The notes under the pieces: model-generated | What the model saw: the letters and a program-made list of their open reading frames with translations, nothing else | What the model was told of the DNA's origin: nothing | Database searches by the model: none | In this document: positions 1-64,000 of the stretch, piece after piece | How the letters are laid out: the number at the start of each line of letters is the position of its first letter | Position numbering within the stretch: the stretch's first letter is position 1 | Made by a program: the position numbers and the translations under genes | DNA from: Eudoraea chungangensis | GTDB lineage: Bacteria; Bacteroidota; Bacteroidia; Flavobacteriales; Flavobacteriaceae | NCBI RefSeq assembly: GCF_029360665.1 | Contig: NZ_JARDUB010000004.1 | Span: forward strand, 1-64,000 | DNA: 64,000 nucleotides | Direction of reading: 5' to 3'

Positions 1-215
1 GCACCATCGCCCGTAGCAACATAGGTGTCCCGAAACTGAGAAGACCAGGTGATTAAACGACCATCAGGTAGGTTAGCAACCGCTACAGGAACTATTCCAA
101 ATCCTATGGGATCACTCCACGAACCTTCCACAGAGGCGTCCTGGGCCTTAAGGTTAAAGCCGCATGTAATTGCGAGAATAAGAAGTGTAAAGATGAATGA
201 GTAATTTTTTATCAT
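1..215 (-). CDS. Galactose-oxidase-like secreted protein, 5' end only
   Basis: Partial gene running off the left edge; about 71 codons are visible from an ATG at 215. Residues 1-25 form a signal peptide (charged start, hydrophobic core, ending LKAQ). The mature part begins with a motif around SWSDPIGFGIVPVA followed by LPDGRLITWSS, which resembles the start of the propeller domain of galactose oxidase and glyoxal oxidase-like proteins. Such proteins are secreted copper radical oxidases or non-catalytic kelch relatives; the Tyr/Cys/His copper site would lie outside the window, so activity cannot be judged. It is transcribed away from the polysaccharide operon and may be unrelated to it. A TAACTTTG element lies about 40 bases upstream. 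Confidence 0.6.
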   Translation of the reverse strand, partial: MIKNYSFIFTLLILAITCGFNLKAQDASVEGSWSDPIGFGIVPVAVANLPDGRLITWSSQFRDTYVATGDG

Positions 216-251
216 AGCAAAAATTTAAATCACAAATATCCGAAATGTCAA

Positions 252-259
252 CAAAGTTA
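252..259 (-). promoter_or_regulatory. Bacteroidetes-type -7 element
   Basis: TAACTTTG on the minus strand matches the TAnnTTTG consensus of the Bacteroidetes primary sigma factor, about 37 bases before the ATG of the galactose-oxidase-like gene. No clear TTG -33 box sits at the expected distance, so this is a moderate call. Confidence 0.4.
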
Positions 260-489
260 CATATTAAGATGGTGTTAAGATATTCTGTTGTCCTTTAATC
301 GATTAAGCCTAGCAAAATATCGGTAAGAGGTTCTAAAAATCCCCCCTATTCCATTAAAAAAAGAACCGTTTTAGCTGATTTTAGCAATTGTAAAACTGAC
401 TATATAAACTTAGAGTCTCAGCCAGAAAGTAAAGATTCTAAATCCCCAAGGCTTTTTGGATAAAAAACAATAGGCCCTGACTAAATAAT

Positions 490-2877
490 TTAATTAAACT
501 TCCACCAGGCTTGGGTAGTTTTTCCGTAGCCATAACCGTATTTACCGCCATAACCCAAATTAGTAGATTTAACACCATTGACAATAAAAGATAGGCCTTT
601 TAATTTACCTTCTTTTCGCAGTCGCACCGGGAACTCTAAAGCTTTTAATTCCGTAAAACCTGCCCGTGTGACATATAAAATTTGATCCGCAAATTCACTT
701 ATTAACAAGGTATCTGATACTACCATTAAAGGTGCCGTATCTACAATAACATAATCATAGTCTTCTGAAGCTTTATCCAATAACTCCTTCATCCTTTCAC
801 TCAACAACAACTCCGCTGGATTTGGAGGTATCTTACCAGAAAAAACAACATCTACCGTCTGTTCATGGGCTAGAATGGAAGTAATAATTTCACTTTCAGA
901 AACTGCAGGGTTTACCAAGTAATCCGTAAGTCCTAAGTTTTCTTTATTTCTATAAGGTTTGCCCAATTTATCTACATGTTTTCCAGAATAAAACTGGTAT
1001 ATTTTTGGATTACGAATATCTGCTCCGATTAGAAGGACCTTCTTCTTAGTATTGGCAAAAATCATCGCCAAGTTAGATGCGACCAGTGTCTTTCCTTCTC
1101 CGGGAACACTAGAGGTTACAAATATTATATTTCCCTTATGACCCGAAACTTTCCCTTTTAATAGATAATCGAGGTTTGTTCTCAAAATTCTTAAGGCCTC
1201 GGATAAAACTGTTCGTTCACCACTCCTCACTAGGGTACTTTCATTTTTGCCTATTTTAGGTAATTCTGCCAAAACTGGTATGCTCCCAATATGCTTCTCA
1301 AGACCTACCTTATTATGTACTTTATTATCTAATAATTGATGAGCATAAATTGCAGAAAAAGGAAAAATAAACCCTAATAATAATGCAACTAGTAAAACAA
1401 TAGATTTTTTAGGTGAAACTGGTAAATTATTTGCCGCATATGCTCTATCGATAACTTTAGATTTAGGAGAGGTAGAGGCAAATGCAATTTGAGATTCTTC
1501 TCTTTTTTGAAGTAAATACAGGTATAATGCCTCTGTTGTTTGTTGTTGTCGGGTAATATCTCTTAAGGCTCTTTCATTACCTGGAGCCGCATAGATACTA
1601 GCATTAATAGAAGATTGCTGGCGACTTAAATTATTAACCTGCAGGTTAAGATTGTTCGTCATACTGGCTAAACTAGACTGTAAATTCCTTCTTAATCCCT
1701 GTAATTGTTGATCTACATTAACAATAATTGGGTTCTTTTCATTGGAACTTTTTAATAGTCTATTTCGTTCTAAGACCAATTCATTATAACGGGCAGTAGT
1801 ATTAGCAATTGAAGGATCATCCAAACCAACATTTGAAGGAAGTACTTCGTATTCTGATTGGTTATCCACAATATCCTTCATGGAAGCGGCTATATTTAAT
1901 TGAATAGTCCTGTTCTGAAGTTCTTGTCTATTAGAAGCTCCAACATTTAAATCAATATTAGATTGCGAAGCCACATCGGTAATCCCGCGTCCTTCTTTGA
2001 AATCTTCAGCACTCTGATCAACCTGACTAAGATCTCCGTAAATATCGGTTATCCTGTCATTAATAAACTCCGTTGTACGGTCTGCTATAATTCTCTTGTC
2101 TTCTATGGCGTTTCCGTTATAAGTATCAATTAGTGTATTAATTATATCCAAAGATTTTTTAATTACTGGACCGTTAAGACTAATAATAACAATGTTAGAG
2201 TATTCTTCCGCGATTGAAATGAGGAGGTTCTTTTGAAAGAACTGAGCAACTAATGAAACTGGACTAATAGTAACTTTGAAATCTCTATCCAAATGCTTTA
2301 TCATGTTGTCTTCATTTGGCAGTACTACAAATTCCCCGATCGGCGAAGTAATTGTATTTCCAAAACTGTATACCTTAATTGGGCTGTCTTTTTCGTCTGC
2401 ATACGAAAAAGTCGTTTCCGACAGTACCTCGATAAAAAATTCGTCTGTGGAAAGGTATACTAAGGAATCTGGTATAAGAAAATTTATCTTAAATGGAGGA
2501 TTTTCGTAAAGCTCTGTATTATGTATATTTCCTAGTGATAAGATCTTAACATTTAGCCCCAAATCCTTGACAACCTCCATTAAATTGGTTCTGGAATTAA
2601 GGATTTCTATTTCATCTTCAACTTTTGTATTCCCACCGCCTAATAGTTCTAAATCCCTAAAGGCAGTAAGTTCTGAAGTACTGGCCTGATCTTGAACAAC
2701 CTGTATTTTGGCCTGCACGGCATATTTCGGGGTAGCATACCTAACATAGACGAATGCAAGAAATAATGTGCAAATAACAGATAGTACAAACCATCTCCAA
2801 TGCTTCAAATAAGGCCGTATTAATTCCTTGTAATCCAGCTTGTTATGGCTAGAATGTATTGTGTTTTGATTCTCCAT
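490..2877 (-). CDS. wzc: Wzc-type polysaccharide co-polymerase / tyrosine autokinase
   Basis: A 795-residue inner-membrane protein controlling chain length and export of a Wzy-dependent polysaccharide. A Wzz domain is bracketed by membrane segments at about residues 30-48 and 495-515, with a long coiled-coil periplasmic part between. The C-terminal cytoplasmic BY-kinase domain has Walker A (PGEGKT, Lys about 596), Walker A' (LLIGAD, Asp about 620) and Walker B (VIVDTAP, Asp about 713). It ends in a short tyrosine cluster (GGKYGYGYGK), the usual autophosphorylation tail. Kinase and Wzz parts are fused in one chain, as in proteobacterial Wzc. It is the last gene of the minus-strand operon, 37 bases after wza. 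The product would pair with Wza to span the envelope. Confidence 0.93.
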   Translation of the reverse strand: MENQNTIHSSHNKLDYKELIRPYLKHWRWFVLSVICTLFLAFVYVRYATPKYAVQAKIQVVQDQASTSELTAFRDLELLGGGNTKVEDEIEILNSRTNLMEVVKDLGLNVKILSLGNIHNTELYENPPFKINFLIPDSLVYLSTDEFFIEVLSETTFSYADEKDSPIKVYSFGNTITSPIGEFVVLPNEDNMIKHLDRDFKVTISPVSLVAQFFQKNLLISIAEEYSNIVIISLNGPVIKKSLDIINTLIDTYNGNAIEDKRIIADRTTEFINDRITDIYGDLSQVDQSAEDFKEGRGITDVASQSNIDLNVGASNRQELQNRTIQLNIAASMKDIVDNQSEYEVLPSNVGLDDPSIANTTARYNELVLERNRLLKSSNEKNPIIVNVDQQLQGLRRNLQSSLASMTNNLNLQVNNLSRQQSSINASIYAAPGNERALRDITRQQQTTEALYLYLLQKREESQIAFASTSPKSKVIDRAYAANNLPVSPKKSIVLLVALLLGFIFPFSAIYAHQLLDNKVHNKVGLEKHIGSIPVLAELPKIGKNESTLVRSGERTVLSEALRILRTNLDYLLKGKVSGHKGNIIFVTSSVPGEGKTLVASNLAMIFANTKKKVLLIGADIRNPKIYQFYSGKHVDKLGKPYRNKENLGLTDYLVNPAVSESEIITSILAHEQTVDVVFSGKIPPNPAELLLSERMKELLDKASEDYDYVIVDTAPLMVVSDTLLISEFADQILYVTRAGFTELKALEFPVRLRKEGKLKGLSFIVNGVKSTNLGYGGKYGYGYGKTTQAWWKFN

Positions 2878-2914
2878 AAGTATAAAAAATGCTATTTCTT
2901 AAATAAAATTTTCG

Positions 2915-3697
2915 TTAACGACGTGTAATAATAAGAACAGCAGAAGTAACAAATAAAGAAAACAGTGTAACATAAATGGCGGTTTGAGGACCAATCTGTG
3001 TTGCGTTTCTTCCTGCTTTATTAGGTTCGGCGTATATCACATCATTTTGAGTTAAATAATATACCGGGGACTTTGCCAATTCCTTAGAGGTAAGGTCTAT
3101 TCTCGTATATACTTTTGTGCCATCAAAGTCGCGAACTACCAAAACATTTGTTCTCTCGGCATATAAGGAAAGGTCACCGGCCAATCCCAAACCTTCCATA
3201 ACAGTAATCCTCTCTCCTGAAACCGGGTAAGTTCCTGGCCTATTAACAGCACCTAAAACAGTTATAGTAAAATTTCTTAATCTTATATTAATAATTGGAT
3301 CCTTTAAATAGTCAGACAACAAATCCCTAAGCAACACGCGGAGTTCATCAGGAGAAAGTCCTTCAACACTAACCTTTCCGATTACTGGAAAATCAATCAT
3401 CCCATCCTGATCAATTAGATAATCCACTTGTTCCGGTCTAAACCCACCTTCAGACTGTCCTCTATAGAGATTAAAAGGTGCGCTGGCTTCAGGATCTAAC
3501 GAAGACACATGAATAGAAATAACGTCGTCTACCTTAAATTTTGTAGACGAACGGTTGTTGTCTACAATGGTTTCGAAATCCCCTGTGTCCTGGAAGTAAA
3601 CTACTTCTTCTCTCGTTGCACCACAAGAAGCTAACAGAATTGTTAGACTAAATAGTACTAACTTTTGTAAAATGGTTGCTTGTTTTTTTAAATACAT
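2915..3697 (-). CDS. wza: Wza-type polysaccharide export outer membrane lipoprotein
   Basis: A 260-residue export protein. The signal peptide ends in lipobox LLASC with Cys25 as the lipidated residue. A Poly_export domain follows (KFKVDDVISIHVSSLDPEA at about 53-72), then an SLBB domain (VLGAVNRPGTYPVSG at about 147-161). A C-terminal hydrophobic helix (about 236-256, ending ITRR) would form the outer-membrane part of the channel; it is shorter than E. coli Wza, as usual in Bacteroidetes. It lies between the dehydratase gene and wzc in one operon and should form the secretion channel for the polymer made by the genes to the right. Confidence 0.92.
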   Translation of the reverse strand: MYLKKQATILQKLVLFSLTILLASCGATREEVVYFQDTGDFETIVDNNRSSTKFKVDDVISIHVSSLDPEASAPFNLYRGQSEGGFRPEQVDYLIDQDGMIDFPVIGKVSVEGLSPDELRVLLRDLLSDYLKDPIINIRLRNFTITVLGAVNRPGTYPVSGERITVMEGLGLAGDLSLYAERTNVLVVRDFDGTKVYTRIDLTSKELAKSPVYYLTQNDVIYAEPNKAGRNATQIGPQTAIYVTLFSLFVTSAVLIITRR

Positions 3698-3724
3698 AAG
3701 TAAATGGCTTTTGGCAAGTAAAAT

Positions 3725-5677
3725 TTATGATTGAAATATTCTTTTGATCTCTTTGTCCTTTTTAGTAGGCATTACTTTCCCGCTTTTTGATTCTTCTTCA
3801 TCTAGCTTACAGAAATCCGAATTGTTCGAAACATATTCCGGCACAATTTTTTTCATTAAGCCAACCGTATCTGCATTGAAAAACATATTAGAAACACATA
3901 ATTCGTCAATTTTAGACCTTACATCTGCATAATCCAACTCTCGGACTTTACTAATCATAATTTTTTTATGATAAGTAGGCAGTGTATTTTCTCCACTAGC
4001 TAATAATTCTTCATAAAGCTTTTCTCCAGGTCTCAATCCAACTACTTTAATATCTATATCATGCGGATATCTTAGTCCGGATAGTTTGATCATGTTTTTA
4101 GCTAAATCAAAAATCTTCACCGATTTACCCATATCAAATATAAATATCTCCCCTCCTCTACCCATGGCACCAGCTTCTAGCACTAACTGAGACGCTTCTG
4201 GAATGGTCATAAAATATCTAGTAATATCTTTATGAGTCACTGTTAGGGGGCCTCCTTGATCTATTTGCTTCTTAAACAGTGGGATAACCGAACCATTAGA
4301 CCCTAAAACATTCCCGAATCTTGTAGTAATGTAACGGGTTTTACTTTCTTGGTGTTTACAACTAATGTACATTTCAGCTATTCTTTTGGTAGCACCCATG
4401 ACGTTAGTTGGGTTAACAGCTTTATCTGTAGATACGAAAACAAATTTTTCTACCTTATAGTTAGCGGCAAGATCTACCAATACCTTTGTTCCTGCAACGT
4501 TTATTTTTATGGCTTCATATGCGTTATATTCCATTAAAGGAACATGTTTATATGCGGCTGCGTGAAATACAATATTGGGTCTATACTCCTGGAAAAAAGA
4601 ATTCATTCTATTTTTATCCCGAATATCTCCAACGATCGGAATAATATTATGTATTCCTTTTTGCTTTAATTCTTGTTGTAAGTCATAAAGTGCTGATTCG
4701 GCATGATCAATAATAAGAAGAGACTTATAATCATAGCTGGTTATTTGCCTAACAATTTCACTACCAATAGAACCGGCACCACCAGTAACCATTATCACTT
4801 TATCCTTTAATTCATTAGATATTTTGGAATTCTTTATTGAAATAGGTGCCCTATTTAACAAGTCCTCTATTTGTACTTGTTTTATCTGGGACACCTTTAG
4901 CTCTCCGTTGATCCAATTGTCTACCGGAGGAACAATTTTAACCTGTACCGGAAATTCTACAAGACTTTCTACTAACTCCTTTAAAAATCCGTTCCCCTCG
5001 TTATGAATGGCAACAATTATTTCTGATACATTTCTTTTATCAATTAGAAAAGCATTTAATTCATTACGTCCATAGACTCTTATTCCGTTAAGGTTCTTAC
5101 CGACCTTTTTGGGATCATCATCGATATATCCAACAACATTTGTATAACTTGCTGTATGAGCCGTAAGAGCATTAAATGTAAGTAATCCAGCCTCTCCCGC
5201 TCCGTAAACCAATACATTTTTCGAAGCTTTAAATCCTCTTTTAAGGTTGTAATACATCGCCTTAAAAAGGTACCTAGAAGCAGTTAAGACTATAAAACTT
5301 ATTAAACTATGTATTATTATAATCGACAAAGGAATCGTAAACCCATCCATAACACTTATCTGCCTATTTACAATAACCAAGAAAATGGTCACTATACTTG
5401 ACAAGCAAATAGCATTAAAAATATTATAGACATCTCGAACCCCGGTATGCCGAACCACTCCTTTATAAGAACCAGTTAATAGAAAGGCTATACATGCAAT
5501 TCCTGCAACTAGAGGTAGCTGAAGGAAAAGACGTTCGGTATCAAAGTTTAGGGTAAGATTAAACCGTATAAAATACGATAGAATAAAACTTATTGATATC
5601 AAGGTAATATCAATAGCCAAGACAAGCCATTTAGAGGCATATCTATGGGCATTGTTAACAAGGTAGTCTTTAATCAT
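3725..5677 (-). CDS. FlaA1/CapD/PglF-type membrane nucleotide-sugar 4,6-dehydratase
   Basis: A 650-residue protein with four N-terminal membrane helices (roughly 17-140), a CoA-binding-like Rossmann domain (VYGAGEAG near 157) and an extended SDR domain (VTGGAGSIGSEIV near 296). The usual SDR Tyr is replaced in the pattern STDKAVNPTNVMGATKR (about 414-430): the Asp-Lys pair and Met in place of Tyr are hallmarks of the PglF/FlaA1 UDP-GlcNAc 4,6-dehydratases. The likely product is the UDP-4-keto-6-deoxy sugar, which the aminotransferase overlapping it by 4 bases would aminate. This is the typical route to a bacillosamine or FucNAc-like priming sugar. The exact stereochemistry cannot be read from sequence. 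Confidence 0.88.
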   Translation of the reverse strand: MIKDYLVNNAHRYASKWLVLAIDITLISISFILSYFIRFNLTLNFDTERLFLQLPLVAGIACIAFLLTGSYKGVVRHTGVRDVYNIFNAICLSSIVTIFLVIVNRQISVMDGFTIPLSIIIIHSLISFIVLTASRYLFKAMYYNLKRGFKASKNVLVYGAGEAGLLTFNALTAHTASYTNVVGYIDDDPKKVGKNLNGIRVYGRNELNAFLIDKRNVSEIIVAIHNEGNGFLKELVESLVEFPVQVKIVPPVDNWINGELKVSQIKQVQIEDLLNRAPISIKNSKISNELKDKVIMVTGGAGSIGSEIVRQITSYDYKSLLIIDHAESALYDLQQELKQKGIHNIIPIVGDIRDKNRMNSFFQEYRPNIVFHAAAYKHVPLMEYNAYEAIKINVAGTKVLVDLAANYKVEKFVFVSTDKAVNPTNVMGATKRIAEMYISCKHQESKTRYITTRFGNVLGSNGSVIPLFKKQIDQGGPLTVTHKDITRYFMTIPEASQLVLEAGAMGRGGEIFIFDMGKSVKIFDLAKNMIKLSGLRYPHDIDIKVVGLRPGEKLYEELLASGENTLPTYHKKIMISKVRELDYADVRSKIDELCVSNMFFNADTVGLMKKIVPEYVSNNSDFCKLDEEESKSGKVMPTKKDKEIKRIFQS

Positions 5678-6798
5678 AACTTTACTTTTAGGATTAAGTT
5701 CACTATTCTGTGTAAGTCATCCTCACTCAGATTGGACCCGCTGGGCAAACAAAGTCCACGTTTAAAAAGATCTTCTGATACACCATTCGTATAAAATGGG
5801 TTATCCTTAAATATAGGTTGCAAATGCATAGGCTTCCAAAGTGGTCTTGTCTCAATATCCTCCTCTTCAAGGCTACGTCTTATTTTTTCTCGGGCTTCAT
5901 AAGATGGAGTTAACATACAAGATAACCATCTATTGGAATACGAACCTTGCGGTTCATTTAAAAATTCAAAACTTGATGAAAGTTCCAAAGAATTTTCATA
6001 AAAGTTATAGTTAAACCTTCTGGCTTTAACTCTATCTTCCAAAACGGCCATCTGACCTCTTCCTATACCGGCAAGAACATTACTTAACCTATAATTATAT
6101 CCAATTTTTGAATGTTCATAATGCGGTGCTTTATCTCTTGCCTGGGTGGCCAAATGAATGGCTTTATTTTTTATATTCTGGTCCTGACACACAAGTGCAC
6201 CGCCACCAGAAGTTGTAATAATTTTATTTCCATTAAAAGACAATACTCCTAAAGTACCCAGCGTGCCACATTTACGGCCATTAAAAGTACTCCCCAAAGC
6301 TTCAGCACTATCTTCCACTATCGGAATATTATATTTTTGGGAAATTGTAGTAATCTCTCTGGCTTTATATGGCATACCATATAAATGTACTGCAACGATT
6401 GCTTTTGGTTTTTTACCAAGGGCCATACGTTCAATAATGGCCTCTTCTAATAAAACAGGATCAATGTTCCAGGTATCCTTTTCACTATCTATAAATACAG
6501 GAGTAGCTCCTAAGTATGTTATAGGATTAGCAGAAGCTGAAAATGTAAAACTTTGACACAACACTTCATCTCCATAACCAACCCCTAAAATCTCTAATGC
6601 CAAATGCAATGCTCCTGTACCTGAGCTCAAAGCTGCCACCTTAGAATCTTCTTCCAGATATTCTTCAAGGGCAATTTCGAACTGATTGACGTTAGGTCCT
6701 AAAGGAGCAACCCAATTGGTATCAAAGGCTTCTTTTACATATACCTGCTCAAGATTTCCCATGTGTGGGGAAGAAAGCCATATTTTGGTCTTGGTCAT
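5674..6798 (-). CDS. DegT/DnrJ/EryC1/StrS-type sugar aminotransferase (PglE-like)
   Basis: PLP-dependent aminotransferase of about 374 residues from the ATG at 6798, beginning MTKTKIWLSSPHMGN, the usual start of the family. The frame is open to an ATG at 6867, but the extra 23 residues look unrelated and a TAGTTTTG promoter element overlaps that codon, so I prefer the internal start. The Schiff-base lysine is in SFNGNKIITTSGGG at about residue 190; the N-terminal DTNWVAPLGPNV and GTGALHLAL motifs are also family-typical. It probably transfers an amino group to the 4-keto sugar made by the dehydratase downstream. No PglD-like N-acetyltransferase is adjacent. First gene of the export operon. 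Confidence 0.88.
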   Translation of the reverse strand: MTKTKIWLSSPHMGNLEQVYVKEAFDTNWVAPLGPNVNQFEIALEEYLEEDSKVAALSSGTGALHLALEILGVGYGDEVLCQSFTFSASANPITYLGATPVFIDSEKDTWNIDPVLLEEAIIERMALGKKPKAIVAVHLYGMPYKAREITTISQKYNIPIVEDSAEALGSTFNGRKCGTLGTLGVLSFNGNKIITTSGGGALVCQDQNIKNKAIHLATQARDKAPHYEHSKIGYNYRLSNVLAGIGRGQMAVLEDRVKARRFNYNFYENSLELSSSFEFLNEPQGSYSNRWLSCMLTPSYEAREKIRRSLEEEDIETRPLWKPMHLQPIFKDNPFYTNGVSEDLFKRGLCLPSGSNLSEDDLHRIVNLILKVKL

Positions 6799-7253
6799 CA
6801 AGGATTTGTAATTTTTAATTAAATTAACCTTTGGCATGTCGTTCTCGAGACATGTTTGCTTTTTCAAAACTAATTTTTAGTCCATCTACAAGATACAACA
6901 TATTCAGTTCTTTCTAAAAGCCTTGGAAAAGTAAAACTCCTATACTTTCCGGGTGTAAAAATAAGTATCCTTCATCATAGACCATAAAAAAGAATATCTT
7001 ATTTCGTTAAAATGATCATATTGTCGGTTTTTAAGAATTACTATTGCGATTTACCCAATAAACATACTTAACAACCTCATTATTTTAAAAGTAGCACCAT
7101 TCAAAACTCTTTTGAACTAACGTATAACATCTGGCACATCTAATATTTTGACTTTTGTGCCTTTCAACATCAAAATTGATGCGTTTAACAACAATATTAA
7201 TTATGGTTCAATAATTATTTATAATATTTGCTCCTCATTTATCAAATCTCACT
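6799..7253. other. Divergent intergenic region between export operon and sulfation block
   Basis: About 455 AT-rich bases between two divergent operons, so promoters for both must lie here. Apart from the minus-strand TAGTTTTG element I find only imperfect -7 candidates for the plus strand (AATATTTG near 7219). No convincing hairpin, RNA gene or conserved ORF is seen; an ORF reading into ugd in another frame is a shadow. Confidence 0.6.
6865..6872 (-). promoter_or_regulatory. Putative -7 element for the export operon
   Basis: TAGTTTTG on the minus strand fits TAnnTTTG. It overlaps the upstream alternative ATG at 6867, which supports translation starting at 6798 or 6837. A TTG lies 16 bases upstream, somewhat short for the expected -33 spacing. 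Position and motif are seen directly; promoter function is inferred. Confidence 0.35.
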
Positions 7254-8651
7254 ATGAAAAGTATAAAGAATATTTGTTGTATTGGTGCTGGTTATGTCGG
7301 TGGACCGACAATGTCTGTTATTGCCAAGCAATGTCCAGATATCAATGTTACCGTTGTTGATATTAATGAAGATCGAATCGCGAAATGGAATAGTTCTAAT
7401 TTGGATGAACTTCCAGTTTACGAACCAGGTCTAAAAGAAATTGTGGCCGAAAGCAGGGGAAAGAATTTATTTTTTTCTACCGAAGTAGATAAGGCCATTG
7501 ATAATTCCGAGATAATTTTTATTTCAGTAAATACACCGACTAAAACCTATGGAAAGGGCAAAGGCCAGGCTGCAGATTTAAAATATATCGAATTATGTGC
7601 TAGAAACATTGCCAAGGTTGCTAAGACTGATAAGATTGTAGTAGAAAAATCTACCCTGCCGGTAAGAACGGCGGAGGCCATTAAAAGTATATTAGACAAC
7701 ACTGGGAATGGGGTAAATTTTGAAATTTTATCCAATCCGGAATTTTTGGCAGAAGGTACAGCTATTGATGACCTCCTAAATGCAGATAGGGTCCTAATTG
7801 GCGGACAGGATACTCCTAGTGGTCAAGAAGCCAAAGATGCCTTAAGCTCCATTTATGAACACTGGTTACCTAAGGAGAGAATACTTCAGACAAATGTATG
7901 GTCTTCTGAGCTTTCCAAACTAGTAGCAAATGCCTTTCTAGCGCAAAGAGTGTCTTCGATAAACGCTATTTCCGCGCTCTGCGAAAAAACGGATGCGAAT
8001 GTGCAAGAGGTTTCAAGAGCAATAGGGTATGATAGCAGGATTGGTTCAAAATTTTTAAGCTCTTCCGTAGGATTCGGTGGATCTTGTTTTCAAAAAGACA
8101 TTTTAAACTTGGTTTATATTTCCAGAAGTTTTGGCTTAAACGAAGTTGCTGATTATTGGGAGCAAGTGATTATAATGAATGATTACCAAAAGAGACGTTT
8201 TGCAGAAAATATTATTACTACTCTATACAATACCGTAGCAGGGAAAAAAATAATTTTTTATGGCTGGGCGTTTAAAAAAGACACCAATGACACCAGAGAA
8301 TCTGCTGCCATTTATGTTGCCGACGCCTTATTGGACGAAAAAGCAGAATTAGTTATCTATGATCCAAAAGTATCCGCAGAAACAATTTATGCGGATCTAG
8401 ATTACCTTAACACAAGGTCCCCAGAAGAAAATCGGAAACTATTAAAAATTTGTTCGGATCCGATTGAAGCCTCTAAGGATGCACATGCTATAGCAATCCT
8501 AACAGAATGGGACGAGTTTAAAGCATACGATTGGTCTGAAATCTACAATTTAATGCTAAAACCCGCCTTTATTTTTGACGGTAGAAGACTTTTAGATAAA
8601 GATACTATGGATGCCATAGGATTTAAATATTATAAAATTGGTCAGTCATGA
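7254..8651 (+). CDS. ugd: UDP-glucose 6-dehydrogenase
   Basis: A 465-residue enzyme oxidising UDP-glucose to UDP-glucuronate with two NAD+. The N-terminal Rossmann motif GAGYVGGPT (about 10-18) and segments such as [13 protein letters not shown] and LPVYEPGL match the longer, animal-like UGDH subfamily. The catalytic Cys is in [10 protein letters not shown] at residue 278. The C-terminal UDP-binding domain ([15 protein letters not shown]) is complete. Its stop overlaps the start of the epimerase by 4 bases (ATGA), implying coupled translation and a pathway to UDP-galacturonate. First gene of the plus-strand block. Confidence 0.94.
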
Positions 8652-9685
8652 AGATTTTAGTTACCGGCGCGGCCGGTTTTATTGGATTTTACGTCTCTAA
8701 AAAGTTATTGGATCATGGTCATTCGGTAGTTGGTTTGGACAACATAAATGATTATTACGATGTTGGGCTTAAATTCGGGAGACTTACGGAACTCGGCATA
8801 GAAAGAAATAAAGCTGAGATTTTTAATGTTATTTCTCGCAGTAATAGTAATCCAAACTTTAGTTTCATTAGACTATCATTAGAAGACAGAGAAAATCTTC
8901 CACTTCTATTCAAAGAGGAGGGTTTTGAAGTAGTATGTAATTTGGCTGCTCAGGCAGGGGTACGTTATAGCCTTGAAAATCCTGAGGCATATGTAGATAG
9001 TAATATAGTAGGCTTTTTAAATATACTTGAGAATTGCAGAAACTTTAATATAAAACATTTGGTCTACGCCAGTAGTTCCAGTGTTTATGGTTTAAATAGC
9101 AAGGTACCTTTTGAAACCACAGATTCGGTCGACAATCCCATTAGTCTCTACGCTGCCTCTAAAAAAAGCAACGAACTAATGGCCCATACCTATAGTCATT
9201 TATATGGATTTGCTTCAACAGGATTGCGTTTCTTTACCGTGTACGGACCTTGGGGAAGACCAGACATGGCCATGTTTTTGTTTACAGATGCCATCCTTAA
9301 AGGCCAACCAATTAAGGTATTTAATCATGGGAATTTAGAACGTGATTTTACCTATATTGAAGATATTACGGAAGGGGTTGTTAGAATTATTGAGTTGCCT
9401 GTAAATGAAAGAAAGGATCCAAATACTTTGTACAAAATATATAATATAGGTAACAATAATTCTGTAAAATTAATGGATTTTATAAAAGCCATTGAAGAAA
9501 CCTTATCTATTGAAGCTAAAAAAGAAATGCTCCCAATGCAGGCAGGTGATGTAACCAGAACATGGGCAAATGTAGATGCTTTAATAAAAGACTATAATTA
9601 CCAACCAAATACCCCAATTAAAAAAGGAGTTGAAGAGTTTATTTCATGGTATAAGTCTTACTATTCCATCGAACATGGAAATTGA
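8648..9685 (+). CDS. UDP-glucuronate 4-epimerase-like NAD-dependent epimerase
   Basis: A 345-residue extended SDR. The NAD motif [14 protein letters not shown] is at 7-20, followed by [17 protein letters not shown], which is characteristic of GlcA epimerases of the CapI/LpsL group. The catalytic triad is represented by SSSSVYG and YAASKKSNE (Tyr about 167). [15 protein letters not shown] is the usual substrate-loop motif of this clade. With the overlapping ugd it should yield UDP-galacturonic acid. A closely related epimerase activity cannot be excluded. Confidence 0.87.
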
Positions 9686-9755
9686 GAATATAGCATATTT
9701 ACAAATAATTATATAAAAGATTCTTTCTAAAGTACAAACCTAAAAGAACTATCCA

Positions 9756-10700
9756 ATGTCTGAAACAGAACAACGAGAAAAATTAAAGGTAATATATTGC
9801 ATGGGTTCTGGAAGGTCCGGATCAACCCTTATGAGTATTATTTTAGGGAATCACCCAAAAATTTCTGGTCCTGGAGAAATATATACTATTCATAGGCTTA
9901 AAGAGGAGAATTTTAGTTGTTCTTGTGGTGAGCGTGTAGAAGAATGCACTTATTGGGCCAGTATACTGGAGGAATGGAAATCCAATGTGGGTATTGATTC
10001 ATTTAACCAATATGTTTTTCAATCAAAAAATGTGGTTGAAAATTTTAAGTCCCCGATTGCCTGGCTTAATTTAATTTTGAATTATCCAAGTAAAAGAGCT
10101 CTTTATAAAAATTACCAAGATAATACTTATCACTATCTTTCATCAATAATCAATCATAGTAAAAAGCCAATATTAATCGATATTTCTAAAAATCCTTTGC
10201 GGGCTTTTGCGCTTTTAAAGCATCCCAATATTGACTTAAAGCTGATTCATTTAGTTAGAGACGGTAGGAGTTTAGCCTTTTCATTGAAGAACTCCAGAAG
10301 AGAAAACATTAGAAAGAGAAAAGTATCAAGAACTGCCCTATTTTGGTTAATAGCAAATAGACAATCTGATTTTGTCTTAAAGCGGGCGAAAAATGGCTTA
10401 CGTATAAAATATGAGGATTTAGCTCTGCATACCGACAGAACTTTAGAGCGAATAGCAAAAGTTGCTGAAGTAGATCCGAAACATCTTTTGGATGTAATAA
10501 AAGGAAGTTTGGCTAATGACAAAAGCCATATTATGGAAGGGAATAGACTCAGAAATCAAAAATCTATTAAAATTAAATTGAATACGGATTGGGAGGAACA
10601 ATTAGATTTTGAAAAGCAGAGAACATTTTATAGGATTGCAGGAAAAACATTAAGAAGATATGGTTACCAGCCTTTACCAAAGAATAAGGGTGTTTCTTAA
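9756..10700 (+). CDS. PAPS-dependent sulfotransferase 1
   Basis: A 314-residue cytosolic sulfotransferase-fold protein. The 5'-phosphosulfate loop MGSGRSGSTLMSIILG lies at about residues 17-32 and the 3'-phosphate motif VRDGRSLAFSLKNS at about 167-180. A Cys-rich stretch (FSCSCGERVEECTYW, about 53-67) is common in Sulfotransfer_1/3 members acting on carbohydrates. No signal peptide or membrane helix is visible. It is followed at once by PAPS recycling and synthesis genes, so the acceptor is probably a nucleotide- or lipid-linked sugar of the polysaccharide pathway; the acceptor itself is unknown. Confidence 0.85.
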   Translation: MSETEQREKLKVIYCMGSGRSGSTLMSIILGNHPKISGPGEIYTIHRLKEENFSCSCGERVEECTYWASILEEWKSNVGIDSFNQYVFQSKNVVENFKSPIAWLNLILNYPSKRALYKNYQDNTYHYLSSIINHSKKPILIDISKNPLRAFALLKHPNIDLKLIHLVRDGRSLAFSLKNSRRENIRKRKVSRTALFWLIANRQSDFVLKRAKNGLRIKYEDLALHTDRTLERIAKVAEVDPKHLLDVIKGSLANDKSHIMEGNRLRNQKSIKIKLNTDWEEQLDFEKQRTFYRIAGKTLRRYGYQPLPKNKGVS

Positions 10701-10773
10701 AATAGATTTAAAGCCTAATCGATAGTTGTTTACTATTCAAATAAAAGAACCAAACTACAAAAATTTAGAAGGT

Positions 10774-11583
10774 ATGAGTATAGATAATGTAATTTTAGAA
10801 ACAGTAATTAGAGCTTCTGTACAGGCTGGGGTTTCAATACTCGAAGTATACAATGCCCCTTCTTATGTATCCCAATTAAAAGAAGATAATTCTCCTTTAA
10901 CTGAGGCAGATAAAGCTGCAAGTTTAATTATAAATAAGCATCTCGAACCCACTGGGATACCAATTATAAATGAAGAAATAAAAAATAAACCCTATAATGA
11001 AAGGAAGTCATGGGCTAAATGCTGGATCGTTGATCCATTAGATGGAACCAAAGAATTTATAAAAAGAAATGGCGAATTTACAGTTAATATTGCGCTATTT
11101 AGCATAAACGAACCAAATATTGGAGTTATTTATGTCCCTGTAAGCAGAGAATTATACTATACAAATATAAAAGGTACGGCTGCATATAAAACTAAATTGG
11201 GGGAGAATCATAAATTAGACTTTGACAGTTTATTTCAATCAGAAGATGAAATTAAGCCTAGTATGACTAATACAAATTCAATAAGAGTAGTTGGTAGTAG
11301 ATCTCATATGAATTCTGACACTGAACTATTTATTGAAGAGCTTAAGCATAAATATGAAGGAGTTGAAATAGTTTCGAAAGGAAGTTCTTTAAAGTTTTGC
11401 TTGGTTGCTGAAGGGAAAGCGGATGTATATCCTCGATTTGCACCTACCATGGAATGGGATACTGCAGCTGGACAGGCCATCTGTGAAGCCGTAGGTCTCC
11501 AAGTAATATCAAAAGAAACGGATAAACCCTTGAAATACAATAAAGAGAATCTATTAAATCCTTATTTTATAGTCAGACAATAG
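10774..11583 (+). CDS. cysQ: 3'(2'),5'-bisphosphate nucleotidase CysQ
   Basis: About 269 residues from ATG 10774; the frame can be read from a TTG at 10726, but the extra 16 residues are not family-like. Inositol monophosphatase fold with the metal-binding motifs INEE, DPLDGTKEFI and WDTAAGQAI. It hydrolyses PAP, the inhibitory by-product of PAPS-dependent sulfotransferases, to AMP. Its position directly between a sulfotransferase and the sulfate-activating genes indicates PAP clearance during polymer sulfation. The cassette has no cysH, cysI or cysJ. Confidence 0.92.
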   Translation: MSIDNVILETVIRASVQAGVSILEVYNAPSYVSQLKEDNSPLTEADKAASLIINKHLEPTGIPIINEEIKNKPYNERKSWAKCWIVDPLDGTKEFIKRNGEFTVNIALFSINEPNIGVIYVPVSRELYYTNIKGTAAYKTKLGENHKLDFDSLFQSEDEIKPSMTNTNSIRVVGSRSHMNSDTELFIEELKHKYEGVEIVSKGSSLKFCLVAEGKADVYPRFAPTMEWDTAAGQAICEAVGLQVISKETDKPLKYNKENLLNPYFIVRQ

Positions 11584-11587
11584 GCTA

Positions 11588-12016
11588 ATGCGAAATATTT
11601 CACATAAAAGACATTTGGCTAAAACCATAACATGGCGCCTTGTAGGTAGTATCGATACTATTTTGCTGTCGTGGATTATTTCAGGCAACCCGCTTACTGG
11701 CTTAAAAATTGGATTTTCAGAAGTAGTAACCAAAATGGTTTTGTACTATTTTCATGAACGTATTTGGTTTAATATTGGAATTGCAGATAGTCGTAAAAGG
11801 CATGTTATAAAGACAATTACATGGAGGTTAATTGGGACTATTGATACTATTCTCTTGTCGTGGTTGATTTCTGGTAACGCTATGACAGGCCTGAAAATTG
11901 GAATGGCCGAAGTGATAACTAAAATGGTTCTATACTATCTTCATGAAAGAGCGTGGTACCGAATCAATTTTGGTTTACCCAAAAGAAATAATGCAGAAGA
12001 ATGGAAAAAAATATAA
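11588..12016 (+). CDS. Tandem DUF2061 membrane protein
   Basis: A 142-residue protein made of two copies of the same about 60-residue unit: KRHLAKTITWRLVGSIDTILL...GFSEVVTKMVLYYFHERIWF, then KRHVIKTITWRLIGTIDTILL...GMAEVITKMVLYYLHERAWY. Each unit has one or two short hydrophobic helices and the conserved K-T-x-T-W-R and H-E-R-x-W motifs of DUF2061. The family is often found with sulfate activation genes, sometimes fused to CysC, but its function is not known; a membrane role near sulfate uptake or PAPS production is a guess. It starts 4 bases after cysQ and overlaps cysC by 16 bases. Confidence 0.85.
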   Translation: MRNISHKRHLAKTITWRLVGSIDTILLSWIISGNPLTGLKIGFSEVVTKMVLYYFHERIWFNIGIADSRKRHVIKTITWRLIGTIDTILLSWLISGNAMTGLKIGMAEVITKMVLYYLHERAWYRINFGLPKRNNAEEWKKI

Positions 12017-12591
12017 TAAAACACTCCTATAAAATAAATAGGAAGGCCAGAAATACGGCTTATGGACATAAGTCATTTTTAATCTTTTTTACAGGACTTT
12101 CTGGTTCCGGCAAATCCACTATTGCAAATATTCTAGAAGAATTGTTATTTCAAAATGATTATAAAACCTATGTTCTGGATGGGGATAATGTCCGAAGAGG
12201 CATAAATAGAGGATTGAGTTTTAGCCCGGAAGACAGGTCTGAAAATCTTAGACGAATAGGAGAAATTTCTAAACTATTTATTGATGCTGGCATAATTGTA
12301 CTAGCCGCATTTGTTGCTCCTTACAAAAAGGATAGAGCCTTTATTGCCAAAACTGTTGGTACTAAAAATTATATAGAGATATTTGTAAACACAAGTTTAG
12401 AAGTTTGCGAAGCAAGAGATGTTAAAGGTCTATATAAAAAAGCAAGAAATGGAGAGATTGAAAATATGACCGGAATTTCAGCTCCATATGAGAATCCTGA
12501 TAATGCAGATGTCATTGTCACAGAAAAAAATACTGCAGAAGAAGCGGCAGCATTGATATTTGATAAAATTAAAAACAAATTAACTCTTTAA
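12001..12591 (+). CDS. cysC: Adenylylsulfate (APS) kinase
   Basis: A 196-residue single-domain APS kinase converting APS and ATP to PAPS. The P-loop GLSGSGKST is at about 32-40. The APS-binding stretch DGDNVRRGINRGLSF and the SENLRRIGEISKLF motif are intact, as is the lid region KGLYKKARNGEI. It stands alone rather than fused to CysN. It overlaps the DUF2061 gene and is 3 bases upstream of cysD, so it is part of a tightly coupled PAPS cassette. Confidence 0.95.
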   Translation: MEKNIIKHSYKINRKARNTAYGHKSFLIFFTGLSGSGKSTIANILEELLFQNDYKTYVLDGDNVRRGINRGLSFSPEDRSENLRRIGEISKLFIDAGIIVLAAFVAPYKKDRAFIAKTVGTKNYIEIFVNTSLEVCEARDVKGLYKKARNGEIENMTGISAPYENPDNADVIVTEKNTAEEAAALIFDKIKNKLTL

Positions 12592-12594
12592 AAA

Positions 12595-13500
12595 ATGAGT
12601 AAGTATTTTTTGAATTATTTAGATGAATTAGAATCTGAAGCGATTTATGTTTTAAGAGAAGTATGGGCCCAATTCCAAAACCCTGTAATTCTTTTTTCAG
12701 GTGGTAAAGACTCTATTGTGGTAACACATCTAGCCAAAAAAGCATTCTATCCCAGTAAGATACCTTTTGCATTAATGCATGTAGATACGGGACATAATTT
12801 TCCAGAGACGATTAAGTTTAGAAATGATTTAGTGGCCGAACTCGATGTGAGACTAATCGTAGGTTTGGTACAAGATTCAATTGATCAAGGTAGGGTTGCT
12901 GAAGAACAAGGAAAACATGCAACGAGAAACGCGCTTCAAATCACTACCTTATTAGACACTATCGAGGCCAATAAAATAGACTGTGCCATTGGTGGTGGAC
13001 GTAGAGATGAAGAAAAGGCTAGAGCAAAAGAACGTTTTTTCTCCCATAGAGATGATTTTGGGCAGTGGGATCCGAAAAATCAGAGACCTGAACTATGGAA
13101 TATCTTTAATGGTAACCATTTCGAGGGAGAACATTTTAGGGTATTTCCAATTAGTAATTGGACCGAAATGGACGTTTGGAACTATATTAAAAGAGAACAA
13201 ATAGAGATTCCATCTTTGTATATTGCCCATGAAAGAGAGGTAGTATGGCGTAATGATTCTTGGATCCCTAATTCCGAGTTTTTAACACTTCATGAAAACG
13301 AGACAATAGAGAAGAAAAAGATTAGATTTAGAACCTTGGGTGATATTACGATAACAGGAGGTATTGAGTCGGAGGCCGATACTTTAGAAAAAATCGTTCA
13401 GGAAGTTTCAGCAATGCGACAAACAGAGAGGGGTAATAGAACCGATGACAAAAGATCGGAAAATGCCATGGAAGACAGAAAAAAACAAGGTTATTTTTAA
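12595..13500 (+). CDS. cysD: Sulfate adenylyltransferase subunit 2
   Basis: A 301-residue PP-loop adenylyltransferase subunit. The pyrophosphate loop LFSGGKDSIVV lies near residues 33-43, with the family motifs VDTGHNFPET, GGGRRDEEKARAKER and EMDVWNYI. It forms the heterodimer with CysN that makes APS from ATP and sulfate. It ends RSENAMEDRKKQGYF, the normal CysD terminus. Full length; 12 bases before cysN. Confidence 0.96.
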   Translation: MSKYFLNYLDELESEAIYVLREVWAQFQNPVILFSGGKDSIVVTHLAKKAFYPSKIPFALMHVDTGHNFPETIKFRNDLVAELDVRLIVGLVQDSIDQGRVAEEQGKHATRNALQITTLLDTIEANKIDCAIGGGRRDEEKARAKERFFSHRDDFGQWDPKNQRPELWNIFNGNHFEGEHFRVFPISNWTEMDVWNYIKREQIEIPSLYIAHEREVVWRNDSWIPNSEFLTLHENETIEKKKIRFRTLGDITITGGIESEADTLEKIVQEVSAMRQTERGNRTDDKRSENAMEDRKKQGYF

Positions 13501-13512
13501 AATTGATAAAAG

Positions 13513-14769
13513 ATGGAAATAAATAACAATCAATTATTACGATTTACTACTGCAGGAAGTGTAGATGACGGAAAAAGCACACTTATTGGAAGATTATTGT
13601 ATGATTCTAAGTCAATTTTTGAAGACCAACTGGAGGCTATTGAGAATACTAGTAAGCAAAGAGGTCATGAGGGTGTGGATCTTGCCTTATTTACCGATGG
13701 TTTAAGGGATGAAAGAGAGCAAGGAATTACTATAGACGTAGCGTATAGATATTTTACAACACCCAAAAGAAAGTTTATCATTGCGGATACTCCAGGACAT
13801 ATTCAGTATACCCGTAATATGGTTACAGGTGCTTCCACAGCTAATGCAGCAATAATACTTATCGACGCAAGGCACGGGGTTATAGAACAAACAAAAAGAC
13901 ATGCATTTATTGCATCTCTTTTGAATATCCCCCATGTTATTGTGTGCATAAACAAAATGGATTTAGTAGACTTCTCTGAAGAAGTTTACAATGATATTAT
14001 TAAGCAATTTGAGGCCTTTTCTTCAAAATTCATTGTAATGGATATTCGATTTATTCCTATAAGTGCCCTTTTAGGAGATAATGTAGTGAATAGATCAGAA
14101 AATATGGACTGGTACCAAGGAGGTGCTCTCTTACACACTCTTGAAACGATACATATTAGCAGTGATATCAATAAAGTGGATGCTCGATTTCCTGTACAAA
14201 CAGTCTTGAGGCCCCAAAGAGAAGGGTTTATCGACTACCGTGGCTATGCAGGCAGAGTAGCCGGAGGCGTATTGAGAACTGGAGATAGTGTTACGGTAAT
14301 GCCATCAGGGTTCACCTCTGTAATTGAATCCATACAAGGACCTAGTGGTAAGTTAGAGGAGGCATTCGCTCCTATGTCCGTAGCACTGACATTAACAGAC
14401 GATATTGATATTGGAAGAGGTGATATGATTGTAAGGAGTACTAATGTTCCTGAAGCCTCTCAAGATATAGAAGTATGGCTGTGTTGGCTACACAACAATC
14501 CGGCCAAACCAAGAGCTAAATATACCATCAGGCATACGTCTAATGAACAAAAAGCTATGATCAAAGAAGTAGTGTATAAGATAAATATTAATACACTGGG
14601 TCGTAACACAGATGACAAAGACCTGAATATGAATGATATTTCCAAAGTTAAAATAAGGACGACAAAACCTTTAATGATTGATCCCTATCGAGAAAACCGG
14701 ACCACTGGGAGTATTATACTCGTTGATGACACTACCCATGAGACAGTTGCAGCTGGGATGATTGTTTAA
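13513..14769 (+). CDS. cysN: Sulfate adenylyltransferase subunit 1 (GTPase)
   Basis: A 418-residue EF-Tu-like GTPase that drives APS formation by CysD. G1 is GSVDDGKST (about 15-23), G3 DTPGH and G4 NKMD; domain II/III barrels follow. The length is that of stand-alone CysN with no C-terminal APS kinase, consistent with a separate cysC upstream. Last gene of the PAPS cassette. The stop codon lies inside a perfect 9-base inverted repeat with a 4-base loop (14765-14786), which has no T-tract and is not a clear terminator. Confidence 0.96.
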   Translation: MEINNNQLLRFTTAGSVDDGKSTLIGRLLYDSKSIFEDQLEAIENTSKQRGHEGVDLALFTDGLRDEREQGITIDVAYRYFTTPKRKFIIADTPGHIQYTRNMVTGASTANAAIILIDARHGVIEQTKRHAFIASLLNIPHVIVCINKMDLVDFSEEVYNDIIKQFEAFSSKFIVMDIRFIPISALLGDNVVNRSENMDWYQGGALLHTLETIHISSDINKVDARFPVQTVLRPQREGFIDYRGYAGRVAGGVLRTGDSVTVMPSGFTSVIESIQGPSGKLEEAFAPMSVALTLTDDIDIGRGDMIVRSTNVPEASQDIEVWLCWLHNNPAKPRAKYTIRHTSNEQKAMIKEVVYKININTLGRNTDDKDLNMNDISKVKIRTTKPLMIDPYRENRTTGSIILVDDTTHETVAAGMIV

Positions 14770-14917
14770 TCGGTAATCCGATTAAAAAATAGGATAATAT
14801 AGTTCATGAAAAATCGTTAATATTAACTTAACGGTGTGCTTATCGATATTTTTTAATATTAATCGAATAAAAAATAAAATCGTTAAGCTTTAAGCAGATA
14901 GTACTTTTCTTTGGTTT

Positions 14918-16249
14918 ATGAAAAAATTGCGATTATATTTTATTGGAATTGTTGGTTTACTTATTTTTTCTGTCCTACTTGCCTCTAGCATAAGGAATAT
15001 TTATGAATCGAAAGATGGAGGAATAGGGCGATTAGGATTTATGGCCAAGCCACTCAAATTTATGGCGGAAATACCGTCAATTATCAAACATGTTGTTTCA
15101 CCTGCAGAGTTTTTTGTCTTAAACAATAATTCCAAGGACGGTCTTAATAGTTTTGATAGTAAAATAGACAAGACATACCCAAAACTCTTAGTTACTTATA
15201 AAGATGAGCCGTTTAATCAAAAAATTGATTTAATAGACTTAAATAACGGTCAAGTACTAAAACAATGGACGCCGAATAACAAAGAACTTTATGCAATGGC
15301 CTATAACGAGGATAATCCTAGAAGACCGGCAGAAGGTAGTGATCTTTATTTTATGCATCCATTATTGTTAGAAGATAACACTTTGATGTTTACTGCCCAA
15401 TTAACGAGTTTATTGGCTAAAATTGATGGTAATAGTGAGATACTCTGGTTAAAAAATGATCGGACTTATCATCATACATTGGAGTTAGATCATGAAAACA
15501 ATATCTATTCGTGTACAAGACCTTTTATTTCAGATGAGTACGATTTTTTTCCAGATGACTACGAAATGTATAAAAAGCATTTATTAGATGATCATATTAC
15601 CAAAATAGACCCAGAATCGGGTAATGAAATATTTGATAAGTCGGTGATTTCTATTTTGATAGAAAACGGTTATCAAGACTTGTTAACGGCAAAAGGGCAA
15701 ACAAACAGTGACCCTATTCATTTAAATGATATTCAACCGGCCTTAACCGATACAGAACATTGGAATAAAGGCGATCTATTAGTTTCTTGCAGAAATTTAA
15801 GTGCCATCTTTTTATATCGACCTTCGACGAATAAAATTATTTGGCTTAAATCTGGTCCCTGGTTTAATCAGCACGATGTAGATTTCTATGGCAATGATAA
15901 GGTATTAGTATTTGGCAATGACGTAATCCGAGAGGAAAGTATTATAGACCCTAGATTAACGACAAAAAACCTTTATTTTCCTAAGGCCAGACCCAATAAC
16001 AATGCGTATGTCTACCACATTTCAAACGATAGCGTTTCCAGGCCTTTTTCTGAACTATTTAGGAAGGAAAACATTCAGACATATACTTCAGGTAGATGTG
16101 ATGTTTTATCTAATGGAGATATTTTTATTGAAGAAACCAATCAGGGAAGAATAATTATAGGAGATTCCATAAATAAGAAAATGGAATATGTAAAAAGACT
16201 AAATGAAGAATATATTTCAAGTCTTTTTTGGAGTAGAATAATAAATTAA
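14918..16249 (+). CDS. Arylsulfotransferase (ASST)-like membrane-anchored protein
   Basis: A 443-residue protein with an N-terminal membrane anchor (about 5-24) and a periplasmic six-bladed-propeller-like body. Motifs TYHHTLELDHENNIYS, HLNDIQPALT, LLVSCRNLSAIFLY and FNQHDVDFYGNDKVLVFGND match bacterial arylsulfotransferase relatives. In the characterised enzyme AssT a histidine is transiently sulfated, and the conserved His of HHTLELD and NQHDVDF are candidates here. ASST enzymes use phenolic sulfate donors rather than PAPS, so this could transfer sulfate outside the cytoplasm or act as a non-catalytic glycan-binding relative. It sits 148 bases after the PAPS cassette and 11 bases before a cluster of small membrane proteins and a second sulfotransferase. 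Confidence 0.75.
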   Translation: MKKLRLYFIGIVGLLIFSVLLASSIRNIYESKDGGIGRLGFMAKPLKFMAEIPSIIKHVVSPAEFFVLNNNSKDGLNSFDSKIDKTYPKLLVTYKDEPFNQKIDLIDLNNGQVLKQWTPNNKELYAMAYNEDNPRRPAEGSDLYFMHPLLLEDNTLMFTAQLTSLLAKIDGNSEILWLKNDRTYHHTLELDHENNIYSCTRPFISDEYDFFPDDYEMYKKHLLDDHITKIDPESGNEIFDKSVISILIENGYQDLLTAKGQTNSDPIHLNDIQPALTDTEHWNKGDLLVSCRNLSAIFLYRPSTNKIIWLKSGPWFNQHDVDFYGNDKVLVFGNDVIREESIIDPRLTTKNLYFPKARPNNNAYVYHISNDSVSRPFSELFRKENIQTYTSGRCDVLSNGDIFIEETNQGRIIIGDSINKKMEYVKRLNEEYISSLFWSRIIN

Positions 16250-16260
16250 AAATAACTATT

Positions 16261-16413
16261 ATGTTTTTGTATTTAGGTCCAGGCCTCGGTGGAGGTATTA
16301 TCGCAATTATTTCAGGTATTTTTTTAACAATTTTCGCCTTTTTAGTAGCTGTTTTTTGGCTTCCATTAAAACGGTTTTTCGGTTTTATTAAGGGAAAATC
16401 AAACAAGAGCTAG
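16261..16413 (+). CDS. Small membrane protein (50 aa), function unknown
   Basis: A short ORF of 50 codons from ATG 16261 to TAG 16413. It begins MFLYLGPGLGGG and continues as one hydrophobic helix (about residues 13-34), then a basic tail ending FFGFIKGKSNKS. It fits neatly between the ASST-like gene (11 bases) and the next gene (1 base), so it is almost certainly translated as part of the operon. The glycine-rich LGPG start is seen in other small single-pass proteins, but I cannot assign a function. Confidence 0.65.
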   Translation: MFLYLGPGLGGGIIAIISGIFLTIFAFLVAVFWLPLKRFFGFIKGKSNKS

Positions 16414-16414
16414 T

Positions 16415-16786
16415 TTGCCATATTTAGTAGTAATTTTATTAACAGTTCTATCCTGTGTACTGTTTGACAAGTCGAAAATTAAAAACTCCTTAGATGAACT
16501 TCTAAAGGCTTACAAAGAGCAATTTCGGGTGATGTCAGACAAAAGTATGGCTGATGATCAGAAACAGAAGGAGCTGATGCAATTAATTCCTAAACAACTA
16601 AAAGGGTTAGGAAAACTAATTTTTGGAATAGTACTTTTTATTTCACCTTTTTTAAGTCTGTTTGTCTTAGAATATTTAAATCCAGAACTAAACCCCAATA
16701 TTTTAGTCACGTGGTGGGGCTTATTGCTTCCCATTTTAACGGTGTTTGTATATATCATCTTAAAGAAAAAATATGGCAGGCTATAG
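16415..16786 (+). CDS. Three-helix membrane protein of unknown function
   Basis: About 123 residues from a TTG start one base after the preceding stop. The layout is an N-terminal hydrophobic helix (about 2-18), a charged amphipathic helix rich in Lys, Glu and Gln (about 20-65), then two membrane helices (about 68-86 and 96-114), ending KKKYGRL. This resembles in outline the small YidC/EMC3/DUF106-type insertase fold, but no sequence match can be claimed. It overlaps the following sulfotransferase by 14 bases, pointing to coupled expression and a role in the sulfation sub-operon. Confidence 0.65.
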   Translation: MPYLVVILLTVLSCVLFDKSKIKNSLDELLKAYKEQFRVMSDKSMADDQKQKELMQLIPKQLKGLGKLIFGIVLFISPFLSLFVLEYLNPELNPNILVTWWGLLLPILTVFVYIILKKKYGRL

Positions 16787-17786
16787 TAAAACGGATAAGT
16801 TTCTACACCGCTTTTATCTTTCAAATTATAGCATTTCCAAAGCCACTTTGGAAATGGAGGAAATTGTCAATGGAGCAAGAATAAAAAATTTAAATATAGA
16901 GCAGCTTGTATTTGTAACCGGGCTAGCGAGATCTGGCACAACTGCGGTGATGCGAAAGATATTCAATACCAATGCTTACGCTTCTCTGCAGTACGCGAAT
17001 ATGCCGTTTCTTCTCTGCCCTAACCTATGGAATAGAGTTTCCAAGATTGAATCGCATGAGAGGGCTCACAAGGACGGTATTGTAATCGACGGAAATTCTC
17101 CGGAAGAATTTGATGAATACTTTTGGAAAGCATTCTTAAACGACTCCTATATTAAGGAAGAAGGTTTAGAATTACATGAACCAGACGAAGACATACTAAA
17201 AAAGTATGAGACCTACGTTTCTCTAATTTGTTTAGCAAAAAATAAGAAGCGTTATATCTCAAAGAATAACAATAGTATTCTTCGTATATCTTCCTTAGAA
17301 AGAATCCCAAACAGCAAAGTCATAATTCTTTATAGGCATCCAATTGACCATGCCTCTTCGTTAATGAAATTAGATAAGAATTTCTCGAAGGATCATTCCG
17401 ATGACCCATTTAACTTGGAATATTTTAATTTTCTTGGTCACCATGAATTTGGAATGAATCATAAACCATTTTTATTAACAGATGAATTTGAATCTAACAG
17501 AATAAAATATGACAAAAGCAGTCTAAACTATTGGTTGAGTATATGGCTTAATTATTATGAGTATGTTTTAGCACATAAAAATGACGCACATCTCCTAGTC
17601 TCTTTTGAAGAGCTTATTGAAAAACCAAACCTAAATTATAAGCGAATTGCCTCATATTTAGAAGTTGATTTTAATATCAAGGATGCAAAACCCTATAAAC
17701 CAACAAAATACCACAATACGGAGTTTGATGAGGTTTTATTGGAAAAATGTATCAAAGTATATAATACGCTTAACGCAAATGAGTAA
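16773..17786 (+). CDS. Sulfotransferase 2
   Basis: A 337-residue sulfotransferase-fold protein without signal peptide. The 5'-phosphosulfate loop is FVTGLARSGTTAVMRKIF (about 48-65); the 3'-phosphate-binding segment is VIILYRHPIDHASSLMK (about 185-201). It is only distantly similar to the sulfotransferase at 9756, so the two probably act on different positions or acceptors. It overlaps the small membrane protein gene by 14 bases and precedes the UDP-GalNAcA genes by about 70 bases. Confidence 0.8.
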   Translation: MAGYSKTDKFLHRFYLSNYSISKATLEMEEIVNGARIKNLNIEQLVFVTGLARSGTTAVMRKIFNTNAYASLQYANMPFLLCPNLWNRVSKIESHERAHKDGIVIDGNSPEEFDEYFWKAFLNDSYIKEEGLELHEPDEDILKKYETYVSLICLAKNKKRYISKNNNSILRISSLERIPNSKVIILYRHPIDHASSLMKLDKNFSKDHSDDPFNLEYFNFLGHHEFGMNHKPFLLTDEFESNRIKYDKSSLNYWLSIWLNYYEYVLAHKNDAHLLVSFEELIEKPNLNYKRIASYLEVDFNIKDAKPYKPTKYHNTEFDEVLLEKCIKVYNTLNANE

Positions 17787-17855
17787 AAACTTGGATAATT
17801 AGTATCCAATAGACTAAATAAAAAATCAAGGCCATAGCTACCTAATTAACTATAA

Positions 17856-18851
17856 ATGAAACAAAAGCCATTTACATTACCTTCTAAAAAGACAATACTT
17901 GTTACCGGAGGAGCTGGTTTTATAGGATCAAATCTTTGTGAAGTCCTCTTAAAAAATGACAACAGCGTTCGATGCTTGGATAATTTTGCAACTGGTAAAG
18001 TTTCCAATATTGAACCTTTATTGGACGATTCCAATTTTGAATTAATTGAAGGAGATATCAGAGATCTAACCACCTGTATAAATGCTGCTAGTTCTACAGA
18101 CTTTATATTACATCAGGCAGCTTTAGGTTCTGTTCCCAGATCCATAAAGGACCCTATAACAAGTAATGAAGTGAATATTTCTGGTTTTCTAAATATGTTA
18201 ACCGCGGCAAAGGAGGCAGGGGTAAAACGATTTGTTTATGCCGCTAGTTCGTCCACCTATGGCGATTCTAAGGAAATGCCCAAAATTGAAGATCGAATAG
18301 GTAAACCCTTATCCCCATACGCAGTAACAAAGTACGTAAACGAGTTATACGCAGATGTCTTTAATAAGACCTACGGACTAAATACTATAGGCTTACGTTA
18401 TTTTAATGTATTCGGTAGAAAGCAGGATCCAAATGGCGCTTATGCCGCTGTTATTCCAAAGTTTGTAATGCAGCTTATGAGACATGAATCGCCTACTATC
18501 AATGGAGATGGAAGCTTTTCTCGAGATTTCACCTATATTGATAATGTCATTGAAATGAATATTCGTGCAATGATGTCAGAAGATAAAAATGCCTTAAACA
18601 CGGTGTATAATGTAGCCTTTGGCGAACGTACAAACCTAAATCAACTTGTTGACCTTTTAAAGCAATATCTGTCAAAATTTGATGAGAACATTTTAAATGT
18701 TGAGGTAAAACACGGGCCCAATAGACTGGGAGATGTACCTCATTCACTGGCATCTATCGAAAAGGCAAAGAGACTTTTAGGTTATGATCCAAGATTTGAT
18801 ATTAACCAAGGCTTAAAAAATGCCGTAGATTGGTATTGGAATAATTTATAA
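17856..18851 (+). CDS. WbpP/TviC-type UDP-N-acetylhexosamine 4-epimerase
   Basis: A 331-residue extended SDR. NAD motif GGAGFIGSNL; catalytic SSSTYG and SPYAVTKYVNELYADV (Tyr about 157); then LRYFNVFGRKQDPNGAYAAVIPKF, which is highly typical of WbpP/TviC epimerases preferring N-acetylated sugars. It interconverts UDP-GlcNAc and UDP-GalNAc, or the corresponding uronic acids. Together with the dehydrogenase 36 bases downstream it would give UDP-GalNAcA, whichever of the two acts first. Confidence 0.88.
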   Translation: MKQKPFTLPSKKTILVTGGAGFIGSNLCEVLLKNDNSVRCLDNFATGKVSNIEPLLDDSNFELIEGDIRDLTTCINAASSTDFILHQAALGSVPRSIKDPITSNEVNISGFLNMLTAAKEAGVKRFVYAASSSTYGDSKEMPKIEDRIGKPLSPYAVTKYVNELYADVFNKTYGLNTIGLRYFNVFGRKQDPNGAYAAVIPKFVMQLMRHESPTINGDGSFSRDFTYIDNVIEMNIRAMMSEDKNALNTVYNVAFGERTNLNQLVDLLKQYLSKFDENILNVEVKHGPNRLGDVPHSLASIEKAKRLLGYDPRFDINQGLKNAVDWYWNNL

Positions 18852-18887
18852 GACTAGATACTAGTTTATCGGAATAAACCCTGAGAA

Positions 18888-20168
18888 ATGAAAAATAAAA
18901 AAATTGCAGTAATCGGATTGGGCTATGTTGGATTACCATTGGCTAGGTTGTTCGCAACAAAGTACGCCGTTGTGGGCTTTGATATTAATTCCAATAGAAT
19001 AAATGAATTGTCTAATGGAATTGATTCTACAAAAGAGATAGATAGCAAAACCTTGAAGAAAGTACTAAAACAAGAAGCAAATTCTGATATTGGCTTGCTG
19101 TGTTCCAATTCTATGGACGACTTAAAAGAATGTAATTTCTTTATCATTACCGTTCCAACCCCAGTAGATAACACTAACAGACCAATTTTAACCCCCCTGT
19201 TTAAAGCAAGTGAAACAGTAGGTAAGGTACTTAAGAAAGGGGATATTGTGGTATACGAATCTACCGTTTACCCAGGAGTCACGGAAGAGGAATGTATCCC
19301 TGTTTTGGAAGATATCAGTGGTCTAACCTTCAATAGGGACTTCTTTGCCGGATATTCGCCGGAAAGAATTAATCCAGGCGATAAAGAGCATACGGTTGAA
19401 AAGATTTTAAAAGTTACCTCGGGCTCCACTCAAGAGATAGCATTACTGATAGATGAGGTATACGCTTCTGTAATTACCGCCGGAACACACTTGGCTCCCT
19501 CTATAAAAGTGGCGGAAGCTGCAAAAGTCATTGAAAACTCTCAAAGAGATATAAACATCGCTTTTGTGAATGAACTTGCCAAAATTTTTAACCTGATGGA
19601 CATTGATACCAATGAGGTATTAAAGGCAGCAGGTACCAAATGGAATTTCCTTCCTTTTAAGCCCGGTTTAGTGGGCGGACATTGTATCGGGGTAGATCCG
19701 TATTATCTTGCTCAAAAAGCGCAGCAATTTGGTTATCATCCAGAAATTATTCTGGCCGGAAGAAGGCTGAATGACAGTATGGGAAAATATGTATCTTCTG
19801 AGGTTATAAAATTGATGGTGCAGAGAGATATTAAAATCAAAAATTCTAAAATTCTGTTCTTGGGAATCACCTTCAAAGAAAATTGCCCTGATGTGAGAAA
19901 TACTAAAGCAGTAGATGTAATTCTAGACCTAAAGAGCTATGGAACGGAGGTAACTGTATACGATCCATGGGCCTTGGCAGAAGAAGTTAAATCGGAATTT
20001 GGCTTTGAATTGTCGCCAAACATAGAATCCACGAAGTACGATGCTATCGTTTTAGCGGTAAGTCATAGTGTTTTCCTAGAACTCGATTTAAGGTCTATGC
20101 TTGCAGAAAACGGTGTATTATATGATGTTAAAGGTATTCTTTCAGAAAAAGTAGATGGTCGACTTTAG
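18888..20168 (+). CDS. WbpO/TviB-type UDP-N-acetylhexosamine 6-dehydrogenase
   Basis: A 426-residue nucleotide-sugar dehydrogenase with Rossmann motif [10 protein letters not shown], the catalytic Cys in [15 protein letters not shown] (about residue 263) and the C-terminal [16 protein letters not shown] motif. The [12 protein letters not shown] form is that of the Vi-antigen/WbpO/WbpA branch acting on N-acetylated sugars, distinct from the ugd at 7254. The likely product is UDP-GalNAcA or UDP-GlcNAcA. It is the last gene of the precursor block and is followed by a strong terminator. Confidence 0.9.
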
Positions 20169-20477
20169 TATTTTAAACAATAATTTGAAACCTAGTTATT
20201 TAGAATAACTAGGTTTTTTTTTGTCTTTATTTCTTCAATCTTAGGGAGGAAAATTAAGCCCGGGTGTCTTTTTTTCGTTTAAAAGTTAAAAAAAAGTGTA
20301 GTTCATCGAATATAGAGTTTTCAAAAATCCAAACCCCTCCAACCTTGCGTACCAAGTATTTAAATAAATAAATGTATTTCATCGAAAATACAATAGTTTT
20401 TAACGATGATTTGAGTTTTTTTAGATAGATTTATAGAACCCAAATCTAATAATACGAATACTTAACCTATCTTACAC
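20169..20477. other. Intergenic region with terminator and repeated TTCATCGAA
   Basis: About 309 bases. A strong hairpin terminator lies at the left; the rest is AT-rich with two copies of TTCATCGAA 76 bases apart (20302 and 20378), each followed by a TA-rich stretch and AGTTTT. No clear TAnnTTTG box was found for the lyase gene. No ORF or RNA gene is visible. Confidence 0.55.
20188..20222 (+). terminator. Rho-independent terminator
   Basis: A perfect 13-base stem (AAACCTAGTTATT / AATAACTAGGTTT) with a 3-base loop TAG, running into a T tract. It lies 20 bases after the dehydrogenase stop, ending the 7254-20168 transcription unit. Confidence 0.9.
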
Positions 20478-22280
20478 ATGAAATTCAACGCCTTAACCCC
20501 AAAAAGCGTGCTATACTTTCTTTGTTGTTTTCTTACGTTCTATTCCTGTTCTAAGGACTCAGATTTATTTACTGATTATATTTCTGAAGATTCCAATTTA
20601 GTAATTGAAAACTTAATACGAAATGATGCTTACCAAGTGGCAATAGTAAATAATTCCGAGGAAGAAATCACAGAAATTATTGTAAGTGATGAGAATTCGG
20701 GCTCCAATGAAATAATTGGATCGAATGATAATGATGGAACAATAGTTAATGATAATTTTGAACTTATTGGGGAGGTAAGTATAGTGCTGGATGTTTTGGC
20801 CAACGATACATTTGTTAATAAAGAGACAGCCACTATTATTGAAACAACACAACCAACTAATGGAGAGGTAATTATAAATAGTGATAATACCTTAACCTTT
20901 ATACCTACTGTAACAGGAAATAATGTAAATAATTTTTCCTATACTACAGAATTCATTAAATCTAATGGCTCTGTAGGGAAAGAAACTGGTTCAGTAAGCG
21001 TAGCCATCACGGAAAATCCAAATAAGATTTCGGAGGAACTGGGAGAATTAAAAGCATTTCCCGGAGCTGAAGGCTTTGGAAAAAATGCTACTGGAGGCCG
21101 AGGCGGGATTATTGTAGAGGTAACTAATTTAAATGACAGTGGCCCTGGCAGTTTACGCGAAGCATTAACGATGACCATGACGCGTACTATAGTTTTTAAG
21201 GTAGGCGGGACAATCGAATGTGATTCGTATTTATCGATACCCTCTAATTCAGGAAATTTAACTATTGCGGGTCAAACAGCACCAGGTACTGGTATTACAA
21301 TAAAAGGAGCCGAATTGAGAATTTCCGCATCCAATGTCATAGTAAGGTACTTAAAAATTAGACCCGGAAACATTTCTAATAATGAAGCTACTGACGGCTT
21401 AAGAATAGTTGCCTTTAATGGATCTCAGGTTAAGGATATAATAGTAGACCATTGCAGTATCGCCTGGGCATCTGACGAAAACCTAAACATTGGTGGTGTA
21501 GGAAGTAATAGCTCGGTAAGAAATATTACTATACAAAATTCTATAATTGCGGAAAACATAGCAACTGGTTATGGTCTACTAATATGGCAAAATGCCAAAA
21601 ATATATCAATTTACAGAAATTTATTAGCCCATAATAGTACCAGAAATATACGCTCTTCGACTTGTACCAGTGATTTTGAGATGGTTAATAATATTCTATA
21701 CGGCTTTAGAACGGCAACCGTACCAACTTATGAGAACGCTTTTGATATTGTTGGAAATGTATATAAATCTAATCCTAACACCCCTGTCAGTGACAAGACA
21801 GTTAAGCTGGAGGCGTCCGTCAACAATTGTCCTGATGGAAAAGCTAGTTTAACTAAGGCATATATATCAGATAATCTTTTCGATGGAGGTAATATAACAA
21901 TTGAATCACAGCTTAATTCGTACTTGGTTAATAATAAGATCTTCAATTCGGGTATTCAAGCATTAAACGCAGATGAAGTAGAAAATTCTTTGCTGAACAA
22001 TGTTGGTGCTTCGATATTACGCGACGACATCGATAAAAGAATAGTAAATGATGTTAAGAATTTATCTGGCACCTTAAAATCTTCTACTGCTGCAGCAGGA
22101 GGATATGATTATACAGAAATTACTAATAGTTATCAGGATACAGACAAAGATGGTATTGATGATTCCTGGGAACAGAGTAATGATCTAAATCCTAACGACA
22201 CTGATGATGGAAGTTTAGATATTAATGGGGATGGTTTTACAAACTTGGAAGAATTTTTACATTATCTAACCATCAATTAA
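20478..22280 (+). CDS. Pectate-lyase-like beta-helix lipoprotein
   Basis: A 600-residue lipoprotein with lipobox FYSC at Cys24, followed by the acidic SKDSD, which fits surface export in Bacteroidetes. An Ig/cadherin-like domain (LDVLANDTF...GEVIINSDNTLTFIP) spans about 90-175. A right-handed beta-helix begins at about 193 with AFPGAEGFGKNATGGRGG and includes VDHCSIAWASDENLNI, the PL1-type pectate-lyase pattern. The C-terminus has calcium-binding thrombospondin-3/EF-like repeats (DTDKDGIDDSWE about 554, DINGDGFTNLEEF about 580). It probably cleaves uronic-acid polymers by beta-elimination. It is flanked by its own terminators and lies between the UDP-uronic-acid genes and the assembly genes, so the substrate may be the polymer this locus makes. 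Confidence 0.8.
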   Translation: MKFNALTPKSVLYFLCCFLTFYSCSKDSDLFTDYISEDSNLVIENLIRNDAYQVAIVNNSEEEITEIIVSDENSGSNEIIGSNDNDGTIVNDNFELIGEVSIVLDVLANDTFVNKETATIIETTQPTNGEVIINSDNTLTFIPTVTGNNVNNFSYTTEFIKSNGSVGKETGSVSVAITENPNKISEELGELKAFPGAEGFGKNATGGRGGIIVEVTNLNDSGPGSLREALTMTMTRTIVFKVGGTIECDSYLSIPSNSGNLTIAGQTAPGTGITIKGAELRISASNVIVRYLKIRPGNISNNEATDGLRIVAFNGSQVKDIIVDHCSIAWASDENLNIGGVGSNSSVRNITIQNSIIAENIATGYGLLIWQNAKNISIYRNLLAHNSTRNIRSSTCTSDFEMVNNILYGFRTATVPTYENAFDIVGNVYKSNPNTPVSDKTVKLEASVNNCPDGKASLTKAYISDNLFDGGNITIESQLNSYLVNNKIFNSGIQALNADEVENSLLNNVGASILRDDIDKRIVNDVKNLSGTLKSSTAAAGGYDYTEITNSYQDTDKDGIDDSWEQSNDLNPNDTDDGSLDINGDGFTNLEEFLHYLTIN

Positions 22281-22302
22281 CTATAATACTTATATATTCT
22301 AT

Positions 22303-22335
22303 AAAAAAGAGGCTTATTTAAGTCTCTTTTTTTTT
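22303..22335 (+). terminator. Rho-independent terminator
   Basis: An imperfect stem AAAAAGAGGCTTA / TAAGTCTCTTTTT (one G-T pair) with a two-base loop and a following T run, 22 bases after the lyase stop. It isolates the lyase as a single-gene unit. Confidence 0.8.
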
Positions 22336-22572
22336 AGCGAATATCTTATCGGAAGCAATGAGATAGCGCGGTGAAATAAGCCTATGGCCTTTTACGACTA
22401 ATTTCTTAGACACTGAACGCGTTTTTTTATAACAAATGATATTAAAACTGATATTTGTCAAAAACTAATATTATTCATCTGAAATTATTTTTGAGAAGAT
22501 TATTAATTATTTGTTTGGTACTATTTAATTTATAATTATAATCGAAATAGTTATGCTTAAAATATTAAAGAA

Positions 22573-23667
22573 ATGAGCAAACCCAAAATCGCATTTGTGT
22601 TACCTGCATTAAATATGGGCGGTGCCCAACGCGTAGTATCAGTGCTCGCGAATGCCTTAGTACGCCATTATGATGTTTTTATAATCACCTTTACTAAAAC
22701 TAAAAGATATTACAACTTAGACGAAAATATTACTTTAATCAACTGTGTAGATAAAATAGATCCAAGCAAAAGTGTATTTCAGGCAATAAAAAGTAATTAC
22801 ATTTTAATAAGGAGAATCCATTCCATTGTAAAAAAGCATAAGATCGATTTATTAATTAGCTTTTTAACCTCAGCCAATATTATTACCACCTTAGTCGCTA
22901 ATTTTTGTCATCTACCAGTGATTATAAGTGAAAGAAATAATCCATACTCCCAAAAAATTTCAAAAATTTGGGATTTGATGCGATCTTTCACTTATCCTAG
23001 GGCCAACTTTGTAGTAGTACAGACGGAGACTATCAAGAGCTTTTATTCTGATAAAATAAAAGAAGACCGACTACGTATTCTTCCAAATCCAATTTCACCA
23101 GAATTGACTAATAAGAGAAATCCCAATACTAAAAAAGAGAATCTAATTTTGAATGCCGGGAGGTTAACAGATCAAAAGGCTCAGGATGTCTTAATAAAAG
23201 CTTTTGCTCGCATCGAAAAAGCTGATTGGAAGTTAATTATAGCAGGCGAAGGATCAAATAGAGAGAAATACGAAAAATTAATTGAGGAATTAGGCTTAGG
23301 AGAGAAAGTATTGCTCTTGGGACGTCAGAAAAACATTTATGCCCTTTACAATAAGTCTAGAATATTTGCATTTAGTTCTATATACGAAGGCTTTCCCAAT
23401 GCCTTGATTGAAGCCATGCATTTTGGCCTGGCCTGCGTTTCAACAGATTGCCCCACAGGACCTTCTGAATTGATTGAAGACGGTAAAAATGGATATTTGG
23501 TTCCAATGAACGATGATGAAGCCTTCGCTGAAAAATTATCCGTCTTAATGAATGATTCCGAGGAATCTGAGGCTTTTGGTAAACTGGCAAAAAAAGCGGT
23601 GGAAAAGCTTGAAGTTAACACCGTTGCAGAGAAATGGAATCAATTAATTAGCAACTGTTTACAATAA
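22573..23667 (+). CDS. GT4 family glycosyltransferase
   Basis: A 364-residue GT-B enzyme. The N-terminal glycine-rich loop is ALNMGGAQRVVSVLANAL (about 12-29). The C-terminal nucleotide-sugar domain has NAGRLTDQKAQDVLIKAF and the E-x7-E motif in YEGFPNALIEAM. It is cytosolic and peripheral, a retaining transferase building the repeat unit; donor and acceptor cannot be read from sequence. It is similar by eye to the GT at 29262. A weak hairpin (AATCCTT/AAGGATT, 23666-23688) follows the stop. Confidence 0.87.
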   Translation: MSKPKIAFVLPALNMGGAQRVVSVLANALVRHYDVFIITFTKTKRYYNLDENITLINCVDKIDPSKSVFQAIKSNYILIRRIHSIVKKHKIDLLISFLTSANIITTLVANFCHLPVIISERNNPYSQKISKIWDLMRSFTYPRANFVVVQTETIKSFYSDKIKEDRLRILPNPISPELTNKRNPNTKKENLILNAGRLTDQKAQDVLIKAFARIEKADWKLIIAGEGSNREKYEKLIEELGLGEKVLLLGRQKNIYALYNKSRIFAFSSIYEGFPNALIEAMHFGLACVSTDCPTGPSELIEDGKNGYLVPMNDDEAFAEKLSVLMNDSEESEAFGKLAKKAVEKLEVNTVAEKWNQLISNCLQ

Positions 23668-24002
23668 TCCTTTAAACAATCAAGGATTTCATTTTGAGTT
23701 TAGTAAATTGTCGCTGTCAATCATACAAGTAAACTAAAAAGCTAAATAACAGTATATACTGGTGTATCGTCGCATCAGCAGGTTTTTTGTTAATTTTGTC
23801 TTTTTTAATTCACCAATTTTTATTTTCTCGCTAATTTAGGCTGCAATTCTTTTGAGGTGCTATATTTTAGACTCTTAGGAATTACTAAGGAATTGAAATT
23901 TGTGATAAAAAGAATCTTGATATTACCAATTATAATCAGTCATAGGAAGTTCTAAAAGAGATATCACCTTCTTAATTGTTTTTGTTTTAGGCTTGTATCA
24001 AA
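23668..24002. other. Intergenic region before the polymerase gene
   Basis: About 335 bases of AT-rich DNA. It contains a weak hairpin at 23666-23688 without a proper T tract and a TAATTTTG element at 23791-23798. No ORF or RNA gene is evident. Confidence 0.5.
23791..23798 (+). promoter_or_regulatory. Possible -7 element upstream of wzy
   Basis: TAATTTTG fits TAnnTTTG, about 205-290 bases before the possible wzy starts. No -33 TTG box is at the expected spacing; weak evidence. Confidence 0.25.
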
Positions 24003-25253
24003 ATGCTAATTTCCAAAGGAAGTTTCTTTGTAAATATAATTTCTAATACGTTTAAAATTAAATACCCATATCACAGAAGTATGATAATGAATTTTTTAAA
24101 ATATTCAATTTTATTTTTGATTCTCTGTAATATACCCAGTTATTCGTTGGCATATTTTGGCGGCACTCTAGGATCCTTAACTTCTTATGCTTCCTCCTTA
24201 CTATTAATTGTCTTCTTTTTTTTTGTAAAAGATAGGAATAAACCTCTTTTGCCTTTTATTATCCTTGGCTTACTCTATTTTCTAATAGGGGCAATTAATT
24301 ATACTCATTTAGACGAGGGTAATTATTTCGTAAAGGAGTTTATTCGATTTATGATTGTGGTAGTCTGTGGTGCAGAAGTAATAAAAAGAACAACCACAAA
24401 AGACATATATTTAATTCTTCTACTAGGAGGATTAAGTGTCCTTATAAATGCCATTATATTCCCTTCGGCGAATGCTAATTTCAGTGCCACTTATGGCAGA
24501 TATAGTGGTTTTTACTTAAACCCAAATTTTGCAGGACAAATATGTTTGGTTGGTTATGCGATTTCATTTTCTATTTCCCGACAAGCATGGAAACTAATTG
24601 GACAATTCGTTTTTACCCTAGCCGGGATATTAACCTTCTCAAGAACATTCATTGTCGTATGGCTCGTTATTAGCTTATTTGCAATAATTCAGAGCAAGAA
24701 GAACATAAGAGTACCAGCTATAGGAGCCATTGTAATAATTTTAGTCTTAGCATTTGCTGAGAGTATGACTTTAAACAAGGATCGTTTCTCCGCATTCCAA
24801 AGTATTTTTGGATCAGAGCAGGTAAAAACGAAAATTATTAGCAAAGATACAAGAGATCAAACATGGAGCCTTTATTATGATATGGCATTAGATAAACCCT
24901 TTATTGGAAATGGTTATTTAAAGCTATCAAAAAAGTATCAGGGAAAACCTGGTGCGCACAACTCATTTTTAATGATTTTTGGCGAGGCAGGTGTAATACC
25001 TTTACTCGTGATGCTGGGTATTTATGGTTATTTATTACTCAAGAGTTTTACTTTCTTTAAAACCCAACCTGAGGTTTTTTATATTACCCTAGTAATTGTA
25101 TTAGCCTTAATGACTAGTCATCAATACTTTACCGTTTTTTATTTCGTTTTTGTTTCAATGTTCGTCTATTTTAGACTGGAAGAGCTTTCTTCTGTTCAGA
25201 ATACAAGCTTAAATTTACCCAATAATAAACCTCCTACCACCCTCCCTAATTAA
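24003..25253 (+). CDS. Wzy-like O-antigen polymerase/ligase
   Basis: A 416-residue multi-spanning protein with about ten hydrophobic helices and a large periplasmic loop before the C-terminal helices (about 265-325). The loop holds the Wzy_C-type motif PGAHNSFLMIFGEAGVIPLL. This suits a polymerase joining lipid-linked repeats in the periplasm; a ligase role is the alternative, but no other polymerase candidate exists in the window. The start may be ATG 24081 or 24087 (residues 27/29), since membrane helices begin right after these. 16 bases before a TupA-like gene. Confidence 0.78.
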   Translation: MLISKGSFFVNIISNTFKIKYPYHRSMIMNFLKYSILFLILCNIPSYSLAYFGGTLGSLTSYASSLLLIVFFFFVKDRNKPLLPFIILGLLYFLIGAINYTHLDEGNYFVKEFIRFMIVVVCGAEVIKRTTTKDIYLILLLGGLSVLINAIIFPSANANFSATYGRYSGFYLNPNFAGQICLVGYAISFSISRQAWKLIGQFVFTLAGILTFSRTFIVVWLVISLFAIIQSKKNIRVPAIGAIVIILVLAFAESMTLNKDRFSAFQSIFGSEQVKTKIISKDTRDQTWSLYYDMALDKPFIGNGYLKLSKKYQGKPGAHNSFLMIFGEAGVIPLLVMLGIYGYLLLKSFTFFKTQPEVFYITLVIVLALMTSHQYFTVFYFVFVSMFVYFRLEELSSVQNTSLNLPNNKPPTTLPN

Positions 25254-25269
25254 ATAACCTAAAAGATAA

Positions 25270-26208
25270 ATGGCAATTACCATTCACAAAACTATTTACC
25301 ACAAAACCCTAATGGGTAACTTCGTGAGATACTGTTATAACTGGTCTAAATATCACATGGTTCCAAAAAAACTTGTATTGCAAAAAAGGTTTCAAAAAAA
25401 ACATGGACGCAGACTTAATCTAAATAATCCTATTAGCCTGAATGAGAAAATTGTTTGGCTTAAACTATATAATCACACTCCCTTACACACTCAATGCGCA
25501 GATAAATATGCCGTTAGAGCGTATATTAACGAGAGGATTGGAGACCAGTATTTAGTACCATTATATTACCACACACTAAAACCTGAGAACATTATACCCG
25601 AGAACCTGCCAACCACTCCCTTTATAATAAAAGCAAACCACGATAGCAGTGGAGGAATATTTGTCACGGATAAGAATAAAACAAATTGGGGAGAGGTGCA
25701 AATAGAACTAAAAAATCGTTTGAAAAAGAATTATTACTGGAGATCGAAGGAATCACAATATAAGGCCATCGAACCACGAATTATTGTTGAGAAATTATTA
25801 CAAGATAAGAATGGAAATATTCCTTTTGATTACAAATTACACTGCTTTAATGGCAAAGTACGAATGATACAGGTAGATATGGGTAGAGGAACATCCCAGC
25901 ATTATCGCAATTGGTATTCGACCGATTGGAAAAGAGAACCATACCAATGGGACATGCCTAATAAAGATGGTGGATTTACTGAGTCGACAAAAGAAGACAT
26001 TGATAAACCGGTGACTTTAGAGAAAATGATTGAACTCTCCAAGATTTTGGCCAAACCTTTCTGTTATGTCCGCGTAGATTGGTACGATGTTGATGGAACA
26101 TTGTATTTCGGAGAACTAACCTTTCATCATGGTGGTGGAAATGAACCTTTTACACCAAAAAAATGGGACGAAATACTTGGTAAAGAATTGGTTTTAAATA
26201 ATCGTTAA
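25270..26208 (+). CDS. TupA-like ATP-grasp protein 1
   Basis: A 312-residue protein of the TupA-like ATP-grasp family. Recognisable segments are LNNPISLNEKIVWLKLYNHTPLHTQCADKYAVR (residues about 50-85), FIIKANHDSSGG and DYKLHCFNGKVRMIQVDMGR, and the C-terminal VRVDWYDVDGTLYFGELTFHHGGG, in which Asp and Glu would bind Mg-ATP. TupA takes part in making teichuronopeptide, a glutamate/glucuronate polymer of alkaliphilic Bacillus, so an ATP-dependent carboxylate-amine ligation is likely; substrates are unknown. It is a clear paralog of 30365. Locus context: uronic-acid donors and FemAB/GNAT-type enzymes. Confidence 0.8.
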   Translation: MAITIHKTIYHKTLMGNFVRYCYNWSKYHMVPKKLVLQKRFQKKHGRRLNLNNPISLNEKIVWLKLYNHTPLHTQCADKYAVRAYINERIGDQYLVPLYYHTLKPENIIPENLPTTPFIIKANHDSSGGIFVTDKNKTNWGEVQIELKNRLKKNYYWRSKESQYKAIEPRIIVEKLLQDKNGNIPFDYKLHCFNGKVRMIQVDMGRGTSQHYRNWYSTDWKREPYQWDMPNKDGGFTESTKEDIDKPVTLEKMIELSKILAKPFCYVRVDWYDVDGTLYFGELTFHHGGGNEPFTPKKWDEILGKELVLNNR

Positions 26209-26380
26209 TAGAATTCGAATTAAAGCTAACTCGTTATTAATTAAAATAACATCATTAGTCTGTTCTTATTAAGGAAATTTTGGTGCCTTTTTCAATAAAA
26301 AAATGTGAATATAAAATAATGGTTAACACAACTAAAGTTAAATGTATCGCCGTTTCATCCTATAAAATAATTTAATAGGC

Positions 26381-27490
26381 TTAGTTGTCTTCCAAATATT
26401 TTTGAGTCACTTCTTTTGATAAATCCGCATGTGCTTCGCAACGCATCAGGTTTAATTGAGCTGCAATTGCCCTTATATTTAAACCTGTAAATCCAAGTCT
26501 TCTCAAAACTCCGCTAACATATCTATTTTTAATATATGCATATGCAGACCAACGATTTATATAATTATTGTATTTATTATCCACTAACTTTTTCCATTCT
26601 TTGTATAGACTCTTCTTATCGGAGATAATTTTATTATAAGCGGAAACTCTTTTTAAGACTATATCTTTCTCACGTCCATGTAACATACTTAATCCAAAAG
26701 TACTTTTTTGCTGTTGTACTGGAAACAATTTGGTAGTTAGGTTGTGGTCTTTAATTTCAATCTCCAAGACCATCCCAGTGTACCAATCGTCATTTTTGTT
26801 ATCACTTGTAAATAAGAAATTTCCAAGGCTATAATATATAGGAACTTCTTTGTAGACTTCAAATCCGCTGATGCAATGGGTATGATGGCCAACTACCAAA
26901 TCTGCACCACATTCGGCATAAAATCGATATTGTTTTTGCATTCTAGGGCTTGGTAGGTTATAATATTCATGCCCTCCATGAATAATAACAAATAAATAGT
27001 CGGCTTTTAACTTAGACTCCTTTATTTGTCTTACATTATCTATAATATCCATTGGATTTGCCCCTGCCCTTTTCTCGGTAGCACTAGCCCATTCGTTTTC
27101 TGCAAAGTTGACTATCCCAATTTTGCCAACACTTGTATCAAAATAAAAGGTTTTCGACGCATTTTCTAAATTAGTCCCGGCTCCTACGGTATTAATATCA
27201 TAATCTTTACAGAACTGAAGTGTATCCTTAATTCCCTGATGATCATAATCCAAAACATGATTATTGGCAAGGGTTACTAAATCTACCTTCAGTTCTTTTA
27301 ATATCTTCCTTGTTAATTCTATATCTGATTTTAAATGGGGACCCGTTTTAATAATTTTAGAAGTTGTAGTAGTAACCGGAGCTTCTAAGTTTACAATATT
27401 CAGGTCAGAATTTTTAAAAAAATCAATGACATCAGAATCCAGGGTATAGCTTTTATTTATAACTAAATCCCCGGTTATTTTTATATTCAT
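26381..27490 (-). CDS. CapA-family putative metallophosphatase
   Basis: A 369-residue protein of the PGA_cap (CapA/PgsA) family, with NLEAPVTT, TLANNHVLDYDHQGIKDTL, VIIHGGHEYYNLPS and VVGHHTHCISGFEVYKEVPIYYSLGNFLF containing the His, Asn and Asp residues of a calcineurin-like metal site. No signal peptide or membrane anchor is visible, unlike Bacillus CapA. No CapB or CapC partner is nearby, so poly-gamma-glutamate synthesis is not implied. It follows wzx by 25 bases on the minus strand and may have a phosphatase role in capsule assembly. Confidence 0.82.
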   Translation of the reverse strand: MNIKITGDLVINKSYTLDSDVIDFFKNSDLNIVNLEAPVTTTTSKIIKTGPHLKSDIELTRKILKELKVDLVTLANNHVLDYDHQGIKDTLQFCKDYDINTVGAGTNLENASKTFYFDTSVGKIGIVNFAENEWASATEKRAGANPMDIIDNVRQIKESKLKADYLFVIIHGGHEYYNLPSPRMQKQYRFYAECGADLVVGHHTHCISGFEVYKEVPIYYSLGNFLFTSDNKNDDWYTGMVLEIEIKDHNLTTKLFPVQQQKSTFGLSMLHGREKDIVLKRVSAYNKIISDKKSLYKEWKKLVDNKYNNYINRWSAYAYIKNRYVSGVLRRLGFTGLNIRAIAAQLNLMRCEAHADLSKEVTQKYLEDN

Positions 27491-27515
27491 GATGGTACTA
27501 TAATTTTGGAAATTA

Positions 27516-28979
27516 TTACTTATTTCTTATTTTAAGGAACCCTTGTTTTCCAATTTTAAGTAATTCCTTTAGCTCCTTAAATCGAAGTAATTTCGAGCAC
27601 AATAAATAAAGAGCAAAATATAAAATAAAATTCGTAATTATTAATACTAAATCATTTTCCAAAAATTTACTAAAGAATAAAACATTCAAAGAAAACATAA
27701 TTACTGTTAAAACGAAGCATAATAAAAATATTGGAAATACGTCGATTATTTGATTCCGAACTGGATAGTTTATGAGCCTTCCGCAAAAAAAGGTATTTAC
27801 AAATGCGTGTATAAGCATGCTAATTGCCTGAGCATAAATTACACCCCAAATTCCAAAGGGTATTATTAGAAGTAAAAACATGATAGAACTCAACTTCTTT
27901 ATTAGTTCCATTTTTAAGTGCAAATCACTTCTACCCTTTGCAAGAACAATATTTAAATTGTACATACTCAGGGGATATACTATAGCGCTTAAAGCCAATA
28001 CTTGAAAATATGGGGCCGCAGGCAACCATTTTTCTGTTAATAAAAATCGAAACAAGGGTTCCGCTACAATCACCAAGTAAAGCATAACTGGAGTTACAAC
28101 AAAAAAGACTAATGCAGTTATTTTTCTAAACATAGCCTTTAAACGTACATTATCATCCTGTATGGAAGAAAAAACTGGATATGTAACTTTCCGTAATGCT
28201 GTTGTGAGGTTTTGTACCGGGAACATTCTTAAAGTATTCGCCTGATTATAAAACCCCAATTGTGTCGCAGAAAACATTTTACCAATTATCAGTGTATAAG
28301 AATGGTGATAGGCCGTAGTAACCAATCCAGACAAGGTAACCTTATATCCAAAATCAAAATGGTGTTTTAATTTATTCTTATCGATAACAAAATCAGGCCG
28401 CCAGTCAGTTCTAAACCAATGTTGAACCATAAATACAGTGGCTGTAGTTAAATACATCAATACTAAGCTCCAAACTCCAAATCCATTATAAGCCAAAATA
28501 ATACCAACGATTCCTCCACATATTGTAGCCGGAATTTGCATATACATCTGAAGTTTAAAATTTAGTTCTTTTGTTAAGCGAGTAGTTTGAACATTTCCTA
28601 AAGCCTGTATTATGAATGATAAAGTATAAACCCTTAATAAAGCAGTTAGCTGAGGCATCTCAAAGAAACCAGATATGTATGGCGCACAAAAAAAAAGAAT
28701 AGCATATAAAACAAAGCTGGCCATAAGATTTAAGAAAAATACCGTCGAGTAATCTTTCTGATCGGCATCCTGAGTCCTTATTAAAGAAGAGGTCATGCCA
28801 CCGTCTACCAAATTTCTTCCTATAGCTACAAAAATTCCTACAATTGCAACGAGCCCATATACTTCGGGCATCAAAATTCTAGCTAAAATTATTTGAACAA
28901 CAAAAGATATTCCCTTAACGCTGAATTGCTGTGAAAATGTCCATAAAATACCAGTTAAAGTTTTTGATTTTAGACTCAT
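27516..28979 (-). CDS. Wzx/WzxC-type polysaccharide flippase
   Basis: A 487-residue MOP-superfamily transporter with 12-14 predicted membrane helices, starting LKSKTLTGILWTFSQQFSVKGISFVVQIILARIL, the normal first helix of the WzxC/PST group. It contains FFEMPQLTALLRVYTLSFIIQALGNVQTTRLTKELNFK, typical of the family. It should flip the lipid-linked repeat unit to the periplasm for the polymerase. It is transcribed with capA on the minus strand inside an otherwise plus-strand array, probably from its own promoter in 28980-29261. Confidence 0.88.
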   Translation of the reverse strand: MSLKSKTLTGILWTFSQQFSVKGISFVVQIILARILMPEVYGLVAIVGIFVAIGRNLVDGGMTSSLIRTQDADQKDYSTVFFLNLMASFVLYAILFFCAPYISGFFEMPQLTALLRVYTLSFIIQALGNVQTTRLTKELNFKLQMYMQIPATICGGIVGIILAYNGFGVWSLVLMYLTTATVFMVQHWFRTDWRPDFVIDKNKLKHHFDFGYKVTLSGLVTTAYHHSYTLIIGKMFSATQLGFYNQANTLRMFPVQNLTTALRKVTYPVFSSIQDDNVRLKAMFRKITALVFFVVTPVMLYLVIVAEPLFRFLLTEKWLPAAPYFQVLALSAIVYPLSMYNLNIVLAKGRSDLHLKMELIKKLSSIMFLLLIIPFGIWGVIYAQAISMLIHAFVNTFFCGRLINYPVRNQIIDVFPIFLLCFVLTVIMFSLNVLFFSKFLENDLVLIITNFILYFALYLLCSKLLRFKELKELLKIGKQGFLKIRNK

Positions 28980-29049
28980 TTTTTTGAATTAGAAAGAATG
29001 CAACATTAATAATAAAAGTTTACAAAATAAAAACTATTAGCCAAGCGCG

Positions 29050-29090
29050 TAAATTTAGACTTAATCAACAATAAATTTAGACTTAATCAA
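29050..29090. repeat. Tandem 19-base direct repeat
   Basis: TAAATTTAGACTTAATCAA occurs twice without mismatch (29050-29068 and 29072-29090), separated by CAA, so the period is 22 bases, about two helical turns. It lies between the divergent wzx and GT genes and could be a regulator site for either; a chance tandem duplication is also possible. Confidence 0.7.
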
Positions 29091-29145
29091 TAGAATCTAT
29101 TCGAATTAGAAGTATTTATTTATGTACACCAGTGAAATAAGTTCT

Positions 29146-29153
29146 TAACTTTG
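29146..29153 (+). promoter_or_regulatory. -7 element upstream of GT gene
   Basis: TAACTTTG, a full match to TAnnTTTG, about 109 bases before the ATG at 29262 and 56 bases after the 19-base direct repeats. The -33 box is not clear. Confidence 0.4.
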
Positions 29154-29261
29154 AAGTTTATAAATATAACAATCGACAAAGTTGGTAATTTGTTTATCTA
29201 GATAATTTAATTAAATAGTTATTTAGTTGTGTAAATAGAATAATAACACTTAATACCCAGC

Positions 29262-30353
29262 ATGAGAAAAAAAATTAATGTCGTTTTTATTGTTCCATCC
29301 TTAAGGCCTGGAGGAGCTGAAAGAGTTGTTTCTTACATAGCTGATAATATAGATAAACAGCTATTTCAAGCGCATTTACTAATAATAGGTACAAAAGACG
29401 ACAAAAGTTATAATATCAATAGCGTTCCTGTTACTTTTCTAAACAAAAAAAGAGTAAAAAACAGTTTTTTCTCCATAGTCCAGTTTATTATGCGAAATGA
29501 AGTGGATGTCGTAATGAGCACTATGGCTCATCTAAACGTAATGACATCTCTAATTTCATTATTATTCCCACAAATCAAATTTGTTGGCAGAGAAACTATT
29601 GTAAGAAGCGGAAAAATTGGGTATAAGAAAAAAAAGGTCAAAGATCAATCCTTAGCGGATAAGGTTAAAATTCATTTATTAGACGCAATAATTTGTCAGT
29701 CTATTGATATGAAAATGGACTTGGTAGAAAATTTTTCTTATCCTGAAAATAAGACAGTCGTTATAAACAATCCAGTAACGAAAAAATTTAAATTAAAAGT
29801 AAGGCAAAAGACTAAAAATGAGGTCTCTTTTATTACGGTAGGAAGATTAAGACCACAGAAAGGATATTTTAGAATAATAGATGCATTAGCTAAATTCAAA
29901 GAACCATTTCATTATACAATAGTTGGGAAAGGCATTGAGAAAGATGATTTAATCGACTATATTGATCAAAAGGGCTTGAGCAATAGTGTTTCCTTTATTG
30001 ATTTCACGGACTCTGTTGAGAATTATTTGGCACAAAGTGATATTTTTCTTCAAGGTTCATATGTTGAAGGTTTTCCAAATGCGCTTTTAGAAAGCTGCGC
30101 AGTAGGTACTCCAGTAATAGCATTTGATGCTTTAGGCGGTATCAATGAAATTATCCAAAACGGAGTCAATGGCTATATCGCCCGTGACGAAGTAGAATTT
30201 GTAGAAAAGTTAAAACTTGCATGTAAACAAGAATGGAACCCGGAGACTGTACGTTCTTCGGTTTTAGATAAATACTCCGAAGAGATAATTCTAAGTAACT
30301 ATGAAAACTTTTTTATGAATCTCATTAAAGGAAAAATTTTTAACCTTATCTAA
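29262..30353 (+). CDS. GT4 family glycosyltransferase
   Basis: A 363-residue GT-B glycosyltransferase. The N-terminal loop is PSLRPGGAERVVSYIADNI; the C-terminal motifs are VGRLRPQKGYFRIIDAL and EGFPNALLES (E-x7-E). Layout and motifs parallel the GT at 22573. It is followed 11 bases later by the second TupA-like gene, repeating the GT4-TupA pairing seen at 22573-26208. Donor specificity is unknown. Confidence 0.86.
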   Translation: MRKKINVVFIVPSLRPGGAERVVSYIADNIDKQLFQAHLLIIGTKDDKSYNINSVPVTFLNKKRVKNSFFSIVQFIMRNEVDVVMSTMAHLNVMTSLISLLFPQIKFVGRETIVRSGKIGYKKKKVKDQSLADKVKIHLLDAIICQSIDMKMDLVENFSYPENKTVVINNPVTKKFKLKVRQKTKNEVSFITVGRLRPQKGYFRIIDALAKFKEPFHYTIVGKGIEKDDLIDYIDQKGLSNSVSFIDFTDSVENYLAQSDIFLQGSYVEGFPNALLESCAVGTPVIAFDALGGINEIIQNGVNGYIARDEVEFVEKLKLACKQEWNPETVRSSVLDKYSEEIILSNYENFFMNLIKGKIFNLI

Positions 30354-30364
30354 ACACTACTACA

Positions 30365-31273
30365 TTGATTAATTCGATTAAAAAATTTTATCTCTCCAAT
30401 AAAACGGCCCAAGCAATAATTCGACCGATTTTAAATTTCAGTAGCGCGCTAATTCCTCAAGATCTTCTCCTTAAATTACGATTTAGAATTCTAGCTGGCT
30501 ATGCGCTAGACCTTGATAACCCAAGATCTTTTAATGAAAAAATACAATGGTTAAAGCTAAATGACCGAAGTGAACTACATATACAGTGCGCCGACAAGTA
30601 TGAAGTTAGAAGTCATATTGCAAAAAAAATAGGTGAATCTTATTTAATCCCTTTAATACTAAGCTCCGATGATGTAGAAGATTTACGACCCGATTCATTA
30701 CCAAATTATCCGATAATTATTAAATCTAACCATTCTAGTGGTGGTGTATATATTATCCGAAATAAATCGGAAATAGATTGGGTCAAGGTAAAAGAAGATT
30801 TTAAAGCACAATTAAGTCAAAATTATGGCGACGGTAAGGTAGAATGGCAATATGAACAAATAAAACCTCGGTTTGTTATTGAAAAATTACTTTTGGATGA
30901 ACACAACAAAATTCCGAGTGATTATAAATTTCACTGCTTTAATGGAAAGGTTGGAATGATTCAAGTGGATATGGAACGTGGAGTAAATCATAAGCGAAAT
31001 CTATATGACCGTGAATGGAATTATCTGGATTTTACTTGGAATTATTACCCAAACAGAGAACCAGAAATTAAACCCAAGAATTATGATAAAATGCTAGAAA
31101 TAGCTGAGATATTGGCTAAAGATTTTTTATACGTTCGAGTAGACTTATATACCGTTGGAGAAAATATTTATTTCGGAGAAATGACATTTCATCCAGCATC
31201 AGGTTTTGCAAGATTTGTGCCCCAGAAGTGGGATTATTATTTTGGCGACTTATTGAAGTTACCGACGAATTAA
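30365..31273 (+). CDS. TupA-like ATP-grasp protein 2
   Basis: About 302 residues from a TTG start; no suitable ATG exists near the N-terminus and homology to the paralog at 25270 covers almost the whole chain. Shared segments are LDNPRSFNEKIQWLKLND, CADKYEVRSHI, IIIKSNHSSGG, DYKFHCFNGKVGMIQVDMERG and VRVDLYTVGENIYFGEMTFHPASG. It carries the ATP-grasp acidic residues (Asp in VRVD, Glu in FGEMTFH). A role in ATP-dependent attachment of an amine or amino acid to a uronic acid is an inference from TupA. It might instead act on a different acceptor than its paralog. Confidence 0.8.
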   Translation: MINSIKKFYLSNKTAQAIIRPILNFSSALIPQDLLLKLRFRILAGYALDLDNPRSFNEKIQWLKLNDRSELHIQCADKYEVRSHIAKKIGESYLIPLILSSDDVEDLRPDSLPNYPIIIKSNHSSGGVYIIRNKSEIDWVKVKEDFKAQLSQNYGDGKVEWQYEQIKPRFVIEKLLLDEHNKIPSDYKFHCFNGKVGMIQVDMERGVNHKRNLYDREWNYLDFTWNYYPNREPEIKPKNYDKMLEIAEILAKDFLYVRVDLYTVGENIYFGEMTFHPASGFARFVPQKWDYYFGDLLKLPTN

Positions 31274-31330
31274 TCATTTTACAATGACTACAAAAATTTT
31301 TTTAATACTCTCCTTCCTTAGTGACTAAAA

Positions 31331-32437
31331 ATGAACGAAAAAAAATGGCTCTTTGTTATTCCCGCCGATACCTTACATGGATCAGAGTTGATAGCCAAAA
31401 CTTTTGTTGAATTCTTAGTTAAGAAAAAACAGAAGTGTCATGTTATCATTCTTACAAGGAAATATAGCGAACAATGGGAGCATCTGAGACCTGAGGTAGA
31501 GATTACTTACCTATCTTTTAATAACTATTTTAAAGGAGTCTTATGGTTATTACCGCATCTCCTCAGGAATAATCAAGTCAGGTTCGACTATACCTTTACT
31601 TCACAATCTGTCATTAACGGAACAATTGGCTTTGCAAAAAGATTAGGCCTGTTAGGTAACCCTATTGTAATCTTAAGAGAATCAAACTCTATTTTCAAAC
31701 TTCTAAAAGGATACAAGTCAAAGATTTACAGCTTCTTTTATCATTTAGGATACAAATATTCGTCTTTAGTTGTTTGTCAGACCACTTATATGAAAGAGCA
31801 GTTAGTCTTAGCACAACCAGGATTAACTAAAAAGTTAAATCTAACGGTAATATCCAACCCCTTTGAGGTGGATAAATCAAAGTCTCCCAAAGACCCCCTG
31901 CCTTCGAAGTTTGAGAAAACTAGTTTCCTTGTAGCCGCCGGCAGGCTTGCACCCGCAAAAGGTTTTGATATTTTAATTAATACGTTTAATAAGTATCAAA
32001 AAGAATTAGAAGGGGTTAGCCTTATTATTTTAGGAGAAGGTCCCGATAGAAAGCTATTAGAAGAGCAGATCAATGATCTTAAATTAGAAAACAGAGTTTT
32101 TCTGCCAGGATATGTCCAAAATGTATACCCGTATTTTCATAAGGCTAAAGCCTGTGTTATTTCCTCAAGAATTGAAGGATTTCCAAATGTACTTTTACAA
32201 ATGATGTCTGTAAACGAGAAAATTGTCTGTACTTTATCGGCAGGGGACATAGATTCTATTCCTGGTATATATACATGCATCACTGAGGATGAAATGGCTT
32301 TAGGCAAGTCTATAATCGAATGCATTTCTGCTAGTTCACAGGATAATCGATCAGTTTTTGATTACTATTTGGAACAAAGGTCGTGGGAAAATTTTTATAG
32401 GGCTATTTTAAACCAAGTATCCGGAACAAAAGGCTAA
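31331..32437 (+). CDS. GT4-like glycosyltransferase with E-x7-Q motif
   Basis: A 368-residue GT-B protein starting MNEKKWLFVIPADTLHGSELIAKTF. The C-terminal half has VAAGRLAPAKGFDILINTF and GEGPDRKLLEEQI, normal for GT4. The usual E-x7-E is EGFPNVLLQ, with Gln at the second Glu position, and the following GxPV turn reads SVNEKIV. The other four GT4 enzymes of the locus and BshA keep both Glu. The enzyme may tolerate this or be altered in donor choice. 57 bases after the second TupA-like gene. Confidence 0.82.
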   Translation: MNEKKWLFVIPADTLHGSELIAKTFVEFLVKKKQKCHVIILTRKYSEQWEHLRPEVEITYLSFNNYFKGVLWLLPHLLRNNQVRFDYTFTSQSVINGTIGFAKRLGLLGNPIVILRESNSIFKLLKGYKSKIYSFFYHLGYKYSSLVVCQTTYMKEQLVLAQPGLTKKLNLTVISNPFEVDKSKSPKDPLPSKFEKTSFLVAAGRLAPAKGFDILINTFNKYQKELEGVSLIILGEGPDRKLLEEQINDLKLENRVFLPGYVQNVYPYFHKAKACVISSRIEGFPNVLLQMMSVNEKIVCTLSAGDIDSIPGIYTCITEDEMALGKSIIECISASSQDNRSVFDYYLEQRSWENFYRAILNQVSGTKG

Positions 32438-32545
32438 AGTAAAATGGTTTTAAAAAACTATGACTATCTTTTACTTCCCGCTTCATATTCTTTGACAATT
32501 AATGAAAAAGCTAAGCGTTTAGATAATAGCACATTTAAATATTTT

Positions 32546-32553
32546 TAACTTTG
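32546..32553 (+). promoter_or_regulatory. -7 element of an internal promoter
   Basis: TAACTTTG matches TAnnTTTG 23 bases before the ATG at 32576, in a 138-base gap. It could start a sub-operon from the PglA-like GT onward. -33 not clear. Confidence 0.45.
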
Positions 32554-32575
32554 TCTTATCATCAGTCCTCCTTAT

Positions 32576-33742
32576 ATGACTAAAAAAAGAATACTACTCG
32601 TAGGATCTGCTGCTCGTTCCTTAATTCATTTTAGAGGAGATTTTATTAAGAGCCTGCATGCATCTAATTATGCGGTATACGCAGCCGCACCAAATATGGA
32701 GATTGAAGTTCAGGAGGGTCTTAAAAATCTTGGGGCCATACCCCTAACCTTCTCTCTTTCGAGAACAGGTTTAAATCCGTTTAAGGATATTAAGTCTATT
32801 ATGTCTCTAAAACAAATTGTGGACAAGTATAATATAGACATCATATTTCCATATACTATTAAACCCACTATATATAGTTCGGTTGCTGGTAGATGGGCAA
32901 AAATTCCCGTTGTTTCTCTAATTACGGGCTTGGGATTTACCTTTAGTGGCAATTCAAAAAAGGCGCTTATGCTTCAAAAGCTTACCAAAAAAATGTATCG
33001 CTTTGCCCTTAGAAAGAATAAGGTTGTCATCTTTCAAAACAGAGATGATCTAAGGTTATTTGTTGAAAACAAACTGTTATCTAACACCCAAAAAACTGCC
33101 ATTGTAAGCGGTTCTGGTGTAAATCTTGGTAAATATCCTTATCGAGAAAATGCAAACGATTCTGAAGTAATAAGATTTATAATGGTGGCCAGACTTATAG
33201 AGGAGAAGGGAATCTCTTTGTATCTCCAAGCCGCTGAAAACTTAAAAAAACTATTTCCTAAAGCAGAATTTCACGTAATTGGCAGCCCTGATAGATCTCC
33301 TTCGGCAATTAAACTCGAGGAGATTCAAGAACTGGCTGATAAGAATATTATAGTCTATCATGGTAATCAAAAGAATGTCCCTAAGTATTTAAGTAATTCG
33401 GACATCTTCGTATTACCCTCTTTTTATAGAGAAGGTATCCCTAGATCAATTTTAGAGGCATTATCCATAGGAATGCCAATTATCACTACCGATTCGCCTG
33501 GATGTAGAGAAACTATCAAAGAAAATACCAATGGAATTCTAATTACCCCAAAAAGCCAAAAGTCCTTGCAGAATGCCATGCAATTCTTCCTTGAGAATCC
33601 TGCTAAAATTAAGGAATATGGGATGGAAAGTAGAAAATATGCCGAGGAGCGTTTTAATGTGGATATAATAAATGCTGATTTATTGCATATAATTAATCGA
33701 AGTCTTGAAAAAGAATTAACCAACTTGGATCTTATTCTTTAA
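32576..33742 (+). CDS. PglA-type GT4 glycosyltransferase
   Basis: A 388-residue GT4 enzyme of the PglA subgroup. The N-terminal half has IHFRGDFIKSLHASNYAVYAAAP, SRTGLNPFKDI and PVVSLITGLGFTF; the C-terminal half has FIMVARLIEEKGISLYLQAA and REGIPRSILEALSIGMPIITT. PglA in Campylobacter adds the second sugar (GalNAc) onto lipid-linked bacillosamine. The gene here is followed by a PglC-like initiating transferase, so it may add the second sugar of the repeat. Related to the GT at 43328. Confidence 0.85.
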   Translation: MTKKRILLVGSAARSLIHFRGDFIKSLHASNYAVYAAAPNMEIEVQEGLKNLGAIPLTFSLSRTGLNPFKDIKSIMSLKQIVDKYNIDIIFPYTIKPTIYSSVAGRWAKIPVVSLITGLGFTFSGNSKKALMLQKLTKKMYRFALRKNKVVIFQNRDDLRLFVENKLLSNTQKTAIVSGSGVNLGKYPYRENANDSEVIRFIMVARLIEEKGISLYLQAAENLKKLFPKAEFHVIGSPDRSPSAIKLEEIQELADKNIIVYHGNQKNVPKYLSNSDIFVLPSFYREGIPRSILEALSIGMPIITTDSPGCRETIKENTNGILITPKSQKSLQNAMQFFLENPAKIKEYGMESRKYAEERFNVDIINADLLHIINRSLEKELTNLDLIL

Positions 33743-33801
33743 ATAGGGATTTAGAGGCCTTTTTTTAAGGACTCCTACCTTAGATATAAAGTCAAAAACG
33801 T

Positions 33802-34404
33802 ATGTACAAACTATTTTTCAAAAGACTTATAGACTTTGTTCTCGGTATTGGGTTATTCCTAATGCTGTCGCCACTTTTTATATTAGTAATGATTTTTCTC
33901 TTTTTCGCTAATCGAGGGAAGCCATTCTTCTTTCAACACAGACCAGGAAAAAACGAAAAAATTTTTTCAATTATTAAGTTCAAAACAATGAATGATAAAA
34001 CGGATGAGGATGGGAACTTACTAGCTTTTGATAAGCGAATCACAAAAGTAGGTTCTTTTGTGAGAAAGTATTCACTTGATGAAATTCCCCAATTACTAAA
34101 TGTCATTATTGGAGATATGAGCCTAGTAGGACCAAGACCTCTTCTTGTAAAATACTTGCCCCTTTATAATTCTGTTCAAAAAAGGCGGCATGAAGTTAAA
34201 CCAGGTATTACCGGATGGGCACAAGTAAATGGGAGAAATACTATATCCTGGGAGCAAAAATTTGACTTTGATGTCTACTATGTGGATCGTGTCAGATTTC
34301 TATTCGACCTTAAAATTTTATTCCTAACTGCTAAAAAAGTATTGATAAAAGAAGGTGTTAATTCTTCAGATTCTTTGAATATGGAAGAGTTTAATGGAAG
34401 TTAA
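33802..34404 (+). CDS. PglC-type initiating phosphoglycosyltransferase
   Basis: A 200-residue monotopic sugar transferase. It has an N-terminal re-entrant hydrophobic helix (about 10-32), FKTMNDKTDEDGNLL (start of the catalytic core), KYSLDEIPQLLNVIIGDMSLVGPRPLL with the catalytic Asp-Glu dyad, and HEVKPGITGWAQVNGRN. Size and composition fit small PglC-like enzymes rather than long WcaJ. It would transfer a phosphosugar (possibly the diaminosugar or FucNAc-like product of the 3725-6798 genes) to undecaprenyl phosphate. The usual neighbouring acetyltransferase is missing. Confidence 0.9.
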   Translation: MYKLFFKRLIDFVLGIGLFLMLSPLFILVMIFLFFANRGKPFFFQHRPGKNEKIFSIIKFKTMNDKTDEDGNLLAFDKRITKVGSFVRKYSLDEIPQLLNVIIGDMSLVGPRPLLVKYLPLYNSVQKRRHEVKPGITGWAQVNGRNTISWEQKFDFDVYYVDRVRFLFDLKILFLTAKKVLIKEGVNSSDSLNMEEFNGS

Positions 34405-34524
34405 AAGAGAAAATCCATCCTTTAAACAAATACCTATACTTACTTGACATTTTTTTTATACTTTAATCCGTTTTAAAGAAAGACCTCTAATTCAGATTTT
34501 TATCTTATTTTAACTAGCGAGAGC

Positions 34525-35496
34525 ATGAACATTTTAATTACTTCCATAGGACGACGCGTTTCGCTTTTAAAAGCATTCCAAAAGGAATTAAAATTGTTAT
34601 TCCCATCCGGGAAGGTATTTGGTGCAGATGCCCGCCCAAATTTATCTGCTGCCTGCCTTGTCGCTGACGGTTATTTTCGAGTACCTTTTGTGGAAGAAGA
34701 AGACTATATTTCAATCCTTATTGAAAAGTGTTTAGAGGAAGAAATTAAAATGATTATTCCAACAATAGATACAGAACTACTGTTGTTGGCAAAAAACAAA
34801 AAACTATTTCTAGAAGTAGGTATTAAGGTAGTCATTTCCTCTCTTGAGTTTGTTTCCGTTTGTAGAGACAAAAGAGAAGTGCACAAATTCTTCAAAAACA
34901 GAGACATTCCTGTTGCAAAAGAATTTGATAAGAACAACTATGACCTCCCATTATTTATAAAGCCGATTGATGGAAGTAGAAGCATTGATAATTTTATAGT
35001 AAAAAAAGAAGAGGAGTTAAAAGATGCTTATTTTCAGAATAAGAAATTAATGTTCCTAGAATATTTAGACCATGATGTCTACGACGAATTCACTTGCGAC
35101 CTCTACTATAATCAAGACAATCAATTAAAATGTGTTGTTCCTAGAAAGCGGATTTCAGTTCGTGATGGAGAAGTTAATAAGGGCCTAACTGTATTTAACG
35201 AGTTAATCCCATTTTTAAGAGAACGTCTTTCTGTTATTGATGGTGCTGTTGGTTGTTTAACTCTACAGTTGTTTAGACATAAGGCGAACAAAAATGTATT
35301 TGGAATTGAAATAAACCCCAGATTTGGTGGCGGTTATCCCCTCTCCTATTTGGCAGGTGCCAATTTCCCCAAATGGATATTACAGGAATACTTGTTGGAT
35401 TTAGCCATTGAAGATCAATTTGAAATTTGGGAGAAAGATCTATTAATGATTAGGTATGATGATGAAGTCTTAGTACATGGATATAAAAGTAAATGA
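34525..35496 (+). CDS. ATP-grasp ligase
   Basis: A 323-residue ATP-grasp protein of the carbamoyl-phosphate-synthase-like type. The N-terminal pre-ATP-grasp domain begins MNILITSIGRRVSLLKAF with GADARPNLSAACLVAD. The ATP-binding part has LFIKPIDGSRSIDNF and EYLDHDVYDEFTCDLYY, and the Mg-binding end is FGIEINPRFGGGYPLSYLAGANFP. It is predicted to form an amide bond by way of an acyl phosphate. It overlaps the HAD hydrolase by 20 bases and precedes three GNAT-fold genes, suggesting activation of a small carboxylate for attachment to the polymer; substrate unknown. Confidence 0.85.
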   Translation: MNILITSIGRRVSLLKAFQKELKLLFPSGKVFGADARPNLSAACLVADGYFRVPFVEEEDYISILIEKCLEEEIKMIIPTIDTELLLLAKNKKLFLEVGIKVVISSLEFVSVCRDKREVHKFFKNRDIPVAKEFDKNNYDLPLFIKPIDGSRSIDNFIVKKEEELKDAYFQNKKLMFLEYLDHDVYDEFTCDLYYNQDNQLKCVVPRKRISVRDGEVNKGLTVFNELIPFLRERLSVIDGAVGCLTLQLFRHKANKNVFGIEINPRFGGGYPLSYLAGANFPKWILQEYLLDLAIEDQFEIWEKDLLMIRYDDEVLVHGYKSK

Positions 35497-36136
35497 CAAA
35501 TCCGTCCTAATTTTTGATTTGGACGACACGCTTTATAATGAAATAGACTATCTAAAATCTGCCTATAAAACTATCGCCTCCGAACTAGAACCGCATTCAT
35601 GGAGGCTTTTATATTCCAAGATGTTTTCTCTTTATAGAAATAAAGAGAATGTTTTTAGCTTCCTGTCGGGTACATATAATATTTCATTAGACGATCTAGT
35701 AAAAACATATAGACTACACAAACCAGCCATAGTACCTTTTGACGGCGTAGTTCCTTTTTTAAATTCTGTACAACAAAAGGGAGCTTTGATGGGAATAATT
35801 ACAGACGGAAGAAGCGTAACACAACGCAATAAAATTAAATCTTTACGCATCAATGATTATTTTCAAAAGATTGTAGTTTCGGAAGAACTTGGCACGGAAA
35901 AGCCCCATCCAAATAATTTCAAAGTAATGGAAGACCATTTTGGACCTAAACATTACCACTATATTGCAGATAATTTTAAAAAAGACTTCATAACACCAAA
36001 TAAAATGGGTTGGACAACCGTTGGACTATTAGATAACGGTTTAAATATTCATTCTAACAGCTATCAGTATACTAATAAGGAAAATACACCTGACATTCTG
36101 ATAGAATCTTTTAAAGAAATTGTTTTAAAAAACTAA
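35477..36136 (+). CDS. HAD-family hydrolase
   Basis: A 219-residue HAD phosphatase with motif I LIFDLDDTLYNE, motif II IITDGRS, the Lys region EELGTEKPHP and acidic motif IV YIADNFKKDF. The cap is of the small alpha-helical type. The start lies inside the ATP-grasp gene (20-base overlap), so they are translationally coupled and probably work in one pathway, for example removing a phosphate from an intermediate. No membrane segment. Confidence 0.85.
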   Translation: MDIKVNDKSVLIFDLDDTLYNEIDYLKSAYKTIASELEPHSWRLLYSKMFSLYRNKENVFSFLSGTYNISLDDLVKTYRLHKPAIVPFDGVVPFLNSVQQKGALMGIITDGRSVTQRNKIKSLRINDYFQKIVVSEELGTEKPHPNNFKVMEDHFGPKHYHYIADNFKKDFITPNKMGWTTVGLLDNGLNIHSNSYQYTNKENTPDILIESFKEIVLKN

Positions 36137-36183
36137 GAATATCTAAGCAAATAGTTTGTTTAAACCCAAATCAGCTATTACTA

Positions 36184-37224
36184 ATGATAACTTTGATCGA
36201 AAATAAACAGGACTGGTGCTCTGTAATTGAATCTATAAAAGATGCTGATTTTTATCACACTTATGACTATCACCATATAGCAAAAAATGATAATGAGAAA
36301 CCCTACCTGATAAAGTTTGAAGAAAACGGCCATATTATCGCATTACCCTTATTAGTTCGAAATATTCCAGGCACGCCTTACAAAGATGCTACCTCTGTTT
36401 ACGGTTACCCAGGTCCTATAACAAATGGCCTCTCCTCCACTTTCGACAATCGAGAATTTGAAATACAACTAAAAGGACTTTTCCAACTGAATAAAATTGT
36501 ATCCGTTTTTTCTAGATTAAACGCCTTTGTACCCTATCAGGAGCTGGTACTAAACAATTTAGGCGATATCAGAGTTCACGGCAAAATAGTAAATATTGAT
36601 CTTACCAGTGATATTGATTATCAGAAAAGTCATTACCAAAAACGCCTAAGAACTTATATAAATAAGTACAGAAGAGAATGTAGTATTCGCAAGGCAACAA
36701 GTCAACAAGATGTTAAGCTCTTCATAGAAATGTACTATGAAAATATGTGTAGGGTAAATGCAAATAAAAATTATTATTTCCCGGAGGAATATTTCTTTTC
36801 CCTAATTGGGAGCAATTCTTTTAAAACGGATATATTACTCGCAACCGATACTAAATCAGGGGAAGTTATGGGAGGTGCTATGTTCATTAAAAAGAATAGA
36901 ATTGTCCAATACCATCTTGCCGGCACAAAGAACAAATACCAATCTTCAAATCCATTAAAACTACTTCTAGATGAAATGCGTATAATAGGCAGCAAGGAAG
37001 GTTACAGCCATTACAATCTTGGTGGCGGTGTAGGTAATAAAGAAGACAATCTGTTCCAATTTAAGTCCAGCTTCTCCCACGAGTTCCGACCATTTAAGCT
37101 CTGGCGTTATATTACAAATCAAAAAGTTTACGACGAACTTGTACAATTAAAAAAACAAGGAATGTGTCAAAATTTTGTAAAAGATTGTGGAGATTATTTT
37201 CCCTGCTATCGATGTGAAAAATAG
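36184..37224 (+). CDS. FemAB-like / GNAT acyltransferase 1
   Basis: A 346-residue protein with the duplicated GNAT fold of FemAB-like enzymes. Segments include DADFYHTYDYHHIA near the N-terminus, HYQKRLRTYINKYRRECSIRKA, VMGGAMFIKKNRIVQYHLAGT, and NPLKLLLDEMRIIGSKEGYSHYNLGGGVG. The C-terminus ends in a Cys-containing FPCYRCEK. FemAB relatives transfer amino acids from aminoacyl-tRNA to amino groups; others are plain acyltransferases. It lies 47 bases after the HAD gene, so an aminoacyl or acyl decoration of the polymer is the working idea. Confidence 0.78.
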   Translation: MITLIENKQDWCSVIESIKDADFYHTYDYHHIAKNDNEKPYLIKFEENGHIIALPLLVRNIPGTPYKDATSVYGYPGPITNGLSSTFDNREFEIQLKGLFQLNKIVSVFSRLNAFVPYQELVLNNLGDIRVHGKIVNIDLTSDIDYQKSHYQKRLRTYINKYRRECSIRKATSQQDVKLFIEMYYENMCRVNANKNYYFPEEYFFSLIGSNSFKTDILLATDTKSGEVMGGAMFIKKNRIVQYHLAGTKNKYQSSNPLKLLLDEMRIIGSKEGYSHYNLGGGVGNKEDNLFQFKSSFSHEFRPFKLWRYITNQKVYDELVQLKKQGMCQNFVKDCGDYFPCYRCEK

Positions 37225-37243
37225 AAGTATTGGATAATATTAC

Positions 37244-38491
37244 ATGAAAACTAACCCTTTTATTTCTTCCATTTTCGTTGAAAAATGGATTAAGCATTTT
37301 ATACCTGAAGATTTGGTCTATCAATTTAGGGGCGTAGAACATGTTTCATTTTACAAAAAAAAACTACTCCCACTCTATGTAAATTTGGGGAGGAATCTAA
37401 CAAAAGGGCTTTCCTATAATCTTACGCTTGATACGGCAGATATGCTAAAGGGGAAAGTATTCTTAATCTATGACATTCCTACTTATTTTAATACCAACAC
37501 TTTACAGCTTCCTGAAAGTATAGGACTCCATAAAGTAGAGCAATATCCGGGATTCCTCATTGATTTGGAGAAATTTGAAGATATAACTTCCTATTTACAA
37601 GCTACATTCAGTAAAAGTAGTCGGTATAAACTAAAAAAGTATTGGAAGCGATTTGAAACTTGTTTCGAAGTTAAATATACTATGTATTGGGGCGAGATGA
37701 ATCCCGAGCAATTCAACTATATATTCGATTGTTTTTATGAATTATTACAGAAGCGTTTTAAGGAAAAGGCAGAGTATAATAATAACCTGGATTTAAAAGA
37801 ATGGAACTTTTATAAAGAAGTAGCTTATCCCTTGATTTTAGAAGAAAAAGCTAGTCTTTTCGTAATTTATAATGCAACCAAACCAATAGCCATCACTCTA
37901 AACTTCCTTGACAAAGAAATACTAATCGATGCTATAACCGTCTTTGATACCGATTATGCAAAGTTTCATCTGGGGTCTATTAATATTATAAAACAAATTG
38001 AATGGTGTTTAGAACGGAATTTTAAAACTTTCGACTTTTCAAAAGGTTTCTTTGATTATAAAGAAAGATGGTCAACACTAAGATATAGTTTCAACTACCA
38101 TATTCTTTATGATACTACTTCTCTTGTCTCAAAAGGAATCGCCAACTCCTTGAGTCAGTATTATAAATTAAAAAAAGAGCTGAGAGATAGAGGCCTGAAT
38201 CGTCTTTTTCACAGCCTCCGTTTTAAAAATGGCCAGAAGAAATCTGTTAGATCAAAAATGTTATTCGATTATGTACAGTATAATAAGACCATTGACCTAG
38301 CTCAATTAATAAGAATCGGAAATCCAATTACTTCCACTACTCTGCCTGTGAGTCTTTTATTTGATTTTCTTTATCTAAATCAGATAAAGTATGAGGAATT
38401 GGAGGTATTTGAAGTGGTGAGTAAGAAAAACCAATTTTTATTTCAAGTGGGAGATAAAAAAGTATTAGCAACCATTAATAATGTCGCATAG
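37244..38491 (+). CDS. GNAT-like acyltransferase 2 (tandem paralog)
   Basis: A 415-residue protein of the Acetyltransf_6/FemAB-like type. The core has YLQATFSKSSRYKLKKYWKRFE, then FYELLQKRFKEKAEYNNN, EEKASLFVIYNATKPIAITL and DYAKFHLGSINIIKQIEWCLERNFKTFDFSKGFFDYKERW. It shares this layout with the next gene. The C-terminal 130 residues are less conserved and of unknown role. No signal or membrane segment. It begins 19 bases after the FemAB-like gene and overlaps the next gene by 11 bases. Confidence 0.75.
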   Translation: MKTNPFISSIFVEKWIKHFIPEDLVYQFRGVEHVSFYKKKLLPLYVNLGRNLTKGLSYNLTLDTADMLKGKVFLIYDIPTYFNTNTLQLPESIGLHKVEQYPGFLIDLEKFEDITSYLQATFSKSSRYKLKKYWKRFETCFEVKYTMYWGEMNPEQFNYIFDCFYELLQKRFKEKAEYNNNLDLKEWNFYKEVAYPLILEEKASLFVIYNATKPIAITLNFLDKEILIDAITVFDTDYAKFHLGSINIIKQIEWCLERNFKTFDFSKGFFDYKERWSTLRYSFNYHILYDTTSLVSKGIANSLSQYYKLKKELRDRGLNRLFHSLRFKNGQKKSVRSKMLFDYVQYNKTIDLAQLIRIGNPITSTTLPVSLLFDFLYLNQIKYEELEVFEVVSKKNQFLFQVGDKKVLATINNVA

Positions 38492-39671
38492 AAACGTAAA
38501 TATTACATTATTAACCGAAACTTACTACCCTCAAAGTAAGTCGTCTGAAATAATACAGGAATTTTATGACGAAGAAACAAACACATTATTATGGCAGTCG
38601 AAACCGTTAAATTCATTGAAGAAAGGCAATACAAAAAGTTTTTATCTCATTGAAAATGTGCCTTCCTGTTTAAATGTTAAATACTATATAAGACCAAATT
38701 ACAAGCTTTGGAAGTTCTATTCTGTAAAAGGGTTTGCTATGAAGTTAGAGGAAGTGAATTCTGTTGAAGCATACATGAAACAGTTTCTTCCCAAAAAAGT
38801 AAGAGCAAATATTAATAGATCCATGAGACGACTGGAGCACTCTTTCCCTATTCGTTACAAAAGGTATTATGGTGAAATAAGTAGGGAAAATTATAATTAC
38901 TTAATGACTGCTTTAAAAGAAATGATTGTTACCAGGTTTAAAGAGCGGGGAGAAAATAGCAATACACTTTCTAATTGGGATAGCATCTATGAAAACGGGC
39001 TTATATTAATTAAAGAGAAAAAGGCTTCCCTATATGTAATATATGACGATCAGAGCCCAATTTCTATATCTCTTAGTTATCATTATGGCAAGGTGTTTTT
39101 TTATTATATCACTTCGTATAATATTGATTATTCAAAATTTAGTCTGGGAAATACCATGATTGTTAAACAATTGGAATGGTGCTATGAGAACAAACTAAGT
39201 ATTCTCGATATGGGGTGGGGAGACCTTGACTATAAAAGACGCTGGTGTAATTTGAATTATAAAAACACTAACGATTTAGTACTACCAAAAAAAATTCAGT
39301 TAGCACATTTTCCAGTCTTTTATATTTTTCTAAAAAAGAGTATAATAGCTTACCTAGTAGATAAAAACATTCATACTAAATTCCGAAACTTAAAAAAATT
39401 ACTCATTGGAGCAAAAACCAAAAGTCCTGCTACAAATTTTAATACTTTATATATCGATAATAAAGAGAAAAACTTAAATCATAAACCAGTTTCTCTTAGC
39501 GATTATCCCTTCATAAAACCTTATGTCTATAGGTTTCTCTATAACGCTATGGAATCTATCTCGGACATAGCCATTCTAAAATCTAACAATAATGAAAACT
39601 GTTTTTATGTAATCGGTATCAATAAAGCCATGAAAATTTTTGAAGCAGCTGAAACGGATGAAAATTTTTAA
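38481..39671 (+). CDS. GNAT-like acyltransferase 3 (tandem paralog)
   Basis: A 396-residue paralog of the preceding protein. Matching segments include YMKQFLPKKVRANINRSMRRLE, KEMIVTRFKERGENSN, EKKASLYVIYDDQSPISISL and DYSKFSLGNTMIVKQLEWCYENKLSILDMGWGDLDYKRRW. The two probably arose by tandem duplication and then diverged considerably. The likely reaction is acyl transfer to an amino or hydroxyl group of the glycan; donor unknown. Starts inside the preceding gene. Confidence 0.75.
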   Translation: MSHRNVNITLLTETYYPQSKSSEIIQEFYDEETNTLLWQSKPLNSLKKGNTKSFYLIENVPSCLNVKYYIRPNYKLWKFYSVKGFAMKLEEVNSVEAYMKQFLPKKVRANINRSMRRLEHSFPIRYKRYYGEISRENYNYLMTALKEMIVTRFKERGENSNTLSNWDSIYENGLILIKEKKASLYVIYDDQSPISISLSYHYGKVFFYYITSYNIDYSKFSLGNTMIVKQLEWCYENKLSILDMGWGDLDYKRRWCNLNYKNTNDLVLPKKIQLAHFPVFYIFLKKSIIAYLVDKNIHTKFRNLKKLLIGAKTKSPATNFNTLYIDNKEKNLNHKPVSLSDYPFIKPYVYRFLYNAMESISDIAILKSNNNENCFYVIGINKAMKIFEAAETDENF

Positions 39672-39726
39672 TGGAATGAAGCGTTAGAATAACTAAGACA
39701 TTACTAAATACAAGACCTATAGCTTT

Positions 39727-41178
39727 ATGCTTTTTAATTCAGTAGAATTTCTTTTATTCTTGCCCACGGTATTCTTCTTATACTGGTTTGTATTTAAAAA
39801 AAATGCGACCACCCAAAACCTTATAATTATCCTTGCTAGTTACCTATTCTATGGATGGTGGGACTGGCGATTTCTGTTACTGATCATGGGCAGTACTCTG
39901 GTTGATTTTATTGTAGGTCAAAAGATATACACCGCCGAGACTAAAAAGCAAAGTAAACTTTGGCTTTGGGTAAGTGTTTTTTTTAATTTATCGCTTTTAG
40001 GAGTATTTAAGTATTATAACTTTTTCGTGGATAGTTTTGTCCAATTAGTAAGTAGTGCGGGATATGAAATTAAGAGTATATGGACCTTAAGTATTATACT
40101 TCCGGTAGGAATTTCATTCTATACTTTTCAGACAATGTCTTATTCCTTAGACATTTATTATAAGCGCGTTAAACCAACAAAAGACTTTACTTCTTTTGTA
40201 GCCTTCGTAGCCTTTTTTCCACAACTAGTAGCTGGTCCAATAGAGCGTGCATCTAATTTACTTTCCCAGATAAAAGAAAAAAGAATTTTTAGCTACCGGC
40301 AGGCTAGTGATGGCCTGAAACTAATATTATGGGGATTTTTCAAAAAATTAGTTATTGCCGATTCTTTAGCCCCGGTGGTAGACGATATTTTTGCAAATTA
40401 TGCTACCTATCCGGCATCAACCTTAATACTCGGAGTTTGTCTCTTCAGTTTTCAGGTATATGGCGATTTCAGTGGATATTCTGATATAGCCATTGGTACA
40501 GCCAAACTATTTGGAATAGAACTGATGTCTAATTTTAAATTCCCAAATTTCTCAAGAAATGTAGCAGAATACTGGCAAAGATGGCATATTTCCCTCTCTA
40601 CCTGGTTTAGACACTATCTCTATATACCTCTTGGCGGTTCCAGGGTAAGTAAACTTAAATCGGTCAGAAATATATGCATCATCTTTTTGGTCAGTGGTTT
40701 CTGGCATGGAGCAAACTGGACTTTTATTTTCTGGGGTGGACTACACGCCCTTTTCTTCATTCCGGTATTCCTGATGGGGAAAAACAGACTTTATAAGGAC
40801 AACGTTATAGGACAGTCGAGCGCATTACCTTCAATAAAAGAAGTAGGTATGGTTCTATGGACCTTTTGTCTAGTCACCTTTTCTCGAATCTTTTTTAGGT
40901 CCCCAAGTTTACAGGACGCGTTTAGTTATATAAGGCAAATAAGCGATAGGTTCTCCTATGAAAACTATGTTCATCCTATGGGCTATCGAATGATAGACTT
41001 TTATATTCTCCTCGTGGCATTCATTCTCTATGAGTATCGCATAAGAAAACATGAAAGATCACCTTTCAATTTTAAATCAAAATGGATCAGATTTCTAATT
41101 TATGTCGGTGTAGTTCTGGGAATTCTTCTTTTCTATGACGATGGAGTAAATAGATCCTTTATATATTTTCAATTCTAG
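39727..41178 (+). CDS. MBOAT-family O-acyltransferase
   Basis: A 483-residue polytopic membrane acyltransferase of the AlgI/PatA/DltB group. It begins MLFNSVEFLLFLPTVFFLYW, the standard family start. The key motifs are FFPQLVAGPIERASNLL, YWQRWHISLSTWFRHYLYIPLGG and VSGFWHGANWTFIFWGG; the His of the last motif is the presumed catalytic residue. It carries acyl groups across the inner membrane for transfer to the polysaccharide by a periplasmic partner, most likely the SGNH protein 5 bases downstream. Confidence 0.93.
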   Translation: MLFNSVEFLLFLPTVFFLYWFVFKKNATTQNLIIILASYLFYGWWDWRFLLLIMGSTLVDFIVGQKIYTAETKKQSKLWLWVSVFFNLSLLGVFKYYNFFVDSFVQLVSSAGYEIKSIWTLSIILPVGISFYTFQTMSYSLDIYYKRVKPTKDFTSFVAFVAFFPQLVAGPIERASNLLSQIKEKRIFSYRQASDGLKLILWGFFKKLVIADSLAPVVDDIFANYATYPASTLILGVCLFSFQVYGDFSGYSDIAIGTAKLFGIELMSNFKFPNFSRNVAEYWQRWHISLSTWFRHYLYIPLGGSRVSKLKSVRNICIIFLVSGFWHGANWTFIFWGGLHALFFIPVFLMGKNRLYKDNVIGQSSALPSIKEVGMVLWTFCLVTFSRIFFRSPSLQDAFSYIRQISDRFSYENYVHPMGYRMIDFYILLVAFILYEYRIRKHERSPFNFKSKWIRFLIYVGVVLGILLFYDDGVNRSFIYFQF

Positions 41179-41183
41179 GCATT

Positions 41184-42155
41184 ATGAAAAAGTTTATTCT
41201 CAAGACATTTTTATACATAATTGCCATACTGTTGGCCCTAGAGATTACAGTGCGAGTATTTCATCTGTATACAGAAGATCCTCCTAGATATATAGATGAA
41301 TATGGAGTTGAGAAAAGGGTACCAAGGAATAACGGAATTGCTGTTTATGGAAACCGCAACCAAGCCTATTCCGAATTTGATATTAATAATGCAGGATTTA
41401 ATTCCTTTAGAGACTTTTTGCCTTCCTATGAGAAGTTTGAGCTTGCAATTACAGGAGACTCTTTTATTGAGGGCTTTCACCAAAACTATCAAAATTCTAT
41501 AGGTAAAAAAATTGAAAACAATATTCCTAGTATTGAGGCTTATGAATATGGCTATGCGGGTTATGATTTGGCTAATCAGTTACATCTAATACATAGCTAC
41601 AAAAAAGACTTTGATAAGATTGATGAAATAATTGTTTACCTCAACTATGAAAATGATTTAAAGCGAGGAGTTTATACCCCAAATTATGAAAGAATAAAAA
41701 TGCTCAAATCTCCTCTTTTTAAAATGAGAGATCAGATAAAATTACTGGCATATGGTTCTAAAATTGGTGTCTTAGAACCTATAAAGAAATTCGTTAGCGG
41801 CAAGGCCTTTCAGGATAAAGAAGAGGGGTATAAAACGAATGAAATTGAAAATTCTGATTTGGCCAAAGAAAAGGACCAACTGTATCTGCAAAATTTCAAA
41901 AGTCTAATAAAACACTACGGTTTTGATAAAACAAAAACAGTACTGCTTTTGGATAGTAGAAAAACAAGTAAAGCCTTTCTTGACTATTGCGCTCGGGAGG
42001 GAATTGCATATCTAGACTTTTCAGAAAAATTTAAAAATTCCAAAAAGGCTACAACACTAATATATGATTGGCACTGGAACGATCATGGACGGTCGCTTAT
42101 TTCTGAAACTATATCAGAATATATACTAGCCAAATATCCTAGTATGAAGCAGTAG
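41184..42155 (+). CDS. SGNH-hydrolase-like acyltransferase partner
   Basis: A 323-residue protein with an N-terminal membrane anchor/signal (about 5-22) and an SGNH-type periplasmic domain. The Ser nucleophile is in AITGDSFIEGF (about residue 95) and the Asp/His pair is in DWHWNDHGRSLISE near the C-terminus (about 295-308). The position 5 bases after MBOAT and the motifs fit an O-acyltransferase receiving acyl groups from the MBOAT, as with AlgX/PatB. It is distinct from DltD in sequence; esterase activity is an alternative. Confidence 0.82.
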   Translation: MKKFILKTFLYIIAILLALEITVRVFHLYTEDPPRYIDEYGVEKRVPRNNGIAVYGNRNQAYSEFDINNAGFNSFRDFLPSYEKFELAITGDSFIEGFHQNYQNSIGKKIENNIPSIEAYEYGYAGYDLANQLHLIHSYKKDFDKIDEIIVYLNYENDLKRGVYTPNYERIKMLKSPLFKMRDQIKLLAYGSKIGVLEPIKKFVSGKAFQDKEEGYKTNEIENSDLAKEKDQLYLQNFKSLIKHYGFDKTKTVLLLDSRKTSKAFLDYCAREGIAYLDFSEKFKNSKKATTLIYDWHWNDHGRSLISETISEYILAKYPSMKQ

Positions 42156-42221
42156 TCATGGAGTTTTGAACACTTAAATTGAGTTTCCCTTTAACTATTT
42201 AAGAAAATCCTTATAAATAAA

Positions 42222-43217
42222 TTAGCTTTTTGGTTCAAGAGTCATGGCATCTAATGAAGTAGTCACATCGCTCATAGAGCAACTTTGAAAGCCATATTTA
42301 GTTTGCAATTCTTGGTAGTGCTTTAAGATTTTCTCTAAAATTAGAAAATTCTCGTCCTGATATGTTCCAAAATTATGGGGATGCCACCACAAATGGTATA
42401 ACAGACCATTCTTTGCCGCATGAGTCATACTCCTTTTTATACGTCTTAACTTAAGCCATTCAAGTATCGGCAATTTGGCTTTATAAGGTCTTAAGAACCT
42501 ACTAGATGGGATGTTGTAAGGTTTCTCTGATTTAAGATCTTCAAGTTTATAACAATGATGGCCACCAATATTTATATAACAATTTAGTGTCCTGAATACT
42601 CGTTTTTTCAATGATATACTCTCTTCACTTTCGCTTTTATGAAACCAGGAATTTTCATTACCACGATAAGAAGAGATATTATTACTATTTAGAATCTTCA
42701 AATACTCTTTATTAAATTGGTTTCTTGGAAAAACCAGAGAATCTAATTTAATATCATTAACTTCAGCTATAGACCTCGCTGCCTTCATATCAGCGTCGAA
42801 GTCGTTAGGTTTCTGACCCTTTTCTAAACAATAGTAATGTGAAAAAGTATGGGTGGCAATTTCCTGACCCTCGGATTTTTTTAATAATTCAATTAACCTT
42901 GGGGCATAATGGTATAAGTCTGCCTCTTCCGGAAGCTCATTTATGTCTTTTCCGTAAGGTGATAAATTAGCGTCTTGGTATTGCGGTTTAATGGGAGGCA
43001 CAAAGCGAAGAAGTTCATTTTTATTTTTGGCAAATAAAAATCCAACCGTAGCAAAAGTAGACCTTATTCCGTATTTCTCAAACAGATCTAACATTCGCGG
43101 AACAATATCGTGCACCTTGGCTAAGGAAGCACCATAACTCTCTATAGTCCTTTTATCTCGGACTCCCCAAAATAATTCAAAATCCAGGGAAATAACAAAT
43201 TTACCTTTACCAGTCAC
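42222..43217 (-). CDS. Polysaccharide deacetylase (CE4/NodB-like)
   Basis: A 331-residue NodB-fold protein starting at a GTG; no in-frame ATG precedes the domain. The first motif reads ISLDFELFWGVRD, with Asp and Glu where classic CE4 enzymes have Asp-Asp, and the second is ATHTFSHYYC (HTxxH metal site). DSLVFPRNQF and LLYHLWWHPHNFG give the later motifs. No signal peptide is visible, so it may act in the cytosol on a lipid- or nucleotide-linked sugar. Minus strand, with a -7 element 22 bases upstream. Confidence 0.82.
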   Translation of the reverse strand: MTGKGKFVISLDFELFWGVRDKRTIESYGASLAKVHDIVPRMLDLFEKYGIRSTFATVGFLFAKNKNELLRFVPPIKPQYQDANLSPYGKDINELPEEADLYHYAPRLIELLKKSEGQEIATHTFSHYYCLEKGQKPNDFDADMKAARSIAEVNDIKLDSLVFPRNQFNKEYLKILNSNNISSYRGNENSWFHKSESEESISLKKRVFRTLNCYINIGGHHCYKLEDLKSEKPYNIPSSRFLRPYKAKLPILEWLKLRRIKRSMTHAAKNGLLYHLWWHPHNFGTYQDENFLILEKILKHYQELQTKYGFQSCSMSDVTTSLDAMTLEPKS

Positions 43218-43238
43218 CTATATTTTTTTACGTTTAGA

Positions 43239-43246
43239 CAAAGTTA
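43239..43246 (-). promoter_or_regulatory. -7 element for the deacetylase
   Basis: TAACTTTG on the minus strand, a full match to TAnnTTTG, 22 bases before the GTG start at 43217; -33 not clear. Confidence 0.45.
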
Positions 43247-43327
43247 TGGTTTGAATGTTTATTTATGGATAATTTTACGATATATTGCCGTTTTTAAAGT
43301 TTAAGGAAATTGCTTTTCGAATAACCT

Positions 43328-44464
43328 ATGAGAGATCTCGGTACTTTACTTTTTGTTGTAAACGTAGACTGGTATTTAATTTCACATCGCATAAAAATTG
43401 TGGAAGAGGCTGTAAATGCCGGGTGGAATGTCTATGTTGCTTGTGAAGACACGGGCAGGTCTAATGAAATTGAAAATACAGGGGCAAGGTTTATCCATTG
43501 TCCTATTTCAAGGTCCGGCACAAATCCTTTAGAAGAACTTAGGCTTATAAGGAACTTATACAAGCTTTATAAAGAAATTAAACCAGATGTAGTACATCAT
43601 ATTTCATTAAAACCTGTTATTTATGGATCGTTCGTAGCAAAAAGACTTAAAATAAAAGGGGTCTTAAACGCTGTCAGCGGCCTGGGCTATGTGTTTACCG
43701 ATAAAAGAACTAGCTGGGTGCAAAAAGTAATGTTACGCTTAATGGAATATAGCTTTAACCGCAAAAATGTAGCATTCATATTTCAAAATCAGGACGATTA
43801 TAACGAATTAAAGGAATTAGGAGTACTAACACCGGATAATATTATAAACTTCATCAAAGGTTCCGGCGTTAATCTGAGTAAATATTCCTCTGGCGATTTT
43901 CCGTCGGATAAACGTATTAAAATCCTTCTCCCATCAAGAATGCTCTGGGACAAAGGTGTTGCAGAGTTACGCGAAGCAACGCAATTACTAAAAGATGACT
44001 ATGCCGATCGAATAACCTTTGTTTTAGCCGGCATGGTTGACGATGGCAATAAGGCCAGTGTACAAAAAGAATATTTGCATGAATGGGAAGAAGAAGACTA
44101 TGTTACTTGGATTGATCATCAAAAAGATATGGTCTCGGTCTTCCATAATTCCCATATCGTTGTTCTTCCTTCCTATAGGGAAGGTATGCCCAAATCCCTA
44201 ATTGAAGCCTGTGCTACCGGGAGACCCATAATTACGACTACTGCCGTGGGTTGCAAAGAATGTGTAGATGAAGGAGTGAACGGATTTCTTGTACCTGTAA
44301 AAAATGGTCCTAAACTGGCAGAGGCTATTTCAAAATTGGTGGATGATAAAGAACTAAGATTGAGGATGGGAATTGCTTCAAGAAAAAAGGCTGAAAAAGA
44401 GTTTGATCTTCAAGATGTTATACATAAACATCTAAAAATTTACACCAACTTATCCGATAATTAG
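43328..44464 (+). CDS. PglA-type GT4 glycosyltransferase
   Basis: A 378-residue GT4 protein. The N-terminal half has VNVDWYLISHRIKIVEEA, SRSGTNPLEELRLIRNL and LNAVSGLGYVFTDKR; the C-terminal half has LLPSRMLWDKGVAELREA and REGMPKSLIEACATGRPIITT. It parallels the enzyme at 32576 and belongs to the PglA subgroup. It lies close to the WecA/WbpL-like initiating enzyme, so it may add the second sugar to that primer. Confidence 0.87.
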   Translation: MRDLGTLLFVVNVDWYLISHRIKIVEEAVNAGWNVYVACEDTGRSNEIENTGARFIHCPISRSGTNPLEELRLIRNLYKLYKEIKPDVVHHISLKPVIYGSFVAKRLKIKGVLNAVSGLGYVFTDKRTSWVQKVMLRLMEYSFNRKNVAFIFQNQDDYNELKELGVLTPDNIINFIKGSGVNLSKYSSGDFPSDKRIKILLPSRMLWDKGVAELREATQLLKDDYADRITFVLAGMVDDGNKASVQKEYLHEWEEEDYVTWIDHQKDMVSVFHNSHIVVLPSYREGMPKSLIEACATGRPIITTTAVGCKECVDEGVNGFLVPVKNGPKLAEAISKLVDDKELRLRMGIASRKKAEKEFDLQDVIHKHLKIYTNLSDN

Positions 44465-44760
44465 TGATTTTCCAAAAAATCTAATTAAATTTATCGAAAT
44501 CAATTGCATTTAAACGCCTATTTTGGGGATTAGATACTTTTAAATTTATCTTTAAAACTTGAATTGGTTGAAAATTTCTAAAGAGAAACGCCCTTAAATC
44601 GACTTTTTATTAACCTCGGCTATTTTAAAATTAATTTCTATGGCAACAAGAATTCATTTTTTGATATCATCCCCATTAAAGGGTAGCTATAGATTATAAA
44701 TAAATTGTGTTGATCTATACATTAAAAGGATATAGCGAATATATCACGTAAATCTAAAAG

Positions 44761-45735
44761 ATGGATTATATTCTTCCTACTGTACTTTTGATTGCATTCT
44801 CTTTCGGCTATAGAATGCTTGCCAAAAAGTATGGTATAATTGACAAACCGAATATGCGCAGTTCGCACATATATCCTACTGTTAGAGGCGGAGGGGTTAT
44901 TTTTTATTTCGCTACAATAATATTCTTTTTAGTTTCTGGTTTTAGCTTTCCTTACTTTTTTATTGGACTAACACTGTTAGCCCTAATAAGTTTTATCGAT
45001 GACGTTTTTTCCTTATCTGTACTTCAGAGACTTCCAGTTCATTTTGTGGCGATCTTTCTAGCCTTATTACAGGCTAATCTATTAAGCTTGCCTTTATTAT
45101 GGGTGATGCTCCTATTATTTATTGGAGTTGTATTTATTAATCTGTATAACTTTATGGATGGGATCAATGGTATGACAGGCTTCTATAGTTTTTTAACTGT
45201 AGGGACCTTCTTATTTCTGTCCTTTGAAGAAAACTTAATGGATCAGAACTTTCTCATTCTAATCCTAATATCCATTGTGGTATTTGGTTATTTTAATTTT
45301 CGAAAAAAGGCGATTCTCTTTGCTGGAGACGTAGGTAGCATGACCATGGCTTACATTGTTTTTATGTGTACCCTGATTTTTTGCTTTGCACTTAAGTCTC
45401 CCTTAATAATTTTATTAGTATCTGTTTATGTAGCAGATTCTGGTTTAACCCTTCTTATACGGTTTTTTAAAGGTGAAAAGATTACAGAACCTCACAGAGA
45501 GCATTTGTACGAACGTTTAACAAATGATTTAGGTTATCCCCATTTAAGAATCTCCTTTGTTTATTTTGTAATACAAGGCCTAATAAATATAATTGTGATC
45601 TTTAATTACAACAAAGACTTGAATACGCAACTTATTATACTTTGTAGTGTTATGGCATTTATTTGTTTAGGCTTTTTCTTTATCCTGAAAAGTGTACAAA
45701 ATAAAGTTGCCTTAAAAGAAGTAAAGAAACTCTAA
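44761..45735 (+). CDS. WecA/WbpL-type polyprenyl-phosphate N-acetylaminosugar-1-phosphate transferase
   Basis: A 324-residue polytopic enzyme of the MraY/WecA superfamily with about ten helices. Motifs are GIIDKPNMRSSHIYPTVRGGG at the start, FIDDVFSLS (Mg-binding Asp pair), NLYNFMDGINGM, FAGDVGSM and the C-terminal PHREHLYERL. The last, and the SSH/RGGG start, fit the WbpL/FucNAc-1-P branch. It initiates a polyprenyl-linked glycan and differs entirely from the PglC-like initiator at 33802. Preceded by 296 bases without visible features. Confidence 0.9.
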   Translation: MDYILPTVLLIAFSFGYRMLAKKYGIIDKPNMRSSHIYPTVRGGGVIFYFATIIFFLVSGFSFPYFFIGLTLLALISFIDDVFSLSVLQRLPVHFVAIFLALLQANLLSLPLLWVMLLLFIGVVFINLYNFMDGINGMTGFYSFLTVGTFLFLSFEENLMDQNFLILILISIVVFGYFNFRKKAILFAGDVGSMTMAYIVFMCTLIFCFALKSPLIILLVSVYVADSGLTLLIRFFKGEKITEPHREHLYERLTNDLGYPHLRISFVYFVIQGLINIIVIFNYNKDLNTQLIILCSVMAFICLGFFFILKSVQNKVALKEVKKL

Positions 45736-45774
45736 TATTAGTATTCAGCTGTTCAATTATAATGGTGTAGTATT

Positions 45775-47493
45775 TCAGTCTAGTACTTCTTTTACACTAC
45801 CACACGTAAGCATTTTATCTCCAAAATAGGGATTTCTTATTTTTTCATTTAGACTTATCCACGATGCGCCCTTGTTTTTGTCTGCCATAGGGCAGAATTG
45901 AACATAAAGGGCACGCCCAAAGCGAGGAGAACGTTTGGCAAGACTAACCATTTCATCAGAAAGAGGCTTAAAGCTATTTCTTTGATCCTCAATATCCTGC
46001 ATCGCTGCTATATCCTTAGCAATTGGTTTAATATTTGCTATAGCCAGTTTGAGTTCTTCATTATTAAATTTATCAGTTTCGATACCCTGAAGGACTTCTG
46101 TCAAGGTTTTTGCCATCATTGTGCTTTGTTTTATATCCGTAGAAACTAACGCATCCTTTAACATAAGATAGGAACCCAATACGTCTCCTATTTTACTCTT
46201 AGTATAGGAATTTATTTGCAGTTCTTTCGGAACTTCTTTCTCCATTTCCATTGGAGGCCTCTTTCGCTGTATCATGGAGTTCTTTCTGCTTAATTGAGCC
46301 GCTGCGTCTACTGTAAATGTACCATTAATCACTATTTCATCACCAGCCGCAAGACCGTCCAACACCTCATATTCATCAGCATATGTATCTCCTAGGACAA
46401 TTTCTACCATCTCAAAAGTTGATGAAGTAGGGATGGGTTTTCTATATACAATAGATCTTTTACCAGTCCATAAAACTGCCGATTTTGGAACCGTAATATT
46501 CTTTCCCTCCCGATTAATCAAGACCACTGCTTCTGCAAACATGCCAGGTTTTAATTCTCCCTTAGGGTTGGGAATCTCTACTCTTACCGCTACCGTCCGT
46601 TTGGAGGTCTGCAGCAAAGGTTCAATAAAACTTATCCTACCCTTAATCTTTTTGCCTTTTAGGGCATTAAGTCTAAGCACTACTTCCTGGTTTTTTTTAA
46701 GAGAACCGATCTGACTTTCATAGGCATCAAAGACTGCCCAAACTGAATTTAAATTAGATACTTTAAATAAGGCATCCCCTTGGTCGTAGTAATTACCCTC
46801 ATTTGCAATAATTTCCGTAACGGTCCCAGAGACATCTGCAATTAATGGAAAATTTACCATAGGCTTTCCACTTTCTAATATTTCATCTATTTGTTCATCC
46901 GTCATTTTCCATAAGCCTAGGGAGTTCCTGGCTGCATTGTACAGTTTCTCATGTGTATCTTTATAAGAAGCTGAAGTAAGAAGTTTGTCTTGTGCAAGAT
47001 ATAGCTCCGGCGAATATATAACCCCTATTTCGTCTCCTTGTTTTACATATTGGCCAACAGATTTTATATACAATTTATCTATTCTTCCATCAAAAAGAGT
47101 TGTCTGTACAGCATTGGTGTTTTCGTTAGACTGAATCACCCCAGATAATACTAACTCACCCTTTTTTTCTATGGATCCATCTACTACCATTGTCTGAATA
47201 TTTGCAAGCGCAACAGCCTCTTCACCCATTTCAAATTTGCTAAGACTCAAGACGGATGTATTATTAGAAACTATTAAATCCATACCACAATGTGGACACT
47301 GTCCTTCTTCGCTAGAATCATATTGTGGATGCATGGAACAGGTATAATGAAGTTTTTCTTCCTTATGCTCGGCGTTTTGTTCTTGGATAACACTGTCGGT
47401 GCGGAAAACAAAGGTTCCTAGTAGGATACCAACAATTAATATTCCGATATATGGCAGTGCTTTTTTTATACTTTCTACTTTATACTTTTCCAT
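45775..47493 (-). CDS. cusB: CusB-like RND efflux periplasmic adaptor
   Basis: A 572-residue membrane-fusion protein with an N-terminal anchor (about 13-31), then a heavy-metal-binding domain (YTCSMHPQYDSSEEGQCPHCGMDL; Cys and His as likely Cu/Ag ligands). The HlyD barrel core has IDKLYIKSVGQYVKQGDEIGVIYSPELYLAQ. A C-terminal DUF3347-like domain (about 430-572) ends with VQFCPMADKNKGASWISLNEKIRNPYFG, typical of Bacteroidetes CusB. It overlaps cusA by 14 bases and would link CusA to an outer-membrane channel not encoded here. Confidence 0.9.
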   Translation of the reverse strand: MEKYKVESIKKALPYIGILIVGILLGTFVFRTDSVIQEQNAEHKEEKLHYTCSMHPQYDSSEEGQCPHCGMDLIVSNNTSVLSLSKFEMGEEAVALANIQTMVVDGSIEKKGELVLSGVIQSNENTNAVQTTLFDGRIDKLYIKSVGQYVKQGDEIGVIYSPELYLAQDKLLTSASYKDTHEKLYNAARNSLGLWKMTDEQIDEILESGKPMVNFPLIADVSGTVTEIIANEGNYYDQGDALFKVSNLNSVWAVFDAYESQIGSLKKNQEVVLRLNALKGKKIKGRISFIEPLLQTSKRTVAVRVEIPNPKGELKPGMFAEAVVLINREGKNITVPKSAVLWTGKRSIVYRKPIPTSSTFEMVEIVLGDTYADEYEVLDGLAAGDEIVINGTFTVDAAAQLSRKNSMIQRKRPPMEMEKEVPKELQINSYTKSKIGDVLGSYLMLKDALVSTDIKQSTMMAKTLTEVLQGIETDKFNNEELKLAIANIKPIAKDIAAMQDIEDQRNSFKPLSDEMVSLAKRSPRFGRALYVQFCPMADKNKGASWISLNEKIRNPYFGDKMLTCGSVKEVLD

Positions 47494-50400
47494 AATTCTC
47501 TCTTTTAAAGTAAACTTCTTCTTGCCAACAGTAAAGTAAAGGTACCATAACTAAGGTGATTAAAGCCATAAACATTCCTCCCAGAATTGGAATCGCCATT
47601 GGCAACATAACATCACTTCCTTTGCCTAAGGAAGTTAGAATAGGTAATAAAGCCAGTACTGTGGTAGCCGTTGTCATAAGACATGGTCGTATCCTTTTCT
47701 CTCCTGCCTCGACAACCGCAGCTCTTATTTCATTAATACTTTTTGGGGTTCTTTGTTTAAAAGTCTGTTTCAAATAGGTAGCCATTATTACGCCATCATC
47801 TGTAGCGATCCCAAAAAGGGCGATAAAACCAACCCAAACAGCAACGCTTAGATAGATGGTTTTAATGTGGAATAATTCTCTAAAGTTAATACCGAACAAA
47901 TCGATATTTAAAAACCATGGTTGACTGTAGAGCCACAGTAAAATAAAACCTCCCGAAAAAGCCAAAGCTATTCCGGTAAATACCATAAGGGATATCTTAA
48001 CTGAATTGAACTGTAAATATAGGATTAGAAAAATTACCAAAAATACCAAGGGTATCACAATCATGAGTCTTTGCTCAGCCCTTAGATGATTCTCATGGGT
48101 GCCACTAAGTTTATAGTTAAGACCAGAGGGAATTACTAAACTTCCCTCCTTAAGTGCCTCATCAATAGCCCTATCTACTGCATTTATCACTGTAACCTCT
48201 GAAATATCTTCTTCCTTATCGAAAATAACATATCCAGTTAAGAAGCCATCTTCACTCTTAATAATTTGCGGTCCTCTCTTATACTCTATGGAAATTAAAT
48301 CGCTTAAGAGAACTTTGTTTGAACTATCGATATCTACGTAAATAGCAGCAATGTCTTCTGGTGTAGCTCTCAGTTCTCTAGGATATCGTATCCGAACAGC
48401 ATAATTTTCCCTTCCTTCAATTGTTCTGGTTAGAACCTTTCCCCCCACAGCAACTTCTAAGACTTCTTGAACATCATTTATTGAAATATTATACCTCGAT
48501 ATTTTCTTCCGATCTATGTCTATTTCTAAATAAGGTTTACCTACAATCCTATCGGCAAATACAGATTCACTTTTGACACCCTCGGTGTTGATTAAAATTT
48601 CTTCCAGAGCAATTCCAAACTTTTCAATTTCATTGATGTCTTGGCCTTGTACCTTAACACCAAAGGCAGAGCGCATACCAGTTTGCAGCATTACCAGTCT
48701 AGTCTCAATGGGTTGTAACCTAGGAGCTGATGTAATCCCCGGGAATTTGGTAACCTTTACAATTTCGCTCCAGATATCTTCCTTTGAATTTATCTCTTTT
48801 CTCCAGTTTCTATAATAAGATCCATTCTTATCTTCTACTAGGTCCTTTTTCTGAATCCCAGTACCCATGGCAACCCAATTTCCATTAACTGTCTTAAACA
48901 AACCTTTGTCATTAACTTCAAACTTTAAAGGACTACCGGAGTCATCTAAATAATATTTTGGCTTGTATTGTATTAGATTCTCGAACATAGAAAGGGGTGC
49001 AGGATCTAAGGGTGTTTCAGCTCTACCAGCCTTCCCAACTACCATTTCTACTTCTGGAAGTTGTGCCACAGCCATGTCTAGTTTTTTAAGAACCTCAGCG
49101 TTTTCCGATATACCAGCATGTGGCATAGAGGTTGGCATCAAAAGAAAGCTACCCTCGTCTAGAGAAGGCATAAATTCCTTTTGTATATTCAACAATACCA
49201 AGAAACCCAAAATAAATAAGACAATAGGTAGTAGTACAAAATTGAATTTATTAACCAGGAAGTACTGTAGAATACTGGAATAATACTTTTTAAAAAAATA
49301 AAGAGGTAATACTACTATTGCGGCGGCTAGTAAGACAAATATGGAATTAGAAATAAACGAAAATTCTGGTCCTAATGGACGCCAATAATAACTCAATAAG
49401 AGCCAAACAAAAAATAGGACGAATCCTAAATTTACCTTCTTTTGTTCTTTGGTATCCCATGCTTTTTCAAAAGCATAAATTCTAAAAATCCCAAAAAAGA
49501 CAAGTATTGAGCCAATATATGTACCCAGATAAATCGAATAAAGACCTACTAAGATCAGGCAAATAGAAGCTATTTGTTTCCAAAAAGCATTTATTTTTAG
49601 TGGCTTTAGAATAACAGCCGCTAAAGGCGGTATCACAAATAGAGCTACAAACATAGAGCCACTTAATGCCAAGGTTTTGGTAAATGCTAAGGGATAGAAC
49701 AGTTTACCCTCTGCACCACTTAACATAAATACTGGTATAAAGCTTACAATAGTGGTAAGTCCGGCAGTTACAATGGCACCAGAAACTTCTGTAGTTGCCT
49801 TATAAACCGTTTCATCTATGCTTTCTTTTCTGTTTAATTGTAAGTGCCTTATTATATTCTCGGTTAAAATTATGCCCATATCTACTACGGTGCCTATGGC
49901 TATCGCAATACCTGAAAGGGCCAAAATATTTGCATCCACTGAAGATAGCTTCATCCCAATGAAAACCATTAAAACCACTAATGGCATAAGACTAGAAATA
50001 ATAATGGAGGTGCGAATATTCGCCAATAAGATAATAACAACCAATATGGTTATTAATATTTCAAAAGATAGTGTTCTTCCTAAAGTTCCTAGAGTTTCTT
50101 TAATTAATTCGGACCTATCATAGAATGGTATAATGGTAAGCTTACTTTTTCTTCCGTCTCTTAACTCTTTTACTGGAAGACCTATGGAAATATCTTTAAT
50201 TTTTTGCTTAAGATTAGTAATAACCTCCATTGGATTTGCCCCATATTGTGCTACCACTACTCCACCTACAACCTCAGCGCCCCCTTTATCGAGGATACCT
50301 CTTCTTTCCGCAGGGCCCAGGTTCACTCTGGCAATATCCTTAATATAAATCGGCGTAAATTCTCCAGCCCTAACAACCAAATCTTCAATATCTTCTGAAG

Positions 50401-51166
50401 ATTCTAAATATCCTAAACCTCGGACAAAATACTCCACACTATTAATCTCCAAAGTTTTTGCGCCAACATCCTTATTACCTTCTTTTACAGCTTTTACTAC
50501 CTGTGCAAGGCTAATATTGTATTGTCGCATTATCTCGGGATCAATATCTATTTGATATTCTTGTACAAAACCACCAATAGAGGCAACTTCAGAGACACCT
50601 GGAGTGCTCGAAAGACCATTCTTAACATAGAAATCTTGAATACTTCTTATTTCATGAAGATCCCATCCACCCGTAACCCGGCCGTTTTCATCTCTGCCCT
50701 CTAGAGTATACCAGAAAACCTGGCCAAGTGCAGTAGCATCGGTCCCTAATGTTGGTACAACTCCCTCCGGCAAAAGGTCTTGGGGAATAGAGCTTATCTT
50801 TTCGAGGACACGGTTTCTAGACCAGTAATAGTCTATTTCATCCTCAAAGATTATATAAATACTGGAAAAGCCAAACATCGAAGAACTGCGAATAGTTTTC
50901 ACTCCAGGAATTCCGTACAATCTGGAAGTTAGTGGATAGGTGATTTGATCTTCAATATCTTGTGGCGACTGCCCCACCCATTCGGTATATAGAATTTGTT
51001 GATTCTCACCAATATCAGGAATTGCATCGACAGTAACGGGAGATTGAGGGACTTCAAATGGTAAGCTAAATGGAGTGTGATAAACCCCCCAAGTAAAAAA
51101 CAAAAATAGCAGCATAAACGCCACTATCTTGTTTTCAATTAAGTATTTAATAACCCTATTGAGCAT
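47480..51166 (-). CDS. cusA: CusA/CzcA-like heavy-metal RND transporter
   Basis: A 1228-residue inner-membrane pump with the usual two six-plus-helix halves and large periplasmic loops. It starts with FSLPFEVPQSPVTVDAIPDIGENQQI and has the proton-relay Asp in GIAIAIGTVVDMGIIL. Between the halves (about 540-660) lies an extra hydrophobic segment with several helices, normal for Bacteroidetes CusA and longer than E. coli CusA (1047 residues). It exports Cu/Ag or a similar cation. No cusC is adjacent. Confidence 0.92.
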   Translation of the reverse strand: MLNRVIKYLIENKIVAFMLLFLFFTWGVYHTPFSLPFEVPQSPVTVDAIPDIGENQQILYTEWVGQSPQDIEDQITYPLTSRLYGIPGVKTIRSSSMFGFSSIYIIFEDEIDYYWSRNRVLEKISSIPQDLLPEGVVPTLGTDATALGQVFWYTLEGRDENGRVTGGWDLHEIRSIQDFYVKNGLSSTPGVSEVASIGGFVQEYQIDIDPEIMRQYNISLAQVVKAVKEGNKDVGAKTLEINSVEYFVRGLGYLESSEDIEDLVVRAGEFTPIYIKDIARVNLGPAERRGILDKGGAEVVGGVVVAQYGANPMEVITNLKQKIKDISIGLPVKELRDGRKSKLTIIPFYDRSELIKETLGTLGRTLSFEILITILVVIILLANIRTSIIISSLMPLVVLMVFIGMKLSSVDANILALSGIAIAIGTVVDMGIILTENIIRHLQLNRKESIDETVYKATTEVSGAIVTAGLTTIVSFIPVFMLSGAEGKLFYPLAFTKTLALSGSMFVALFVIPPLAAVILKPLKINAFWKQIASICLILVGLYSIYLGTYIGSILVFFGIFRIYAFEKAWDTKEQKKVNLGFVLFFVWLLLSYYWRPLGPEFSFISNSIFVLLAAAIVVLPLYFFKKYYSSILQYFLVNKFNFVLLPIVLFILGFLVLLNIQKEFMPSLDEGSFLLMPTSMPHAGISENAEVLKKLDMAVAQLPEVEMVVGKAGRAETPLDPAPLSMFENLIQYKPKYYLDDSGSPLKFEVNDKGLFKTVNGNWVAMGTGIQKKDLVEDKNGSYYRNWRKEINSKEDIWSEIVKVTKFPGITSAPRLQPIETRLVMLQTGMRSAFGVKVQGQDINEIEKFGIALEEILINTEGVKSESVFADRIVGKPYLEIDIDRKKISRYNISINDVQEVLEVAVGGKVLTRTIEGRENYAVRIRYPRELRATPEDIAAIYVDIDSSNKVLLSDLISIEYKRGPQIIKSEDGFLTGYVIFDKEEDISEVTVINAVDRAIDEALKEGSLVIPSGLNYKLSGTHENHLRAEQRLMIVIPLVFLVIFLILYLQFNSVKISLMVFTGIALAFSGGFILLWLYSQPWFLNIDLFGINFRELFHIKTIYLSVAVWVGFIALFGIATDDGVIMATYLKQTFKQRTPKSINEIRAAVVEAGEKRIRPCLMTTATTVLALLPILTSLGKGSDVMLPMAIPILGGMFMALITLVMVPLLYCWQEEVYFKRENYGKV

Positions 51167-51213
51167 TACATCCAGAATTAAGCTTTGAACAATCTTTGTT
51201 TATTAACTATATC

Positions 51214-51221
51214 CAAAATTA
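51214..51221 (-). promoter_or_regulatory. Possible -7 element for cusAB
   Basis: TAATTTTG on the minus strand, 48 bases before the cusA start. A TTCCACC/GGTGGAA inverted repeat (51242-51248 and 51277-51283) lies just upstream and might be an operator. Both are weak single-sequence calls. Confidence 0.35.
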
Positions 51222-51374
51222 CTAAATGATTACCGTTTACTTTCCACCTTATGCAATTACCTCTAAAATTTATTCCGGTGGAAGGTCAAGTTCACAGCAA
51301 AACCCCTTTGGCAGCCATAATAATACCTAATACAAGCTTCACCAAGAGACTTTGCAAACTAACTAAAGAATTAT

Positions 51375-52592
51375 TTAATTAGTGGTATCCGACATTATCT
51401 TAATTTCGAACTGAGATCGTCTATTTTCCTTATGCTCTGCTTCTGTACAACGAACCCCATCGGAGCATTTATTGGTCAATTGCGTTTCTCCATAACCCAC
51501 TCCTTCTAATCGAGCGGCAGCTATCCCTGCTGTTACAAGGTACTCAACTGTTCTATTTGCCCTTCGCTCTGATAACCAAAGGTTATATTCACTTCTACCT
51601 CGAGAGTCCGTATGTGACGCAATTTGAAAATCAACGTCCGGATATTCCTTTAAAATGATTGCTAATTTATCTAGTAAAGACTTGGCATCCTTACTTAAAT
51701 AAGAAGAGTCAAAAGCAAAATATACATTTCCTAAAGCATTTATTCTATCTTGCAAATCAATAAGACGTTGTTTAGCAGCTTGCTCTTCAGCCTCTTTTAA
51801 AGCGGCCAATCTTGCGGCTTCTTTTTCCTTAGCCAACTTTTCGGCCAATGCCGCAGCCGCTGCTTCAGCAGCCATTGCCTCATTAATAGAATCCTGAACT
51901 CTTTGCTGTTCTGCTTCCATGGCCTGAATTAGGGCAAGTTTTTCACGTCCTTTTTTATTCAGGTCTTTTTCTATATCAAATTGATATATTACGCCTATCC
52001 CATGCTGAATATGATTAGTTGCTTCATCACCAAAAGACCATTTACCGGAAGAACTAAGGTCTATACCCCATCGATCAGAAAACCAAGCTCTAAATCCTAT
52101 CACCGCGTTATATGTTCCCCGAGGAGTGTTGTTCGCATCGGTATATCCTATACCCCCACCTACATATGGATCAAAAAAACCGGTCTGTCCAAATATTTTA
52201 TTAAGGTCGTAGCTTATCCTAGAATCAATAGCAAAGTAGTCTATATCCTCCTGGTTTACAGCACCATCAATAATATTTCCTTCCTTATACTTATTATAGG
52301 TAGCGATAGCTTCTAATCCTATTCCACTTCGAAAATAACGGCCAGCACTAATCCTCGAAGGAAAAGCTACCGCATTCCATTGGTCTTTTACGGTATAAAA
52401 GTCGTTAAACGCATCACCAGAGTCGTCTACAATATTCCAGCCAATACCAATTATCCACGAACTTACTACCATACTGTCTTTGGCAGTTAGTTGAATATCT
52501 TCTATTGAACTTTCTGTGGAATTTTCTTGTGCTCTAAGACTACTCAGACTCAAGATACTTATAAATATAAGTATTGTGATGTAGGTTTTCAT
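51375..52592 (-). CDS. OmpA-family outer membrane protein
   Basis: About 405 residues from ATG 52592 (frame open further to 52655, but a signal peptide starts here: MKTYITILIFISILSLSSLRAQ). An N-terminal beta-barrel-like region (about 25-205) has SAGRYFRSGIGLEAIATYNK and DPYVGGGIGYTD. An Ala/Glu-rich coiled coil follows (about 220-290), then a C-terminal OmpA peptidoglycan-binding domain (VYFAFDSSYLSKDAKSLLDKL, ASHTDSRGRSEYNLWLSERRA). It anchors the outer membrane to the cell wall. The window places it after an unrelated lipoprotein gene; a -7 element lies 30 bases upstream. Confidence 0.9.
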   Translation of the reverse strand: MKTYITILIFISILSLSSLRAQENSTESSIEDIQLTAKDSMVVSSWIIGIGWNIVDDSGDAFNDFYTVKDQWNAVAFPSRISAGRYFRSGIGLEAIATYNKYKEGNIIDGAVNQEDIDYFAIDSRISYDLNKIFGQTGFFDPYVGGGIGYTDANNTPRGTYNAVIGFRAWFSDRWGIDLSSSGKWSFGDEATNHIQHGIGVIYQFDIEKDLNKKGREKLALIQAMEAEQQRVQDSINEAMAAEAAAAALAEKLAKEKEAARLAALKEAEEQAAKQRLIDLQDRINALGNVYFAFDSSYLSKDAKSLLDKLAIILKEYPDVDFQIASHTDSRGRSEYNLWLSERRANRTVEYLVTAGIAAARLEGVGYGETQLTNKCSDGVRCTEAEHKENRRSQFEIKIMSDTTN

Positions 52593-52621
52593 AATACAAC
52601 GATTTAGGATAATTACTACTA

Positions 52622-52629
52622 CAAAAGTA
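52622..52629 (-). promoter_or_regulatory. -7 element for the OmpA gene
   Basis: TACTTTTG on the minus strand fits TAnnTTTG, 30 bases before ATG 52592. A TTTG lies 23 bases further upstream as a possible -33 box, making this the better-supported promoter in the window. Confidence 0.5.
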
Positions 52630-52709
52630 AAGAGAGAATAAAACGAAAGCCACAAAATACTTTAATCGACCTTTTTAATCGATAGAATACTTCATAGAGT
52701 AAAAAAAAG

Positions 52710-53177
52710 CTATTCTTGTTCTAAAAGATGAACTTCCCTTTCGTCGAGTGGTAATTTAAATAGATAAAATGGCTGAAGTAAAACAGAATTATAATTTTCT
52801 TCGCTAGAAGCATTAGACATTCCAAACTCTAGTGTATCTTCTTGTATTTCAAGACTTACAGAATTCTCATCCAATACATTATTCGTATTTCCCGGACAGT
52901 ATAAAAGAAGCATGTCTTTTTTAAAATCAATTTGAGGAACCTTTAAACCCGGTTTCCGAGTTCTATTTATCCTGGAATAAAATTCTTTCAAAGATGCTTC
53001 CTCTTTTATCACTTCCAAACTTTTCTCTTCGGTACCACCGTAAAGATCTTTTTCAAGGAGGATTATTGCCATCTCCTGTGTTTTGTACTCGCTTTCTTTA
53101 GCAGAATTAACTCTTTGTCCTCTACACCCAGCGGCAAGAAAAATTAAAAGAAATCCTATGTTTACTATACGGTTCAA
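52710..53177 (-). CDS. PrcB-like lipoprotein
   Basis: A 155-residue predicted lipoprotein: signal FLLIFLAAGC with Cys18. The body has SLKEFYSRINRTRKPGLKVPQIDFKKDMLLLYCPGNTN, similar in order to PrcB_C-type proteins (a helix, then PxxDFxKxMxLxxxxG). It overlaps the bshA end by 4 bases, so is probably co-transcribed downstream of it. Function unknown; PrcB relatives are protease-complex subunits, but no protease is nearby. Confidence 0.6.
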   Translation of the reverse strand: MNRIVNIGFLLIFLAAGCRGQRVNSAKESEYKTQEMAIILLEKDLYGGTEEKSLEVIKEEASLKEFYSRINRTRKPGLKVPQIDFKKDMLLLYCPGNTNNVLDENSVSLEIQEDTLEFGMSNASSEENYNSVLLQPFYLFKLPLDEREVHLLEQE

Positions 53178-54316
53178 ATGCTATTATTATAAGTGGTGTT
53201 ATAGGCTTTTTCGTATACGGCTTCATACAGTGGCAAAACGTTCTTTATGTCGAACTTAAGAGCTGTATGGTAAGCATTTTCTTTAAATTCGGCAAGAACC
53301 TCATCGTCTTGAAGAATTAATATGGCATTCTTAGTCATATCCGCTATGTCGCCTACATTACTTAAAAATCCGGTATAACCATCAATGTTAACCTCGGGGA
53401 TACCTCCGGTATTACTAGATATGACAGGAACTCGATTTATCATAGCTTCTAAAGCCGCCAATCCGAAACTCTCTGATTTTGATGGCAATAAAAATAAATC
53501 AGAAAAGCACAAAATTCGATCTATTTCATTACTATTTCCTAAAAAAACCACCTTATTTGAAATTCCCAACTTCTCGCATAACAATTCTGCGCCTTCCTTT
53601 TCAGGGCCTTCCCCAACCATAATCAATTTAGCAGGCATTTTCTGCTGAATTCCATTAAATACACGAATTACGTCAGGGATATGTTTTACTTGTCTGAAAT
53701 TACTAATGTGGGTAATAATCTTTTCCTCCTCATCGGCCATAACGGTGCGCTGACAATCTGTGAACTCTGTATTATACTTGGTACTATCAATAAAATTTGG
53801 TATAACTTCTATCTCTTTTTTTACTTCAAAAAAATCTAGCGTCTTTTGTTTAAGATTTGCAGAGACCGAAGTAACGATATCACTTTTATTTATGCTAAAA
53901 TTTACGGCTGCTTTGTAAAATGGATGCTTACCAACTAAGGTAATATCAGTTCCATGAAGAGTGGTAATCATCGGAATATAAATTCCTTCCTCTTCTAAGA
54001 TTTGTTTTGCCATATATCCGGCGTAGGCATGGGGGATCGCGTAGTGCACATGCAATAACTCAATTTCGTAAAGCTTTATGGTATCAACTAGTTTACTGGA
54101 AAGTGCCAACTCATAGGGTTGGTAGTGAAAAAGAGCATATTCAGGTACATGTACCTCATGAAAATGTATTTTATTACTTAACAGTTCTAGCCTTACGGGT
54201 TGCTTGTACGTCACAAAATGAATCTCATGACCCCTATTGGCCAAGGCAATTCCCAATTCCGTAGCGACAACACCACTACCCCCAAAAGTTGGATAACATA
54301 CAATTGCAATTTTCAT
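53174..54316 (-). CDS. bshA: N-acetyl-alpha-D-glucosaminyl L-malate synthase
   Basis: A 380-residue GT4 enzyme starting MKIAIVCYPTFGGSGVVATELG, the near-invariant BshA start, followed by ANRGHEIHFVTY and LLHVHYAIPHAYAGYMAK. The E-x7-E motif is SESFGLAALEAM. It links GlcNAc from UDP-GlcNAc to L-malate, the first step of bacillithiol synthesis. It is not part of the capsule glycosyltransferase set. It lies 84 bases after the GH3 gene with a TAATTTTG element (54377-54384) between. Confidence 0.93.
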   Translation of the reverse strand: MKIAIVCYPTFGGSGVVATELGIALANRGHEIHFVTYKQPVRLELLSNKIHFHEVHVPEYALFHYQPYELALSSKLVDTIKLYEIELLHVHYAIPHAYAGYMAKQILEEEGIYIPMITTLHGTDITLVGKHPFYKAAVNFSINKSDIVTSVSANLKQKTLDFFEVKKEIEVIPNFIDSTKYNTEFTDCQRTVMADEEEKIITHISNFRQVKHIPDVIRVFNGIQQKMPAKLIMVGEGPEKEGAELLCEKLGISNKVVFLGNSNEIDRILCFSDLFLLPSKSESFGLAALEAMINRVPVISSNTGGIPEVNIDGYTGFLSNVGDIADMTKNAILILQDDEVLAEFKENAYHTALKFDIKNVLPLYEAVYEKAYNTTYNNSI

Positions 54317-54376
54317 AAGTCAATATTTTAAAATAGGCATAGCATATAAGCTCACCTTAAAAACTGTTCTTCTAAA

Positions 54377-54384
54377 CAAAATTA
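54377..54384 (-). promoter_or_regulatory. Possible -7 element for bshA
   Basis: TAATTTTG on the minus strand, 60 bases before the bshA start, in an 84-base gap; no -33 box. It may only be AT-rich background. Confidence 0.3.
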
Positions 54385-54400
54385 AGGTTTAATTTCCTGA

Positions 54401-57313
54401 TTAATTTATAAGAGAATCATAAATCACTTGCTGAATCCTGCTACGCAATCCAGATTTCACCAATAGTCTATTTGAAGCACTGGGATAAGTTCGATTTGAC
54501 AAAAACACATAGACAATTTCCTCTTCCGGATCGGCCCAAGTGAATGTTCCGGTAAACCCACTATGACCAAAGCTCTTTCTAGAGACACAATTACATGTTG
54601 GACCTTGAGGAACAAGCTGTGGCTTATCAAAACCAACACCCCTTCTAACATTCTTATCGCAGAAATAGCATTTGTTAAACTTTTCCACAGTCCTGGTCTC
54701 TAAATATCTATTTCCACCATAATAGCCTCCTTGCAGATACATTTGCATGATCTTGGCTACGTCATTGGCATTACTAAACAATCCGGCATGCCCGCCTACT
54801 CCACCTTGCATTGCAGCTCCCATGTCATGTACATAGCCGTGTACGGTCTGGTATCGGTAATAATTATCTACTTCAGATGGCACAATTAATTCCAAAGGGA
54901 ACTTCTCTATAGGGTTATACGCGGTATGGTTTGCGCCCAGAGGAGCGTACAAGAACCTGTTAGCCAAATCATCTAATTGAGCTTCAAAAGTATTCTCTAT
55001 ATATTTTTTTAGTACATAATAGGCAACGTCACTATATCTGTACCTGTTTGACTTTAAACTTTGTCGTCCAATCCTATTATAAATAGAATCGTTATACGCA
55101 TCCTGCAGGAACAATTCATTCGCAACCTGCGTACTAAATCCATCAGTTGAAATTTGTCTGTAAAACTCAGGGGATGGCTTTCGTTTGTTATTCAGGGTCT
55201 TTAAATAAAAGGCTATCCAAGCAGGTAGTCTGCCATAATGACTAAGTGCCTTAAGTACTGTAACATCTTTAATTTCTGTATCGGCATAGCTCGGAATCAA
55301 CTCTCCAAATGTATTATTTAAAGCAATTTTCTCCTCCTCTTCCATCTTCATTACAACAGGAAGAGTCGCCAGTATTTTAGTTAAAGATGCTAAATCAAAT
55401 AAATGAGTTTTGGTAAGTTCTACATCAGTATCGTAGGTTGGCTTTCCAAAAGCCTTATGATATACAATCTTTCCTCTCCTTGCAACCAATACTTGAGCCC
55501 CTGGAAACATAAGCGAATCCAAACCATTTTGCATTAACTCATCTATTTTAGACAACTTAGAAGAATCTATATTAACCCTCTCAGGAATACTATAACCAAG
55601 TCTCTTCATCTCAGGAGATAAAGAGGATGAATTTACGGGTAATTCTGCATGTGCGGTAACTGGCAGCACTCCTTTAGCCGCTATGGCGCCAAAAAGTATT
55701 TCCGCCGTTTTTTCTTGTGCTAGTTTACTATTCTGATAAGACACAACAACCGCATCAATATCAGATAAGGAGACCACATCCAAAAGGGCATAGGGGCTTG
55801 CGAAAACATTCAAAATCACATTAGAGCTGGCCTGCCGGCCTATCTCCTGAAGCCAAAAAAGCTCTGTCTGCGAAAAGCGATAAGACTTCCATGGTGAAGC
55901 ATTGCTTTTATGAAAGCCGATAATCACTAAATTAAAGTCCTCTAACTTCCGCTTTAGCGTGGCAATGTCTTTGGCTTTTATCTCTGTTACATCTGCGTAC
56001 TCTTTTAATCTACCAAGGAATGGGTTATGATCATCCTTACCAAATTTAACGTAGGCTATCTTCTTATTATTCAGGTTTTTAATCCCAACTATATTAAGTG
56101 GGTCTTTGGCAATGGTAATAGCGTTTTCGATGGCCTCTTCATAGACCATATCGTTGGCAGAACTGTTTAATTCGGCATTTAAATTCTCCATTTCAATGGG
56201 AGAATACTTATGTAAGCCAACCTTATACTTCGCCATCAATATTTTCTTAACAGACAGCGCAAGCCGTTCTTCTGTTATTAATCCGCTCTGAATTGCCTGT
56301 AAAATGGTATTCTTACTCTTTATAAAATCTTTAGGCATTAATAGCATATCGTTTCCTGCCAAAAACGCCTCTAATTCTGTTATTCCATTTTCCGCAAAAT
56401 TAGATACCCCATGCATATTAAGAGCGTCTGTAAATACTAGACCACTAAAGCCCATTTCATTCTTTAATAGATCAGTAATGGTACTTTTAGACAAGGAAGT
56501 GGGTCTTTTTGGCTCGGACTCCAAAACCGGAACACTTAAATGCGCCACCATTACACTTTCCAGGCCTTCTTTTATTAATTTTTTATAAGGATAGAGCTCT
56601 ATACTGTCTAATCTTTTTCTCGTCAAGTCAAGAACTGGTAAGGTTTTGTGAGAATCTGCTGCGGTATCTCCGTGGCCTGGAAAATGCTTTCCACTTGTTA
56701 AAACACCTGCCCTCTGCAGACCTTTCATGATTGAAACGGCTTTTAAGGAAACATTTTCCCTGTCTTCTCCAAAAGATCTATTTCCAATAATGGGATTTCT
56801 AGGATCTATATTTACATCTACCACGGGTGCAAAATTAATATGCACTCCCAATCGTGCTGTATTTTTACCTATTTGATAGCCAACTCTTTCTACAATAGAA
56901 GAATCAGAAATAGCACCTAAGGTCATATTCCAAGGAAATGCATATGTGGAATCTAATCGCATTGCCAATCCCCATTCGGCATCCATTCCCACAAGTAGTG
57001 GGATTTTGGCAAGTTTTTGGTAAGCATTGGTAACTTTTGCCTGACGTCGTGGACCGCCTCTGGAAAGTATTATGCCTCCTAAGGAATGTTCTTCAATATA
57101 GTTACTAATTTTTTCCTGAGCCTTGTCTCCATTTTCTGTGGAAGTCATGACCATAAATAATTGGCCCACCTTTTCCTCCATCGACATTTGGTCATAGGTA
57201 GTTTCTACCCATTGCCATTGGTAGATACTGTCGGTAGAACTTAAAGGAGAGTATTGCCCCCAAGCCGAAAAAAATAAAAAAACCAAGATTAAGGATAGTA
57301 GATATTTCCCCAT
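54401..57313 (-). CDS. GH3 beta-N-acetylglucosaminidase fused to a beta-lactamase-like serine hydrolase
   Basis: A 970-residue secreted protein: signal peptide (about 1-19, ending AWGQ), then a GH3 domain with the NagZ signature KHFPGHGDTAADSHKTLP (about 207-224), whose His-Asp dyad fits the N-acetylglucosaminidase branch. A GH3 C-terminal-like domain is at about 410-565. From about 585 a class C beta-lactamase/penicillin-binding fold follows, with DLASLTKI (SxxK, about 642-645), RYRYSDVAYY and GHSGFTGTFTW. The fusion is common in Bacteroidetes and suggests a peptidoglycan recycling or turnover enzyme in the periplasm. YSD replaces the canonical YxN, so esterase-like activity is possible. Confidence 0.88.
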   Translation of the reverse strand: MGKYLLSLILVFLFFSAWGQYSPLSSTDSIYQWQWVETTYDQMSMEEKVGQLFMVMTSTENGDKAQEKISNYIEEHSLGGIILSRGGPRRQAKVTNAYQKLAKIPLLVGMDAEWGLAMRLDSTYAFPWNMTLGAISDSSIVERVGYQIGKNTARLGVHINFAPVVDVNIDPRNPIIGNRSFGEDRENVSLKAVSIMKGLQRAGVLTSGKHFPGHGDTAADSHKTLPVLDLTRKRLDSIELYPYKKLIKEGLESVMVAHLSVPVLESEPKRPTSLSKSTITDLLKNEMGFSGLVFTDALNMHGVSNFAENGITELEAFLAGNDMLLMPKDFIKSKNTILQAIQSGLITEERLALSVKKILMAKYKVGLHKYSPIEMENLNAELNSSANDMVYEEAIENAITIAKDPLNIVGIKNLNNKKIAYVKFGKDDHNPFLGRLKEYADVTEIKAKDIATLKRKLEDFNLVIIGFHKSNASPWKSYRFSQTELFWLQEIGRQASSNVILNVFASPYALLDVVSLSDIDAVVVSYQNSKLAQEKTAEILFGAIAAKGVLPVTAHAELPVNSSSLSPEMKRLGYSIPERVNIDSSKLSKIDELMQNGLDSLMFPGAQVLVARRGKIVYHKAFGKPTYDTDVELTKTHLFDLASLTKILATLPVVMKMEEEEKIALNNTFGELIPSYADTEIKDVTVLKALSHYGRLPAWIAFYLKTLNNKRKPSPEFYRQISTDGFSTQVANELFLQDAYNDSIYNRIGRQSLKSNRYRYSDVAYYVLKKYIENTFEAQLDDLANRFLYAPLGANHTAYNPIEKFPLELIVPSEVDNYYRYQTVHGYVHDMGAAMQGGVGGHAGLFSNANDVAKIMQMYLQGGYYGGNRYLETRTVEKFNKCYFCDKNVRRGVGFDKPQLVPQGPTCNCVSRKSFGHSGFTGTFTWADPEEEIVYVFLSNRTYPSASNRLLVKSGLRSRIQQVIYDSLIN

Positions 57314-57422
57314 AAATATTTCCTTAAAACTTTAACTATAAAGAGTAATTAATATTGTCTTCAAATAATTTCAGTTAATACCTTGTAATTGCGGGGTTGT
57401 TTTTAGCTAGAATGCGCAAAAT

Positions 57423-57905
57423 TTATAAAAAGCGGCCATGCCAGCTTTCCGATGCCGGAACCTCCCAATGGTTGATATATTCTTGCTTATTTACCACAAG
57501 ATTATTAAATACTATAGTGTTTTTAGAAATTGCCTTGGCCTTAGCCATCTTCTTAAACTCCTGTAATGGCTTATAAGTGATATATGGCCCCTGTTTAAAA
57601 CTAACATTCATTTTATCCAAGAGAACAATTTGAAACTTTTCTTCTAATTGCTGAATAAAGCGCACCGACGCGTCAATAGAGCACCCAGATGCCGATGCGT
57701 ATTGCTGGTCTAGGGCTAATACAATGAAGCGTCTGTAGTTAATCTCATAAGCCGCTTTAAGCTCACTTCCATGAGCCGTCCATTCTTCTATAAAGATATC
57801 TAAAGCTTTTGCTATCTCCTTCTCCTCTTCCTCGTTAAAAGCTCGGTTACTCTGGTATATCCATACCCTGGAAGTATCCGGCAAACTATCAAATGTCACC
57901 AACAT
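57423..57905 (-). CDS. Conserved Bacteroidetes protein of unknown function
   Basis: A 160-residue cytosolic protein starting MLVTFDSLPDTSRVWIYQSNRAF. Other recognisable parts are EEWTAHGSELKAAYEINYRRFIVLALDQ, ASGCSIDASVRFIQQLEEKF and the C-terminal VPASESWHGRFL. Relatives are sometimes called ABC transporter ATPases, but no Walker A, signature or Walker B motif is present, so that name is unsupported. It lies between the Fe-S protein genes and the GH3 gene in a minus-strand cluster; co-transcription is likely. Confidence 0.75.
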   Translation of the reverse strand: MLVTFDSLPDTSRVWIYQSNRAFNEEEEKEIAKALDIFIEEWTAHGSELKAAYEINYRRFIVLALDQQYASASGCSIDASVRFIQQLEEKFQIVLLDKMNVSFKQGPYITYKPLQEFKKMAKAKAISKNTIVFNNLVVNKQEYINHWEVPASESWHGRFL

Positions 57906-57962
57906 AATTTTCTTTTTTAACCATTTATCTATTTGCCATGTCTCCTTTTGCCAAAATTCCGG

Positions 57963-58754
57963 TTAGAGGTCTCCTGCTTTTGCAATAAGTTCAGCAATGT
58001 CCATTACCTTAACTACAGCCTCTTTTTCTTTGTTTTTTATGCCATCTGTCATCATTGTATTGCAAAAAGGACAGGCAGCTGCAATGATCTCTGGTTTTGC
58101 CGCCAGAGCTTCTTCTGTTCTTTCAATGTTAACATCTTTATTACCCTTTTCTGGCTCTTTAAACATTTGTGCTCCTCCGGCACCACAACACAAACCTCTT
58201 GTTTTACAACTTTTCATTTCAACGAGCTCGGCATCTAACTTTTCAATAAGTTGTCTTGGTGCTTCGTAGACCCCATTTGCCCTTCCCAAATAGCAGGCAT
58301 CGTGATAGGTAATTCGCTTTCCTTTATAACCCCCTCCTTCTAAAGAAATTCTCCCTTCTTTCAACAGGGAGTTAATAAACTGTGTATGATGCACCACCTG
58401 ATAATCTCCTCCCAGACCCGGATATTCATTTTTCAGGGTATTAAAACAATGTGGGCAGGTAGTAACAATATTCTTAATACCATAAGCATTCATAACTTCA
58501 ATATTGGTCACGGCCTGCATTTGAAAGAGAAATTCATTTCCCGATCTTTTCGCCGGATCTCCTGAGCAACTCTCCTCCGTACCTAATACTGCAAAATTCA
58601 CCTTAGCCTTCTGTAATATTTTTACAAAAGCCTTGGTGATTTTCTTTGCTCTATCATCAAAAGATCCCGCACAACCTACCCAGAACAATACTTCTGGTGT
58701 TTTGCCTTCTGCAAACATTTGTGCCATTGTGGCGACTTTTATACTTTCACCCAT
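57963..58754 (-). CDS. HdrB-like Fe-S oxidoreductase subunit
   Basis: A 263-residue protein with two CCG-type cysteine-rich motifs: VTTCPHCFNTLKNEYPGLG (about 100) and TRGLCCGAGGAQMF (about 188), plus AACPFCNTMMTDG near the C-terminus. These resemble HdrB and the glycolate-oxidase/LutA family, which bind a non-cubane 4Fe-4S cluster. It starts 21 bases after the HdrC-like gene and the two probably form an electron-transfer complex. No methanogen-type hdrA partner is present, so heterodisulfide reduction is not implied. Confidence 0.82.
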   Translation of the reverse strand: MGESIKVATMAQMFAEGKTPEVLFWVGCAGSFDDRAKKITKAFVKILQKAKVNFAVLGTEESCSGDPAKRSGNEFLFQMQAVTNIEVMNAYGIKNIVTTCPHCFNTLKNEYPGLGGDYQVVHHTQFINSLLKEGRISLEGGGYKGKRITYHDACYLGRANGVYEAPRQLIEKLDAELVEMKSCKTRGLCCGAGGAQMFKEPEKGNKDVNIERTEEALAAKPEIIAAACPFCNTMMTDGIKNKEKEAVVKVMDIAELIAKAGDL

Positions 58755-58775
58755 TTTATAAATATTAACTATTTA

Positions 58776-60098
58776 TCATTCTTCGGTCCAGTTTAGTCTG
58801 TCCATTTGATTATATGGCCATGGAGCACCATTATTTTCAATATTACCCATCATTACATTAAGTTCCGTGGGAGCCTGGGATTTTTCCATAACCAAGTATT
58901 GTCTCATCGACATAATAATACCAAGGGGATCTATACTTATCGGACAAGCTTCCACGCAAGCGTTACAGGACGTACATGCCCACAACTCTTCCTCACTAAT
59001 ATAATCTCCTAATAACTGTTTGCCATCGTCCTGGATTACCCCTTTATTAACATCCAAGCTTTTTCCGACCTCCTCCAATCTATCTCTGGTATCCATCATT
59101 ATTTTTCTGGGAGATAATTTTTTCCCGGTTATATTGGCAGGGCATTCACTAGTACAGCGACCACACTCGGTACAAGAATAGGCATTTAGAAGTTGTACTT
59201 TACTTAAATCCATAACATCCGAAGCACCAAATTTCTCCGGAGGTGCCATGTTTTCATCTGCTGCTGCGTATGGATTGGCCGAAGGATCCATCATAAGTCG
59301 TACTTCCTGTGTAACAGATTCCAAATTCTTAAAAGCGCCTTTTGGTTTAAGGCTGGCATAGTACGTATTTGGGAAAGCCAATAATATATGTAAATGTTTA
59401 GAGAAATATAAATAGTTAAGAAAACAAAGAATACCTATAATATGTAACCACCAGGCCAAACGTTCAACTATTATTACACTCTCTGCGGACAAACCCTCGA
59501 ACAAGGGTAGCAAAAAGCTACTTACTGGAAAAAGTCCCGCTTTGGTATAGTGCTCCACTTCGAGGAGCTGTAATTGATTATCCGCCGCGTTCATTGTTAA
59601 AAACAGCAGCATCAAAACTACTTCTATATAAAGAATAACATCCGCATCCCTTTTTGGCCATCCTTTCATTTCTGGACTTAAAAAACGTCTTAATTTTATA
59701 ATATTTCTTCTTATCCAAAATATTACCACCGCAACTATTACAAGAAAGGCCAACACTTCAAATGAGGCAATTAGGAAATTGTACGCCGAACCTAGGAAAG
59801 AGAATACTCTGTGTGTTCCAAAAAGACCGTCAATGATTATTTCCAGGACTTCTATATTGATTATAATAAACCCTAAATAAACTATTATATGTAAAATACC
59901 AGCTACAGGCCTAACAGTCATTTTCGACTGTCCCAATGCCACCATTAACATGTTTTTTAATCTTTGGGAGGGATTATCTTTAGGAAAATCTCGTTTGCCT
60001 AGTTTAATATTTCGAAGCAGCTTTCTTACATTCTTGATAAAATAACCAATCCCAAAAGTAAGGGCAAGAAAAAAGACTATATTAGGTAAATAGGGCAT
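58776..60098 (-). CDS. HdrC/NarI-like membrane Fe-S protein
   Basis: A 440-residue protein with five or six N-terminal helices (about 1-250), resembling a cytochrome-b-like NarI/HdrE part, and a cytosolic 4Fe-4S dicluster domain with YSCTECGRCTSECPANITGKKLSP (about 311) and WACTSCNACVEACPISIDPLG (about 375). It could pass electrons between the quinone pool and the HdrB-like subunit. It begins immediately after the mlaD stop and is part of the cluster with mlaD and the amidase. Confidence 0.83.
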   Translation of the reverse strand: MPYLPNIVFFLALTFGIGYFIKNVRKLLRNIKLGKRDFPKDNPSQRLKNMLMVALGQSKMTVRPVAGILHIIVYLGFIIINIEVLEIIIDGLFGTHRVFSFLGSAYNFLIASFEVLAFLVIVAVVIFWIRRNIIKLRRFLSPEMKGWPKRDADVILYIEVVLMLLFLTMNAADNQLQLLEVEHYTKAGLFPVSSFLLPLFEGLSAESVIIVERLAWWLHIIGILCFLNYLYFSKHLHILLAFPNTYYASLKPKGAFKNLESVTQEVRLMMDPSANPYAAADENMAPPEKFGASDVMDLSKVQLLNAYSCTECGRCTSECPANITGKKLSPRKIMMDTRDRLEEVGKSLDVNKGVIQDDGKQLLGDYISEEELWACTSCNACVEACPISIDPLGIIMSMRQYLVMEKSQAPTELNVMMGNIENNGAPWPYNQMDRLNWTEE

Positions 60099-61073
60099 TT
60101 ACTGTTCGGGTTTTATCTCGGCAGGATCCATCTCGGGGTTCTCATAACTCTTTTGCTTTTTGCCAAAAACGGAAACATTCACATATCGTTTAGGGTTTAA
60201 TCGCATATCCTGTAATAATAGGTCTAGCTCTTTGGAAGCATCGGACAAATTATTGTACAATTCATCGTTGTTCACCAATTTACCCAAGGTTCCTTCACCA
60301 TTTTCAATTTTTCCTAAAAGCATCTGCATATTATCCATTGTTGCCTTTAGGCTTTGAACCGTGTTCGCCAAATCTGCCTTAGCTATTGAGTCTGATAGTA
60401 TAGAGAAATTAGTAGTAATGGTATTAATATTGGTAATGGAACTATCTAATTTTCCTTTATTACTTACAAGGATTTCATTAAATAAGGTAGCACTTCTTTC
60501 AAAGCTATTAACCGTGCTTCTCAATCCTTGGATACTAGCTCTTAAATTCTCTTTTGTATCCTCGTCCAAAACGTCATTAAAATTAATTAATAATGAATCG
60601 GCGTTTGTGACCGCCCCCTCAATTTTAGTTTGAAGTGGAGCCAATTTTTTCTGTAATAAATCCGTTAAGCCTGGTTTTATAGCAGAACGCAAGGTATCTC
60701 CTGAAGCGGCCATCGTTGCACCATCAAAGACAGGATGAATCTGAATTCCTTTACCACCAATTATACCGGTATCGTATAATTCTGCCAAGCTATTTTTAGA
60801 AAATTCAAAATTACTATCCACAGAGAAGGTAACTAAAAGTCTTCCACTACTACCTTGGAATCCTATTTGATTAACGTTCCCAACGGTGAAACCATTAATA
60901 GATACTTGGGTACCCGGTTGCAGGCCACCAACGTGATCATAAACCGCGTAAAACGTTTTGCTATTATTAAAAAGAGGAGTTGCCTTTAAAAAACTAAATC
61001 CCAATACAAATAGTAAAATGCCACCTACTACAATAATGCCTGTCTTAATTTCTCTTGAAAGCTTCAAACGCAT
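60099..61073 (-). CDS. MlaD-family MCE protein
   Basis: A 324-residue protein with an N-terminal membrane anchor (about 10-30), an MCE domain (FYAVYDHVGGLQPGTQVSINGFTVGNV, about 42-68) and a long helical C-terminal part. MCE proteins bind lipids for transport between the inner and outer membranes. No adjacent permease or ATPase is seen; in Bacteroidetes these are often elsewhere. Located between the amidase and the Fe-S genes. Confidence 0.88.
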   Translation of the reverse strand: MRLKLSREIKTGIIVVGGILLFVLGFSFLKATPLFNNSKTFYAVYDHVGGLQPGTQVSINGFTVGNVNQIGFQGSSGRLLVTFSVDSNFEFSKNSLAELYDTGIIGGKGIQIHPVFDGATMAASGDTLRSAIKPGLTDLLQKKLAPLQTKIEGAVTNADSLLINFNDVLDEDTKENLRASIQGLRSTVNSFERSATLFNEILVSNKGKLDSSITNINTITTNFSILSDSIAKADLANTVQSLKATMDNMQMLLGKIENGEGTLGKLVNNDELYNNLSDASKELDLLLQDMRLNPKRYVNVSVFGKKQKSYENPEMDPAEIKPEQ

Positions 61074-61122
61074 TGATTTAGTTTACTAACAAAATTATAA
61101 ATATTTTTTGGATGTGCTCCTA

Positions 61123-62466
61123 TCATTGTGAAAGGTATTTTAATGCCTCTGGCACCGGAATTCTTTTTCCTTCCTTGTACGCCACAATATAACATGTACT
61201 ATAGCCTTTATTCACAGCATTGTTTTTAAATAATCTAGCTTCATCATAGGAGTTTGTTTCCCCGTACATATAACGATATAAGTTATTATAAGGCTCTTTA
61301 GATAATGCACTTAATCCTTTAAAATTAGACGGAACCAAAGAAATTGTTTTGGCACTTGCCAATAGCTGTATTTTAAAAACAATATCCGTATTAACATCTT
61401 TTGATTTTTTGTCAGAATCATCCTCTGCGCTCTTAACTGTTGTGGCCGGGACCATCTTTTCCTTTGTAGAGCTAGCCGTTGAAGAAGTGTTATTATTTAA
61501 TTCTTTACCACTTAAACTCTTTTTCTCCTCTGTACTTACCTGCTCCGTTAGCGAGACTACTTCCTCTTTCTTTTCCACTTCCTCCGAAACCTGGCCATTG
61601 TTGTACTCAGTCGTTGTAGCCGAAACTGGTAGTTGTACCGACGCGGTTTCTGGCTCTTTTACTACTGGCACTGAGACAGGGGTAATCGTGGTAGTTCTGG
61701 TGTTATTTTTATAGGTGATTATTGCTTCCGCAATCGCTTTTCCCATTTCTTGTTGCCCCTTCTTTGAATTTAAATAGGCTCCTTCGGATTTATTGGTTAA
61801 AAAACCTGTTTCAACCAAAATGCTTGGCATAAAGGTCTGATGTAATACAATAAATCCGGCCTGTTTAACTTTTCTATCGTTCCTTTTTAATTTATTCGAA
61901 AAATTGTCTTGCATCATTTTCCCCAGCATAATACTCTGATCTAAAAACTCTTCTTGCATAATAGTAAGTCCAATTACCGACTCTGGGGAATTAATATCGT
62001 AGTCCGCATAACGAGATTCGTAATTATCTTCTAAATAAATTACCGAGTTCTCTTTCTTTGCGATTTCGAAGTTTTGTTTGTTTGCGTGCAAACCTAATAC
62101 AAAGGTGCCTGCACCATGTGCATCCGATGTATGGGAGTCACAATGCACCGATACAAAAAGATCGGCATTGGCCTTGTTGGCTATTTCCCCTCTTACAAAT
62201 AAATCGACAAAAGAATCGCTATCCCTGGTATATACAACCTTTATGTCTTGGTTAGACGATAGAATTCTGCCCACCTCCAAGACAATTTTAAGGGCGATGT
62301 TCTTTTCCATATAACCATTCCCCAAATTACCAGGATCATGTCCACCATGACCAGCATCTAATACTACAACAAAAGGGTCATTGTCTTTCTGAAAAGAGAT
62401 AAAGGAAAAGAGGGACGTTAAAACAACGAATAGAAAAAATGGAATAACAATAAACCGTTTCAACAT
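61123..62466 (-). CDS. N-acetylmuramoyl-L-alanine amidase with C-terminal SPOR-like region
   Basis: A 447-residue secreted amidase (Amidase_3): signal peptide (about 1-24), then VVLDAGHGGHDPG, NGYMEKNIALKI and SVHCDSHTSDAHGAGTFVLG supply the Zn ligands, and VETGFLTNKSEG the catalytic Glu. A low-complexity Ser/Thr/Glu-rich linker (about 260-370) leads to a SPOR-like domain (FKIQLLASAKTISLVPSNF to the end). It cleaves peptide stems from peptidoglycan at division. Divergent from lptD. Confidence 0.92.
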   Translation of the reverse strand: MLKRFIVIPFFLFVVLTSLFSFISFQKDNDPFVVVLDAGHGGHDPGNLGNGYMEKNIALKIVLEVGRILSSNQDIKVVYTRDSDSFVDLFVRGEIANKANADLFVSVHCDSHTSDAHGAGTFVLGLHANKQNFEIAKKENSVIYLEDNYESRYADYDINSPESVIGLTIMQEEFLDQSIMLGKMMQDNFSNKLKRNDRKVKQAGFIVLHQTFMPSILVETGFLTNKSEGAYLNSKKGQQEMGKAIAEAIITYKNNTRTTTITPVSVPVVKEPETASVQLPVSATTTEYNNGQVSEEVEKKEEVVSLTEQVSTEEKKSLSGKELNNNTSSTASSTKEKMVPATTVKSAEDDSDKKSKDVNTDIVFKIQLLASAKTISLVPSNFKGLSALSKEPYNNLYRYMYGETNSYDEARLFKNNAVNKGYSTCYIVAYKEGKRIPVPEALKYLSQ

Positions 62467-62664
62467 CTACAATAATTAAGATTCATATAACTTGTGATAC
62501 ATAACTTGACGAATTCTTGATACCACTAAAACACATTTACTCTAATTATACCCTTTTTTGATAACCCTCAAAGCAACGCAAATAAATATGGGCTTCTTGT
62601 TTTGTGGCATCGTCAGGAGGTTAAATTTATTGTAATGTGCTGTAAGCGGACCAAAAAATATATG

Positions 62665-62672
62665 TAAGTTTG
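62665..62672 (+). promoter_or_regulatory. -7 element for lptD
   Basis: TAAGTTTG, a full TAnnTTTG match, 46 bases before the TTG start of lptD. No -33 box at the expected place. Confidence 0.4.
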
Positions 62673-62718
62673 ACTTCAAAATCGAAGCCTTACCATTACA
62701 AAAATAGGATATATCGCT

Positions 62719-64000
62719 TTGCAATCAAACAAACACTATCTTCTTTTCTTTTTGTTAGTAATTATGGGTCCTTCCGCCTTATTTGCACAAGAAGATTTTA
62801 TTAAGCCCCTTCCCATAAAGGCGGTGCAAGATAGCATAACAGCTCCTTTGATGCCAGCTCCTGTCCGCCGAGATACCGTAGTAACAGATTCTTTAGAAAA
62901 CGACTCTATTCAAACCAAATCGGGAATGTTAACCGATAAAATTAAATACAAGGCAAAAGACTATGTCAAACTAAGTCAAAAGGATCAAAAGATTTATTTA
63001 TACAATGAAGCGGAGATTTATTATGAAGACACCGAATTAAAAGCTGGGGTGATTATCTTAGACTATATTAAGAATGAAGTCTATGCCGGGAGGCTAAAAG
63101 ATTCCCTTGGTAATTACTCTCAGACCCCATATTTTAAACAAGGAGACAATATCGTTATACCCGATAGCATTCGGTTTAATTTTGATACACAAAAGGCACT
63201 TATTTTTAATTCTAGAACCGAACAACAAGCTGGTTTAGGGCAGTTAGGAAGCGACGCGATGAAGGTTTATGCCAACATTACGAAAAAAGAGAATGATTCT
63301 GTGTATTTCTTAAGTGAAGGCAAGTTAACCACATCAAAAGACACCATTAATCCAGACTATTATATTAGAATTCGGAAAGCCAAGTTTGTTCCCAAGAAGA
63401 AAGTAATTGCAGGCTTTAGTAATATTTATATCGCCGATGTGCCAACTCCGGTGGCCTTGCCCTTTGCTTATTTCCCTTTAACCTCAGGCCGAACGGCTGG
63501 TGTGATGATGCCCACTTTTGGTAATGATCCAGACAGGGGGTATTTTTTACAGAATCTGGGATATTACATTCCAATAAGCGATTATGCAGATCTAACGGTA
63601 ACGGGCGACTTATACACTAATGGGAGTTGGGGGTTCAGGGCGCAATCTGTTTATGCCAAAAAATATAAATACAGAGGAAATTTCAACTTTAGATACGAAA
63701 ATCAGATTACTAGTCAAAAGGGTTTTGATGATTATAGCAGAGGTACAATTTATAATATACAAATATCTCATTCGCAAGATTCTAAAGCCAATCCAAATTC
63801 TCGTTTATCCGCTTCTGTCAACTTGGGTAGTAGTCAGTATTATCGTAATTCTTTGTTACAACAGAATCTTCCTAATACACAGATCAATAATTTATCTTCT
63901 TCTATTTCATATTCCAAAACTTTCCCGGCATATCCGTCGGTTAACCTAAGTCTTACAGCAACACACAACCAAAACACCAATACCGAAGCCGTAGATTTAA
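62719..64000 (+). CDS. lptD: LPS assembly outer membrane protein LptD, 5' part
   Basis: Partial gene reading off the right edge, about 427 codons from a TTG start at 62719; the frame opens just upstream with no ATG. Residues 1-24 form a signal peptide (QSNKHYLLFFLLVIMGPSALFAQ). The N-terminal jelly-roll (OstA-like) region has YNEAEIYYEDTELKAGVIILDY and DSIRFNFDTQKALIFNSRTE, followed by VALPFAYFPLTSGRTAGVMMPTFG and the start of the beta-barrel (GYYIPISDYADLTVTGDLYTNGSWG). The product inserts lipopolysaccharide in the outer membrane. Being beside an amidase gene is usual in Flavobacteriia. Confidence 0.88.
   Translation, partial: MQSNKHYLLFFLLVIMGPSALFAQEDFIKPLPIKAVQDSITAPLMPAPVRRDTVVTDSLENDSIQTKSGMLTDKIKYKAKDYVKLSQKDQKIYLYNEAEIYYEDTELKAGVIILDYIKNEVYAGRLKDSLGNYSQTPYFKQGDNIVIPDSIRFNFDTQKALIFNSRTEQQAGLGQLGSDAMKVYANITKKENDSVYFLSEGKLTTSKDTINPDYYIRIRKAKFVPKKKVIAGFSNIYIADVPTPVALPFAYFPLTSGRTAGVMMPTFGNDPDRGYFLQNLGYYIPISDYADLTVTGDLYTNGSWGFRAQSVYAKKYKYRGNFNFRYENQITSQKGFDDYSRGTIYNIQISHSQDSKANPNSRLSASVNLGSSQYYRNSLLQQNLPNTQINNLSSSISYSKTFPAYPSVNLSLTATHNQNTNTEAVDL

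Follow-up and report, generated by a model that had tools for sequence, protein, structure and literature searches.

Sequence comparison, structure models and gene order predict that the polysaccharide gene cluster of Eudoraea chungangensis decorates capsule sugars with amino acids and other small acids, one enzyme apparently drawing on charged tRNAs. We analyzed positions 1-64,000 of contig NZ_JARDUB010000004.1 (assembly GCF_029360665.1), referred to here as the window, focusing on a stretch of 14.4 kb (25270-39671). According to a first-pass annotation this stretch encodes two TupA-type ATP-grasp proteins, an ATP-grasp/HAD pair and three FemAB/GNAT-type proteins, and Pfam matches place all of them there (Table 1). 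Searching the whole genome (3.73 Mb) at E <= 0.001 yielded two matches to PF14305, three to PF13480 and one to PF21360, all 6 within the focal stretch; by a crude estimate, the chance of this is ~1e-12. The genes from wbaP to an SGNH-like gene (33802-42155), with intergenic gaps of 120, -20, 47, 19, -11, 55 and 5 bases, could form a single transcription unit.

Table 1. Features of the window discussed in the text.
Feature	Position	Strand	Pfam match or predicted role
PglF/WbpM-like UDP-sugar 4,6-dehydratase	3725..5677	-	PF02719, 406 bits
PglE/LegC-like DegT aminotransferase	5674..6867	-	PF01041, 312 bits
Nucleotide-sugar dehydrogenase and epimerase	7254..9685	+	possible UDP-GlcA / UDP-GalA supply
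TviC-like epimerase and TviB-like dehydrogenase	17856..20168	+	probable UDP-GlcNAcA / UDP-GalNAcA supply
TupA1, TupA-like ATP-grasp, directly after Wzy	25270..26208	+	PF14305, 179 bits (curated cut-off 25)
TupA2, TupA-like ATP-grasp, with a GT4 glycosyltransferase on either side	30365..31273	+	PF14305, 202 bits (curated cut-off 25)
PglC/WbaP-type phosphoglycosyltransferase (PGT)	33802..34404	+	PF02397, 203 bits
PylC-like ATP-grasp ligase	34525..35496	+	PF21360 (PylC-like_N), 89 bits
HAD phosphatase	35477..36136	+	PF13419 (HAD_2), 81 bits
Fem1, predicted aminoacyl transferase of FemX-like type with a double GNAT fold	36184..37224	+	
Fem2, FemAB-like GNAT	37244..38491	+	PF13480, 46.8 bits
Fem3, in tandem with Fem2 and a diverged copy of it (23% identity)	38481..39671	+	PF13480, 60.4 bits
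MBOAT (DltB/AlgI type) and SGNH-like protein	39727..42155	+	possible O-acyl transfer

We propose a scheme of two branches, to which, taken as a whole, we give an even chance. The cluster would produce a capsule or exopolysaccharide that contains uronate and is probably sulfated, with an amino-acid-containing side group on its first sugar. In the amino-sugar branch, PglF and PglE would make UDP-2-acetamido-4-amino-2,4,6-trideoxyhexose. In PglD's stead, Fem1 would transfer an amino acid from aminoacyl-tRNA to the sugar amine, and the PylC-like ATP-grasp would use a free carboxylic acid, probably a phosphorylated one (e.g. 3-phosphoglycerate or phosphoserine), to form another amide, either at the sugar amine or at the amine of the newly added aminoacyl group. 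HAD would take off the phosphate, and the PGT would then load the product onto undecaprenyl phosphate. In the uronate branch, TupA1 and TupA2 would amidate the carboxyl groups of uronic acids while the lipid-linked unit is being extended, comparable to Campylobacter Cj1438C. Families, folds, conserved residues and gene order were computed, and from them we infer every reaction, the order of the steps and the identity of the acid and the amino acid.

The two genes that mattered most, encoding the 4,6-dehydratase and the DegT aminotransferase, lie outside the coordinates of the first-pass finding and were absent from its list. They overlap by 4 bases, and their products are predicted to make a UDP-4-keto-6-deoxy sugar and a UDP-4-amino sugar, respectively. 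The top NCBIfam match of the dehydratase is PseB (212 bits, under the cut-off of 408), and the aminotransferase scores 384 bits against the LegC family (cut-off 420). Uronic sugars had been thought to be made next door. This is well based for UDP-GalNAcA, given the TviB-like (18888-20168; 562 bits, equivalog cut-off 592) and TviC-like (17856-18851; 383 bits, cut-off 760) products, whereas a UDP-GalA supply is possible, through a nucleotide-sugar dehydrogenase and an epimerase whose specificity could differ. UDP-sugar dehydrogenases were found in 49 of 49 genomes searched, TupA-bearing or not, and therefore do not single out uronate.

The 34525-35496 product belongs to the PylC-like/PRK12767 type by family relationship and by its ATP-grasp residues. 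Its PDB matches include 2pn1 (1.6e-67), the L-amino acid ligase 3vot (5.7e-8) and PylC 4ffl (5.8e-7), and Lys146, Glu188, Arg213, Glu262, Asn264 and Arg266 are invariant (20/20). Its scores fall under the NCBIfam equivalog cut-offs for PRK12767.1-4 (370 bits vs 390) and PylC (40 vs 248). We predict that it serves as N-acylase of a UDP-amino sugar, in PglD's place, and that HAD, whose gene overlaps the ligase gene by 20 bases, strips phosphate from the acyl group. HAD adjoins the ATP-grasp gene in 17 of 22 relative loci and is not beside it in five, namely L034, a close homologue, and L035-L038, which are remoter or lie close to the end of a contig. A phosphorylated donor is not universal.

Gene order links this ligase to the initiating PGT. 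The PGT, which is predicted to initiate repeat-unit synthesis on undecaprenyl phosphate, is encoded immediately before the ATP-grasp in the window; among the 22 relative loci, 16 have the two genes at most 3.4 kb apart (6.6 kb in L030; PGT missing from the 10 kb flanks in 5/22). Flavobacteriaceae/Flavobacterium MAG loci L041-L043 display the order PGT, ATP-grasp, HAD, DegT and then a PglF-type gene (Pfam check in L041). F. psychrophilum is reported to have, at the corresponding position, either its R-group genes or a homologue of PglD (PMC6519341). The ATP-grasp/HAD pair of L028 sits between aminotransferase and PGT, and in L139, from a genome of another taxonomic order, ATP-grasp, HAD, PGT, FemX-like and aminotransferase genes are contiguous (Pfam-checked). 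Of 134 genomes lacking the ATP-grasp, 51 have PglD no more than 1.5 kb from the aminotransferase, compared with none of the 13 that carry the ATP-grasp (p = 0.004, with kinship ignored, as in all neighborhood counts among relatives). Among more distant, class-level ATP-grasp homologues, an aminotransferase-profile match occurs within ~1.5 kb in 6 of 8 and is the next gene in 5 (Pfam-checked in L146 only), and a PglD-profile match is next door in 1 of 8; these aminotransferases may use other substrates. Counting against the amino-sugar branch, the aminotransferase of the window is ~28 kb from the ATP-grasp gene and on the opposite strand. The NeuD/PglD family has three matches elsewhere in the host genome, at least two over the cut-off on contig C1, and one of them could therefore acetylate the same amino sugar.

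An ATP-grasp linked to the PGT and replacing PglD is the gene order of the PglB2 type. The nearest precedents for the amino-sugar branch are Neisseria PglB2 and Orf11 of BD-12. Neisseria is described as having either PglB, an acetyltransferase/PGT, or PglB2, an ATP-grasp/PGT for a glyceramido sugar, but not both (PMC11130364). The Eudoraea system resembles PglB2 in joining an ATP-grasp to the initiating PGT, in excluding the acetyltransferase version and in the predicted amino-sugar acyl group. Compared by description, not sequence, it differs in its separate PylC-like ATP-grasp, coupled HAD and FemX-like partner, and PglB2 is reported to serve protein glycosylation, with a glyceramido-acetamido-trideoxyhexose as product (PMC11130364). 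Likewise, the O-antigen R-group genes of F. psychrophilum (wfpB to pglE/pglF) share the cassette position and a predicted UDP-Qui2NAc4N intermediate, but there the acyl group is described as coming via PglD homologues, one predicted to depend on acyl carrier protein (PMC6519341).

Fem1 is a relative of FemX, not the peptidoglycan FemX. Its family scores are borderline alone (FemAB 21.6 bits, under the curated cut-off of 24; Acetyltransf_6 22.2 bits, cut-off 22), and it fails the NCBIfam FemX equivalog (21.8 vs 500). Its profile matches FemX 4ii9 at 2.2e-14. Structure prediction and comparison with FemX, as the first-pass annotation had suggested, gave an AlphaFold2 model (pLDDT 92.4) with the two-GNAT arrangement of FemX and a Foldseek match to FemX 7z5y (1.4e-15; TM 0.69/0.70; 362 alignment columns). 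Lys294 of Fem1 aligns with the catalytic Lys305 of FemX (counted by hand) and is invariant (15/15). Arg211 of FemX, presumably a UDP contact, is not kept at the aligned position in our reading of the profile alignment. The FemX-like genes of relatives neighbor aminotransferase, PGT and PglD genes; at class level, 4 of 5 lie directly beside an aminotransferase-profile match, and L124 carries a PglD::FemX fusion. A second N-acylase was not seen with the FemX-like gene in L130, L132, L140 and L143. We infer that Fem1 aminoacylates the UDP-4-amino sugar from aminoacyl-tRNA before lipid transfer.

Double GNAT fold, Lys305, and profile and fold kinship are shared with FemX of Weissella viridescens, a UDP-MurNAc-pentapeptide alanyltransferase. 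The two proteins are ~17% identical in structural alignment; Fem1-type genes occur in polysaccharide amino-sugar cassettes, and the predicted acceptor of Fem1 is an amino sugar, whereas that of the Weissella enzyme is a peptidoglycan precursor. For Orf11 of BD-12, glycylation of the amino-sugar intermediate streptothrisamine from Gly-tRNA is reported (PMC12945691). Orf11, Sba18 and Sbb17 are FemX-type like Fem1, the latter two with structures solved with streptothrisamine according to the structure titles; unlike Fem1, these aminoacyl-tRNA-dependent enzymes belong to antibiotic pathways and not to surface polysaccharide.

It is unlikely, in our view, that the Fem proteins are instead ordinary acyl-CoA N-acyltransferases of polysaccharides, adding N-acyl groups and no tRNA-derived amino acids. 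Foldseek ranks 1-14 of Fem1 are occupied by FemX/FemA, streptothricin-type aminoacyl-tRNA enzymes and MprF-type structures, and an acetyl-CoA complex first appears at rank 15; together with the invariant catalytic lysine, this speaks against such a function. Pointing the other way, Fem2 and Fem3 match above cut-off just the general GNAT model PF13480, and their profiles gave no convincing match to a solved structure in the PDB. Lys273 of Fem2 is invariant (12/12) and aligns to Lys294 of Fem1 through a weak hhalign match (probability 12%); any role of Fem2 and Fem3 is putative. Also in favor of the acyl-CoA reading is HfsK of the Caulobacter holdfast, a FemX-related tandem-GNAT protein thought to modify polysaccharide, whose closest solved homologue is FemX and whose acyl group was left undetermined, an acyl-CoA N-acyltransferase being one possibility raised (PMC5362036). 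The available text of that report mentions no ATP-grasp partner. Downstream of Fem3, the MBOAT protein scores 100 bits against PF03062 and 138 against DltB (cut-off 375); the SGNH-like label reflects a GDS motif spotted by eye, and family searches gave no usable match.

A further alternative, which we regard as decidedly unlikely, is that ATP-grasp/HAD forms a second, Campylobacter-like uronate-amidating system, so that all three ATP-grasp proteins act on uronates. The ligase would attach a phosphorylated amino alcohol or amino acid to the carboxyl of a uronic acid, HAD would dephosphorylate the product, and the aminotransferase may make the phosphorylated amine, a role that we take Cj1437, an aminotransferase, to have. 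In agreement with this, Cj1438C is reported to take (S)-serinol-P or ethanolamine-P, and the HAD protein Cj1435 to remove the phosphate (PMC11800379); an aminotransferase frequently adjoins the ATP-grasp gene in relatives, the window contains uronate genes, and a Microbulbifer CPS is described as bearing GalNAcA amidated with D-Ala (PMC3210612). However, in the window, L041 and L028 the aminotransferase gene is coupled to that of the 4,6-dehydratase, which makes a sugar aminotransferase probable. Moreover, ATP-grasp/HAD occupies the position of PglD, which was beside the aminotransferase in none of the 13 ATP-grasp genomes, and it is TupA, with neighbors unlike those of ATP-grasp/HAD, that represents the family with reported uronate activity. 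The first-pass interpretation is supported in part. There is support for aminoacylation or amidation of the polysaccharide, but ATP-grasp/HAD and Fem1 point to an amino sugar and not to uronic carboxyls. Its second option, aminosugars carrying aminoacyl groups, fits these proteins better because the neighbors of their relatives are aminotransferase, PGT and, for Fem1, PglD. Uronate amidation, its first option, is plausible for TupA1 and TupA2. All three ATP-grasp proteins are present, but TupA and PylC-like proteins differ in family and neighbors and so do not make one group.

TupA1 conserves Lys120, Glu173, Asp260 and Glu272 (TupA2 numbering). The AlphaFold2 model of TupA2 (pLDDT 89.8) has an ATP-grasp fold, with ATP-grasp ligases first in Foldseek (E 3e-7 to 9e-7; TM just 0.38-0.46); profile and sequence searches of the PDB gave no match for TupA. 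In relatives, TupA neighbors include an aminotransferase in 0/21, a PGT in 0/21 and a glycosyltransferase in 12/21, and L087 encodes TupA fused to a Wzx-type protein. TupA and the PylC-like ATP-grasp, where both occur, lie within 20 kb of each other in 4 of 7 genomes. TupA is linked to teichuronopeptide. TupA1 and TupA2 might make a similar peptide-polyuronate, and the PGA_cap protein encoded beside TupA1 (26381-27490; PF09587, 179 bits) might join polyglutamate synthesis. This reading agrees with the TupA family name but is highly improbable, as no polyglutamate ligase was among the Pfam matches of 39 window ORFs scanned (ORFs of at least 120 aa up to 51166, the CysD-like ORF excepted) and none of the 21 relative ATP-grasp loci under comparison yielded a PGA_cap homologue. 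More plausibly, the TupA proteins amidate uronates, by analogy with the TupA-like domain Cj1438C, for which amidation of capsular glucuronic acid in Campylobacter is reported (PMC11800379). The likeness to C. jejuni Cj1438C and Cj1435 lies in a TupA-like ATP-grasp acting on capsule glucuronate plus a HAD phosphatase (PMC11800379); compared by description, Cj1438 has TupA fused to a GT2, whereas here two TupA proteins are free-standing and HAD is coupled to the other ATP-grasp.

Amino sugars with amino-acid or hydroxy-acid amides are described from several bacterial surface polysaccharides (PMC3210612). In the same phylum, the linking sugar of Porphyromonas gingivalis SAGA (2-N-seryl, 3-N-acetylglucuronamide) is likewise an N-aminoacyl amino sugar of a surface glycan, but a diamino-uronic one (PMC13086638). 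Literature searches, at the level of titles and abstract openings, showed no paper on a FemX-like or PylC-like ATP-grasp enzyme for such amides, PglB2 and HfsK aside. If our scheme is true, a short signature of PGT, ATP-grasp, HAD, FemX-like and DegT genes would predict such groups from genomes and yield enzymes assayable in vitro, aminoacyl-tRNA would be spent on surface polysaccharide, and the TupA branch would carry the Campylobacter amidoligase reaction over to Bacteroidota. More tentatively, the assembly may be peptide-like and in two steps, FemX-like proteins aminoacylating UDP-4-amino sugars from charged tRNA and PglD, a GNAT or ATP-grasp plus HAD capping the new amine. The resulting acyl-aminoacyl sugars would come first in capsules and O-antigens, with a scattered distribution across the class Bacteroidia. 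Such an assembly would be a direct link between capsule chemistry and the translation machinery, and a possible explanation of the N-acetyl-aminoacyl sugars known from marine bacteria.

The genes listed by the first-pass annotation, two TupA-like ATP-grasp proteins (TupA1 and TupA2), a PylC-like ATP-grasp protein coupled to a HAD protein, and three proteins of FemAB/GNAT type (Fem1 to Fem3), were all recovered by gene and family scans of the window. Their surroundings are a Wzx/Wzy-type polysaccharide locus. Across the 3.73 Mb genome, PF14305 has two matches, PF13480 three and PF21360 one (E <= 0.001), and all of these fall inside 25270-39671. The sulfation block encodes two sulfotransferases, an APS kinase, a CysN-like GTPase (its CysD-like neighbour was labelled by eye), and inositol-phosphatase-family and arylsulfotransferase-like proteins, thus the polymer is probably sulfated. 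Also within the locus, a 600-aa protein carries a pectate-lyase-like domain (161 bits to the PelZ model, whose cut-off is 840), and an HlyD/RND efflux pair, whose first protein carries a heavy-metal-binding domain, sits at the right border. Repeats in the region are just short, weak ones; Pfam matches to DUF4007, ATE_C and PA26 were weak (best 8e-4, under cut-offs) and were disregarded.

Features of the polysaccharide locus in the window
Feature	Position (nt)	Strand
Wzc- and Wza-like proteins	490-3697	minus
PglF-like dehydratase and DegT aminotransferase	3725-6867	minus
Two nucleotide-sugar dehydrogenase/epimerase pairs	7254-9685 and 17856-20168	
Sulfation genes	9756-17786	
Protein with pectate-lyase-like domain	20478-22280	
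TupA1	25270-26208	
PGA_cap (CapA-type) gene	26381-27490	
TupA2	30365-31273	
Phosphoglycosyltransferase (PGT)	33802-34404	
PylC-like ATP-grasp	34525-35496	
HAD	35477-36136	
Fem1 (FemX-like)	36184-37224	
Fem2	37244-38491	
Fem3	38481-39671	
WecA-type protein	44761-45735	
HlyD/RND efflux pair	45775-51166	
Wzy-like, Wzx-like, GT4, MBOAT and SGNH-like proteins		

The two TupA-like proteins belong to another family than the PylC-like ATP-grasp and have other gene neighbours. Neighbours were counted within ~1.5 kb on each side, using profiles made from sequences of this analysis and a threshold of 25 bits; these counts and those of co-occurrence are uncorrected for kinship. Of 21 TupA loci, none had an aminotransferase or a PGT, 12 had a glycosyltransferase and 4 had Wzy; three further TupA neighbours are glycosyltransferases by Pfam. 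In contrast, of 26 PylC-like loci (window copy and distant homologues included), 10 had an aminotransferase, 10 a PGT, 14 a HAD protein and 4 a glycosyltransferase. Of 24 FemX-like loci, which take in the window copy and two from G251, 7 had an aminotransferase, 6 a PGT, 6 the ATP-grasp, 3 the sugar N-acyltransferase PglD and 1 a glycosyltransferase. For an aminotransferase neighbour, the comparison with TupA gave p = 0.001 for ATP-grasp and p = 0.01 for the FemX-like gene (kinship uncorrected).

The order was sampled with 296 genomes, of which 15 carry TupA and 16 ATP-grasp, distant homologues included (34%, 32% and 41% identical in G007, G019 and G243, respectively). FemX-like homologues are rare, being present in 18 of the 296 and in 5 of 226 class-sample genomes other than the window's. 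TupA and ATP-grasp share 7 genomes, FemX and ATP-grasp 9, and TupA and FemX 8, overlaps that exceed chance (p 1e-8 to 2e-6 in the order; p 7e-6 to 0.002, with the same shared numbers, in the window's family alone; kinship uncorrected in both). Of the 7 genomes that carry TupA as well as ATP-grasp, 4 have them less than 20 kb apart.

The window's genome is probably one of the Flavobacteriaceae, given that the six relatives of its ATP-grasp locus that bear a name come from Gillisia, Tamlana, Flavobacteriaceae, Flavobacterium (two) and Epilithonimonas, as MAGs or strains. The gene order PGT, ATP-grasp, HAD, DegT is found in relative loci L032 and L041-L043, and the gene after DegT, checked in L041, is PglF-like. 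L034 shows PGT, ATP-grasp and DegT without HAD, and in L028 an inverted ATP-grasp/HAD pair has DegT and PGT on its two sides. Over 22 relative loci, a PGT lies within 3.4 kb of ATP-grasp in 16, a HAD gene adjoins it in 17, and an aminotransferase is present in the flanks of 9. In L139, from another order of the same class, ATP-grasp, HAD, PGT, FemX-like gene and DegT are contiguous. Six of eight more distant class-level homologues have an aminotransferase at ~1.5 kb or nearer (adjoining in L146, L147, L149, L150 and L152; one gene between in L153); a PglD homologue adjoins in L148 and a HAD gene in L151.

The ATP-grasp/HAD pair of L041-type loci occupies the same cassette position as the R-group genes of F. 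psychrophilum, described in PMC6519341 as lying between the PglC homologue WfpB and pglE/pglF; PglD homologues are there predicted to acylate UDP-Qui2NAc4N (PMC6519341). No mention of ATP-grasp or HAD genes was found in the part of Rochat 2017 (PMC5601056) consulted. Among the matches listed, the aminotransferase has a PglD-family (TIGR03570) gene at 1.5 kb or nearer in 51 of 134 genomes lacking ATP-grasp, against 0 of 13 genomes carrying it (p = 0.004, kinship uncorrected); in the window's family, again among the matches listed, the counts are 11 of 36 and 0 of 10. Aminotransferase places came from the 147 genomes listed of 155 with a match, some PglD-family matches are under that family's cut-off, and for G197, G202 and G267 any second copy of the aminotransferase was excluded. 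G007, G029 and G243 were dropped from the 16 ATP-grasp genomes as their aminotransferase places were not listed, G029 having no match. The window's genome has three PglD-family matches elsewhere. Neisseria PglB (acetyltransferase/PGT) and PglB2 (ATP-grasp/PGT) are reported to be mutually exclusive, PglB2 making a glyceramido sugar (PMC11130364). Cassette position, the lack of PglD beside the aminotransferase and this precedent therefore lead us to read the PylC-like ATP-grasp as a predicted N-acylase of a UDP-4-amino sugar.

A profile of 15 Fem1 relatives searched against the PDB matched FemX of Weissella (2.2e-14), 6snr ('lipid II:glycine glycyltransferase', titled FemX; 4.7e-7) and an aminoacyl-tRNA-dependent peptide synthase (0.004). 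The AlphaFold2 model of Fem1 (pLDDT 92.4) likewise matched FemX first (1.4e-15), followed by Sba18/Sbb17, FemA and MprF-type proteins, with the first acetyl-CoA complex at rank 15. Fem1 Lys294, invariant in 15 of 15 sequences, aligns with FemX Lys305, which PMC12945691 names as the catalytic residue.

FemX-like genes of relatives lie in this cassette too: a PGT is followed by a PglD::FemX fusion in L124, by GNAT and FemX-like genes in L125 (with one extra gene ahead of the latter in L127, L128 and L131), and by a gene of no recognised family, a FemX-like gene and DegT in L123. In L126 (9489-12155, 888 aa) and L129 (9445-12114, 889 aa), PGT and PglD adjoin a fusion protein with an N-terminal FAD/NAD-binding and a C-terminal FemX-like part. 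Outside the order, an aminotransferase directly adjoins the FemX-like gene in 4 of 5. Proteins of 345-349 aa, without a Pfam match at the thresholds used, adjoin FemX-like genes in L123 (10550-11599), L127 (10532-11569), L128 (8504-9550) and L143 (10562-11602). In L143 (8789-12771) the FemX-like gene also has a cytidylyltransferase-family and a UDP-GlcNAc 2-epimerase-family protein around it, resembling a nonulosonic acid pathway.

In 18 of 22 FemX-like loci read with wide flanks (G192, with a weak FemX-like gene, left out), a second N-acylase lies within ~3 kb: ATP-grasp/HAD in 8, PglD or hexapeptide in 4 and GNAT in 6. None was found within that distance in L130, L132, L140 and L143. Taken together, an aminoacyl transferase and a further N-acylase at one locus suggest that sugars would receive acyl-aminoacyl groups, of which the N-acetyl-alanyl sugars reported for Pseudoalteromonas (PMC3210612) are an example; an N-seryl sugar is described in the A-LPS linker of P. 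gingivalis (PMC13086638). We set aside the idea that the Fem proteins act on peptidoglycan bridges, since a PGT or sugar-type aminotransferase lies within ~5 kb of the FemX-like gene in 20 of the 22 wide-flank loci, window included (exceptions L132 and L143).

Fem2 and Fem3 are tandem GNAT proteins, 23% identical, whose relatives number 1 to 5 copies in L025, L026, L027, L029, L030, L124 and L126; all of these stretches except L026 and L029 also encode an MBOAT protein. One lysine is invariant in 12 of 12 such proteins; a PDB profile search returned no convincing match to a solved structure.

The TupA2 model (pLDDT 89.8) first matched ATP-grasp ligases, including PsnB, ArgX and D-Ala-D-Ala ligase (TM ~0.4), and a TupA profile search of the PDB gave zero matches. 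Of the Lys, Glu, Asp and Arg residues expected, Lys120 is conserved in 18 of 19 TupA proteins and the others in 19 of 19. L087 encodes a 733-aa Wzx-type::TupA fusion (1483-3684); because of this fusion and the glycosyltransferase and Wzy neighbours, we place the putative site of TupA action at the lipid-linked chain. Cj1438C, called TupA-like, is reported to amidate glucuronate ahead of elongation (PMC11800379). Amidation of uronic carboxyls, one of the two readings offered by the first-pass annotation, is therefore best kept for TupA, in line with the Cj1438C precedent and the neighbours. Proximity of TupA to UDP-sugar dehydrogenases was uninformative as a substrate test, as every one of the 49 genomes searched, whether or not it has TupA, carries 1-4 such genes. 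The teichuronopeptide model was set aside, its support being limited to the name of TupA and a neighbouring PGA_cap gene. The PGA_cap gene, on the opposite strand, has TupA1 and Wzx on either side; no homologue was present in any of the 21 relative ATP-grasp loci compared.

The proteins are members of known superfamilies, and such a combination and setting was not found in the literature searched. A strict two-step aminoacyl-tRNA reading is tentative, and we lean away from it. The best explanation, to which we give about an even chance, is that a UDP-4-amino sugar would be aminoacylated by Fem1 and acylated by ATP-grasp/HAD, and that uronates would be amidated in a separate branch by the TupA proteins.
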